This document shows positions 1 through 64,000 of a stretch of 64,000 bases of DNA, in pieces. Each line of letters starts with the position of its first letter. The stretch's first letter is position 1. The stretch comes from Owenia fusiformis. Its lineage: Eukaryota > Annelida > Polychaeta > Sabellida > Oweniidae. The notes beneath the pieces were generated by a model. The model made no database searches, was not told the origin of the DNA, and saw nothing but the letters and a program-made list of their open reading frames with translations. The stretch lies in contig CAIIXF020000006.1 of the NCBI GenBank assembly GCA_903813345.2, positions 13,460,348 to 13,524,347 of the forward strand. The letters run 5' to 3'. The translations under genes were made by a program, and so were the position numbers.

Positions 1-7
1 CTCCTAG

Positions 8-2577
8 ATAACTGTCTTCAAGATGCCGAACCTTGTAAAGTGAACTTCAATGCTGCAACGAGGATAAGCAAATTTATGGGAAGGCAATACCCTATTCAGG
101 TAATCAGATCAATCAAATGAAAAATTTCATTATTCACTATTTATCTTAGGTCCTTTTTATGTCCCCACCACATAGTGTGGGGCCATATTGTCGGCCTAGG
201 CGCGTCCGTCTGTCCGTCCGTACGTCCGTACGTCCGTCCGTCCGTCTGTCCGTACGTCCGGGAATTTTCTCCAAAACCGCTACAGATATCACCTTCAAAT
301 TTTCAGGGATAACTTATGAGTGCATACAGATGTGGATGAAAAAATTTTAACTCAATACCTACTTCCTGTCGGCCATTTTGAAGTCAAATGCTAAAATCCT
401 TGTCTGCAAACTTTAAGAAAAACGGCTTCACAGTTGCTTTTAAAACTTTAACATCTTGTTCAGCTTACTTCATTCTAGATCTGATTAGGTTTAAGACCTG
501 TTAGCTCAGTCATGTCAGCCATTTTGAATGTCTTAAGAAAAGTTAGCGCACGATAATACTTTGTATCATATTGAATGGTGTTTTTGAGTTTTCATACTTT
601 AACTATTTAGTAGCTTTATAAATAATTTCAGATCTACTTTGTTGTAAAAGCCTATGTTATTGTTAACAGTAGTAATATGTGATAATTTTGTAAGAAGAAA
701 TCAGCAAAAACACATAATCACTTTTTTATTGTCGGCCATTTTGGAATTTTTCCATCCTTAAATCTTGTCTGTGAAGTCTTGTCTACGTGTTTTCAGGTGA
801 ACTGTTTGGTGGATCAATTTCAAATTTTCAGTGATGATTCCTAGTATAAAAATCTAGATCTGATTAGTTTTTTGGCATTCTGGATAAATGTCAAGGCAGC
901 CATTTTGGATTTTCCGTCCTAAAATCTTGTCTGTAAAGTCTTGTCTATGCATTTCCAGGTGAACCGTTCTGTAGATCAATTTCAAATTTTTAGGGATGAT
1001 TCTTAGTATGAAAATCTAGATCTGATTAGTTTTTTGGCATTCTGGATAAATGTCAAGGCTGCCATTTTGGATTTTCCGTCTTAAAATCTTGCCTGTAAAG
1101 TCTTGTCTACGCGTTTTTAGGTGAACCGTTTGGTAGATCAATTTCAAATTTTCAGGGATAATTCTTAGTGTGAAAATCTACATCTGATTAGTTTTTTGGC
1201 ATTCTGTGTAAATGTCATAGCAGCCATTTTGGATTTTCTGTCCTAAAATCTTGTCTGTAAAGTCTTGTCTACGCGTTTTCAGGTGAACCATTTGTTAGAT
1301 CAATGTCATATTTTCAGGGATGATTCTTAGTATGAAAATCTAGGAACAGATTAGTTTTTTGACATTCTGGGTAAATGTCAAGGCAGCCATTTTGGATTTT
1401 CCATCCTAAAATCTTGTCTGTAAAGTCTTGTTTACATGTTTTCTAGTTAACTGTGTGACGGATCAATTAAAATTGTGTTGGTAAAGTCTTGTCTACTCAT
1501 TTTCAGGATAACCATTTCATGGGATCACCCATTGGTGGGGACATTTTGTACACATTTGTGTTCTTGTTTTGTTTATATTATATAGTATGATAACATCAAG
1601 TATATTTCCTAGGATATTGACATTCCCACCAAATACTAAATATAGTATTGACTGAATCTGTGATGTTAATGCTACCTTTGTTATGGTCTCTGGTGTTTGG
1701 TGACTGTAACAAATGGCATGTGATGACATTCTCCAAGGTAATGCCTTGTTTTCTTTTACAATAGGCACTGAGTGGAGTACATTACATCAACCATGGGATA
1801 GTTGAAGAAGATCCTTTTAAGATGAAAGTTACCATTGATGAAAATAAAGCATTCATAGATCTTGCAAAACATTCAAGGTAAATGTATGTTTTACTGTTAA
1901 TTGATATCACCATAGCCCATGATATCACGTTATAGTCTCATCTTGACATATAAATTGGCATAGAATTTTGGTACAATATTGATCGCAGTATAGATGTTTT
2001 TGTGTTTTGTGTTTGAATTCTAAATGCAGCTACTTTTCTCAAAGTTGTTTGTTATGTTTTCAGTGAATGCACACAGTCACCAAGAATAAGAGGCTATTAT
2101 ATCCCAAAGCGCAATAGTATTTTTTATCCTGATTATGACAGTAAGTTTTCTTGGAACTAATAACTCTACAATTACTATTTGATCTGATGTCCTAATGAGT
2201 ATATACAATGAATCCAAAGTATACCGACTTAATCAAATTGTATTTTAAATTTCAAATTTCAAATTTTGTGCTTTATGTGACCTTGACTTCATGGTCTATA
2301 CATATACATACATGATATGCATTTCATTCCTTATTAGTCTTGACAACATATATCCCATATGAAGATTGGCTGACCACAGATAGCTCTCCCCCAGGACTAA
2401 TTCACGTATCTTGCTGGGGGGTTGAGGATCCAGACTCTGACTATGAATGCAAAGATGTATTTGTGACTTGGAGTTCCCGCCAGCCAATCATGATGGAAGA
2501 AACTGAAGTATTATTGGATAAAATATCATCTGTTTTCTGTTATGATACTTCAAAAATCAACAAAAAGGATTTAGAAT
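8..2577 (+). CDS. Lipocalin domain 1 (class II)
   Basis: Exons e1 8-99, e2 1765-1877, e3 2064-2140, e4 2338-2577 (174 codons). This is the first domain in the window; e1 opens after a TCCTAG acceptor at the very edge, so an upstream exon must exist. SCR1 is degenerate (SGVHYINHG, no Trp). e4 is the longest of the array (240 nt) and diverged: the Cys loop is VSCWG...YEC, the SCR3 Arg survives as SSRQP, and the C-terminal helix reads FCYDTSK. The intron between e1 and e2 is 1.67 kb and is mostly a tandem-repeat transposon. Class II is assigned from the missing Trp and the lack of a YQCD motif. Confidence 0.72.
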
Positions 2578-5500
2578 GTAAGTCAGTTTGGGATATTAAT
2601 GAATGAAATGGCAATATACAGTCATAAGGATATATAAGTGTCCATCCTCCTAAGCAGGTGTTCAGAATCCGTACCTCCTTCAAGAAAGAAGGTATTCTGG
2701 ATTGATTTTGGAGCCCCGTGTGTACGGAGGATGATAAGTGTCAGACTATAGGAAAATAAAACGACAATTAGAAAGAGAGAACAATTAACCATAAGAACTC
2801 CTCAAGCTAAATGTTTTGTTATTGGTTATACAAGTCCCTCAAAAATAATATGTTGACATTCTTATTACTGTTGCAGCTGTGGAAAAGTGTGAATTTGCTG
2901 ACTTCAACGCAGAAGATATTAAGACATGTGAAGTTTCCAAGATACAAACTCAAAATCATTTAGACATGCAAAAAGTAGGTTTTTCATTTTCATGCTTATT
3001 TTTACAAATTAAGCATTTGTGCCAGGGAAGCATTTTTAAACATTTTTAAAATAGAATACCTAAATAACTTTTTTTGTTTCCAATTATGAAATCATAATTT
3101 CCATAGTTACAACAGTGGATCTATATATTTTATTGGTACAGATGTTGAGATTTGTTTTATCATTTTGTAAACATATCTGAGCTATTTTATTCAATTTCTT
3201 GAATATTGAGTTTTCTTTTTGACTATTCTACTCAGATTACTAGTATTTTATAACATTGGTCTTTTTGTCTAGATGCTAGGGAAGTGGTATGGAGTTGCAA
3301 CATTAAGGTACACCGCAACATCATTTGGTCATTCTGCACTGCTAAACATCTACATGGATGGTGACATACTCAAGATCAAATATACATCATCAATGTAAGT
3401 TCATATTTTATATGTAGCATAAGAACCTAGAGAGTACATGTAGGTGTCACTATATCTTTTGATTTCTTTCATGCTAAATACATACTTTTTTGTTTTTAAT
3501 GATAAAAGCAAACTTTGCCCAATTGCTCATTGCACAATAATTATTAAATGTGAGTATTACATTGTATTGTTCTTGTGTAAATGTGTATCCAGCACAACAT
3601 TCATTTATGATCATATTTTAGAATATATGTAATTAAAATAAACTTTTTATCTTTCAGAAAGGGCCAATGTTTGCCCCCTGTAGTAGCAACACTGAGACCA
3701 GATGGCACTAATGTTGGTTCTTATACAACAGAAGCACTTGGGCAATCCAGTATGTTTACTTTGGGTCATGTGGGTTATCAGAGAAAAAGATCTATAATAA
3801 TTGGTCATCTCAATTTGCATAGTCAAAACGGACTACATAGTTTACCATCATCTAGGAATCAAGATCAGTCCATTCATCAGTTATTATTAACCATTCAACA
3901 TAACAAAGAAATTGTGTTAGAAACTTTAATCAAGATTAACATTACAACCATATACCTACAAATCATTTGAAATTCAAAAGTCTACATTGATATACAATTT
4001 TTCAACAATTATAAACACATGGAATTGTATTCATAAAACATATACATGATTAAAATTATACTACCTGTAACTGATTATTACAATAGGTGTCTTAAAGGTC
4101 ACCTACCTGGATGATGACTACGCAGTGATCTACCAATGTGACAAGATGAACATCTATGGGAACTGTCACCATTCCTCCACCTATGTGAACATCCTTAGTA
4201 GAGAGGACAATATTGATGATGCTACTTTTAAAACATTAGCTGATAAGCTTATTCCATTGTGTATACCCCCTGGTGATCTTCTTCAGACTGAACATGATGG
4301 TAATTATGTCACCACCAGAAGTGGTGACATATTGTCTCAATTTTTTTTTTGGACAGTGTTCAGCAATTTGGCATTTGACAGTCAAGGTTCGGTGGTTGGT
4401 GTTTGCCTGTTGGCGTTCAGCAATTGTAACAAATGGCAAGTGATGACATTTTGGATGTAAATGCCTTGTTAATTATAGTAATAAAATACTTCTGCCCTGA
4501 AATTGCAAGAATGACACCATAACTAATAGGTGACATGAAGTACTGGATTGGTCTATCATATGTTTTAGTTGTTTGTTCTCTGGAAGAGGAATGTAAAGCG
4601 GTGATAAACAATATGAGAACACCTCTGAACTTCAGCCCTGAGCAGGTATAGTAAATATACAGTCACTTTCTATACATAGTGTCACATGATACAACTGCAA
4701 TGAATTTTGATGAAAAGATGATACAGTATATACCACAACACGAATCAAACAATATGTGTATTTTATATACAATGTATCGGTAAGCTTAGCAGATGTTGAC
4801 TTGGAAAAATGATGGTAAGATTATGATTTGGTCTTATGTACTGTTTCAGATATACACTGGTACATATTATAGTACACATACAAAAAGAGGGATGACCTCA
4901 TGGCAGTCTATAAGTACTCACTTTATATTGCTTGGACCTGGAAGGGTTAAGATGTGGACCACTGGAGCAAGGTTGGTTATTTCTTGCTTCGTTCTTTTTG
5001 ACTGCTAACTTTATTAAATGGAAAGAATAAATAAATAATTAGAATAAATTGCAATAAATGTTCAATTACATATATTTGGAGAATAAAAAAGAATAATTTG
5101 AATTGAGATTTTGAAATTATGTTTTGGGCCAACCTTTGAACTGTTGAACAGTGTATATCCGATCATGATATCATTATTATTCACAACAATGACGCAGTAC
5201 AGTACAGTGTCTTTAAAGTAGAAGCCTTAGTGATCAGGGTCTCTCGGAGGGAACTGAGAATTTGAATCGAATGAAATATTTAATTAGCTTAAGGTGGCAG
5301 GCAAGGTATTATGTTAAATAATGGTACATGTTTATGGGCAATTGTTATGGTTTCAGCGGTGGACAATGTCTTAGAATTGTTGATTTTGGAACAATAACTT
5401 ATAATGACACCGAGCCCTACAAATCCATGGCAACAGCAATAAACTGTGAGTTTAAATTTTTCTCATGCCATGTATCTAGTTCCATTATTATCACTAATAC

Positions 5501-8500
5501 ACATTTAATACCAGGAGAAATGTGAAGGATTCACATTCAGGGGTCACGTTTTGAACTATGAATCATTTAAAATATTTATTTTCAAAAATATTATTTATTT
5601 GTTATATTATACATGTGATATCATGGTTTATAAAGGTTGGTTGTATACATGTAGTCTTTTTATGTTTTCTTCAGCAATATTTCACATCCCTTACCTTAGT
5701 AAAGATAAGCAAGCTTTTATCCTGTTTGGTTGTGCTGGGAATACCAACTATGGCAAAGCCTGTCCAGATGAGTACCTGTTTGTTGAGTACTACTCCAGAT
5801 CACGCCACCTGCCAGCCGCTATAAAGCAGGAGCTTGATGGACAGTTGGAACTTCTTTGTACAAAGCCCAACGAAATGGATGAGATTAGTCATTCTTGTAA
5901 GTACTTGTACATACATCTAACTTTAATTTGAATTTCGCTTATTTCTGAGTCACAAATGTATTATTTGATTGGTGTAGATGTTATTTCTAAAATAAAACTT
6001 TATTGTATCCGCATGTAAAATCTGAAATAGGTTGATACATGGCTTGATACTTGTACTTAAAACCACTTTTATTGTATAATCTTATCTTTGATCCTAACTG
6101 TCTTTATTGACAGTGAATTGTCCATTTAATATTGGAACCAGATCATTGTCAGAGTGCAGGGTTACAAAGATGACAACCTTTCAAGACTTAGACTATGTGA
6201 AGGTATTGATTCTACATACATCAGGCCCGTAGCCAGGGGCTCGAACTCCCCCCCCCCCTGGCCAAATATTATTTTAAAACCATACAGTTTTTCACCATTC
6301 TGAGCACTTTTCAAGTGATTTTGGCCATTTTTGGACCAAAGTCCAAAGGACCCCCCTCTGGAATTTTCTAAAAAGTGAACACCCCTTTGTAAATCCTGGC
6401 TTCCGACCTGCACAAGTAGCATATCTATATAAATAGGCATAAAAAATAAGGTTTAGTACATAGTCTACATGGATATGTGCTTATCATTGTGACAAAGATT
6501 GTTAGAGTAATAGTAATTTCCCCTTCAAAAGCTCAAAATTTATCACAAAAGTTTTTTTTAAATATCTACATATAGCAATGATTAGACATTTATATTGTAT
6601 ATATTGTACTTTTAATGATGGTTGTCTAGTTTTCTGGCACGTGGTATGGTATTGCAACATTGAGGAATGACGTTGGGACATTTGGGGACTCAGCTATTGT
6701 TCACATCACCAGTGACATCATAAAGGATCACATTGATATCTCATATACATCATCATTGTTAGTATACACTTTTTCGTTTATCCTCATCTCACTTTTTTAT
6801 ATTTATTTGTTGTAAGGTAAATGTATGATCTCATATTTGTAAAACATTGTCTACTAAGAAAAAATTATATACCATGGCCGAAACAGTAGTTCATTGGAAT
6901 TTGGTTATTCTAAGATGTTTCATACAGCGAATTGAAAGGAATGTGATTAAAAAGCATTTCCTGCTGAAGTACTTAATTTATGCTAAAACTGTTGATCCAT
7001 ATTTGCTTGAAGAATACCTTTCATGTAGATGCACAACTGCTTTTTTCCACAAAAGATTTGGTAATAATTGTATGAACTTTCCCTCCATATAGGCATGGGA
7101 ATTGCCTGCCCTCTACAAAGCTAAGACTGGAGCCAGACTTAGAGGATGCATCAGCTTTCAATGTAGTCGACTTTGGTATTAAAAGTAAGTAATGACATGC
7201 TCAATACATTCTGTTAAAAATGATTGAAGATTGGATACAGATGGTTTAATATTTTAAAAATCCTAAGTCACTAGTAATTGCCACGGTCCAAATGCATTTA
7301 TTGGATGATACAATTTATAAATAAATCTACATAACGTTTGATTCCATCAAAATATATTGAAATAAATTTTTGTTTCATAACTCATAGGTCATATCAGGGT
7401 GGTCTGGACAGACTACCAGCTCAGTGTGCTTTACCAATGTGACCACATAGAGGAAGATGGCTTATGTGAGCCAGAGTCCACACATGTTACCATACTCAGT
7501 AGAAACCCAGGAAGCAGGCTAAATGAGGTGCTCATTAAAGAGCTGAAAGTAACACTCGATTCACTGTGTGTTGATACAAATGATGTGGTAGCAGCTAAAC
7601 ATGATGGTGAGTTATGAATAATGTGGTAGGCATACACAAAAAATATTTCAAGCCAATTCAAATTTCTGATACAGAACATGTACATTTATATAGTAGTATA
7701 GTCTTGGAATAATTGTATACCTGTATTTTGCAGTTATATGCCATGTCAGAAGACCTCAGAGGTCTTGTCCATTTACACATGCTGAAGTTCTTCCTTTTCC
7801 TGCAGAAAATGTAAGCACATATTGTATTTAATCACTTGTCTCCTAGCAGATATTGTATTTAATCACTTGTCTGCAAGCAGATATTGTATTTAAATACTTG
7901 TCTGCAAGCAGATATTGTATTTAATCACTTGTCTCCAAGCAGATATTGTATTTAATCACTTGTCTGCAAGCAGATATTGTATTTAATCACTTGTCTCCAA
8001 GCAGATATTGTATTTAACCACTTGTCTTCAAGCAGATATTGTATTTAATCACTTTTCTGCAAGCAGATATTGTATTTAACCACTTGTCTTCAAGCATGTA
8101 TAAAAGTAAGTTAAAAAGTAGTGAAAACCAATAAAAGATAGTTGAAAACACATACAAATATGTACACAATATTTTTTCAGTAACTAGCAGCAAAGTTCAG
8201 AAATGATATGGAACATCTTTTTTCTTTGCTTACATGGAGTTTAAAAGTGTTAAAAAGCCATATATTTTAAAATGGAAAGAATGCAACTCGTCAAATCAAA
8301 GTGTACTGTCTCTTTTTATTACTAAAAGTGTATATGTAAACTGTATCATAACCATAATGTAGAAGGTATATTGGATATCATTTGTGTCTCATAGCTGGTG
8401 AAAAACTTTATGAAAGGCTACTATGTGACACACACTAAAGGAATCCCATTGATGGACTCCGTGAGTGTGAGACCTTTACCCAAAAAGGATGCAAGAAATA

Positions 8501-11500
8501 ATCCAAAAACAATGGATGTCATGATATCAAGATCAAGGTAATAAGAAATTTATAAGTACAAATGCCATTAGGGCAAAAATTTATTGGAAACACAGATGTA
8601 GAAATTTGATATTACAACCAGTCAGAAGAAAACAAAGAAATTCCTTCCCCTGAGTTAGTAAATTAAACATATATGAAGTGTAATTACGAAGTAATCTGTA
8701 AATAAATCACATTATATTCGATCTGTAAAAAACACATTTATATTTGTTAGCTGTACACTATCCATTTATATGCAATCTCAATCAAAATTATTTATTTCTC
8801 ACATGCAAGATATATAATGATCACTGAATGGTTCCTATTTTTCAGGAATGGAACGTGTCAACCAACATTTCTTCAACAATATGAATATGTCTCCAGGGGA
8901 ATTGCAAAAACAGCAGAACATGAAAGTAATGTGATTACTTTAAATTAATCAGGAGATTGCCCAAATAGGGTCTAGAAAATTGTCTGTCATACATATGTAT
9001 TTACGTAGTTTTTGATAGCTCTTTCAAAACTGACCCAGTATATAGTATACCGTATCTCATTTATATCTCTTATAACATTGCAGCTTATCTAAAGTACATG
9101 GCATTAACAGACACAGGTGCTTCGATGATTTATATATGTCGTGGCCCTCTAGATGGAGATGGTAACTGTATGTTAGAGAATGTGTATGTGGAATATTATT
9201 CCCTTGACACCGTTCTCTCTCCACAAGATGAAGCTGTCTTCTCTAAACTTCTGGAGAGAACGTGCACTGATCCTACACAAATGAAGCCTGTCAATCATAA
9301 AGGTTAGTAGTACTTGTTCCAAAATGTTTGGGGCATAAACTTGGCACTATTTGGAACATTTTTCAAAAATGGGTAAAAAATAAATAAATTTAAAAACAAT
9401 CTTAAAAACTTTACCCATACCAATTTCCTAGCCCCAGGTGTGTGGTTGTAATTTGATCACTCCATAAACAAATTATTGCCCTTTGAATTAGTCTTTTCTT
9501 TAGTTGAAGAACGATCCCCAAGTTGTTTTTGTGAATAACAGAATCAGCAATTGAGATGTGTCTATGTTACAGTAAAATGCTTCACAAGAGAAAAGTTGGA
9601 TAAGATATGCAAGGTTGATGACATCAAGACTCAGCAAGACTTTGATAATTATAAGGTATTATTTTATATCAAAAGGTAGTATTGTATATGCTTATTGCAT
9701 GGTTGAAAGGAGAAGGGGACTTAATCCATAAAACACAAAAATGAAAATCTATCATGTTATTTATGTATTTTTGAGAACATAAAGCTTGAAATATTATTTT
9801 TAAAGTGAAATATATAGAATTTTAAAATTTAATAAGGTATTTCATTTTAATGTAGGCTGCAGGTCTGTGGTATGGAGTTGGTGGTTTGCCTAGTAGTTTG
9901 GAATCATTTGGTAGTTCAGCTGTTGTCTATGTACAGCCTATAGACCAGGACTCCTTCACTGCTACATATACATCTTCAGAGTAAGTAACTGCTAAAGTGA
10001 CTCAATGGCAGCATGTCTTTCTGATTCTGATGACATGCTGTCACTGGTTCAAATCCCCACTTAGGCAAAATGTTTACAAAGCATTTATGAAGAAAATGGT
10101 ATGGCTGAGTATTTTCGAGCTTATATGGATGGCTGTTGTGTGTACTTATATGCTTGAGTTAAAATACAAGAACAGAGCCCCTAAAAGAGCTTTCTAGACT
10201 GTCCACATGGTTACATGCATTAATTATGACTAAATAACACAGGATATATACCAAATTAGTAGGGCTCACCTTAATTGGGAAAATGAAATAATTTCATAAG
10301 TTGAATGTTTTTTGGAATCAATATCAATATGGCAAATAAGCAAATCAATAATGGCTGTAAACTGTTGAAATAGAAAATAATTTTGTAGAAAGGCTGCTGA
10401 TGTACATGTACAATCCAAGTAAGTACCACTTGTTAAACATACCATGTATCTTCATCTGCAGTGGTGTGACCTGTTTTGAGCCTGTGAATGTTCGCTTTAA
10501 CAGATCATCAGCAGACGGGGGAACATATATAGGAACATATCAGAACATTACAAGTAAGATAATTGATCTACAGGGTGATCAAAAAAACGGCAACCCTAGT
10601 TTTTCCTAATATCTTTGTCATTCTAAGAAATAACTCACTGATATTTTACACATTTGTACATCATTCAATTTCCTACCAACCTACCATGTTTCATGACCAT
10701 GAGACTGATAGTCACAATATTACTGCATTTTAAGCAACATGCCCCATTTGGCCACTTTTGGGCTGTCTGAGCTGGTCTCGTATTCAAATGAACTCCATTT
10801 CCAACTTGATGCACTGGTAAACTCTAACAATTATGTATTCTTGGGGAGCCAAGCACTTGATGAAGTAGTGGAGAGGCACCTTCACACAGACAGATGCACA
10901 GTTTAGTGTGTTCTCAGAAGACAGGGACTTTAGTTGAACCCAGGGGGGTTGATAGGCAGCAACAGTGGTTCCACCAAGAGAGAACCATACCCCATACACC
11001 CAATGATGCACAATAATGGCTTTGGGACCACTTCAATGACCACATTATCAGCAGTACAACAGACAATGAATGGCCACCCCATAGCCCAGATATGGCCCCA
11101 TTTAATCTTTACCAGTGGGGATACCCCAAAGATAGAGTGTAGGGTAATAATACCAGAAAGACATTTAACCTCAAAATAAAGATCACATGTGTCGTTCAGG
11201 CCATACTTGCTGAGGAATGCAGTTAGGTCATTAACAGGTTTGGAAAATGTGTGCAGGTTTGCCTACAGCACGATATTGGAAAACTGGGGCACCTTGATTA
11301 AAGTGCTGTAACATTGCGACTATCAGTCCAATGTTCATGAAATAACACAGTCTAGTATGAAATTGAATGATGTACATGTGTGCCAAATATCAGGGCAAAA
11401 TTTCTAAAAATGACAAAGATATGAGGAAAAATTAGGGTTGCCGTTTTTTTGACCACCCTGTACTATAACATATGGGCCTGTTTGCATTCAAGCAAGAATT

Positions 11501-14500
11501 GTACAATATTGGTAGAATTTTATGCAAAAAGTATATACACCTTATAAACTGGATTGCTTTATGTGCATTTATGTATTTTTCTATATAAGGTGTTTTTTGT
11601 TTTCCAAAGGTCATCTCAAAATCATAAGAAGTATCTACGACTGGGCAACAATTGTCTACCAATGTGACAAAATACTCCCTGATGGCCAGTGTGATCCCTC
11701 TATGCTTTACTTTAATGTTATCACAAGAAAGTATCCTGCCATTTACTCAGACCAGGATATAAAACACCTGAACCATATTCTTTCTTCTGTTTGTCTGTCA
11801 TTCCAGGATATCATCTCCTTCCAGAATACAGGTAAGACAGGGTTATACTATGGGGGGGGGGTCTGAATGTCTGGTATCCAGAGGAATACATCTTCCTAAA
11901 TTACAATGGGACAAGTTTAAGATATAAACTCTCATACCAATAAGCAAGCATGAATGCAATATTTCAAAAAATAACATAAATCACAATTAGAACAGTTTAT
12001 AGTCACGTCAGAGGCAAAAACTAGGCCATTTTTGTTCCTCAAAATTATTCCAATGACTTCACTTTTTGTGGTTCTTAATTATTATATAATATAGAAAAAA
12101 TTAATTTTGAAATTTGTTCCTCATGACTTGTTATGTTGAGTGTTATTATAGGTGGTGACATTTTGTTAGTGCCTTGTATATTTCTGCTCTTCGGAGTCCT
12201 GTACAGTTTGTCTATTTTCTCTTTTACAGCAAAATGCTCTTTGGATACTGGACTTGTTCATACCTGTGCAATAAATCAGTTTACAACACACCGGGACTTT
12301 GATAAACAGAGGGTTTGTACCTTACTGCACCTTTATGTGTAGAATACCCATTTTCATGTAATTTTGAAATAGATTTGAAATATACTTATTTTGTACTCTG
12401 AAAGGTGTAACATGTTAACCTCAAATGATGATAATCTTGCAACTATATTTATTTAGTTTGAAGGTATATGGTATGGTGTAGCAACACTGGATAGTTCATT
12501 TTCATCATTTGGCGATGCAGCAGTGGTTAACATAACATCAGCACCAACTGGATTGAAGCTAAAATACACCTCATTATAGTAAGTCTTTAATTAGTTAAGG
12601 ATTTAAGCCCTGTGCATTGTTTGCTAGAATCATACCATGAAGGTGTTGTTTCCAAATTTTTGCATGACTGCGCAGCCTGAGTGGAATGAAGCAGCTACAA
12701 TGCATTGAGTCTTGGGGCTTAAATTCTTTTCACACATTGCAAAATATTTTCTCCAAAAAGAATGAAATCACTAAAAGTGCAATGATCAAGTTGCCAAGTC
12801 ATCAAATCCAATGTGAAAAGTCCATTCATCACCATGACAACTGTTTAACTAGTGACCTTGAGTGCGTTATTGATTATTTAAATACACTGCTGTCATGTAT
12901 GACTTTGAATATATATCAATATGTACACTTAAAAAATAAAACAACAATTAATACAAATTGTATATTTCAGTGAAGGTAGATGCTTGCCACCGATCACTGT
13001 CAGCATACAGCAATCTGAAAAAGATCCTGCTACATTTGGGGCAGAAGCATATGGAATTCAAAGTAAGAGAAATATTTACAGTAGTGGATTGGCTACTTAT
13101 GATTCACATACTCTTGTTTGAACAATTTATCTTTAACTCAAAAATAACCAATATTTGAATCGAGTCTAATTCAGGTGAACACAATTTTCAAAAGTGATAC
13201 TTTATGAAAGATATTGTGTTTTCATTAGTTAATGACATTGTTACATTGGTGAGTATTGCATATTGAATATCTTGAACTGAAATACTTGATCTCTGTTGGA
13301 TAACTATGACACTTTTCTTCAACAATACAGGTATCATGAAAGTGATCTACACAGACTATACTGTAGCATTGATATACCAGTGTGATGCTATTAAAGATGA
13401 TGGTCTATGTGAGAATGATAAAGTACACTTGAACGTGATACACAGGGACCCCAATGTTAAGTTCAGTAGATCCCTCATTGAGAGATTTAAGGTGTTAATT
13501 GACTGGATGTGTGTCGACGTGTCACAGATGACTAACAGCAAGCATGATGGTAAGCGTTCATATACATGAAAGTCAGAAAGATTTCTATTGATTGATTAAT
13601 AATATTCTTGTGCCCATTGCAGATTTTGTATTCTTTAATATGATGTTTATTGCACTAATGTGCCCTCTGATTTTCATCTTAATACATCTAATCTGTGTCA
13701 TATCTCAGCACTATTCTAACAGTGCTGAACAGAAAATTAAAACAGTTTTGATCAAGCATTACAAAACTGTTTTATTTTTCTGTTCTGTAATTTTAATACC
13801 AGTTTGTAGCACTGTATAGTGCTCCTTAATTTCATCATGTGTTATCTTCATGCTGATTTTATCTTAAAAGGGTACTTTTATCCAGTGAGGTGACAAAATT
13901 CTAACCATCCTTTAGGATTAAAATACATTTTGAATAACATACTTTTCAGTTGATGGATTATTATCTTTACAAGTTTTAATTCATTGAATGTGTATGTTCA
14001 GTTAGTTGCAGTATCAAATATGACCCAAGTGCAGCGTGCCAGTGGGATGACATCCCAGGAGTTCATAGAGGTTTTAACATGGTATGTGTGCTCATTTCAT
14101 GAATACTTTCACATTTCTGGAAAGTCATTGAAAATACATGCAGGTAGATCTGGAAACCTTGAATTGAGGTGGGCCATAAATTTAAAAATATAAAATAATC
14201 CAAATGAAGTACAAATGATGATTCCCCTGGTAAATTTTGGGAAAATTTGGGCTATTTTACAAAGAAAAGCTTGGCGCTTTAGCTAATTAAGTGCATTTTA
14301 AAAATGTCATGTCTGGCCCCTGATCTCACAGTGTCAACTATAAATCTTCTTGTGTCCTTTGAATAGTATTTGTATCACTGTTGTGTATTTTTAGGTGAGG
14401 GGATTGCAAACGAAGACTCATTTCAGGAACACTGATCCAAGCTTTGCAAAAGTGCATTACATGTATAATAAAACAGAGAGTGTGGAGGTCATATTCAGAA

Positions 14501-17500
14501 TTGCTGTGTAAGAACATGTACAATTACATATTTTATGGAACAAATATTTTAAAGTAAGGAGAGATTACACTTTGATAGATATATTGATGGCCAAGAAATG
14601 TATGATAGCTTTTTATGGTATTGAGTGACATAACATTGCTCCCTGTATTACACTATGATTAGTTATTTTCGACTGATGTATTGTATTTTATTTTTTAGAG
14701 ATGGTATATGTCAGGATCAAAAGTCGTTGAAAATTTCAGGCTACCAAAGTATTGATGGAACAGAAATTGTAACTGAGGGTGCAAATGGTATGGAATTTTA
14801 TTTGTTCTCATATGTTTAATCATAGCTTAAGATTGTTGGTGAGAACTAGGGAGTTATGGAACAAATATTTGAGGCTTTATTTAGACAACTTGAGTTCTAT
14901 CCCTTTGGCACTTGTGCTTACACATAGGAAATTCGATTTAACTTGGGCACTTGGGAGTTGGAAGTTTAGGTAATGTGAGAATTTTCATTGCTTACATAAT
15001 TAGAAACATAGAATACACTACAACTAGCAGATTGTCAACATCTAATCCCTCATGAGAACAACCTTGTTAAATACTGTAGCCGTATAATTATCCCACATCG
15101 TACACCCTTATGGGTGTAGGATGGTCAAGGGTGTTGACACCATTTTTTGTAAAAAATGTAATCTTTGTCAACTCAAATACTGTAGATCACAGATTTGGTT
15201 CAAATTTTATATGCCTAGGGTCAAAGGAGCTTTGCTCAAGGAGAGATTTTTAAGATGGCCACTGAATTTCAAAATGGCTGGCATTTATAGTAGAGAAACA
15301 TTATGTTTGATAACTCAGATGATGCATGGGGACACAAAAGTTTGGCTCAAAAAGGAATTGTCAAGATGGCAGCTGAATTTAAAAATGGTTGCCATTTTTC
15401 ATAAAATACGTAATATTTGATAACCAAAATACCAGTGGACTGATTGGGTTCAATTTTTTTCTATGCTGATGCCTAGAAAGACAAGAGTTCTGCTCTGAAG
15501 GAATTCTATTTCTAAACTAAATTGTTTTCAGCTGTCATGAAGGTTATTGCTGCAACAAAGAATAATGAGTTTGCCATATTATCCTGTGTAAAGTATGATG
15601 ATGTTGTCAACACTGGAGTCTGCCCAGCACAATACGTAGTTATGGAATACATATCTGATAAGATGGAGATTGATTCTAAAGTAAAGGAAGAGTTTGATGA
15701 GATAGTTGCAAATGCCTGTGTTGACCCATCTACAATCAAGCCTGTTCCATTAGGTGTGTGTATATAACCATTACAGCATTTACAATTACTGTAGTCATTG
15801 TACATGCATACCACTAACACAAAACATTTACAATGGAGCCTGTTGCTCTAGATACATTTATACTATTAACAATTTACATACAGCATCTACAGTCAAGGTT
15901 GTTGCACTAGGTACTTACATGTGATTTTTTCAAAATCTCAGAATGTACCAGAATTTCATTTTCTATTTTACAGTGGACTGTCCCTTGGATATAGAAAAAG
16001 GGGCCATCACTGAACTGGAAAATAAGAAATGCCTCTTTAGTGATATTCATTCAATGGAAGGATTTCAATTAGACAAGGTCTGACTGTATAATATCGTATT
16101 TTTGTTAATCACAAAACTGTGTTAAAATCAGTGATATTTTCTTAAATTTTAATGTTTTTAGATTTACCGAAATTTCATGTCACATTTGTAGAAGAGTAAC
16201 CTGATAGTATTTGTCTATACTTAAGCTTTGCAAGGAAGGAATACAACTCAGTGTATTTTTTTAATTAGATATCATTAACCCTTTTTAGTTTTCTGGTACC
16301 TGGTATGGTCTTGCCACATCGAAGAGAAGTTCTAACTCTTTTGGTGATGCCTCTGTGTTGAAGATTTATAGAGGGGAGATGGGGGAAATGGAGATCAGAT
16401 ACACTTCTTTAGTGTAAGTGATTATATTCAAATAACTTGAATATTTCATGATGCAAAATTGTCATTTTAAAAAGATTAAAAGGTTATTTAGAACGGTCTT
16501 AGTTACAGTTCCTAATTAGTTATCATATACATGTAGTACTAATAAAGGATAAGATAGACAAATGTTGAAATACATGTGTATGGATTAAACTTTCTATTGA
16601 AAGTAGATGTATTTGCTGAGTAATGCCAAGTAACATTGACAATTAAAAAGAATAAGGTCCACAAGAAATGCAACAACACGGTCCATTATTTTATGTAATT
16701 TTGTTAGCTCTGTATGTTTTACTTTTAGAAATGGCATTTGCCTCCCCCATGTGTTAGTGTCTCTGCATCAGTATGGGACTAAAACTGGTTCTTTCATTGC
16801 CAGAGCACATGGTGTAACAAGTGAGTAAATATCATGAATATAATATTAACCAATATGGCAAAGTTTATAAATTATAAACGCATTATAACATTTCAATCTG
16901 TATTGTACAAGTGTGATATGACGAAAGATAATAACTGTAGTTTATGGAATTTTCGCGGTAAGGTTTCATCAAGGTTTTGACAACTGACTACAATAGTTTG
17001 GCATTGATATACCAGTGTGATGTAATAGCAGAAGACGGCCAGTGTGATCCAACAGGCAGACATGTTGATATACTGACTAGGTATGTCCCATCAAAGATGT
17101 GGTGCACTTTTATTGCTTGAATGTCAATCTAATACAAGAGGGAATTGATGAGATCAGGTTATAGTTTATATGAACATGGTTAGGCAACAATGGTGGTCTA
17201 CAAAATAAAACATTACAAAAACAGTGTACAAATTGTAATGAATGCCTCTAAAAGTCCTATGTTTGATATTTTGATTTAAGGAATAGGTCTCTGGAGTTAA
17301 ATCTTATGTCAGTGTTTAACTACAAAGTGTCACTTGCCAGTGTCTGTGTAAAGGAGGAAGACCTCGTCAGCAGAGACCACAGTAGTATGTTTATATGTAA
17401 CATTCTCAATTTTCAGTGGGACATGGGGATAGAGTCACAGTCCTAATTTTTTAACTCTTAGAAACTAGGCAGAATTTTGAATGACCAATTTTTAAAAGTG

Positions 17501-20500
17501 CATGACAATTTTTAGAAATAAATTTTCCTCTCTATTTTACATTTTGAGCTTGTTGCTTTAACTGATGACAATCATTGATGGATTTTGTGGAGTTTGAGGT
17601 AATTCATATATTATATCAAAATCTATCAGACCAAAAGCCTTGTCAGTTTAATCATGGACGTATATCTACTGGATATCTACATGTAACAACCAGTCGACCT
17701 ACTTTTTGTCTGTGTTTCGGTCACGTGACAAGCCTCGGTTTGAATAAAAATGTGAGCCTCGTAATAATATATGTCTATGGTTTAATGTTACCCTTTGTGA
17801 AATGCATTTTCGTACAATTGCACTTGATGTATACCCATCAATATGAATGTACACTGCTCTAGTCTTGTCCTCACAAGTTCATATTATTACATTAAGTATA
17901 TTACATTTCAATGTTACGGTCTTCTATATTAATGGCATTATTTCTATTATTTGTTTCTGAAAACGTGTATATATGTGTTGTTGTAGTTGGATGTTCTCTG
18001 GATGTGAAGCCACTGGATGAGTGTACACCTCAGTCTGTGCCCCTTGCCACCAATCTGGATGCAGCAACCATTGTATGTGCTATTTAGGAATTTTGCGCTA
18101 CCCGAATGACATATTTTATCTTAGTTTGCAAATATTTAAAAATGAATAGCGCTTTGCAAACTTAGATAAAATATGTCATTCGGGAAAACCTGTCTAATCT
18201 GAATGCCAAAGTGTTCAGATTGGCAGGTGTTCACATTTCTATGCCAGATTAAAAAGGGACTTGGAAATGTGCTCACATTTAGAGGTGTTCAGATCAGAGA
18301 GGTGTTAGAATATACAGGTTTTATTGTACTCAGCATATTTACATTTTGTTTCATCCCTAGTTTTAATGTTATGAAACGCATCCTGATAGTAGACCTCCAT
18401 CCAAATAAATATACACCATGTTTGCTGTAATATAGATTAAGCAACTCACAATTGGCATCTATTTTATTTTAGTTCCAAGGCAAATGGTTCATCACACACA
18501 TCTTAAAAGGATCAAGGAGCTGGGATTCCTTAGCTCTTTTATTTTCCAATTATCACATTGATCCTGAGGAAAATGAAATCCACTTCAAAGCATGTGCCAC
18601 TGGAGCCAGGTAAGTTGAATTGTTCTCACACGACCCTCAAATCCAGCCATCTTTACTCCAAAAAAGATACAGCAATGTATTTTAAGATAAAAACTAAGAT
18701 AAAATTACTTGTGACATCATTTGTTTATAACAATTTGTGAATGTTAACTGATGTCTCTAATTCGAACATTATATGTGTTGAATAATTGATTAAGTAAGTA
18801 TTGGGGTAAGTATGACTTGTAAATTTCGACCAGTAAATGTAGTGGCTGTGAAAGATAGACAACATTTCCATGCTGGTGTTTGAAAGCAGCCAGTCAACAC
18901 CAATCAACTTCAATTAGTTTCATTTATTTTATGTGAACTCAGAGGAGGAACCCATAAATAGAATCACCAAAACATTGAGAATTTTCCCCGTGAAAGTATT
19001 TGAACATGAAAATAATAGAAAATGTTGCTTTTCTTAATAATGACCTTGATTCTTTGATTTATGGCAAGTATCATTCTTAACCATTCAAAATAAAAGGTTT
19101 AGTTGTATACGTTGTGTTTTTAACAGGAATGGTGTTTGCCAGCCTAAGTTATGTAAACACATTGATGTTGACAGAAACAATACAGCAGTTTTTCCAGTTA
19201 GATCTGGCAATAGTAAGTTTAGTTTTTCCAGTAAGATCTGGCAATAGTAAGTTTAGTTTTTCCAGTAAGATCTGCCAATAGTAAGTTTTGTTTTTCCAGT
19301 AAGATCTGCCAATAGTAAGTTTTGCATGCATTACGTATACATGTAAGTCATTGATCTCAACTACCTTTCAACAGCAATGACTCACATTCTAAATAAGTTC
19401 GATACCATGACCTATGACATTTCTCAAATAAATGTGGAAACTCTCACATGTACAGTATGTATGATAAATATGAAGTATATGAAATATTGTATTATATGAA
19501 ACCCAAGCTATTAAGTTTCTTCTCTAATTACATAATCATGTCTATATATTGTATTGTAGGTATTACAAAGTTTATGATCGTGTCTGTATCTCCTGATGGA
19601 CGCTCAATGTTGGCCTACACCTGTCTCACTGAAACTGAACAAGACAAGCCATGTCCTTATAATCTTAGACTTGTAGAATACAGGTACATCCATGAGAGAA
19701 GTATTTTGTCTTTGTTGGTCATGATTTAATATGAAAAATAGAGTGCTATGTCAATTAACAAATGTATCCTTAGGAAAACAGTCCATATTAGCTGCAATGA
19801 TCCTAATTACAGCTGTTTTTACAGGTCTCGAGAGAGTATTTTACCAGCTGAACACAAAACCCAGTTTGACAGCTTGCTTCCACAGCAACTATGTACTGAC
19901 CCTGCCAACTTGGAGCAAGTGGACCATGATACAGGTAAAAATAGAAAGCAAAACAGGGTGTCTAGCAGGACTCATTCTTCTTCCTGTTTGACAGGATAGA
20001 CAAACTGTACGAGTATTTGTCTTTACAATAGAAAGAACTCTAGTTCAAAGAAGGCCATACATATAAGTTAATTCAGTGGATGCTGTCGCATGGTAACAAG
20101 TAAATATCTCGAAAATAGATCTGAGCATTGGTTCTGACAAATAGCAGATACATGTACAGAAACAATTGAATGAAAATTCTTGATCAACAGACTGGTTGGC
20201 ACAATAGGCTCGTCAGGTGAAAAAGTGCTGAATTCAATGCATTTTCCTAAGTTGTTTGATTGCAGCTGAATGTGACTATGACCGGGTGTACACTTGTAAA
20301 GTAGAAGATATAGAAAGTCATAAAGATCTAGAAGTGACCAAGGTAGGTAAATTAATAACATTAAACATTTGATCAATTTGTATTCATTTGACATTTGTCA
20401 ATTTTCCAGAGCTCTTATCACTGTTAGGGTACAGACAATTAAACAATTCATTGCTTCATTGATATGCCTTTAACTTTGTACATGTACACTGGTTGTTGAG

Positions 20501-23500
20501 ATTGTGGACTGTTTTCAGACTATTCCAGTGTGAAATAAAACAATACATTGTCAAACTTTATATTTCATTCCAGCTCCAAGGTATTTGGTATGGTGCATCC
20601 AGTCTAAAAGGATCAGAGGCTTCATTTGGTAGTTCGTCAGTCCTGAGGATAAATTCAAGCTCTGATGGCAGCTTAGAAGTCACATATGCTTCATCATTGT
20701 AAGTTATGGGTTGTTTGGGTTTGATGCACTTTAGGAATTATTCAGTTTTCAATTATTTGAGGTATAATACTAATATCAATGTAAGATTGTTGTTTTGAAT
20801 ATTATCCTGCCTCCTCCGATAGCAAAAGTTATTCCCGCACCCCCATCAAAATCATTTATAAAATAATGTACGTATTATGAACAAGGGTAATAGAAATAAA
20901 CGAATTTGGATTATTTGGCCCACACTGTACTTGTATAATATGGTTAGAATAAGGCATTTGTTTTAGGGATAGTAAATGTCTTATGTATGTATATATTATG
21001 TATGTATATGTATAATATGGTCAGAATAAGGTATTTGTTTTAGGGAAAGTAAATGTCTTATACCTGTAACATTGTCTCTGGTACCTGTACACAGTAAGCC
21101 CTCTACATTCACTGCCACAGCCTATGGATTACACAGTAAGAAAACATATAGAATATACCGCTTTGATTTTAAGATACAAAATTATAACCATATATCCTTT
21201 TCTAAAATTCTCAAGAAGTGTTGAAACATATATGTTGGATACACATTTTCTTTAGACATTTAATTCAAGGTTGAATAAGTCAGCTTTAGGAACGATCTAC
21301 AGCATACATATCAAATATGTATAAAGTATATATGTTCAAATAATTGAATGGTTTATCTGCCATAATCAAAACCAATGAAAACTTTCAACTGGCTTCTCTT
21401 ATTAGTACAGTAATGTCATTTCTAAGGGCGATATAGTGAAATATTGGACCGAGGGCCAAAGGCCCAAGGTCCAATATTTCACTATATTGCTCGCAGAAAT
21501 GACGTTATTAGTATTATTACCACCGTTAATGACCAGGACTGAAACAGCAAGAAAATCTTACGCATTGAACGATATCTAATTTCCCGGGGAAAATTGCCGG
21601 TCCAGAATATATTCTAGACCGGTCCATATGGACCACCACTATGACGTCACACATTTCTCAGGTCGATATAGTAAAATAAACGCCTTCTAAACTAGCACTA
21701 AAACCCCTAGAACTGGCCCGGCAAGGTGGTAATAATAAGCTTTTAACATAAATCTCTCTGTTCTTTTTAAGGTGTGATTAAGGTTATGTACACTGACTAT
21801 GACAATGTACTCACCATATATCAGTGTGATAAAATCACACAAGATGGCACATGTGACCCAACAAAGCACCATCTAAACATGCTATCCAGAACTAGAAACT
21901 CAAAATTTGATTTGCTGAAAACATTGGAATTTGTTGGTGCAGCGAAAACAATGTGTATTAATATTAAGGATGTGGTCCCAACAGAACATGCAGGTACCAG
22001 TTATCATTCTTCAATAAATTTATTCTTAGGGTTAATGCATATCTCTGACCCTATACACGGAAGTAAAGAGGTATTTCTTATGTTTAACAAATAGAAATGA
22101 AGATCAATTTATATCATGTATGTGCATTTTAGTTGAGTGTCCACTGGAAAAGACATGTACAATGAACTCTGTTCCAGCAGCTGTATTTGAGGCATCAGAG
22201 GCAAGTGTATTATATATGTATTGTATTGCTTTTTTCCCAGAAGGGACTACAATGTCCTCTGGGGCATCGTGTATATTTTTTAATTCGACCTTTGGTTTGC
22301 TTCATTTGTTAGATGTTTATGGTTTAAGAAGAATCTTGTGAAGAATTGCTAATATTCCTGTACTTCATTCATTGCATTGATACCCTTAATTTATTGATGT
22401 ACATGTATATTTCTTTTTCTGGAATTTTCAACTTTCTTGAGCACTCAAACTATAATAGATGACAATGTGATCTTAAGAATTTTGTAAAACTTGTAAAACC
22501 TGGCAATTTGTACAATATACAGTAACCCTTGTTGAATTTCTCAGATGTATTCTGGTGTGAAGTACACAACACATATAATGTACGGAGAATCTTCCTGGGA
22601 GTCGATTATGTCATACTATGAGGTATCCTCCGATCCATTATCGAATGAGGTCAGCATTTGGGTGACAGGGGCACAAAATGGCAGATGTCTACCTACTCTG
22701 TATGGTATCCTGGCCCCATTCATCACTTGGCCTAATTATTACATTTCGTTATCCATAAAAAGTAAGTTAAATATTAATGAGATTTGAGATTAAAGAAAGG
22801 GTTTAGTATTAGAACATTATTATTCATAGAAAATTTTTATACTTTGATCATGATAAAAATGCTATATTTTTTTGATTATCATGAAGTATTTTGAATTTTC
22901 TTTGATTGTTGACAATGTTAACTAGTTGTTAGTGAGTACAAGTATTTCAACACAATCAAAATGTTTTCATTAAATGTAAAATATCTACCATATTAACCAT
23001 TTTATATTTAAAGCCATTTCCAAAGTTGTGTATCTATCTGAGGACAGAGCCACAGGGATAGTATATGGCTGTAGTGGGAATATGGCACGTGATAAACCAT
23101 GTCCCAATGGACTTGCTTATGTGGAATACTTCTCAAATACAAGGTCTATAAGTGAACAAGATAAAGCTGTTATGGATGCATTTGTATTGGACAACTTGTG
23201 TGAGGACCCAAGATTCATAGTGCCTGTTAACCATGAAGGTGATCATTTTGCAAATCAATGATTCGGTCAATATCAGATTCTGATTCAAGTAATAGAGGAA
23301 AATCAATAAAGTAAAGGAATATTAACAGGAAAGAGTCTATATTTATAAACTGTTCCTCTTGCATAATCAATAATAGACCTTGGTACAAACTTATTTTCTC
23401 AAAACATCAAAGCGTGGAAATGGTTCTTGGCTTATTAAACATTGACAAGTTCCAAATTGCAAACACTACTTTTTTAAAAGCACTTTTTTTAAAAGCACTT

Positions 23501-26500
23501 TTTTAATTTTAAAAGACAACTCACATAACGTTTATATTATTTTTCAATGATATTTCTGCAACTGATAAAATGTATATACATGTATCATTATGAATTTGTG
23601 TTGCGATATACAGGGTGACCGGAAAAAAAGGAGACCATTGAAGTAATCAATTTCTCCTAAACTAGACAAGTGCCATCAATGAAATTTTGCATACACTGGA
23701 ACAGTTATATGGAAATTTGTTACTGAAGGTTTCAATACAAGCATTCAACTGGTTCAGGAGCTATGATCATTTACATAACATGCTCCAAATAGGCACAATT
23801 GAGACCAACGCAGAGTTGGATTCATATGGCAAACTACCCTTACATGTTCTGCCCTCTATGGCATTATTATGGCATTACATATAGCAGTGATTGCCTTCTT
23901 TAGGTCAACAATAGTCTGAGGATTGTTTTGGTATAGATTGTCTTTCAAATATCCATACAAAAAGAAATCAGCAGGATTCAAGTCTAGGCTGTAATGGCAA
24001 TGAAGGGTTATCTGACATGTGGTTCATCATCCTGTTGCCAAAGTGCTGATTTACCAAATCTTAAGAGTCACTTTAGGTATTGGGCATAGTGCCATGTTAC
24101 TAAAACCACTATATGGCACAATATGAAAACTAAGGGCTGCAAAACCTCCTTAGGATGATACTGTAACTGAGTGGGACCACTGAGTCAGAAGCCATAGGTC
24201 AGATAAGCTTCGTCTCCATACACCTCAAATTTGAATCCACCTGATTTCTTTTTGTGGGGCAATTTGAAAGACAATGTGTACCAAAACAATCCTGAGACAA
24301 TTGCTGACCTAAAGGTGGCAATAAATGCTAAATGTAATGCCATAACAAGGTCGGAATATGTAAGGGTATTTGCCAAATGTATCCAGCTCTGCGTTGGTCT
24401 CAATTGCGCCTATTTGGAGCATGTTATGTAAATGATCATAGCTCCTGAACCAGTTGACTGCTTGTATTGACACTTTCAGGAACAAATTTCCATAGAACTG
24501 TCCTGATGTATGCAAAATTTCATTGATGTCACTAGTCTATTTTAGGAGATATTGCCTATTTCAATGGTCTCCTTTTTTTCCGGTCACCCTGTAGAATGAG
24601 AATTACAGCTATTTTGTTTCTAGATCTATGACTGTGTTTGAATGTTTTTGATCCTTTGACTTTTTGTATTATACATGTAGTTCATTGTGAAATAGACCGT
24701 GAAGTGAGCCAACCTGAATACTCATGCAACTTGAATGACATTACAAGTCAGAAAGACATTGACATGGAAAAGGTAGTGTAGCTTTATATAGCGCTTGACA
24801 TTCTAAAATATATTCTAAAATAAAAGAGCACTGTGGAGCACTGTACATTTATAAATACATTTTTTTACTTAAGGTAAATGTTTTTAACTCTGGGCATGGT
24901 AAAGGAATTACAGGGGTAAAGGAATTACAGGATCCAGACAAAATATTGCTTGTTTCTTTCTACATTGTATGTAACGTTTTATGTCTTCATTAGTTTTGAG
25001 GGCTATCAAGAGTTGACATGGCTGCCACCAGCCTTTGGAAAATTAGAACATCAAAATTTACATGCTACATTGCAAATGAGTTTATTCTCAGCACTAATTT
25101 TCACCTAACATAGAGATTTATACAAATAATTTTCACTGATTCTAATTATCTAATAAACAAGCTGATGTTAGAGACTTTAAAGATTTATTTACATACATTG
25201 ATTACCATATTTGTAAAACAAAGGGAAATGTGGATATCACTATAACACTAAAACCTGGTCAACCAACACAACTCATCATTAACATTCTTAAGGTCATCAT
25301 CTCATGTTTTTTTCAAAATTTGAATAATTACATTTTAGACTGATTCTCTAAAAATTGATGAATGCAAACATAAATAATGTACTTTCATAATAATCTTTCC
25401 CTCATTAATGCATAAATATATTGAAATATTATGAAGTTGTTTTATTTGTCCAATGTTAAGTCTCAGACTCTTGTCTTCCTTCTTTTAACTTCTCATGGAA
25501 ATGTTGAAATATTGGCTCCATAAACATACTGCTCCTGTTCCTGCATGAATAAGAGATGTAACAAATTGCAGGCAGTAAATAGAGAACTTGTACATGTAGA
25601 ATTATGGTCCTCTTGGGATTAGTTTTCCCCTATGTAATGTTGACTACTTGCTTGATTGAGTATATGTAGACATTTTAGGAAAAACCAATTGAGAGGGGGA
25701 CAGTATTTGCTTGGGGTCATAATATTGAATGATTACATCCAAGTGTAGGGTAATGTTATTCCCTATACTTTATTATATAGATGGAGCCATAATGGTCCCC
25801 AACAATTAAGTGTCCTTCACCATCTATTGTTGCAGCACCAGGGTACTCCATATCAACATTTTGTGTGATACATCTGATGTAATTTCCCTTATGGTTGAGC
25901 ATGTGGATCCTAACATAATCAGTATCAGTCACAAATATGTTATCTTTATTATCTGTACTTAGGTATGTGAGATAACTTGAAAATCTCTCACCCCAATCTT
26001 GCTCAGAATATTCAAATACATTTCCTCCATTTCTGTCTATGCCTTTGATGCAAAGTTCATCATCAGATGTTTTACCACATACAATTATCACATCCTTGGA
26101 GTTACATGTTATAGCACATAGATACTTCCACATACCCATTTTAGATTCAGCTGTTGTTTCACCATTAATTGGGTCCACATGATACACCTCCTTCCTGGTA
26201 GAGTCATATACAACAAGCTCACCAACTGAGTTCGATGTTATACAAGTGAGCTCTGATAATCCTGTGCACTCAGTGTCGTGTTTGTACGTACCATCTGATT
26301 CATACAGTTGAATGATGTTTGAACCATCTATAAATGCAAGATAATCATCTTTTGTGAGGGTTGCATCTACAAACTCATTACCCATATTCTTTTTAAGTTG
26401 ACACTCAGTACCATATATCGCTGCATTCGATGTGCCACCACCTGTTACAACGTAATCACCAGCTGCTGTAACAATAAGACCTTCTATATTGCTTGGGTGT

Positions 26501-29500
26501 AGGATTTCTTTCTTCAATAGAGTTGGTTCACATAAGGTAACAGTCTCTTTCTTTATCAGTACCTTTCCAAAGATCAAATTATCATCTCTGATAACTCCAT
26601 CCTTGAACCGAATATCCATTTTGAAATCGAGGGCAACATCTGGCTGTTGAGACCATTTTTGCATCTGGTTCTCAACTTGCTTGGCCAGGCCTGCTATTTC
26701 TGCTGGTGGTCCATGTTCTTCAATGGTGCAGTACTTTTTGACATGGCCTTCAATGGTGGCTTTATGAAGCTTCAAGTTATCAATGTAGGATAAGACCTGC
26801 TTTATATTGGTTTCCTTTTCTTTCACCATTTGCTCTATGTAGGAGTTATACTTAGTACGAATAACTTGCATCAGGTTGTTCATATCATTGTTTATAATAG
26901 CTGAAATGTTTTCAACATTTTTCTCTTGTTGATTTGTATACATCTGTGCTTCCTCAATTGCCTGTTGGTAAATGTCCACAAGTCCTTTGCCTTGTGTTAT
27001 TACTGTGCCAATGGGCTTCATATTTTTGGCAGCAGTATGCTTAATGTCCTCAGCAGGATGACCTGAATGGTTCAATGTGTAGCAAAGCTGGCACAACACT
27101 GCCTCGTCTACCTTACAGAAGATTTCCAGGGGTTTGTTTGGATGTTGATGGCAGAACACAGTACATTCTTTTATAGACTGTACTGCAGTTTGAAAGTCAG
27201 ATGCACTATCACCTGTCAAGTTGAACATTTTGTGGTGAGGTAATACAGAGTCATGTGTTTTACGACATCTTTTACAAAATCTTTTGTTACAGTCCAGACA
27301 TTTAATTTTTGCTGGAACATTGACATTGTCTGTTTCTGAACAAACATTGCAATTTGGCCCATGTATGTTTTGTGTTGGATTAATATCCATATAGTTGTCC
27401 AATAGAAGCTTAATTGTAGGGCTAATTGTGTACCCTTCCACCCCTTTTTCTGGCACAGGGTATTCATTGCTGCATTCTGGGCATTTTAAACTTCCTCCTT
27501 TGATTCCATCTTCTTTCTGTACTAGACTTTGTAGACACTTTAAACAATATTGGTGTAAACATGGTAATGTTCTAGGTTCAGTTAATATGTCTTTACATAG
27601 TACACAAGTGAGAGCTTCCGTATAACAATCCCCAGTATATGACGCCATTTTGAACTTCACTTCAGTACAAATGTGAGTCTATTGATCGCTTCGTGTACAT
27701 TAACCTCACACTCAAACATCTCATAAGTGCTGCTGTATAAAATATTTCAGGCCATTCAAAGAAAAATATATGTTAAACAAAGTCTCCTCCCTTGTATGGT
27801 TTAGGCAAATTTTCAGAAATCAAAAGAAATTGAAGTGCCTAAATATGTACTTAAAGTGAATTCAATTGACAATACTAGTAAAAGTTTTGATCTTTGATCA
27901 TATAAAAGTGAAAGGAGTTCTTAGATTGAAAACTCCATTTATTGAAGCTTTCATTATTGCCTTCATTTAAATGTAAAGGTGAACTCAATATTGGTGAGAC
28001 ACTTAATAAGTTGCACTTTTTGTATTTTAGTGGTGTTTTTACTATTGAAATAATACGAGTATAGATAATTAAAGAAATACAGTAAATTTTAATTGTTTTT
28101 GTACATTCCACCCTCCTAAGGTGGCCCTTTATCAGGATGTTAAACATATTAATTATGAATGGCCATATTACAAGCAGTTTTATTTATCATTTAATACATG
28201 CACTGAGTAACATAAAAAGTGGCTATTTTATAATCTCTTACATACTTTGTTACCGAATTGGTATTACAATTATTTTTTAAATTCATAAACACATTGTATT
28301 TGTCATTTTTAATTTCAAATACCCTGCGTGCAGAGTCTAGTTAAACTACACTCTGCCTAGTAGAGACCATATTACAGTTTAGTAGCCCCACCCCCGGCAT
28401 CGGGTACCGGTGACAGTTTGGGTAATAAATCACTTTTGACCTACGCGCTGACCTTTCTTCCACCAATTAGCGAGCTTGAAGAAACATACGCCAAATGCGT
28501 TCTAATTATATATGCGCATGTCATTGGTCAATTCCGGGCTCAACGATGACGTCAGAAGGAATGACCATATATAGAACGTCGGTAAAATTTGGCCGACGAA
28601 AACTGATTGGCGCGGTGAGTTCACAGGTTTATTTTAGTTTGAAAGAGTGAAGACGAAGCTCTCTTTTAAGAAGTGAAGTCAAACGAATGCAAAGGGTAAA
28701 TTTCAAAGCATTCCTACAATGGATTCTATTATGTACTCCCTCACTTTGCAAAAATCTTTAGAATTGAAACACCCGAGATTCAATATTTAAAAACATGTTA
28801 AATATACACATAAAAATATCACCCGATTTATCAATAAAAATCAATCACTAACATAGAAATTTGCATATACATGTATAGAAATGTGGATTAAAAAACAACA
28901 TTTTCTTAAGTTTAGTTGAGTGCCATTGATAAAACCAATAATGCAAGTGTTTTACATGCTACAATAGAAGTTTTCATAGCTATAACGTGAAAGTCCTTGA
29001 CCTTTTTATCACACATAGTGACACTTAATGTTAAAATTGATAAAATACTCTTTTGATACTTTACACCAAAACATGGTGTTGAACACTTTTTTCTGTATGA
29101 TTGTAATTTCAAAGATATAAACCCAAAGCCTCATGTTGGAAATATTCATGAATTCTACACATTTTTTTAGTTAAATGTTGGTATTAAAAAGAAGTAAATG
29201 AGTTTCAAATGAAGATATAATTTGGAACAGAAACAATTCTTATAGAAACAATGTTATGTACATGTACATGTACATGTATTTCCAAAGTTGGAAACATGCT
29301 GGGTTAAATACATTGGCTTATAAAATGGATGAGAATAAGCATGACCACAATAAGTAATTCCTTTTAGATAGAGTGGAAAACAATATTTCCCATGTTATTT
29401 TCCCATAGGGGAAACTCATGCGATCCATTGCTTTCAGCTTAATTTTGGTCACCCATAATGGATATCTTTAAAACCCCTGTAGGAATTACTTATTCCTTTA

Positions 29501-32500
29501 AAGGGGTTAACTGTGTGTCAAAACGCAAAATATTGATGCAACAAAAATTGAAAAGCAGGGGTGGAAGGGGTTGAAAATCAGGACAACATTTCAGTAAAAA
29601 CATGTGGGTGGGTTGTTTGCATCTTCCCTGTCTCAAAGTTGAAATTATTTTATCATCTCTATGAGTGCTTTTCCTGGAGGTAATGCATTGGCCTAACATA
29701 TGCACCTGTTTAAATCCTCAGAAAATAGCCAAAATCCAACATATGTCCGAAATCTGTTGCGATACTTTCCGTCCTCCTTTACGATAATTGATAATTTCAA
29801 ATCTTCTCAAATTCTGGTATTCTACCAAAGCCTGCGCCATGTTTGTTAATATGAACAACATTTAATGTGTGCTTTTTTAATGCCAACACAAGTGGTTATC
29901 ATGACCATGCAATATATACTAAAAACATTGCTTATTAATTCTTAAAAATATTTTTAATGATGATTTTGTTTCACAAAAATTTCACAAAGTTTGCTAATAT
30001 TAACTAAGACAACATAACAAATAATGTATTGTATGCTTTGATAATATCCAACTTGTTAATCAAGTATGAGTTTACATTAGCAAACTTTGATTTTTGTTTG
30101 AAAAAAATCATGTTAGAGCTCTTTTAAAGAATTAATAAGCATTATTTTCAGTATATTGAATGGTCATGATAACCAGTTATGTTAACATTAATATAGCACA
30201 CATTAAATGTCATTGACATTAACACACACGGCGCAGGCTTTGGTAGATTAACAGAATTTGAGTACATTTTTAAATATCAATTATCGTAAATTTCCCCATA
30301 TGGACTGATGTAAGAACGTCTTTAAAGAAAAAGTGTAAAAACATCGCCTTCACAGATGTAGATATACTTTTATTTTATGAACAATTCGAAATCTGTACAA
30401 TGTAGGTCAAGTCATGCTCATTGCAAAAAACAACTGCATAAGAAAATTTAAATATGTATGATGATCATCCAAACATAACTTTTCTATTTCAAAAAGAACT
30501 TGAAATAAGAAGTGAACAAGTTTAGTATTTTTATCGTACCTAAAAAAGGTACGATATTGTCGTCAGCTTGACGGGCGGTCGGCGGGCGGCTTCTCACTTT
30601 CTTGTCATCATGATTCGAGGAAAACCACTTGACGGATTTACTTCAAATTTTCACACATGTTACATGATAAGAAGTTCTAGAGCTGATTAACTTTTGGGTG
30701 GCAATCTTGCATTCTGGCGGCCATCTTGGAAGTTTTAAGATAAATCTTGTCATCGCAATTCCAGGAAAACTACTTGACAGATTTCCTTCAAATTTTCACA
30801 CATATTACAAGATAAAAAGTTCTAGAGCTGATTAACTTTTCGGAGGCCATCTTGCATTCTGGCGGCCATCTTGGAAGTTTTTAGATAAATCTTGTCATCG
30901 GCATTCCAGGAAAACCACTAAACAAATTTCTTCAAATTTTCACACATGTTGCATGGTCAGAAGTTCTAGAGCTGATTAACTTTTGGGTGGCAATCTTGCA
31001 TTCTGGTGGCCATCTTGGAAGTTTTAAGATAAATCTTGTCATCGCAATTCCAGGAAAACTACTTGACAGATTTCCTTCAAATTTTCACACATATTACAAG
31101 ATAAAAAGTTCTAGAGCTGATAAACTTTTCGGAGGCCATCTTGCATTCTGGCGGCCATCTTGGAAGTTTTTAGATAAATCTTGTCATCTGCATTCTAGGA
31201 AAACCACTAAACAAATTTCTTCAAATTTTCACACATGTTGCATGGTCAGAAGTTCTAGAGCTGATTAACTTTTAGGCGGCCATCTTGCATTCTGGCAGTC
31301 ATCTTGGACGTTTTTAGATAAATCAGTCGTCGTGATTTCAGGAAAACTACTTGACAGATTTCCTTAAAATTTTAACACATATTACAAAATATGAAGTTCT
31401 ACAGCTGATTAACTTTTGGGTGGCCATCTTACATTCTGGTGGCCATCTTGGAAGTTTTTAGATTAATCTTGTCATCGCGATTCCAGGAAAACTACCTGAC
31501 AGATTTCCTTCAAATTTTCACACATATTATTACAAGACAAGAAGTTCTAGAACTGATTAACTTTTCGCCGGCCATCTTGCATTCTGGTGGCCGTCTCCGC
31601 TGTTTTTAGATAAATCTTGTCATCGCGATTCCAGGAAAACCACTTAAAGAATTTGTTTCAAATTTTCACACATGGATGATGGTACGAAGTTCTAGAGCTG
31701 ATTAACTTTTCAGTGGCCATCTTGCATTCTGGTTGCCATCTTGGAAGTTTTTAGATAAATCTTGATTTCACCATTCCAGGAAAACCACTTAATGGATTCA
31801 CTTCAAATTTTCACACATGTTACACGGTAAGAAGTTCTAGAACTGATTAAATTTTCGGCAGCCTTCTTGCATTCTGGTGGTCATTTTGGAAGTTTTTACA
31901 TAAATCTTGTCATCGCGATTCCAGGAAAACCACTTAACAGATTTACTTCAAATTTTTACACATGTTACATGGTAAAAAGTTCTAGAACTGCTCAACAGTT
32001 TGGTGGCCATCTTGCTTTCTGGGTCATGAAGCCCACAATGGTATATTTTAGGTACGATATTGTTCCCCCTGTGCCTTGTTGTTTCATTCTCATATTCTTG
32101 TTAGTTACTAAATGCCTTATTGTAAGTCTCTGATACTTTGTATTGTAAAACTTTGAATAGGAAATAAAAAGATAAAAAAAAAATTTACACTAACACATTG
32201 AATTTCAGATGTCAGGATTGTGGTATGGTTTGGCTTATCATAAGACAAACTCAGCTTCCTTTGGTGAGGCGTCTGTGGCTCAGTTGGTGCCACAGAATGG
32301 AGGCAAAGTAAAGATCACATACACATCAGCCAGGTAAGGAGGTGTTAACTTTACACTATGGGGGCAATTAAAGATCACATAAATGTCAAATATGACACAC
32401 AGTAACGAGGAATGGACATGCACACCAGTCTGGTAAAATATGTCCCATCGATGAGGTCCCTAAGACCAAAAATTTGGCCCAAATTTGGAAATTTAAGGCC

Positions 32501-35500
32501 CATCTTTTGGTAACTTGGCCCAAAAAATGTCCAAAAAGGTCCATTTTTTGAGCCCCTACAAAACTTTTATTTATAGAAATGGAGAGTGTCTGACCCCAAT
32601 TACTGCTGAATTGATTCCTATAAAGGAAAACTCGGGTAGATACCTTGGTAAAGCTATGGGAGTGCTCAGTAAGTATACATGCTATATTTTATCAATTATG
32701 TACATTATCATACTTCACAGAATTTCATGTGCACCTCTATATCACAAATCATTGTAAATACCATTATGTGGCACCTAATACTCCCTCTTGGGGGTCATAG
32801 CCACTACAACCTGTAAATATGTTACATTGATTTTAATATAAAAAAATCTATATTAAATTGATAGACATACTGTTTACTTCACATACATGTATTATTTGAT
32901 ATATTTTGGTGACTCATTACAATTTGCACTTAAGGTCATGTGATTATCTTGTACACGAACTATGAAATAGTGATGATGTACCAGTGTGACAAAGTAAACA
33001 AAGATGGCACTTGTGTTAAGAACGCCACCTATGTTGATGTCCTGGCAAGAGACCCTAAAACAAAGCTGAATCAGATTATGCTGGCTGAGATGATATTCTC
33101 ACTGGACTCTCTTTGTATTGATATAAGGGACGTGCAGAGTACTAAACATCCTTGTAAGTACTAACAAATTGTATTGTCATAACAATCATACAGTATTCTG
33201 TCACTGGGAAAATGACAACCAACTGAGAGGGAAGAAGATGACATTGTTAATTACCAATCAGTTGATATGTGAGGACTTTCTACATATTCAAAAGTTTATT
33301 TCATGGCCAATCAGATTTTAAATTTGTTTGATTGGAAAAGACAAATATTTTTGAACAAAATTCTTCCAGTCGAGTCCAGCCCATCAGTGAATGTTCTGTG
33401 AATGTGATGATGTGTTACATTTAACTGGATCTATCGGTATTGTGTTTTAATTGTGCTAGTTTATATATGTCTTAATGTACTTTCAGTTTCCTGTCCCCTT
33501 GAGTCTTCATGTACAATACAAAACAGTCCAACACCAGATGTATTCAACTATGAACTGGCAAGTAGAATACATGCGCAACACTCATTCAAATATAAAACAA
33601 TTTAAGTGGGGACATATTATTAATAATGACCCTTTTGTGACCAGGTGGTGACATTATGTCATGCTAATGTAGCTTTATTTTGTATTTTTCAAAAATGCCT
33701 GTCTACTTAAAGTCAAAATAGTTTTGGTTTTACCAATACCAAATATCAATATTAACCCTTATATCCAAGATGAGGGAAAGCCTAGAGCTTAGAGATAACA
33801 GACATCATTATGTGTCTTGCTTACCACTTTGTTTGTTCAATTTTTTACTGGCTTAGTTTCCAAATACTACACTTCAATGTGATGCTTTTATTGATGTAGG
33901 CATATTCCATACACATTTCTTTATCTTGATATGAAATAAGAATAGAAGCTATGATATTGGTTAACATGCCAGAAATTAACAAAATATTATTCAAAGTGAT
34001 TTCGAAAATTTTGAAGCCGCCATTTTTGTTTGTTGATTTTGACCAATCGGAGATGTAGGTCATCTCAATACAGGTTTACATTATAAGCGCAGGTCATCTT
34101 TGAACTCTTAAGTTAATCCTCCTGCTTATATCCTGTAATACAATCCCAGTATGTAGCATCACAGTAATGGGAATTGGTTCTAAAATTACATGATTGATCT
34201 ATATTCTTTTTGTAGATTTACTCTGGGAGATGGTACACAACTCATGCTATTAAATCACACAATATCTTAGATTCTACTAGTAATTTGATTGGTCTTACTC
34301 GATACAACACATCAGTTCTTGATATTTATGGAGAGAAAAAATCTACAATGGCTTTCACAAATTGGGGAACTTTTTCGGAGTAAGTCTCGTAATCTAAATA
34401 TATCTACTTTAGAATACTAGGTGAAAAGTCTTTTCCTTATTATGCTAAAATGCTATTATGTTAAAATTAATATTAAAATGAAAATTAATATTATTTTCCT
34501 TATGTCTTAACCTTACCTTTTTACTATTTGATTCTATGTAGAACTAATGGGCCCCCCCACTAATGCTTCAGAAATATGTTTTTTATTTGTGTATTTTGAC
34601 TTTTACTGTATATATGATACAGAGTCATTAAGATTCATACAGGGGCCCAGAAAAAGGGCCCCAGATTTTTCCCCATCATTGATTTTTTGTTAATTTCTCC
34701 CTTCCCGGATCCTGCACATGACCAGAGATAAGTCACTGGCTTCTTAAGGAAGAATATGTATACATGTTCATGGGCATAAAAAATAGAAATAGAAAACCCA
34801 TTATGTCTTACATATTTTCTAGCCATGGAAAGTGTATTGGCAGCCCATACATACAAGGACAATTCCTGAACAATGATCCACTTTTAGCAGTCTATAAGGT
34901 TCCTGAAACTGAAAGTAAGTATTCTGTATCTTTTCTTTTCCAAGACTCACATTGTGAAGAAAAATGAAGATAAATTGTCATCAGTATAATGGACTTAAAG
35001 GCCCACTTTGCGAATTTTCAATGTTTTAAGGCAAAATAAAGACTTTTATTTGAATTCTATAGAATGTCCAATGTATTGATAACACCAAAAACAGCTCAAA
35101 CAGACCACATCAAAGCTTACAATAATTGATCAAAAAATATTTTCAATCTGTCAAGCTTTATATATCAAGTTTTTATCAATGTCATTGAAAGTTGGCGAAG
35201 TGATATATTCATTTTTATAGAAGTATTGCCATCTTTAAAAGCAAAAGTAATTAAAAACATGCATTTTCTTCAGCATGTGCATGCATGTCTAATGATCTCT
35301 GAACTTCAAATGTTTTTTTCTATGTGAGTTATTTTTTTCTTGGTTCAATATTAAAGCAAATCAAACTTTGTGTCATATTTGAGCGAGTGTGTGAGTAATA
35401 TGTTTCAATGATCATTTTTTCTTTTTTCTTCTAAATTAAGTATAGTGGGGCTTCTATAAACATTCTTTAAAGAATTTAATTCATGCCTTTAATTCATATT

Positions 35501-38500
35501 GTATATTACTCGTTTAAGTACACAATGGCACTAGTGTAACTCAAAAAAGTCAACTTGGAGAATTGAGAGCCGTTATTTAAACTTATACTCCATTGGTCCA
35601 CTAAATTGTTCTACGCCGGGCAACAGAGCATCGAATTTGAATAATGGCTACCAATCCTCCTTGAAGGTCAATGCACATTAGAGGAGATTTTTCACATGTT
35701 TAAACAGATTACTTGATCAATGAGCTTTTGAATATTTTAGGGATGCTGGAAGAATACATGGGGATGGACAAAGATGATAGCGATGTCATTTGTAAGTCAT
35801 TATGATGTTATATAGATGGCAGTAGTAGTTTTGGTCAGGCTTAAATACATATATGGAAAAACTGACATAGGCTTTTTTGACTTGATCTCAAACATTTACA
35901 ATTAGAATCAATGTAAAACACCAATGACATGCAACTAGATAATCCTGTTGACATAAAGGGTGTGATTCACCCTTGCGATTGTGATTATTATAAGGATAAA
36001 TGAAAATTGATTAATAACTGTAAAAATCAAGGTACTTCTATTTGGATATTATACTCGGATTTCAAATATGTCATCAAGCCATTAATGTTTCAAAATAAAA
36101 ATCTCCTGGAATTTCATTGAAAATGAGTCTATACCAAGGTATAGCATATATATATATTGGTTGGTACATTTATATAGCAAAGTCTAGATTTATTACAAAC
36201 AAGAATGTGATTTCAAGTTATCTGCAGGCATTGTTGAAAAACTATTTTTGTTTCAGCAATTTTCAAGCCAGTGTACATTCATGCCAGTAATAAGTACATG
36301 ATTTGGTATGGGTGCTCCAAAACTGTCAGTGTGGATGAACCATGCCCCACTGAGTTCCAGTATGTAGAGTATGCCTCTAGGGAGCCTAGCATACCCCCTG
36401 AGGTGAAATCTGAGATGGATACCTTTGCAGAGAAGAATCTGTGTATTCTAGCAGAGTGGATGGGAGAAGTGAACCACGAAGGTACGTGTGAAGAGGACAT
36501 GTATATAATAATAAAAACATTAATTGAAAGAGATTGATTAAAATGAAATAATAAAATTTAATAAAAATTATTTAGGCCTTGTACATAGAAAGCTGAAACT
36601 CATTTGATTTTGTGACATCACTCTTCACATATACAGTATAAACAGATACTACCATAATCCTTATTTGTGAACAGATAATTTTCAGTTAGTGTCAAACATA
36701 TTGAATTGGGAGCTATGTTCAGTTCCATCTATCCCCTCTTACTCCCTACATTTCTAATATAATGTCTTTGGCTTGTTTAAATGTATCATGTAACTGAAAT
36801 TGGTAGACTTGTGTACACATTTGTACATGTATACGATTGATTGAATTTACATGTACAGGTATATATGAGTAAAGTTAAGAATTATTGTATTTTCAGTTGA
36901 GTGCCCACTTGAGAAAACATGCACCAGCAACTCATTCCCAAAGCCGGAACATTTTGATGTAAGCTAAGAGTTTTAATGCTTACAGGGGTCTTTTTAGAGC
37001 TCAAAAATTGATACAGCTCAGTGAAGTTCACTAGTTCAGCTAGGGTGAACAGATAAAATCAAAAATTCTCTGCATCATATGTACATTTACTTATATAAAG
37101 TTCCTGTGGCATTCATTAGATATGGCAAATTTAAATTTTGAATGTGTTTTATTGCACATATAACCATGGGCTTTCAACTCTAATTGAAAGCCCATGCACA
37201 TACTAAGCCCAAGGATGTAAGATTAATAAAAACTTCTTCTACAATTCCATAGTTAAAATTTAATAAGTCATAGTAACACCCACCTTACGAGTATTTTGAT
37301 TGTCCCAGAAAATAAGTTCTTATACACCTTTTACCAATTAAATGTAAAAATATGAAAATCACCTATGTACTCAGCACATTTATATGTTTTCTTGCAGACC
37401 TATGATGGACTGTATTATGCAACCCACATACTAAAGGGAGGGACTACATTGCAAGCAGTGACAAGCTTGGCTAATGTATCAGGAAATGATTCTGTGTACT
37501 GGTTTAGTGGTATATTGAGGTGAATAATAATGGTGTAGTATATGATTCAATGATGTAAATAAAAAATTGTTGATAAAGAAATAAAACAAGTAAATGCTTT
37601 TCAAATTGAGTTTTTCAAACTCACATTTCTGTCATGAAATGTTTAAAAGCTCGATTTGCTACTCTTTGGAGTTGCTATTTTTTCTAGTTGTTTTCATGCT
37701 TTTTGAAATGAAAATTTTATCAGTGATAGAACATTTAGCAACTTAGAACTATTTTATGTAATGAAACATTTTGTTTTGAAATATCAAAAATGTTTATGCC
37801 TAATTTAATGATATGGAGTTTTTAACATTATATATGTAATTTTTGCATTTTTTAGCAATGGGGACTGCATGAATCAACTTCGCTTTGAGGGGAAGAATGT
37901 CATGATTAACTCATATACAGCTGAACTTGCAAATATAAATTGTAAGAATCATTTTTCTCAATACTCATATTGTACATTTCACAGTGCATCCTATTGTTAT
38001 ATAGGTTCTGACAAATTATACCCAAATTAATATGTACATGTACAGTATGCACAAATACCAGAGTGAAGAGTAAAATGTGTAACAGAAAAGAAATTGATGT
38101 GAAACATGTAAAAGTGCAACCAGTCAAATGGAAAATAATCCCCAATGATCTATTGTGTAAAGAAACAGTCTTATACCCACCCCCCACCATTATCACAATG
38201 GAAGATAGACCATGGGACATTGTATCCATGTTAGGAGGTTAAGATTAGCGTAAAAATATATGTGTACCTATCCCTATCCATATGTTTGTTACGGATGAGT
38301 ATAGGTAATGCCTATCGCAAAATGAGTTTAAGATTAACGTAAAATGCAAGGAAACTGTATGCTACAATTTATGATAAAATCAACATCCTAATTATAGAAT
38401 GAAAACCATGCGATGGCTTATACACGGTGCCCATGTCAAGCTGCGCGCCTACTTAGGCGCGCAGTTTGTTTCGATCACAAACTGCGTGCCTAAGAACATT

Positions 38501-41500
38501 GCATCATTTAAGTTGGAGTCTGTATTTTGAAACGTAATTTAAAGACATTTATCCTGCATTGTTTTCTTGTTCAATGCGTTCATTCTGTGGCGAATATACG
38601 AATCTTTCAAATACTAGCAAAAACTATGTGCAAATGAATCTAAGTTTTAAAACATAAGCAGATTAATGGCATTTTCGTCACTGATTTAACGGGAATTTAT
38701 ACGTAAATCGATCTAGCACTTTAAACATAAATGACAAATACTTTAGACTCGTTTTATATTTAATTCCTTACACATTTATCATGTATCATTCAAAATATTT
38801 CGAGATAAAACAGATAATCAGGAGATTAAAAAGAAATAAATCACAAACTGCGCGCCTGTTTTAGCCAGAAATTACAAACTGTGCGCATACACTATTAAAA
38901 CTACATATTATCATTGGAATTTCTACAGAGGCACGTGTAGGTGTTTTTCATGTAGCTTTGGAAATTTTGCTTTATCGTCAGATTTTATGAGATTTTCATA
39001 TTGAAAGTCAAAATGTATAATAGAAGTGACAATTAAGTTGGGAACGAAAAAAACTTTTATTTTCAGATCACCATCTTGGTGGATGGACTCTCATAGTGTT
39101 TCAATTATGGGGTTCTACTATTAGACACATATGGGCCTTGTATGGCGCTTATGTTTTCTAATAATACAAAACAAGCTTGGATAAGCAAGCAGTTTGGAAA
39201 TATTAGGCACGTAGTTTGGCAAATGCATGTGAATATAGGCGCGCAGTTTGACAAGAAAAATGTTTAAATCACGTTTAAGGCGTATTATCGTTTTGAACAC
39301 AAACTTTGCTGATTTAATCAGATGGAGTGATCCTATATATTCTAGCATACACAGACACAATGGCTGAATAAACGGCAAATGACGATAAAAAGACATAGAT
39401 ATAACTTTACACTGTAAATTTTGAACACAGAAGTTACTTAAGACCCTTATATTGAGATAACTGGGTTTACATCGGGAAAAACTTTGAGTACTATGAGTAA
39501 ATTAAGTTCATCTTCACAGAATGGTACTATCTTTAGAACGAGACTAACCTTGTATTTTTCGTATTTTGGCTCTTTTTGGGAGTCGTGTCCTCCCCGTCTC
39601 ACATTTTGAAATATGCGCGCAGTTTGTCAGAGTTTCAAACTGCGTGCCTAGTAGGCACGCTGCTTGGCATGGGCATCGTGTTATATGGCATATACCAGTA
39701 CATGTCACCTCCAAAAACTGTTATATACTTCAGAGAGAGAGAGAGTGTGGTGTAGCTACTGTAGTTGGGAGGGGGTGTTGCTTGTTGGCCCGCTAATGCG
39801 GCAGTGACTTAAGATGAAATGTTAAATTTCTAGCATGATCCAGCATTGAGAGTGACCAAATAGTGATTAAACAATTAAAACCACAAGAAAATGGCTGATT
39901 TCATACATTTATAATAAGCAAAACTGATAAAGAATGTGTAAATTCAACAATTTCATGCATCACCACATGGCATCATTCATCGTATCAATGAATGTGTTCG
40001 ACCACCATGCAGATTGAATGAGAAATTTTTGTTGTTACTATTTTAAAGTTTACTGATTGATGTTGGATCTACAAATGACATAATTTGTTGGATAAAAACA
40101 TACGTTTTCGAATTACCTATCTTCGGCCATTAATAGGTAATTAAATGTATGTATCACGAATCCTGTAACTTGGGTAAAATACCGCTTAGTGTAATAAAAA
40201 CTACGATTAGGTATAGGTAAATGGGTTATTTACGCTAATCTTAAACTCCCTATAGACTGAAATGTCAAATTCTTAAATGAAATTTTTAATATCGAACTGT
40301 AAGTGAAATAATTTACAATTTATCAAACAATCTTGAATTGTTTCAGCCTATTACCAGATTGTCTATGTGACACCAGACAAGCTAAGTAGAATTGAAATTG
40401 GATGCTTTGCCAGTATAGACAGAGACTCACCATGTCCACATGAGGCTTCTACAATACAGTATCAGACAAAGCAGCCACCATTGACAGATGAAGATAAGCA
40501 GAGCTTTGATGCTTTTGTTGAGTCTACTGGATGTCTTTCAGCATCAGATATGATTCCATTGGAGATTGACATTGAAGGTAAAATGTTTAATCTGTTTAAT
40601 TATTGAAATTTAAGGTAATATGTACATGTAAGGGTAAAAATCTTAGTTAAACATTTTTCATATTAAGGTTCTCTGAATATCCTTTTGCGAGTAATTGAAT
40701 TATCTAATCATAGAAACTATTATTGTGAATTGCTTTTAAATGTTCAATCCACCTTCCAGACAGGTGCATTCCAGACCCTAGTAAACCATATAACCAGCCA
40801 GTTGTTGGCGTCTGTCGAGTCAATGATATGAAGACACAGATAGGATTTGATAAACTAAAGGTATGAAGCTATATTTGAGACAACCAAAGACAACATCGAT
40901 ACAGATACAATGTACATGTTTTACTTCTTGAAGTTTTAAGTAGGCTATATTCCTAAGTTGACACATGCATCCAGACAGTCTGAGAAGTGTTTAGATTTTT
41001 TATTTTATTGGAATTTGATACTTTATGAAACTTATTAGGTATTATGAATTCTCCATAGGAAAGAAGAATTAGTCTAGCGGTAGACACAGTAGGGGTCGTT
41101 TTGTAGTAGAAAGTTTTTTTCTTTGCATTTTTGGATACCTTATTGTGTCTGCATAACATATTAGGAAGATGCAAAATTGTGCAGGTTGAGCATTTTTTAT
41201 AAAATGACATTGAAATTATGTAATCATTTCAGAGGTGGGCGTGGCACTTTACTTAACATATTGTCATATAAAGGTTGTATTTTCACCTCAATAGACTGAT
41301 ATCTTAAAGTGTAAGCATGCTAGTAATAACTACAGATAGCTAGAAATGATTTATGAGCACAATGTAAAGCAATTAAATGATATATTATGTAACAATTTCA
41401 GGTGGATGTGGCGATTTTGCTACTTTTTACTCATTTTCACTTTTTCAGCTGAGCTTGATATTTTTGTAACTATTCCTATTAAGAATAGAATATCCAAGTG

Positions 41501-44500
41501 TGCATGTTTATGCAGAAATATGAGCTTAATGCACATTTCTGCAATTTGAATATCTTTTTAAGTAGGCATTGGAATTACGTAATTATTTGAGAAGGGGGCG
41601 TGGCACTATTTACCTAACACTATCATATAAAGGTTGTTCCTGTACATGAAATAACCGTTTTTCAAAGGTAATGCCTGCTTGTTGTAACTATAGATACCTA
41701 AAATGAAATATGTGCAAAATTAATTAATTGCATAATAAATTATGTAACAATTACAGGTGGGTGTGACAATTTCTATTTCCTCATCTTAAATTTTTCAGCA
41801 GAGCTTCCTAAAATTTGTACCGTGTAGTTATGTAACTATGATATGATTTTTGTGTAATTCTACTATTATAATTATTATGTGAGTATATTTCATAAAGAGC
41901 ATTGGAATTATGTAATCACTCAAAAAATGGGCATTGTAGTGTTGTTAATATACCAGCAGGTATGGGTTGGTTCGCACCTGGGATGGAAATTTTTTCTTTG
42001 TAAATGGTTACTGTATCATATTCTAGATAAATTACGATTCAAATAGACATGGCAAATTATGAAATACACTAGTAGACTCAATATTCAGATTATATATTGC
42101 ATAATGCGTATTGCTTGATATTTCGGGATATGATACAAATCTGATGTTTTTAAATTTACTGTGCCTCCAAATATATAATCTACCTAATGTCCAAGAAATG
42201 AGTTTTAACAATAACATTACAAGATTCAAAAGAGGCAATCTTTCAAAGAAGGTGTGCTGAATTGTTGACTCGGTTTATAGTAAAATTTGGACAATATCAT
42301 CTCTTTCATAATCATATGCCAACTCATCAAGATCTCTTTCTCTGAACTCATATTAGGATCCGATATAGTTTAATGAATACTGGGTTTGACCCCATAGCAG
42401 TATGCAAGTATCCGTTTTACAGTTTTCTGATATCCTGTTCTCCTAATTGTGTGGTTGGAGTTTGCAGAGAAAGAGGGGTTGTTGGGATCAGGTTGTGGAT
42501 TCAATTTGCAGACATCTCTGTTGTCTGATGACTGTGTGCATCCCTTTGGTAGTCTTCATAGCAACTCTCAAATAAAAGGTTGACATCAAGATCACAAGAT
42601 CTTTGTTCAGCTGACTACACACGTTCAGACTATACTGTATGTAAAGATTTATGGTTCCTGGTTTCAAAGTTATTGTAACGCTTTGTCCACATCCACACTT
42701 GATAAACATTGTTTTAAGAACAAATCGGTCCACATTCAATACCAGAGGCTAATCTGACATGCTACACTATCAAATATGCATTTTGGAGGCATTCCATGTC
42801 ATTCAGATAAATAAGGGTTATGTACTGGGAGGTTTTGGATATGGGGTTTATCCAGAGGGATATATGCATATCTACCTGAGGGACCGTAGGGATGAACCCT
42901 ATATCCAAACCGACCATGCATAACTGGTTTATCCTATACCGAGTTTTCAGGGGCATATGGTCATTTCAATACTACAAGGTGTAAAAATATACAAATCATC
43001 CATATGCAAAGTCATTTTATTGCATTACCGGAAGCGGGAAGATATGCATCGGAAGTGGGAAGAAATGCACCGAAGCGGGAGATATGGCGGGAGATATGGA
43101 GGTTCTGGATATAGAAACCTCAAAATCAGGATAGGATACAGGATATATCTTACCAACTTATCTCCCTAAAACTCTACTTGGCATAGGATAAATAACCATA
43201 TCTAGCATAATTGATGTGACATGGGGAAGCATATCTTTAACTGTCCCATATATAGCAGCTACTCTGCCTCTCGCTCAGCTCTTGTTAAAGTCATCATAGT
43301 GAAGACTGGTTAATTAGGTTCTGACTGCACCCAATGTTTAGGAGTGGGGCTTCTGGTTGTTTTTTATCTTCAAAATGGCCACCCGTGTAGCTCAGCGGTA
43401 GCGCAGGTACCTCTTACGCAATAGGTCTCTGAGCTTCCATCAACAATGCCATTTTTGTTGTTAGTTTCATTGACTTCATAATGGTTTGATATACAGCGAT
43501 GTAGTAAGCCCCTTATCTCTTGCTAACTTTGTATTGTGGCCACCATACTATGGAATGAATCTCCCTGTCAGATGATATCAAAGCCTTGATTCTGAGCATG
43601 TGTCAGTGGTTTTGTCAGAAAACATGTTTGTATCATGGCACTGATTTATACAGCACCTGGGGCTATTATCATCTTAATCTGCATTTAGGTAATCAAACGG
43701 GTGATATAGCATTATAAACCACAATTTTATATAAAATGATGTAATTTTTGATGTAACTAATTATTATTTTGCATATAAAATAATTTATAAATATCTGTAG
43801 TTATACCTAGCATGCTTATATTCTAAAATATCAGTCGATTCATGTGCAAAGAAAACTTTTATAAGGTGTTTTTAAGTGGAGAGAGTGCCACACCCCCATC
43901 TATAATGATTACATAATTCCAATGCCAATTTATGAAGAATACTCAACCTGCGGTATTTTGAAACCTTGGTAATACCTTTTCAATTACCCAAATGCGAGTA
44001 GGTAGTTACCAGTTTCACCACCAGGTGGCTGATTCGGGTCAATTAACATGGCAGGTATATAAGAAAGTTCCCTTAAACTTGAATATTATCAATTTAAGTG
44101 GCTCAATTTTCATATAACCCTTATGTGTCTGATACTTATACTAATGAAAATATGTCCAGTAAAGCAAAATATTATCTGTCCACTAAAAGAAAAGATATTT
44201 CATTTTTTGTGATTTTATAGCATGGGGTCTATGGGGAATCTCCCCGAGCTAGAAGTCACATTTTCAAAGAAAATTAATTTTTCAAAGTTGATAAACACTT
44301 TTTAAAACCACATTTCTAGATGTAATTTTACATGTAGATTTCAAATATGATATTACTTTGACTTAATTTTGAATTTTTAATGACGTAAATCAAGATTATT
44401 TCTACTAGCATCTGGGTTATTGATGAAGATATATATTTGGGTCATACTTTAGCAGTCACAAAAATATGAAGAAACTCTGCTAAAAAAGTGAAAACAGTGA

Positions 44501-47500
44501 CAAAATTGAACCTCCCACCTTAGATTGTAACGTCATGATGTAATTAATTAAGATTTTACACATGAACCATTTATACCTGTATATATAACATCCTAATTTC
44601 AATACACCAGTTGGTTTGTGTGCAGAAACAACCTTGATTTTGTGGTTTGTAAAGTAAAGCACCATGCCCCTGGTATGTTGGCAAAATTGACACACCTACC
44701 TTAGATTGTTACGTCATTAATTATGTAATTAATTAACATATTGCACATCAATTATTTATAGCTATCTGAAGTTATTACTAGCATGTTTACACTTAAACAA
44801 AACAGTTGGTTCTTGAGCAGAAACAACCTTCATATGATGGTTTTTGAAGTAAAGTGTCACTCCGCCTCCTAAAATCATTACATAATTTTAATGCCTAATT
44901 ATGAAAAATAAAAACCTGCAGTATTTTGCAACTTGCTAATATTTGTTCAGTTGTTAAACATAGAATACCTAGCATACTTACACTATAAGATATCAGTCTA
45001 TTGAGGTGAAGATGCAACCTTTATATGATAATATTTTAAGTAAAGTGCCACGCCCACCTCTAAAATGATTACATAATTTCAATGGCATTTTATAAAAAAT
45101 GCTCAACCTGCACAATTTTGCATCTTCCTAATATTTTATGCAGACACAATAAGGTATCCAAAAATGCAAAGAAAAAAACTTTCTACCACAAAACGACCTT
45201 TGGTGTCATATTCCTATTTGGCAACTGGACTAAATGCCTTGTTTCATTTTCAAAATGTTGCCCTTTGAGTTGAGTTTTCTAATAATATATTGTGAAAGCT
45301 GTATCATGTCTAATGGTATTGCTAATCCTAACATAGTAGGCTATTTTCACATTGATAATAAAACCATTTTATGCGACATTTTTCAGTAGACCAATTGGTT
45401 ATATAAACATGTTATCAAAAATACATGTACATTAGAGTAGCACGAATGAAATCTCCAATATTTCAGCTGGAAGGAGTCTGGTATGGTGTTGGTACTCTTC
45501 CCACAAGTGAGAAATCTTTTGGATCATCAGCAACAGCCATGGTTCACACTGCAAGTGACGCAATGTACATAGATTATACTTCTGCTATGTAAGTACTTAC
45601 AGCCATGATTCACACTGCAAGTTACACAATGTACATATACTATACTTCTGCAATGTAAGTATTGACAGCCATGGTTCACACTGCAAGTGACACAATGTAC
45701 ATAGATTATACTTCTGCAATGTAAGTACTGACAGCCATGGTTCACACTGCAAGTGACACAATGTACATAGACTATACTTCTGCTATGTAAGTATTGACAG
45801 CCATGGTTCAAACTACAAGTGACACAATGTACATAGACTACACTTCTGCTATGTAAGTAGTAATGGTTCACACTGCAAGTGACGCAATGTACATAGACTA
45901 TACTTCTGCTATGTAAGTATTGACAGCCATGGTTCACACTGCAAGTGACACAATGTACATAGACTATACTTCTGCTATGTTAGTATTGACAGCCATGGTT
46001 CACACTGCAAGTGACGCAATGTACATAGACTATACTTCTGCTATGTAAGTATTGACAGCCATGGTTCACACTGCAAGTGATGCAATGTACATAGACTATA
46101 CTTCTGCTATGTAAGTATTGACAGCCATGGTTCACACCGCAAGTGACGCAATGTACATAGACTATACTTCTGCTATGTAAGTATTGACAGCCATGGTTCA
46201 CACTGCAAGTGACACAATGTACATAGACTATACTTCTGCTATGTTAGTATTGACAGCCATGGTTCACACTGCAAGTGACGCAATGTACATAGACTATACT
46301 TCTGCTATGTAAGTATTGACAGCCATGGTTCACACTGCAAGTGACGCAATGTACATAGACTATACTTCTGCTATGTAAGTATTGACAGCCATGGTTCACA
46401 CTGCAAGTGACACAATGTACATAGACTATACTTCTGCTATGTTAGTATTGACAGCCATGGTTCACACTGCAAGTGACGCAATGTACATAGACTATACTTC
46501 TGCTATGTAAGTATTGACAGCCATGGTTCACACTGCAAGTGATGCAATGTACATAGACTATACTTCTGCTATGTAAGTATTGACAGCCATGGTTCACACT
46601 GCAAGTGACGCAATGTACATAGACTATACTTCTGCTATGTAAGTATTGACAGCCATGGTTCACACTGCAAGTGACACAATGTACATAGACTATACTTCTG
46701 CTATGTTAGTATTGACAGCCATGGTTCACACTGCAAGTGACACAATGTACATAGACTATACTTCTGCTATGTTAGTATTGACAGCCATGGTTCACACTGC
46801 AAGTGACGCAATGTACATAGACTATACTTCTGCTATGTAAGTATTGACAGCCTAGCCATGGTTCACACTGCAAGTGACACAATGTACATAGACTATACTT
46901 CTGCTATGTAAGTATTGACAGCCATGGTTCACACTGCAAGTGACACAATGTACATAGACTATACTTCTGCTATGTAAGTATTGACAGCCATGGTTCACAC
47001 TGCAAGTGACACAATGTACATAGACTATACTTCTGCTATGTAAGTACTTACAGCAATGGTTCACACTGCTAGTGACGCAATGTACATAGACTATACTTCT
47101 GCTATGTAAGTATTGACAGCCATGGTTCACACTGCAAGTGACACAATGTACATAGACTATACTTCTGCTATGTAAGTATTGACAGCCATGGTTCACACTG
47201 CAAGTGATGCAATGTACATAGACTACACTTCTGCTATGTAAGTATTGACAGCCATGGTTCACACTGCAAGTGACGCAATGTACATAAATTATACTTCTGC
47301 TATGTAAGTATTGACAGCCATGGTTCACACTGCAAGTGACGCATTGTACATATACTATACTTCTGCTATGTAAGTATTGACAGCCATGGTTCACACTGCA
47401 AGTGATGCAATGTACATAGATTATACTTCTGCTATGTAAGTATTGACAGCCATGGTTCACACTGCAAGTGATGCAATGTACATAGATTATACTTCTGCTA

Positions 47501-50500
47501 TGTAAGTATTGACAGCCATGGTTCACACTGCAAGTGACGCAATGTACATATACTATACTTCTGCTATGTAAGTATTGACAGCCATGGTTCACACTGCAAG
47601 TGATGCAATGTACATAGACTACACTTCTGCTATGTAAGTATTGACAGCCATGGTTCACACTGCAAGTGACACAATGTACATAGACTATACTTCTGCTATG
47701 TAAGTATTGACAGCCATGGTTCACACTGCAAGTGACGCAATGTACATAGACTATACTTCTGCTATGTAAGTATTGACAGCCATGGTTCACACTGCAAGTG
47801 ACACAATGTACATAGACTATACTTCTGCTATGTAAGTATTGACAGCAATGGTTCACACTGCAAGTGACGCAATGTACATAGACTATACTTCTGCTATGTA
47901 AGTATTGACAGCCATGGTTCACACTGCAAGTGACGCAATGTACATAGATTATACTTCTGCTATGTAAGTATTGACAGCCATGGTTCACACTGCAAGTGAC
48001 ACAATGTACATAGACTATACTTCTGCTATGTAAGTATTGACAGCCATGGTTCACACTGAAAGTGACGCAATGTACATAGACTATACTTCTGCTATGTAAG
48101 TATTGACAGCCATGGTTCACACTGCAAGTGACGCAATGTACATAGATTATACTTCTGCTATGTAAGTATTGACAGCCATGGTTCACACTGCAAGTGACGC
48201 AATGTACATAGACTATACTTCTGCTATGTAAGTATTGACAGTCATGGTTCACACTGCAAGTGACACAATGTACATAGATTATACTTCTGCTATGTAAGTA
48301 TTGACAGCAATGGTTCACACTGCAAGTGACACAATGTACATAGACTATACTTCTGCTATGTAAGTATTGACAGCAACGGTTCACACTGCAAGTGACACAA
48401 TGTACATAGACTATACTTCTGCTATGTAAGTATTGACAGCCATGGTTCACACTGCAAGTGACGCAATGTACATAGACTATACTTCTGCTATGTAAGTATT
48501 GACAGCCATGGTTCACACTGCAAGTGACGCAATGTACATAGACTATACTTCTGCTATGTAAGTACTTACAGCCATGGTTCACACTGCAAGTGACACAATG
48601 TACATAGACTACACTTCTGCTATGTAAGTATTTACAGCCATGGTTCACACTGCAAGTGACACAATGTACATAGACTACACTTCTGCTATGTAAGTATTGA
48701 CAGCCATGGTTCACACTGCAAGTGATGCAATGTACATAGACTATACTTCTGCTATGTAAGTATTGACAGCCATGGTTCACACTGCAAGTGACGCAATGTA
48801 CATAGACTATACTTCTGTTATGTAAACTATCAGGGAACATTCAAAAACATCGTCCCTAATATTTTGAAATATCCGGAAAATTGCTAAAACATGAAATATT
48901 TTAAGATAAAAATGTTGACATACCAATTCCACTTATTAGATCTAATGATATATTTTCAGAAAGAACAGGTGCCAAGCTCCTGTTAGGGTGAGTTTGACTG
49001 GAACAAATGATCCTGGAACCTTCATTGCTGAGGCCTTAGGAGTTAAAAGTAAGTGCAGCAAAATATTAAACTACTAAAAATTAATACCCAATTCCAATAA
49101 CATTGACATTTGTGAAAAATTATGAATCCAATATAACACACAGTTGCATCGATCATAGTTTTGTAAGTAAATAGATTCTGAGAAGATATATATATATACA
49201 TGTATATCTTTCATTGACTCTCTGATGTCATTACAATGACATATTAGTCACTAAAAAAAAGAAACTAATAACTACAATCTAAGAATTGACCTAAGACTAA
49301 ACTAACTACTGAATACAAAAATAAAGTTGTAGTAAAATACAATTCTAATTACATCATCAAATGTAGAATACAAAAATACAAGATAATTGTAAAATACAGA
49401 CACAAATTTAAATATCAGTGTGATGTTTCATTGACACATTAATCCAATTTTTTGAGTGAATGATAGATGAACTTTGCTAAATGTGAAATTACATAAGAAT
49501 TTTTGTGAGACATCGGTTTTTTAAAAATAATGTCAGAACTGCCTACAAAATTAAATTATGTAAGGGTGTCAAACAAAAGTTTTCTTTCTGTAGTGTTTTT
49601 CTTACAAATCATGATGAAATGTTGTTCATCTTCTAAAATACCACAAATATTACATAAACGTTCATCTACAGGTTTTGGCTTTGGCTTCAAATGACGACCA
49701 AGTTCAATCTGTAACTTGTGGGAACTAAGCCTAAATCTACAAATTGCTTGCCTGTAATTTTTATTTTGGATATTTAAATAACTCTCTCTTTAAAAGACAT
49801 TTGAATTCAGCAAAAACTCATAATCACTTTTTTATTGTCGGCCATTTTGGATTTTCCGTCCTAAAATCTTGTCTGTAAAGTCTTGTCTACGCGTTTTCAG
49901 GTGAACCGTTTGGTAGACCAATTTCAAATTTTCAGGGATGATTCTTAGTATGAAAATCTAGATCTGATTAGTTTTTGGGCATTCTGAGTAAATGTCAAGG
50001 CAGCCATTTTGGATTTTCCGTCCTAAAATCTTGTCTGTAAAGTCTTGTCTACGCATTTTCAGGTGAACTGTTTGGTAGATCAATTTCAAATTTTCAGGGA
50101 TGATTCTCAGTATGAAACTAGATCTGATTAGTTTTTGGGCATTCTGGGTAAATGTCAAGGCAGCCATTTTGGATTTTCCGTCTTAAAATCTTGCCCGTAA
50201 AGTCTTGTCTACGCTTTTTAGGTGAACCGTTTGGTAGATCAATTTGAAATTTTCATGGAAGATTCTCAGTATTTAAATCTAGATCTGATTAGTTGTTGGG
50301 CATTCTGGGTAAATGTCGAGGCAGCCATTTTGGATTTTCTGTCCTAAAATCTTGTCTGTAAAGTCTTGTCTACACATTTCCAGGTGAACTGTTTGGTAGA
50401 TCAATTTCAAATTTTCAGGGATGATTCTTAGCATGAAAATCTAGATCTGATTAGTTTTTATGCATTCTGGATGAATGTCAAGGCAGCCATTTTGGATTTT

Positions 50501-53500
50501 CCGTCTTAAAATCTTGCCCGTAAAGTCTTGTCTACGCGTTTTTAGGTGAACCGTTTGGTAGATCAATTTCAAATTTTCAGGAATGATTCTTAGTATGAAA
50601 ATCTAGATCTGATAAGTTTTTGGGCATTCTGGGTAAATGTCAAGGCAGCCATTTTGGATTTTCTGTCCTAAAATCTTGTTTGTAAAGTCTTATCTACGCA
50701 TTTCCAGGTGAACCGTTTGGTAGATCAATTTCAAATTTTCAGGGATGATTCTTAGTATGAAAATCTAGAACAGATTAGTTTTTTGGCATTCTGGATAAAT
50801 GTCAAGGCAGCCATTTTGGATTTTCTGTCCTCAAATCTTGTCTGTATAGTCTTGTTTACATGTTTTCTGGTTAACTGTGTGACGGATCACTTTCAAATTT
50901 TCAGGGGTGGTTCTTAGTATTAAAATCTAGAACTGACTAATTTTTCAGGGGTGGTTCTTAGTATGAAAATCTAGAACTGACTAATTTTTGGGCATTCTGG
51001 GCAAATTTTAAGGTGGCCATTTTGGATTTTCCGTCCTCAAATTGTGTCGGTAAAGTCTTGTCTACTAACTTTTAGGATAACCATTTAATGGGATCACCCA
51101 AAGGTGGGGACATTTTGTACACATTTATGTTCTTGTATAATTCTGGTACAGTGTTTTTGTTATTGTCTTGATAAAAATATTGTCATCATCAATCTCTGGA
51201 GTATCCCAATCACTGGTGATCCACTCGATTATGCTGGTTACCAAAACAAACCGTTTTGGTAACAAAATGTCGGAACGTCGAAGGCACGATTTTTCCTTTG
51301 TCCTTATTTCATGCGTTGTAGGCAGAATCCCCACGACGTTTTTTCTCTCAACGTGCATCAGTATCATATGCTTTAGAAAATGTACATGTTTGCGAAAAAA
51401 TAGCTCAGAAGACAACAGAATCTAATTCAGAACAGAAGGTAATTCTGCCTACAACGTGTAAAATAAGGAAACGAGAAAAATCGTACCTTCGATGTTCCGA
51501 CATTTTGTTACCAAACGAACCGTTTTGGTAACCAGCGTAATCGAGTGGATCACCAGTGCCAATAAGATAATAATAAATCACACTTTTTTAATATATCAAT
51601 GACTTTGTTTGACCAAGTGCCTTTAAAACCAAATTGACTCATTTCACGGTCATACATATATGTTTTATGAAGAATGTTTCCCGGTGATAGATGAAGTAAA
51701 CGGAGCCAATATTTAATTAATTTGATTTCAAAACGTATTTTTAATTGGTAGCGTCCCAATTCTCTGTAAATTGCTGGTGTTGCAGTTGATTTTTAACACC
51801 CAACAGACATTTAAGAAAAGATAGGTGCATTGTCTCTATTGTCTTTAGATGTTTTTCATTGATCCATACCTCTGAGGCATAAGTTAGAATAGGTTCAACT
51901 AAGGAATCAAAAAGGTGCAATGCAACATTAACTGGAATCTCATTAAATTTTTTATATTGCTGTTTAACTTTAAACAAAGCTTTTCTTGCTTGCTCTTTCA
52001 AGTAAAATACATGCTGGTCAAAATTATTTGTTTTACTGAGTACACATCCAAGATATTTGTACTGCTCAACATTTTCTATAGCACTATCATTGAATGTGAA
52101 AACCGCATCAACTTTTGAGTTAAAAACAATTGATTTTGTCTTCATTGTGTTAACTATGAGATGATATCTCTTACCAAAATCAAACGGGCAATTGAACAAA
52201 GTTTGGGCACCATCTTTACTATTTGACATCAAGATAAGATCATCGGCCCAAAGTAAGTGGTTTAACATATTTCCATTAAATTGAATGCCATTTTCTTTTG
52301 GTAAATTGTCTTTTAAGTCATCAAGGAAATGGTTGAATAAATAGGTACTAAGTACAGAGCCCTGCATTACTCCAACATTTGTTTCAAAAGTGGGGGTGAT
52401 ACCTTCTTTAAATTTTAGACATGCTTTTGATTTTTACATGTATATGTAGAATAGTTCCATTGTTTCTAGGTGCTTTAGATAATAGGCTGTGATATTGAGT
52501 ATTTGTTTTCCTTATGACTGCTCTGTTTTGCTTTTTATTTTGCATTTTGTGTTGTAACCAACCCCATAGCAACCAGTGAAATATTTTTACAAAATCATTC
52601 AATTTCCATCATTTTGAGCCATTTTCAAGTGATTTTGGGCAAAAATTCAAATTTTTTTAAAACCTTTTTTAAAAACTCAATTCCCTTCGGCAAAAACAGG
52701 CTACGGGCCTGGTTTTAATGAATCTCAAGTTTGGCTCCTGCCTCTTTCTCAACTTTACTTGAATTTTTTTTATTGAATTATTTGAATATTTAATTAAAGG
52801 TGTATTGAAGGTGATCTACCTTGCAAATGACGCAACCTTAGTGTACCAATGTGATATGGTTCTGGAAAGTGGTGAATGTAGCAAAGATGCAGTCCATCTT
52901 GATGTGTTGACACGTAAACAGAATCCTAAACTGAATACTGTTGTTATAGCTGAACTTCAGATGCTGTACTTTGAAAAGTTATGCATTAATGCATCTGAGA
53001 TACAAATTACAAAACAAGAAGGTATATCTTAACATTGTTCTCTTCTTTCATTTTCAACATCTTTTACAGTCATGTTATCGATCTTTTTTCTATACAACAA
53101 CATAAGAACCATTTCCAAGTGACCATTGTACTCGTACATGTGTATTGTTTTCAGTAACTTGTTCCTTGGTATCACAATGTTCTGTTAACAAGTCCCCATC
53201 ACCAAAAGTATTCAATTACAAAGAGGTAAGAAGCTTTTCTAATTATTGACTATTACAGTAATGTATTTTCCAAATACCAGATATAGAATAATAACTAAAA
53301 CATAATTTATCCCCACTCGGCTCTCAGATACATGTATGTCTTTTAAGTATTCATTAAAATATCATGAATTAAAGACCTGCTTATAACAATATTTAGTGTT
53401 TATTATAAGCAATATGCATGTTTTGTAGATTTACTCTGGACAGTGGTACATCACACATTCCATCAGGAATTCAGGAACCATGGATTCATGGACCCATACT

Positions 53501-56500
53501 TTTAGTATTTCCAACATGACCATTGATGGAAAACCAAATTTTGCATTCATAAACAGGATTACAAATGCCAGGTACATGTAGGTTGGATTTGTTAAATTTT
53601 TAAATGACTGACTGACACAGCTTATAAAACCTTTGGATTATGTATGCATGCACATGTGCCAATGGAAAAGCACCAAAAATGGTTAAAGCTAGCTATAATA
53701 TAAAAAGAAAATGAAAACGTCCAAAAGTACACCAGTCATAAGGAAAATAAACCCCAACTGTCCCAAATCATAATCCAACATTAAAAGAAACTGTGTTTAA
53801 TACCCCCTCCCCCACCATATGATTACATAACCAGAAGCCATTCAAAATCAAATCTTATATACTTGGGATTTACCTTCAGGTTAATTTTTAAAATGAAAAC
53901 ATAAAAGGCATACAAGTGAGAATGCTTGAGTGGGCAACATTAAAAACACTAGGAAAACCTTGGTAGATGATTTATACTTATTTCTGAATTTTGTTTATAG
54001 GAACGGTTCCTGTGAATCTGAAATGATTCTGCATGGTCGGTTTATCAATAATAATCCACTGTATGCGGCTACAGGCTTCTCTGAACATAGTTGAGTATTT
54101 CAATAATTTTCAATAAATACTCTCTTGTGAGACAAATATGACAAAAGAATGATGTTTGCAAGTAATTATGTAATTGTGTGAGTAGTTATAGTATTTGTAT
54201 GATAATTTATAATAACCTGGGGGTCAATAACAGAAACTTCATAAAGTTAAGATTTCATAAAGTCCATTGTTCTCTAACTGTGACATCATTATATCCATGG
54301 TAACAACAATTGATTTACAAATTCATAAGATTCTGTTAATGACCCCCTGAATATATTTTTTGTTTTCTTAGCGCCACATATTACAAAGCCTGTGTACATC
54401 ACCTCAGATGAGAAACATGTGATATGGTATGGCTGCACTGGCCAGATCGATGACCCCTGCCCGGCGGAGTCCATCATTTATACATCTAGGGAACCTAGCT
54501 TACCCTATGTGGTAGAATCAGAGTTTGATCTCTTCATCGAGGAACACTTGTGCGCTGATCCAGACTGGATGGAAACAGTTAACCATGATGGTATTCTTTT
54601 ATTCCAAACTAAATTGAGGATATCCTATGATTTATGAGTGATATGATTTTTATCCATGAATGGATATGAGCACAGAGAGTACAGATATTATTATCCATGA
54701 GTGAATAAAAATTATATGAGTTAATCACCAAATGCTCTTTTTATTCCATAGATAAAGGGTTCCGGATCCATTGTTACCGTCAGCCTCATTTTGAGTCAAG
54801 TAGTAAAAATTGTTAACTCACCCTATGCAGACAGAGCCTGTGGGAAATATTGGGTGGGGAGCAAATGAGCGGAGGGTGCGGAGCCAACGGTCATTTTTGA
54901 ATTTAAAATTGGGGTATTTCTGAAACTAAGCCGTTTTGGGACTTCAAATATACCAAGATATGTGTATTTGACACCAAATATCAATACAATTGTGAAAATA
55001 GTAGCGCAATTCATTCTATAGCGACGCAGTGTGCCTTAAACATTTCCCAGACCTATATATTTTGAAATTATCCTTTTAATCCTGAGTCCCCAGCATTCAT
55101 AAAAAATGATGTTCAAGGTACACTATCTATACAAATTATTTTTGCATCTTGGAAGCCAGGCAGTATCAATGTGATTTTATAAAAATTCGGAAATGTTTTT
55201 CAGATATGAGCCCCCTCTAAATATTGGGTGCGGAGCAGCTCCATAAACGTAGCTCCGCACCCAATATTTAGAGGGGGCTCATATCTGAAGAACATTTCCG
55301 AATTTTTATAAAATCACACAGATACTGCCTGGCTTCCAAGATGCAAAAATAATTTGCTTGGGTAGTGAATCTTGAACACCATTTTTTATGAATGCTGGGG
55401 ACGCAGTATTAAAAGGATAGTCTCAAAATATATAGGTCTGGGAAATGTTTAAGGCATACTGCGTCGCTATAAAATGAATTGCACTACTATTTTCACAATT
55501 TTATTGATATTTGGTGTCAAATACACATATCTTGGTATATTTGAAGTCCCAAAACGGCTTAGTTTCAGAAATACCCCAATTTTAAATTCAAAAATGACCG
55601 TTAGCTCCGCACCCTCCGCTCATTTGCGCCGCACCCAATATTTCCCACAGGCTCTGTCTGCATAGGGTGTAACTGTTCAATACGACATGAAGTAATGTTA
55701 ACTGTATTAAATTAAAATCATGGTAATTAGTACATCAAATGCCTTGAATTAGTAGTTAACTCAATATGAAATAAAAATATTACATTATAACATATCCAGG
55801 CTTGTAAATCGCAAGCAAGTTCCCACTGACAGCACGAGCAATGAGCTCATGTTAGAAGCGGGGCCTTGAGAGATATGATAAACTATAGTTATAGTTGAAG
55901 AACGTCATTGCCCTCCAAATGAAATAGCCATTGTACTATGAAATAAAGTTGTCCTGAGTTTTATACTTACTAAAGTTTCAGAGAAAAACCTCTCAAGGTC
56001 GCGCTTCTAACAGAAGCTCATTACTCGTGATGTCAGCGGGGCCTGGATAGTCCCCGTGCATATGTAAATCTAAGGTTTAACATGTCAAATGTTCTGGCTT
56101 CAGTGAAGTGTCCTGATAAAGAGATGTGTTCCAGTAATAACCTACCACAACCAGCACCTTTTACAGCAGAGGTGAGATCTACATGTGATATTAGCAACAA
56201 TAACTTAAAAGACCTTTAAATATGATTTTAGATAGGCTGTATAACTTTATGAATACTAGTATTGGATAATTTTAGTATACACTGGAGTGTTCTATGGCAT
56301 GCAACTTACATGTACAGTAACTCTGGTTGTCTCAAATGTCTATTTCCAGAATTTGAAAGGAGTTTGGTATGTTGCCTATACAGTGAAGTTTGAATCCACT
56401 TTACATACCATAACAGTGGATTATGATGTCACAATAGATAATGTGACTGGGTCAGCTACTTTTGACTGTGTAATGGGTGGTATTACAGGGTAAGACATCT

Positions 56501-59500
56501 GGAAAAATCTTTTTATTTAAATATACCATCATTTGTTAAAAAATGATTAAAATAGTGTATCTAAGCCTTGCATAATCTATGTACAGTAAAACGTGTCTAA
56601 GTGGAATACTTTTGGTACCTCTAATTAGTGTTCCACTTGAGAGATGTTCCTCTTATAGAGGTTGCTTAACATTAAGTCAGTCAGTCTTGGGTCTCTGAAA
56701 AGTGTTCCACTTACAGAGGTGTTCCACTTTAGAGGTGTTCCAGCTTACAGGTTTCACTGTATTTTAAGACGTGTGTATATATATTTTCAGTGTTGGAGAG
56801 TGTCTGCAACAAAGAGGAGTTTCACTTCCAATGGCTAGATCAAACTTAATGACCATCAATGGTAATATTTATAATGGTAAATGGTAATCTAATGGTAAGA
56901 GAAGTCTCTGCTATTTCATTGTCACATTGATTATAGTCCACATCATTACAATGAATGTACATATCTTACATGTAGGTAGGAACACCCTTTTTGGCTATAT
57001 GTAATGTTGGATCATCCAATGTTTTTGTCTTTTTGGTATTTGTTTGTATTGATATTTACTTGCGCTCTACATATGCGTGTCATTTGATGTCATTACTAAA
57101 ATGTTCTAAGAATAGAATTGCATATTAAACAAGAAAAGGGTGAAACCTGTCTAAGTGGAACACTTTTGGTATCTCTTAAAAGTATTCCACTCGGTAGATA
57201 TTTCACTCAGAGAGGTTCATTTAACATTAAGTCAGTTGGTCTTTGGACTTAACACTAACAGAGGTGTTCCACTTCTAGAGATGTTCCACTTAAAAGGTTT
57301 CACTGTATTTTGTTTATATTTCAGGCTATTACCAGATTCTGGACATCTCCCCTGACAATTCCAGTATTCTCTTCTTTGGCTGTAACAACTACATTGATCT
57401 TGGCACACCTTGCGCTCCTGAATCTTTCTACCTAGAATACCTTACTAAGACTCCTCCATTAAGCGATGATGTTAAGAAACAGTTTGATTTAACAGTTGAA
57501 AGGTCTGGTTGTGCTTCAGCTGCTGATGTACGTCCTATGCATATAGATTATGATGGTAAAGTACTTATGCTTTGAGACCATGTTAATACTGTGTTATTTA
57601 AAAAAAAGTATTGAGTTCATGTTTTATTTAAATATTAAAAGAGTGATATGACATTAAAAGTATGTTACCATACAGAGTGGGAAAGAAATATTACATGTAG
57701 TAATGATCTTGTGGTTTGGGATTGTGATAGGATACCAGAATGGTGGACATTGTTTCTTTTTTTGTCTTTTTGGTTTATGTGGGTTTCTTAGGGAGTAGTT
57801 TTTATTGTTACACATTTTTTTTTCTAATTAGCTAAAAATAGAATAGTACATCTGATCAATACCATGGTGATTATTTTGGTTGCTTACCTTCATGTACCAC
57901 TAACAATAACTATCTTACCATTTCTTGATCTCACCTTAGTTGGGGGATAATTCATGGGTGGTAAATGGGGGAGGGATGGCGGGCGAGATTCACTCAGATA
58001 ACAACCTGCTTTCTCCTTGTATCAAGAAATAAATGGAAAATGGCGTTCTTCTGCGCATGTGCGTTGACCTACATTCAACTCTACTTCCTAGTAACCGATT
58101 TGTTTACATCAAATTCTGACAATCGCAACAACAATTAACTACTCCCATAAAACACACATAAAACCAATTAATTTTCAATTAATTGACATTTGTATGCTAG
58201 ATCATAATTTACAATATCGTAAGTGTGTTCACGTACCTGGCTGTGCCCTTACTCGTAGATATTTTTCTTCTTTATCTGCATTAATATTGTATGATCTGTA
58301 AAATGAAGCCCTCTGATTGGTTAGATCTTGTGCTGCACCAATCTGTAGTGCTACTGAAATTGTCCCCATCTCTGGAGCAATATAGAAAATATTGGTAAGA
58401 ATCTCAGTAGCAATACAGAGAATACAGAGTATTTCCTATACTAGGGATTATCTCCCTAAGTAAAATGTATTTGCCTAAGATCACACAATAAAAATAGAAT
58501 GATTTGAAGTGCAACAGGATAAATTCTGCTCTCAATATTCTCAACTTAGCCTCTTGCCAATACAGGATTTCTTGAGCAGAATATATCCAGTATTGCACTT
58601 CAAATCATTCAATAACTTATAACACTGCTTAGTCTCTCTTCTTGTGCTTACTATATACAGTAAAACCTGTCTAATCCGAACGCCACTGGGACCAGTCAAA
58701 TTGTTAAGATTAGCAGGTGTTTGACATAACAGGTGTTTTCATAGTATGGGAGATAGCATTGAGACGTAGAAAAATTGTTCACATTACATTGAGATTTGAG
58801 TATAGCAGGTATTAGGAAATACAGGTTTTACTGCAATTGCAATATTGTTGTATGTATTAGTTCCATGGCTTTTATTTCAGGCCAGTGCCTTCCAGACCGA
58901 AGTAAGCCAATCAACCAGCCTTATACTGAGACTTGCCAGGTGAAAGATATCAAAACTCAAGTTGACTTAGATAAAAAACTAGTAAGTTCATTCATATTGC
59001 AGTTGCCCAATCTCATTAACTGTCAACTTTTCTGCAACATCTTCATTAACAGGTGGCACAACTTCAAGAGTAGATGGTAAATAAAAACGGGATATTTTGC
59101 ACATTGTGGACTACCACTGGGTTCAAACTAAGAACATAACTTACTTTTTAGTTCAAAGGTCGGTGGTATGGAAGAGTTCATATCTCTGACACAAGTGAAT
59201 CATCATTTGGGTCATCATCAACAGCTTATGTTGATGTACTCGAGGATGGCAACATAACAATAACATACACCTCTGTAATGTGAGTATTTTGTTTAATAAC
59301 AGAGTAAATACATGTACACGATAGCCATTCTATTGAGTTGGTGTAAATGTCAAAGCATTTAATAAATACAGAATATCACATCATTTTGAGTGATATCATT
59401 TTTATCGCCGAGTTGATATCAAATATCAACACGAGTGAGCGAAGCGAATGAGTGTTGATATTTGATATCTACGAGGCGATAAAATGATATCACGAGAAAT

Positions 59501-62500
59501 TATGTGATATTGGGTTTATCCCATGATTACGATCACCTTGTGATATAGTTCGTCATAAATACAATTTTTTAATCGTTATTTAGCAGCCTTCTAATCAAAT
59601 TATATACACAATCGTAATTTAGTACACCAATGAAACTTAAAGAGAATAAATTAACGGACCTATTTTCTAAAAAGAGAATAAATTATCTGACCTGATTTCC
59701 AACAATATTGTGGCGCGAAATGCAAATTAGATATCACACAGATATGCGTGAGATAAACGATATCACACGCATATGAGTTTGATAAACGATTTTCTGGAAA
59801 ATATCACAAGGATTTCAATGATATCAGAAATATCAATAGCTGTTATTGTACAGATAACACATTAATCGTGGGATAAAAATGTTTATCACATCTCAAACTA
59901 GAATGATGGACTCTAATTGGTCAGATCACGTCACACTCTCCATCGTGTAATAATGCTATAATATTCTTTATCTTGTTCGAAGCTTTTTATTAGATCATGA
60001 TATTTTGAAATGTTGAGTAAGAATTTTGGAATATTGTTATGACACTTGAGGTTTGATTAATAATTTAGATGTAAGGATTATATAGATACTAATTGGTTGT
60101 TTTACTCAGTGATGGAGAATGTCAAGAACCTGTTAAAGCCATGTTGACCCCAACAGAAGACCCTGGTACTTTCCTTGGATATGCTCTTGGTGTAACAAGT
60201 AAGTCAATTTTAAACATTTGGCTGAATAGTTCACTGTTATTCTTTGTCTTATTGTAATCAACAGAGTGAATACTTTGCACTTATGTCACAATTGTCTTTC
60301 CAATCATCTGTTATGTCTAATTTATGTATGTATATCTAAAGTAGACACATATACAATTGTACACCTATTAATTTCCTTTTTTCTAGGCATAATAAAAATT
60401 ATCTTTACGAATTATGAGATTGCCTTGGTGTACCAGTGTGACAGTGTGTTGGAAACTGGAGAATGCAGTGAAAAGCATCTTCATCTTGATGTTCTTAGTC
60501 GAACCACATCAGATAAAATAAACACCATCCTAATAGCTGAGCTGAATATATACTTACAGAAATACTGTATTGATTCTACGCGATTGAAAAAAACAGACCA
60601 GGAAGGTAACTGTGAAATTATTGAATGTGAGATAATGTTTTAGGATGTTGGGAGGTTCTTTCCTTTCGAGTTCATTTTCTGGATTTCACATTTTGATTTA
60701 GATTCTGTACATAATCAATGATACTGTGAAGGGCAGCATTGGAATGAAACATGAATTATAAAGTAACCCCTATAAATGATACCAAGTAGAACTCATCTTG
60801 AACGTGGTTACATTACATACAGTAAAACCTGTAAAGTGGGACACCTCCTTTAGTGTAACACTTAAAATTATCAACTAATTAATGTCAAATAAACCTCTGT
60901 AAATGGAACACCTCTCTAGTGCAACATTAGGCCTATTTTAAAATATCAAATATATAAAATATCAAAATTGTTCCTCTTACACAGGTCAATGTACTTAAAT
61001 ATTTTTATATATATGGTTTTAAAATTGGTTGTGCTTTTCTTCTTAATGTGTTTTTGTTCTCCGTTTTCCCCTTTCATAGCACTTGTTCTTATATATTTAG
61101 GTAGATGTAATGTGTATTCAAGCCTCAACAGAACATGTAACGTTGACGAAGTGGCAGTGCAGCAACAGTTTAATGCTTCTAAAGTAAGGACAAAATATTT
61201 GTTGTGGATAATGGAATGATGGCCCAAATTCGTCAATCCTCAATTTTTATTACAATTAGATAGCATTCATGTTAAAGTGATAAATTCTGGATAAAAGAAT
61301 AACAACTATTCCAGCATATTTCTATGTTTCAGTTCTATGGTAAATGGTATGATATCGCTCGAACAAGGTACACTGAGGGAAATACATACGAGCAGGGTAT
61401 AGGTGTCTTCCAACCAGGAGGTAGTGATGATGAAATGTATATGTACTATGTAGGCCTAGATAAGTAAGTACCAGTTCAGTGATAGAGAGGTTCAGAAGAG
61501 AACCTGCATTTGAGCATGTAATATTTTGACCCCAGTAGATTACTATTTCGCTCTCAATTCACCTCTCCATGGGCCTAATTACAATTATTTTCCATATATC
61601 ATTACACTCAATCGGCCAAGAACTAATTCATAGTTCTACACATTCGCATACAAGTTCTTTAAAAAACATGTTCCTAAACCTTCCTAATTACTACATGTAC
61701 ATATAACTAGATTATGAGTTGTGTGGGTCTAATTGTCTGTATGTTAAAGTTAAGCAATTGCAAAACACTATTTTATTTCATCCAAAAGTCCATGTGCCAC
61801 ATAGTGGTGATGATTGGTCATTCCTACAGATTCCCAGCAGACATAGAATAAGTTAATTTTATAAAATAATATGATAATTGGAACAATTTGGTGAAATACG
61901 TGTATACTGTATATACCCCATGATAATGTACGCTTTTACTGTAGAGCTGGAGTTTGTATAGATCCTGTGAAAGGACTTCTGAAATTCAGAGACCCCTCCA
62001 AGCAAAATGGTGACTTCATGATATACATAGATATTGCTGTAGATCAATGGAAAACAGAAATAAGTAAGCCATAGATTAATAATGTGTATGATACTAATGC
62101 TATTTCAAAGGATAATCCATTTGGGAAAATATGTAAATATGGTTAATGATGAAAAAAGAAAATCACATTCAGGCCTATAATAGCTAAACAGATATATTGT
62201 CATTACTCCTAGTCAAAGTACCTCCAAAGTGAAATAAGTTTTAATTTCGCAAATTTTGAGAAAACATGATTTCATGGCCACTAAGTTTTGCGGATTTCAC
62301 AAGTTAAGATCCCATTATTCTCTGAATCCTAATGGGCTTTCAATTAGCCCATGGAATCCTCAAGCTCTCTAAATAAGGTTACCTCATGTACAGTAAGTAA
62401 ACCGAACGTATGTCATATTTGGATAAGACAATTACTACTAGATCTTGGTCAATGGTACGTTGCACCTTAACCTCTATTACATCGTCATTTTCAATTTATT

Positions 62501-63755
62501 TAATCTAATAAGCCACTGTAACAGACATTGTTGCTTAGTATCTCATTTATTGCCTAATAACACTCGACAAATGTACAAGTCACAAAATACAATGGAGTCA
62601 CAAGTAATTTCAAAAATCCCCGGGGATTTAATTGACAATTTCGCATGAAAAATAACAGGAGTATAAGCATATTTTATTCGTGTTTCAGATTATAATTATA
62701 AAGTTGTGTACACTGACTACCATAATGCTGTTATCTACTCTTGTTACAATCAGGCCTCTGATGGGACATGCAAACGAGAATTCCTGCAGGTAACTCAAAA
62801 TTAATTCAATCAGATTGACATAGCCTAACCAGTCTACACACACAACCCATGTTGTGAAGATGTATGAATGAATTAAATTTATGAATGTATGTATGTATGA
62901 ATTGAAAAAGTTGAGTGAATGTACAGTATATTAGTGAGAGTGCAAAAACTATTAATAAGAAAGCATTAATGGCAGTATTTAAAACACGAAAACTCCCAAA
63001 GTCCTAATTAACAAAACGCAGTGATCTACCTAGCACTTTCACATGACACCTCTTAATTCTAATTTTTGATAGGGTGGCATGTTGCAGGAGAAAACACTGA
63101 CCAGTTTAATGCAAAATGTGAATGATTTATAATTTCTTTTTCAGGTGGATGTCCTCAGCAGATCACCTAGTATACCATATCATAAACAGCTAGATTTGGC
63201 GAAAATCATAGATGGCCTTTGTATAGATGTAGAAGATATCATCTTCACAAAACATGGAGGTTACTATTTTTATTAGCTAATTACTAACTTTTATTTGAGC
63301 AATAAAAAATGATAGGCCATTCAATATGGTGAAAATCAGCTCGAGTTGGAAAGAATGATGTAAAAGCAGTATACGAAGGTGTGTGCATTTTATTTGTACT
63401 GACATTCTGTTCAAGGAGAGTGGAATTTCGCCCATTATTATTTATTCCAATTCAAACATAAAACATGTAGAAAACATTGTTTAACTTGTCATTCTGTCAT
63501 CAAAATTTGTAATTGGCCATCCCCAGACAGAGCCCAAAGTGGATTCATGGATGTGGATAATGCACGGTTCTTCATGTATGGAGAATTAAAGAATGGCTAC
63601 GCTGCATACTGATTGGTTTAGAAACTCAATTTGAGAATGTCATGTTTGAACAAGGAGTAAAGAATTCTGTATTTGATCATTGCATGCTTTAATTCCATGA
63701 TACTTCTCTATTTTCAGATACTTGCCAGCTGCCACAAGGATTCAATGGCTACTAA
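8..63755 (+). CDS. Giant multi-lipocalin gene, 3' part (at least 20 domains)
   Basis: One gene built from 84 hand-read exons, partial at the left edge and ending in TAA at 63753-63755. Known family features: lipocalins carry SCR1 (GxW), SCR2 (TDY) and SCR3 (R); all three recur here, best as GKWYDIAR, YTDY and VDVLSR in the last domain. The N-terminal Cys, the FDxxK before the GxWY and the Cys after the C-terminal helix match the layout of apolipoprotein D-type lipocalins. Exon lengths, phases (1-0-2-1 per domain) and GT/AG borders agree across all domains with no internal stop, which is strong evidence that it is expressed as one chain. No membrane segment was seen, so secretion is inferred, with the signal peptide lying upstream. 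Exons of each domain are listed in the domain entries as e1-e4. Ligand and function are unknown; each domain would form an eight-stranded barrel, giving a string of binding pockets. Confidence 0.88.
159..1544 (+). mobile_element. Tandem-repeat transposon with 12-bp terminal inverted repeats
   Basis: Ends are ATGTCCCCACCA (159-170) and its inverse TGGTGGGGACAT (1533-1544). A CCGT-rich simple repeat follows the left end (206-260). The body is about five copies of a roughly 163-bp unit containing GCCATTTTGGATTTTCC and TTCAAATTTTCAGGGATGAT. No coding capacity. The layout, short inverted ends around a tandem core, resembles non-autonomous elements described in bivalves; family not assigned. Confidence 0.65.
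2635..2745. repeat. Short imperfect hairpin
   Basis: CCATCCTCCTAAGC and a downstream GTACGGAGGATG, with AAGAAAGAAGGTATTCTG opposite CAGAATCCGTACCTCCTTC, form a partial hairpin. Likely a small decayed inverted-repeat element. Confidence 0.3.
2877..4299 (+). CDS. Lipocalin domain 2 (class I)
   Basis: Exons e1 2877-2974, e2 3273-3394, e3 3658-3749, e4 4087-4299 (175 codons). SCR1 is intact (LGKWYGVATL) and is followed by SFGHSAL and KYTSS, the strand B-C region typical of class I here. e3 has KGQCLPPV and ends at an unusual GTATGT donor inside what looks like a longer open frame. e4 has DDDYAVIYQCD (SCR2), YGNC, VNILSRED (SCR3 with Arg) and LCIPPGDL. The family predicts a barrel opening formed around the SCR loops; nothing in the sequence names the ligand. 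Confidence 0.85.
4569..5896 (+). CDS. Lipocalin domain 3 (class II)
   Basis: Exons e1 4569-4645, e2 4850-4971, e3 5357-5445, e4 5675-5896 (170 codons). SCR1 is YTGTYYSTHT: the Gly and aromatic remain but Trp is replaced by Tyr, which defines class II. e3 carries SGGQCL. e4 has ILFGCAGN, a KACPDE Cys, FVEYYSRSR (SCR3 Arg kept) and LLCTKPNEM. The class II hallmark in e4 is a GC followed about ten residues later by (A/P)CP. The introns hold no recognisable element. Confidence 0.82.
6114..7606 (+). CDS. Lipocalin domain 4 (class I)
   Basis: Exons e1 6114-6202, e2 6630-6757, e3 7093-7184, e4 7388-7606 (176 codons). Canonical SCR1 FSGTWYGIATL; e2 ends in SYTSS with a GTTAGT donor. e3 has HGNCLPS. 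e4 has WTDYQLSVLYQCD, DGLC, VTILSRNPG and SLCVDTNDV, so all three conserved lipocalin regions are present. The intron after e1 carries a short interspersed repeat (6223-6420). Confidence 0.87.
6223..6420. repeat. Interspersed repeat with CAGGCCCGTAGCC end
   Basis: Begins CAGGCCCGTAGCCAGG and contains a poly-C run and CTTTTCAAGTGATTTTGG. A related copy in opposite or rearranged orientation lies at 52600-52712, which has the same TTTTCAAGTGATTTTGG and ends GGCTACGGGCCTGG. Two copies in one gene support a mobile origin. Confidence 0.45.
7734..9302 (+). CDS. Lipocalin domain 5 (class II)
   Basis: Exons e1 7734-7810, e2 8395-8537, e3 8846-8925, e4 9084-9302 (173 codons). SCR1 is reduced to MKGYYVTHTKG. 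e2 is longer than average (143 nt), with a basic insert. e4 has MIYICRGPLDGDGNC and then VEYYSLDT, where the SCR3 Arg is replaced by Leu, followed by TCTDPTQM. e1 contains RRPQRS between two cysteines, the only minimal R-x-x-R proprotein-convertase-like site I noticed in the junctions I read. A 31-bp tandem array begins seven bases after the e1 donor. Confidence 0.8.
7818..8096 (+). repeat. 31-bp tandem array beside a splice donor (about 9 copies)
   Basis: Unit GCAGATATTGTATTTAATCA plus CTTGTCTGCAA, repeated nine times with few changes. The array starts seven bases after the donor of domain 5 e1, and units contain an acceptor-like CTCCTAG or CTGCAAG. Confidence 0.85.
9573..11831 (+). CDS. Lipocalin domain 6 (class I)
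   Basis: Exons e1 9573-9655, e2 9856-9980, e3 10462-10553, e4 11610-11831 (174 codons). e1 ends IKTQQDFDNYK. SCR1 is AAGLWYGVGGL, then SFGSSAVV. e4 has DWATIVYQCD in place of the usual TDY start, DGQC, FNVITRKYP and VCLSFQDI. The intron between e3 and e4 contains an 890-bp mariner-like element, and the intron between e2 and e3 a tRNA-like segment. Confidence 0.85.
9992..10065 (+). repeat. tRNA-like segment (probable SINE head)
   Basis: 74 bases with an A-box-like TGACTCAATGGCAGCATG and a good B-box GGTTCAAATCC at the expected distance, and ends CTAAAGT/ACTTAGG that pair at six of seven positions. The anticodon arm is abnormal (long loop), so a tRNA-derived SINE or pseudogene is more likely than a working tRNA. 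Confidence 0.4.
10571..11460 (+). mobile_element. Mariner-like DNA transposon, decayed
   Basis: 890 bp flanked by TA on both sides (10569-10570, 11461-11462). Terminal inverted repeats of about 55 bp start CAGGGTG(A/G)TCAAAAAAACGG. The interior still encodes a transposase-like fragment near 11066-11142 reading NEWPPHSPDMAP then WGYPKDRV, the usual region before the last catalytic Asp of mariner transposases, but the frame is otherwise broken. Confidence 0.75.
12230..13549 (+). CDS. Lipocalin domain 7 (class I)
   Basis: Exons e1 12230-12312, e2 12457-12578, e3 12971-13062, e4 13331-13549 (172 codons). SCR1 FEGIWYGVATL; VNITS in e2 is a potential N-glycosylation site. e3 has EGRCLPP. e4 has YTDYTVALIYQCD, DGLC, LNVIHRDPN (Arg kept, Ser replaced by His) and MCVDVSQM. 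It follows another class I domain directly, breaking the I/II alternation. Confidence 0.86.
13706..13822. repeat. Short palindromic element
   Basis: AGCACTATTCTAACAGTGCT and AACAGAAAATTAAAACAG on the left face ACTGTTTTATTTTTCTGTT and AGCACTGTATAGTGCT on the right. Hairpin-forming, non-coding, MITE-like. Confidence 0.55.
14002..15753 (+). CDS. Lipocalin domain 8 (class II, degenerate)
   Basis: Exons e1 14002-14081, e2 14395-14507, e3 14699-14787, e4 15532-15753 (168 codons). This is the most degenerate start in the array: e2 opens VRGLQTKTHF, with neither Trp nor Tyr of SCR1, and is short (113 nt). e3 has DGICQD. e4 has FAILSCVKYDDVVNTGVC, then VVMEYISDKM where the SCR3 Arg is absent, then ACVDPSTI. 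Borders and phases are normal, so it looks like a translated but structurally diverged domain, not a pseudo-exon set. Confidence 0.78.
15080..15490. repeat. Degenerate tandem repeat
   Basis: Two diverged copies of a roughly 130-bp unit containing AAGATGGC(C/A)(A/G)CTGAATTT and AAAATGG(C/T)TG(G/C)CATTT, after a CACACCC/GGGTGT-type hairpin near 15095-15120. Probably a remnant of a repeat like that at 30533-32056. Confidence 0.4.
15974..17384 (+). CDS. Lipocalin domain 9 (class I, e4 split)
   Basis: Exons e1 15974-16077, e2 16289-16413, e3 16729-16820, e4a 16963-17080, e4b 17281-17384 (181 codons). e1 is long (104 nt). SCR1 FSGTWYGLATS. e4a carries TTDYNSLALIYQCD, DGQC and VDILT, and splits in phase 2 inside the SCR3 Arg codon (AG|G). 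e4b continues NRSLEL and VCVKEEDL. The extra intron interrupts the SCR3 motif exactly, unlike most domains here. Confidence 0.82.
17987..19934 (+). CDS. Lipocalin domain 10 (class II, e4 split)
   Basis: Exons e1 17987-18072, e2 18473-18609, e3 19127-19212, e4a 19560-19683, e4b 19825-19934 (181 codons). SCR1 FQGKWFITHIL keeps the Trp. e2 is long (137 nt) and ends ATGAR. e3 has NGVCQPK; its last 24 bases plus the donor are the seed of a 34-bp tandem repeat. e4a has AYTCLTETEQDKPC and ends within VEYR (phase 2); e4b starts SRESILP and has LCTDPANL. The extra intron lies two codons upstream of the equivalent one in domain 9. Confidence 0.8.
18101..18184. repeat. Near-perfect 84-bp palindrome
   Basis: CCCGAATGACATATTTTATC followed by TTAGTTTGCAAA is mirrored by TTTGCAAACTTAGATAAAAT then ATGTCATTCGGG. 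Typical of a small hairpin MITE. Confidence 0.7.
18186..18330. mobile_element. Short MITE (AAACCTGTCTAAT family)
   Basis: Left AAACCTGTCTAATCTGAA and right ATATACAGGTTTTATT are roughly inverted. Same family as the elements at 56584-56760, 57138-57310, 58659-58830 and 60819-60930. Confidence 0.5.
19189..19324 (+). repeat. 34-bp tandem repeat across an exon-intron border (4 copies)
   Basis: Four units, the first being the coding end of domain 10 e3 plus its donor (TTTTTCCAGTTAGATCTGG, CAATA|GTAAGT). The three intronic units each keep TTTTTCCAG, which looks like an acceptor, and GTAAGT, a donor. Confidence 0.88.
20266..21993 (+). CDS. Lipocalin domain 11 (class I)
   Basis: Exons e1 20266-20342, e2 20574-20698, e3 21044-21135, e4 21772-21993 (172 codons). 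SCR1 LQGIWYGASSL, then SFGSSSVL. e3 has ESKCLIPV; its acceptor and first bases are duplicated 77 bp upstream. e4 has YTDYDNVLTIYQCD, DGTC, LNMLSRTRN and MCINIKDV. The intron before e4 includes a strong palindrome near 21411-21510. Confidence 0.86.
20940..21094 (+). repeat. 77-bp direct duplication of a splice acceptor
   Basis: TGTTTTAGGG(A/G) with the start of domain 11 e3 occurs twice, offset 77 bp (AG at 20965-20966 and 21042-21043). Only the second leads into the full open e3; the first runs into a TATG-rich microsatellite and a stop. Confidence 0.8.
21411..21510. repeat. Palindromic repeat
   Basis: TAATGTCATTTCTAAGGGCG, then ATATAGTGAAATATTGGACC, is mirrored around GGCCAAAGGCC by GGTCCAATATTTCACTATAT and AGAAATGACGTTATTA. 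MITE-like hairpin. Confidence 0.65.
22133..23238 (+). CDS. Lipocalin domain 12 (class II, e2/e3 fused)
   Basis: Exons e1 22133-22200, e2+e3 fused 22545-22761, e4 23014-23238 (170 codons). This is the only domain in which e2 and e3 form one exon: MYSGVKYTTHI (SCR1 without Trp) runs through VTGAQNGRCLP with no intron. e1 (VECPLEKTC) ends at a GC donor (GAG|GCAAGT). e4 has IVYGCSGNMARDKPC, VEYFSNTRS (SCR3 Arg shifted or lost) and LCEDPRFI. Intron loss is the simplest reading because all other domains keep this intron. Confidence 0.82.
23611..24591. mobile_element. Fold-back mariner derivative with two inverted transposase ends
   Basis: 981 bp between TA dinucleotides with 28-bp ends starting CAGGGTGACCGGAAAAAAAG. 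The arms match each other for about 370 bp in inverted orientation. Each arm encodes the C-terminal part of a mariner-type transposase (on the right arm PPDFFLWGNLKDNVYQNNP and then ETIADLK, 24233-24330). The element therefore looks like an inverted duplication of a mariner 3' end. Confidence 0.75.
24681..33153 (+). CDS. Lipocalin domain 13 (class I), split by a 7.4-kb intron
   Basis: Exons e1 24681-24772, e2 32209-32333, e3 32577-32668, e4 32935-33153 (176 codons). e1 ends KDIDMEK; e2 begins MSGLWYGLAYH, then SFGEASV. The e1-e2 intron is 7.4 kb and contains an antisense TRIM gene, a palindrome and a tandem array. e3 has NGECLTP. e4 has YTNYEIVMMYQCD, DGTC, VDVLARDPK and LCIDIRDV, and is closely similar in layout to domains 16 and 19. 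Confidence 0.84.
25756..27648 (-). CDS. Intronless TRIM-family RING E3 ligase
   Basis: A 630-residue protein encoded without introns, antisense in the 7.4-kb intron of the lipocalin gene. RING finger C15-C59 has the full C3HC4 set (C15, C18, C30, H32, C35, C38, C56, C59). B-box 1 spans about 100-140 and B-box 2 about 166-205. A coiled coil follows to about 340, then a C-terminal region from about 390 with repeated blade-like stretches (VTAAGDYVVTGG, NSVGELVVYDS, GEGHLIVGDHYG), resembling an NHL or similar beta-propeller. TRIM proteins are ubiquitin ligases, and families with this layout are expanded in bivalves; substrate unknown. The start is the ATG at 27646-27648 (AAAATGG context); a longer frame upstream would need a GTG. 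A possible poly(A) signal (AATAAA on this strand) is at 25441-25446. Confidence 0.9.
   Translation of the reverse strand: MASYTGDCYTEALTCVLCKDILTEPRTLPCLHQYCLKCLQSLVQKEDGIKGGSLKCPECSNEYPVPEKGVEGYTISPTIKLLLDNYMDINPTQNIHGPNCNVCSETDNVNVPAKIKCLDCNKRFCKRCRKTHDSVLPHHKMFNLTGDSASDFQTAVQSIKECTVFCHQHPNKPLEIFCKVDEAVLCQLCYTLNHSGHPAEDIKHTAAKNMKPIGTVITQGKGLVDIYQQAIEEAQMYTNQQEKNVENISAIINNDMNNLMQVIRTKYNSYIEQMVKEKETNIKQVLSYIDNLKLHKATIEGHVKKYCTIEEHGPPAEIAGLAKQVENQMQKWSQQPDVALDFKMDIRFKDGVIRDDNLIFGKVLIKKETVTLCEPTLLKKEILHPSNIEGLIVTAAGDYVVTGGGTSNAAIYGTECQLKKNMGNEFVDATLTKDDYLAFIDGSNIIQLYESDGTYKHDTECTGLSELTCITSNSVGELVVYDSTRKEVYHVDPINGETTAESKMGMWKYLCAITCNSKDVIIVCGKTSDDELCIKGIDRNGGNVFEYSEQDWGERFSSYLTYLSTDNKDNIFVTDTDYVRIHMLNHKGNYIRCITQNVDMEYPGAATIDGEGHLIVGDHYGSIYIIKYRE
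28480..28625 (+). promoter_or_regulatory. Candidate promoter-like segment in intron
   Basis: In one short stretch: an inverted CCAAT box (ATTGG, 28523), a perfect CRE (TGACGTCA, 28547-28554), a TATA-like CATATATAG (28566-28574) and, 40 bases on, a good splice donor (GCG|GTGAGT, 28615). The order fits plus-strand transcription into domain 13 e2; the CRE and CCAAT are also readable toward the TRIM gene. The flank is locally richer in CG dinucleotides. Inference only. Confidence 0.25.
29778..30290. repeat. 513-bp palindromic element
   Basis: Arms begin TTTACGATAATTGAT and end ATCAATTATCGTAAA; inner matched blocks include CCAAAGCCTGCGCC/GGCGCAGGCTTTGG and GGTTATCATGACCAT/ATGGTCATGATAACC. Non-coding. 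Confidence 0.7.
30533..32056 (+). repeat. 146-bp tandem array (about 10 copies)
   Basis: Units contain GAAGTTCTAGAGCTGATTAA, GGCCATCTTGCATTCTGG and ATTCCAGGAAAACCACTT. Both ends carry AGGTACGATATTGT (30547 and 32051), so the array may be the core of an element. Local open frames are by-products of the period. Confidence 0.8.
33487..36481 (+). CDS. Lipocalin domain 14 (class II) with a possible 51-nt extra exon
   Basis: Exons e1 33487-33557, e2 34216-34379, e3 34823-34914, possible extra exon 35741-35791, e4 36257-36481 (184 codons, or 201 with the extra exon). e1 ends at a second GC donor (CTG|GCAAGT). SCR1 IYSGRWYTTHA; e2 is the longest in the array (164 nt). e4 has MIWYGCSKTVSVDEPC, VEYASREPS and LCILAEWM. 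The extra exon is phase 1-1, open, and flanked by TTTTAG and GTAAGT, so it could be constitutive or alternative. Confidence 0.8.
35741..35791 (+). CDS. Candidate 51-nt cassette exon
   Basis: A symmetric phase 1-1 exon candidate between e3 and e4 of domain 14. It would add the acidic 17-residue segment RMLEEYMGMDKDDSDVI between strands D and E of the barrel, where no other domain has an insert. The acceptor (ATATTTTAG) and donor (TGTAAGT) are good. Coding status is inferred from open frame and splice sites only. Confidence 0.45.
36897..40577 (+). CDS. Lipocalin domain 15 (class II)
   Basis: Exons e1 36897-36958, e2 37398-37519, e3 37856-37941, e4 40347-40577 (167 codons). e1 is the shortest (62 nt) and nearly copies that of domain 12 (VECPLEKTCT). 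SCR1 YDGLYYATHIL. e3 has NGDCMNQ. e4 opens YYQIVYVTPD, has IEIGCFASIDRDSPC, then IQYQTKQPP with the SCR3 Arg replaced by Lys, then GCLSASDM. It pairs with domain 18, which has the same YYQI start and the same lost Arg. Confidence 0.82.
38235..40248. mobile_element. Outer inverted-repeat element containing a nested one
   Basis: Left GGTTAAGATTAGCGTAAA and right TTTACGCTAATCTTAAAC with further TACCTATCC/GGTATAGG matches. It encloses a second inverted-repeat element (38409-39693). No transposase seen. Confidence 0.6.
38409..39693. mobile_element. Inner element rich in GCGCGCAGTTTG motifs
   Basis: Ends match as inverted repeats (GATGCCCATGCCAAGC type). About ten copies of a GCGCGCAGTTTG-like motif in both orientations lie mainly near the ends, for example 38438, 38457, 38480, 38844, 39237, 39616 and 39640. 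Local GC content differs sharply from the surroundings. Confidence 0.6.
40760..53021 (+). CDS. Lipocalin domain 16 (class I), spread over 12 kb
   Basis: Exons e1 40760-40860, e2 45467-45588, e3 48960-49048, e4 52800-53021 (178 codons). e1 contains DPSKPYNQP and MKTQ. e2 opens LEGVWYGVGTL, has SFGSSATAM and ends DYTSAM; this 3' end is the founder of the 66-bp minisatellite filling the next intron. e3 has KNRCQAPV. e4 has NDATLVYQCD, SGEC, LDVLTRKQN and LCINASEI. All three introns are swollen: a 4.1-kb fold-back element, the minisatellite, and a broken retrotransposon. Confidence 0.84.
41083..45207. mobile_element. 4.1-kb fold-back element
   Basis: Arms of about 215 bp (41083-41300 and 44990-45207) are inverted copies, with matches such as CTTTGCATTTTTGGATACC and GGTGGGCGTGGCACTTTAC. 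Further degenerate subterminal copies of the GGGCGTGGCACT and ATTGGAATTATGTAATCA units run inward (41560-41950 and 43880-44900). No long coding frame. Confidence 0.65.
43384..43450 (+). repeat. tRNA-like A-box segment
   Basis: GTGTAGCTCAGCGGTAGCGC is a strong tRNA D-arm/A-box match, followed by a possible ACCT/AGGT anticodon stem. The B-box is poor, so this is probably a decayed tRNA or a SINE head inside the fold-back element. Confidence 0.4.
45533..48828 (+). repeat. 66-bp minisatellite made of an exon end plus its 5' splice site (about 50 copies)
   Basis: The unit is 52 bases matching the 3' end of domain 16 e2 (coding AMVHTASDAMYIDYTSAM) followed by GTAAGTATTGACAG. The first copy is the real exon end; about 49 more fill the intron. 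Most keep an intact GTAAGT; at least five have GTTAGT. The last copy ends GTAAAC. One shortened unit lies near 45855 and a 5-bp insertion near 46852. Confidence 0.95.
49803..51113 (+). mobile_element. Second copy of the 162-bp tandem-repeat transposon
   Basis: Seven to eight units of the same 162-bp repeat as at 159-1544, ending with the same GGTGGGGACAT. The left end starts at the position equivalent to 702 of the first copy (AGCAAAAAC(A/T)CATAATCAC), so the left inverted repeat and CCGT tract are missing. It sits inside the retrotransposon. Confidence 0.75.
51216..51560. mobile_element. Palindromic element inserted in the retrotransposon
   Basis: Arms TGGTGATCCACTCGATTA, GGTTACCAAAAC on the left and GTTTTGGTAACC, TAATCGAGTGGATCACCA on the right, with inner matches around TGTCGGAACGTCGAAGG. 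The retrotransposon reading frame resumes on the other side. Confidence 0.7.
52600..52712. repeat. Interspersed repeat, second copy
   Basis: Shares TTTTCAAGTGATTTTGG and the GGCTACGGGCCTGG end with the repeat at 6223-6420. Confidence 0.4.
53155..54590 (+). CDS. Lipocalin domain 17 (class II)
   Basis: Exons e1 53155-53225, e2 53429-53571, e3 54001-54089, e4 54372-54590 (174 codons). e1 shares the SPxPxVFNY ending with domain 14. SCR1 IYSGQWYITHS with Trp retained. e3 ends at an atypical GTTGAG donor. e4 has VIWYGCTGQIDDPC, IYTSREPS and LCADPDWM. Close similarity to domain 14 in all four exons supports a block duplication. Confidence 0.82.
53690..53830 (+). repeat. Interspersed repeat shared with 38060-38200
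   Basis: Both copies have the order AAAAGT(A/G)CA(A/C)CCAGTCA, then GGAAAATAA(A/T)CCCCAA, then AAAGAAAC(A/T)GT and TACCC(A/C)CCCCC(A/C)CCA. Diverged; family not recognised. Confidence 0.5.
54822..55673. mobile_element. 852-bp fold-back element with about 400-bp arms
   Basis: Left GTTAACTCACCCTATGCAGA and right TCTGCATAGGGTGTAAC. The arms are almost identical in inverted orientation through GGAAATATTGGGTG and on to the centre near 55245. A pair of mirror-image 63-codon frames lies in the arms and is not a gene. Confidence 0.85.
55793..56050. repeat. Inverted-repeat element
   Basis: Left TATCCAGGC, ATGAGCTCATGTTAGAAGCG and GCCTTGAGAG; right CTCTCAAGG, CGCTTCTAACAGAAGCTCAT and GCCTGGATA. The right end is 54 bases before domain 18 e1. 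Confidence 0.6.
56104..57555 (+). CDS. Lipocalin domain 18 (class II)
   Basis: Exons e1 56104-56171, e2 56350-56489, e3 56791-56861, e4 57325-57555 (170 codons). SCR1 LKGVWYVAYTV has the Trp-Tyr restored relative to domain 15. e3 is the shortest (71 nt). e4 opens YYQILDISPD, has ILFFGCNNYIDLGTPC, LEYLTKTPP (Lys at the SCR3 Arg) and GCASAADV. The introns before e3 and e4 each carry a short inverted-repeat element of the same family. Confidence 0.8.
56584..56760. mobile_element. Short MITE (CAGTAAAAC ends)
   Basis: CAGTAAAACGTGTCTAAGTG at the left and CAGGTTTCACTG at the right; interior repeats of GTTCCACTT and AGAGGTGTTCC. The ends resemble those of pogo/Tigger-type elements (inference). Confidence 0.55.
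57138..57312. mobile_element. Short MITE, same family
   Basis: GGTGAAACCTGTCTAAGTGG at the left and AAAAGGTTTCACTGTA at the right, with the same GTTCCACTT interior as the copy at 56584. Confidence 0.55.
58497..58612. repeat. Short hairpin element
   Basis: GAATGATTTGAAGTGCAACA, then GGATAAATTCTGCT, is mirrored by AGCAGAATATATCC, then AGTATTGCACTTCAAATCAT. Confidence 0.5.
58659..58830. mobile_element. Short MITE (CAGTAAAACCTGTCTAAT)
   Basis: CAGTAAAACCTGTCTAATCC at the left and ACAGGTTTTACTG at the right are inverted repeats; same family as 18186-18330. Confidence 0.6.
58881..60605 (+). CDS. Lipocalin domain 19 (class I)
   Basis: Exons e1 58881-58981, e2 59152-59279, e3 60110-60198, e4 60387-60605 (179 codons). 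e1 contains DRSKPINQP and IKTQVDLD, almost a copy of domain 16 e1. SCR1 FKGRWYGRVHI, then SFGSSSTAY and TYTSVM. e3 has DGECQEPV. e4 has FTNYEIALVYQCD, TGEC, LDVLSRTTS and YCIDSTRL. Confidence 0.86.
59391..59493. repeat. Hairpin around AGCGAAGCGAA
   Basis: GATATCATTTTTATCGCC and GATATCAAATATCAACAC on the left are mirrored by GTGTTGATATTTGATATC and GGCGATAAAATGATATC. Further TGATATC-rich sequence continues to about 59880 and may be the same element. Confidence 0.6.
60819..60930. mobile_element. Short MITE, partial
   Basis: CAGTAAAACCTGTAAAGTGG at the left, then AACACCTCTCTAGTGCAACA; right end not clear. Confidence 0.4.
61101..63755 (+). CDS. Lipocalin domain 20 (terminal, most canonical) and C-terminal tail
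   Basis: Exons e1 61101-61183, e2 61333-61463, e3 61945-62063, e4a 62689-62789, e4b 63145-63259, terminal exon 63718-63755. SCR1 FYGKWYDIART is the most typical lipocalin motif of the array. e3 is longest (119 nt). e4a has YTDYHNAVIYSC (SCR2) and DGTC, and ends in phase 0 before VDVLSRSPS in e4b; then LCIDVEDI. The last exon codes DTCQLPQGFNGY and TAA; its Cys occupies the place that the next domain's first Cys takes elsewhere, as in apolipoprotein D-type proteins. This fixes the end of the gene. Confidence 0.86.
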
Positions 63756-64000
63756 TATCTGCTACAAAGAAAAGCTGTTTCTATCCAAACTTTGAGTGCC
63801 ACTCATATCTACAAAATACAAAACTTTGAGGACTATGAATGTTCAGTTCTTATCTCTAGACTTTGAAGACTTAACCACAATTTGGTGAATTGATATCCCT
63901 ACTTTGATGGATCCAAACTTTAATGAAGACTCTATCCAGACTTTGATGGATACTAAATGTCCAGATAATGTGCCAACATTGTGCTCACTAAATAATGCAA
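63756..64000 (+). other. 3' untranslated region of the multi-lipocalin gene
   Basis: Sequence after the TAA. No AATAAA is visible before the window ends; CTAAATAAT near 63988 is a weak candidate, so the poly(A) site may lie beyond. Short repeats of an ACTTTGA(G/T)GA-like motif occur at about 63790-63950. Confidence 0.5.

Follow-up and report, generated by a model that had tools for sequence, protein, structure and literature searches.

Most lipocalins are single-pocket carriers. Does a 64-kb stretch of the Owenia fusiformis genome, here called the window, encode many of them in one chain, and what might such a chain do? A first-pass annotation of the letters alone had read it as a single gene whose product, longer than 3,500 residues, carries 20 or more lipocalin domains in tandem, a claim supported by the annotated protein P0001, by sequence profiles and by models of two domains. 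Its attribution of the DNA to a mollusc was wrong, Owenia fusiformis being an annelid.

Gene model and annotated protein

A splice-chain search of the window gives 82 exons in a single open frame with 20 domains, and no in-frame stop occurs along the spliced chain within the window. The chain was built after a scan for coding stretches and seeds. By a first pass without any phase rule, 62 exons in three pieces were obtained, 40 of which agree with the final chain at both ends. Phases, length limits and motif bonuses for the later passes were set from this outcome, GC donors and a fused exon were permitted, and two exons of the final chain were set manually, guided by splice sites and by the exons of the first pass. 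With motif bonuses the forward strand scores 1273, its reverse complement 77 and random sequences 10-30 (n = 8); without them the scores are 855, 126 and 19-64 (n = 8), respectively. The exon cassette runs through the phases 1 to 0, 0 to 2, 2 to 1 and 1 to 1 in exons 1 to 4, a regularity that is partly built in and not independent support, because the phases were set by the analyst. The tandem-lipocalin gene is confirmed as real, with one continuous reading frame.

A search with the spliced protein returns P0001, an unnamed Owenia fusiformis protein of 5,687 residues, in which 74 of the 82 exon peptides are found letter for letter. The eight inexact ones are the window-edge exon, the last exon, exons 1-3 of domain 5 and three with edge differences (domain 14 first exon, domain 17 exon 2, domain 18 exon 3). 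Identity to P0001 is 97-100% per domain, with two exceptions, domain 5 at 96% over 77 residues and domain 14 at 88%; domain 1 corresponds to P0001 2268-2441 (100%), and the last exon of domain 9 begins a few bases earlier in P0001. Exons 1-3 of domain 5 (7734-8925) read open and are absent from the annotated protein, so isoforms or annotation errors exist; as skipping preserves the frame, these exons may be alternatively spliced. In the Owenia genome paper, 99.29% of filtered transcripts have RNA-seq support (PMC9977687), and we infer that P0001 is among them. Several separate genes were rejected as a reading of the window, because P0001 runs across the domain joints.

Both ends of the proposed span (8 to 63755) agree with these data. 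AG at 6-7 lies directly before position 8, consistent with P0001, and 63145-63259 joined to 63718-63755 reads ...KHGDTCQLPQGFNGY followed by a stop, which is the end of P0001; the C-terminus of the latter, DTCQLPQGFNGY, is exon 63718-63755. The span belongs to a single gene, but this gene starts upstream of the window and is larger than the letters of the window could show. Against the 84 exons proposed, 83 are counted here (82 and the terminal one), and P0001 adds one near 35743. A stop at 63274-63276 was rejected as the gene end because the end of P0001 and the sixth cysteine (see below) favour 63718-63755. An AATAAA is found at 63301, shortly behind this alternative stop at 63274, and a shorter isoform ending at 63276 may exist.

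The window begins at about residue 2268 of P0001. The domain profile finds 34 matches in the whole protein, 28 of them covering more than 110 profile positions; about 33 domains are counted, because two short matches may be one split domain. The N-terminus of P0001 has a hydrophobic stretch (by eye), its precomputed Pfam list contains Lipocalin, Lipocalin_2 and Triabin only, and the protein is probably secreted. The coordinates in Table 1 rest on the splice chain and on domain-by-domain comparison with P0001.

Table 1. Domains of the tandem-lipocalin gene and their exons in the window.
Feature	Positions	Strand	Exons and remarks
Domain 1, divergent	8..2577	+	8-99, 1765-1877, 2064-2140, 2338-2577; gene extends upstream of window
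Domain 2, class A	2877..4299	+	2877-2974, 3273-3394, 3658-3749, 4087-4299
Domain 3, class B	4569..5896	+	4569-4645, 4850-4971, 5357-5445, 5675-5896
Domain 4, class A	6114..7606	+	6114-6202, 6630-6757, 7093-7184, 7388-7606
Domain 5, class B-like	7734..9302	+	7734-7810, 8395-8537, 8846-8925, 9084-9302; P0001 has last exon only
Domain 6, class A	9573..11831	+	9573-9655, 9856-9980, 10462-10553, 11610-11831
Domain 7, class A	12230..13549	+	12230-12312, 12457-12578, 12971-13062, 13331-13549
Domain 8, weak grouping with gastropod domains	14002..15753	+	14002-14081, 14395-14507, 14699-14787, 15532-15753
Domain 9, class A, split last exon	15974..17384	+	15974-16077, 16289-16413, 16729-16820, 16963-17080, 17287-17384
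Domain 10, class B, split last exon	17987..19934	+	17987-18072, 18473-18609, 19127-19212, 19560-19683, 19825-19934
Domain 11, class A	20266..21993	+	20266-20342, 20574-20698, 21044-21135, 21772-21993
Domain 12, class B	22133..23238	+	22133-22200 (GC donor), 22545-22761 (exons 2 and 3 fused), 23014-23238
Domain 13, class A	24681..33153	+	24681-24772, 32209-32333, 32577-32668, 32935-33153
Domain 14, class B, first of duplicated triplet	33487..36481	+	33487-33557 (GC donor), 34216-34379, 34823-34914, 36257-36481
Domain 15, class B, second of triplet	36897..40577	+	36897-36958, 37398-37519, 37856-37941, 40347-40577
Domain 16, class A, third of triplet	40760..53021	+	40760-40860, 45467-45588, 48960-49048, 52800-53021
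Domain 17, class B, first of second triplet	53155..54590	+	53155-53225, 53429-53577, 54001-54089, 54372-54590
Domain 18, class B	56104..57555	+	56104-56171, 56350-56489, 56791-56876, 57325-57555
Domain 19, class A	58881..60605	+	58881-58981, 59152-59279, 60110-60198, 60387-60605
Domain 20, C-terminal	61101..63259	+	61101-61183, 61333-61463, 61945-62063, 62689-62789, 63145-63259
Terminal exon, last cysteine and stop	63718..63755	+	DTCQLPQGFNGY, stop; matches end of P0001

Lipocalin identity of the domains

Two checks suggested in the first-pass annotation, lipocalin profiles and structure prediction of single domains, both point to lipocalins. A profile of the 20 domains matches RBP4 at 2.1e-15, and the single domains match weakly. 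A Pfam scan of all 20 at E 0.05 yields eight family matches, and one among the 10 domains given in detail passes the family cut-off; domain 19 lies over it (Lipocalin, 1.4e-5), and domains 2 (Lipocalin_2, 7.5e-4), 10 (Nitrophorin, 1.2e-3) and 11 (Lipocalin, 1.5e-3) lie under it. The NCBIfam model of the bacterial lipocalin Blc is matched by 4/20 domains (best 2.9e-5), and domain 1 matches the profile of non-Owenia domains weakly (E 0.1). By these measures the single domains are remote lipocalins. The repeated motifs described earlier are present, but not in every domain: by reading, GxW stands at the start of the first strand in 14 of the 20 domains and is absent from six, some of which have GxY.

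Two structures were modelled, those of domain 19 and of domain 17 in its P0001 version. Both are predicted to form a lipocalin barrel of eight strands with a short N-terminal helix and a C-terminal alpha helix. They look like RBP, ApoD and similar carriers of ligands, a resemblance that shows fold, not function. An alignment of 23 domains has five invariant cysteines, with a sixth in at least 90% of the rows (one row ended before the sixth). Their spacing resembles that of RBP4, and in the alignment five coincide with RBP4 cysteines, which form disulphide pairs in that protein. The sixth cysteine is encoded by the exon that opens the following domain and, for domain 20, by the terminal exon; therefore, the folded unit and the exon cassette are offset by a few residues.

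Domain classes and growth of the gene

By the analyst's assignment from the domain tree and the sequences, nine domains belong to class A and eight to class B (3, 5, 10, 12, 14, 15, 17 and 18). Seven of the eight class B domains (all but domain 18), and domain 8 as well, have a TH pair behind their first strand, and none of the nine class A domains has it, a split that suggests at least two interspersed pocket types. The other class A domains are 30-50% identical to domain 19, and three class B domains 16-20%.

The domain tree has 81 rows, made up of 80 of the 89 domain matches (short ones left out) and one window domain. In it, domains 14 and 17 (100/99) and domains 15 and 18 (98/97) form pairs, and 16 and 19 pair less firmly (96/38); by these pairings, domains 14-16 and 17-19 are a duplicated triplet. 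Seven class B domains (99/93) and nine class A domains (96/83) form Owenia clades, and these clades speak for much lineage-specific growth. The gene would have grown by duplication of whole domain cassettes, mostly of four exons with phase-1 borders, and such borders would preserve the frame when a cassette is gained, lost or skipped.

Several domains depart from the common exon pattern. The intron between exons 2 and 3 is absent from domain 12 (22545-22761), and in domains 9, 10 and 20 a further intron divides the last exon, its phase being one of two. Two of the 81 introns in the model are GC-AG introns, at 22200 and 33557, each after the first exon of a class B domain; at 33557, P0001 uses another exon end.

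Repeats also occur within introns and at exon ends. About 50 copies of a 66-bp repeat, corresponding to the 3' part of domain 16 exon 2 and its 5' splice site, fill 45533-48825. Because the repeat includes the splice site, dozens of look-alike donors lie right behind the real one. A 34-bp repeat in four copies (19187-19322) extends over the end of domain 10 exon 3 and its donor and is a second exon-end amplification in the Owenia gene. Satellite-like intronic arrays are situated at 735-1443, 49841-50945 and 30600-32022 (162 bp twice, 145/289 bp), and a transposon-like intronic inverted repeat of 418 bp (95% complementary, 15-bp spacer) at 54819-55669.

Relatives and origin

Protein searches returned tandem relatives from the gastropods Pomacea (LOC112575321, 11 matches), Batillaria (BaRGS_00039014, 11) and Haliotis cracherodii (a protein of 3,267 aa, 15 domain matches), and a JGI metagenome protein, P0018, which is 3,416 residues long and lies on a contig of 12,194 bases; two of its 18 domain matches probably belong to a single split domain. 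The gastropod proteins have the same domain family in tandem and a related last-region domain, as in Owenia, but they have fewer domains and carry additional Ig domains, with a VWA domain in Haliotis. P0018 additionally carries an antistasin domain. These searches, which required shared 5-residue words, brought up no tandem lipocalin relative from an insect.

In the tree, the last Owenia domain groups with the last domain of the JGI metagenome protein (99/94); gastropod domains, in two sets, also group with the last Owenia domain (97/87), and an internal Owenia domain pairs with an internal domain of the JGI protein (98/88). The starred branches imply at least three changes of the Owenia label and at least two of the gastropod label, in a tree with many long branches and weak deep joins. 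Because at least three Owenia changes are forced, the domains are not sorted simply by species. A multi-domain ancestor across the lineages is tentatively suggested by these groupings. We give an even chance to the wider proposal that giant tandem lipocalins form an ancient spiralian family, of which the Owenia protein is the largest so far found, and which would pre-date the annelid-mollusc split, be independent of or earlier than insect polycalins, use phase-1 cassettes to gain, lose or skip pockets, and act as a tunable multi-ligand sponge in the gut, in mucus or in body fluid. Descent from the chordate lipocalin gene was considered on the ground of intron positions, an argument that was not kept; ApoD has four coding exons (PMC8530192).

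Apart from polycalin, no tandem lipocalins of annelids or molluscs were found in the open-access literature. One evolution review treats chordates, and a study of Glycera venom glands reports lipocalin transcripts, not as tandem proteins (PMC4202326). The Pomacea relative was measured in the ampulla, a widened part of the aorta, where it rose after nematode exposure (log2 1.70, p 0.021).

Possible working of the chain

On the best reading, the window covers the 3' portion of a single Owenia fusiformis gene, and its product would be a giant, uncut chain of about 33 RBP4-like lipocalin barrels, probably secreted and serving as a mixed-specificity carrier or scavenger; we regard this reading as reasonably probable. 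The observations behind it are the continuous frame, the agreement with P0001, the lipocalin sequence with its predicted fold, the six-cysteine pattern and the similar gastropod gene models. The chain would stay whole outside the cell, each barrel would hold one small lipophilic molecule, and the diverged pockets of classes A and B would together give high capacity and mixed specificity. By analogy with the 252-kDa chlorophyllide-binding protein of the silkworm, the leading guess for the ligands would be dietary or endogenous tetrapyrroles; carotenoids, retinoids or fatty acids may serve instead. Owenia and the snails that have relatives are algae or detritus feeders. The Ig domains and circulatory-organ location of the Pomacea relative do not point to gut tetrapyrroles.

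The chain might instead be made whole and then cut between the barrels into single lipocalins, like the nematode polyprotein allergens. Repeated units of about 175 residues would suit such a precursor, and many secreted tandem proteins are processed. However, P0001 contains no RX[KR]R furin-type motif, the linkers from the last cysteine of one barrel to the first of the next span 5-16 residues, with a basic pair in 2/20, and the units are diverged to the degree given above for domain 19. The short linkers and lack of furin-type sites favour an uncut beads-on-a-string chain, as far as the sequence can indicate, and we consider cutting into single domains distinctly unlikely. A falsely chained row of neighbouring, separate lipocalin genes, through an error of assembly or annotation, is very improbable. 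P0001 is itself a gene model and probably derives from this very assembly, but the chain has no in-frame stop, P0001 spans the domain joints, the design is common to three gastropod models, and P0018 carries its 18 domain matches on a contig of 12,194 bases.

A further reading keeps the chain and changes its work: the barrels would bind proteins or surfaces, be it in the matrix, tube or mucus or in immune recognition, with small ligands of little importance. It is in keeping with the Ig domains of the gastropod relatives and the VWA domain of Haliotis, with the finding of the Pomacea relative in a connective, haemolymph-holding organ and its rise after nematode exposure, and with lipocalin domains, not as tandem proteins, among snail and oyster shell matrix proteins in two studies (PMC9365450, PMC10543319). 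Set against it are the Pfam list of P0001, which names lipocalin-type families only, and the likeness of the modelled domains to the carriers RBP and ApoD, in fold, not function. We think such a role unlikely, and the mixed-specificity carrier or scavenger is preferred.

An annelid chain of about 33 domains with gastropod relatives would mean that such chains occur far more widely and are either much older or of repeated origin. The diverged pockets of this one molecule form a natural series in which it can be tested whether tandem duplication broadens ligand range, and they offer possible scaffolds for multivalent binders. If the rise in Pomacea after nematode exposure is general, these proteins may have an overlooked role in spiralian defence or transport.

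Comparison with known systems

One domain is the usual lipocalin form, as against 20 in the window and 34 matches in P0001. RBP4, apolipoprotein D and sandercyanin share with the Owenia domains the barrel fold, the best profile and structure matches, RBP4-like cysteine spacing and a YxCxxxxxDGTC stretch, but lipocalins of this type have one domain and one pocket, whereas about 33 domains are joined in Owenia. The pufferfish saxitoxin- and tetrodotoxin-binding proteins have two tandem lipocalin domains in one secreted chain. Crustacyanin, the lobster shell carotenoprotein, is assembled from separate single-domain subunits, unlike the Owenia chain. The nematode polyprotein allergens are tandem lipid-binding units of helical fold from one precursor, cut at furin-type sites between the units, sites that P0001 lacks. 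ApoD is termed monodomain in one source (PMC8530192).

A close parallel is polycalin, or P252, of Bombyx mori and Helicoverpa armigera, a large extracellular chain that likewise unites many lipocalin domains. Polycalins comprise about 15 domains and are membrane-anchored; no hydrophobic C-terminal tail is seen by eye in P0001. The two-domain forms had been named as exceptions among lipocalins; they are not the largest known, as the lepidopteran polycalins are multi-domain. One paper lists a 'Multidomain lipocalin' and a 'Polycalin' of Helicoverpa armigera as Cry1Ac-binding and cites the 252-kDa chlorophyllide-binding lipocalin-like protein of Bombyx (PMC4985599). Therefore, the principle of a giant tandem lipocalin was already known. 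Compared by description, polycalin is an insect midgut protein reported to bind chlorophyllide and Cry toxins, whereas the Owenia protein is from an annelid, has about twice as many domains and RBP4-like cysteines, and has gastropod relatives with Ig and VWA domains. Known, then, are giant tandem lipocalins in moths; added here is an annelid member with about 33 domains, together with gastropod relatives, among sequences that are public but unnamed.
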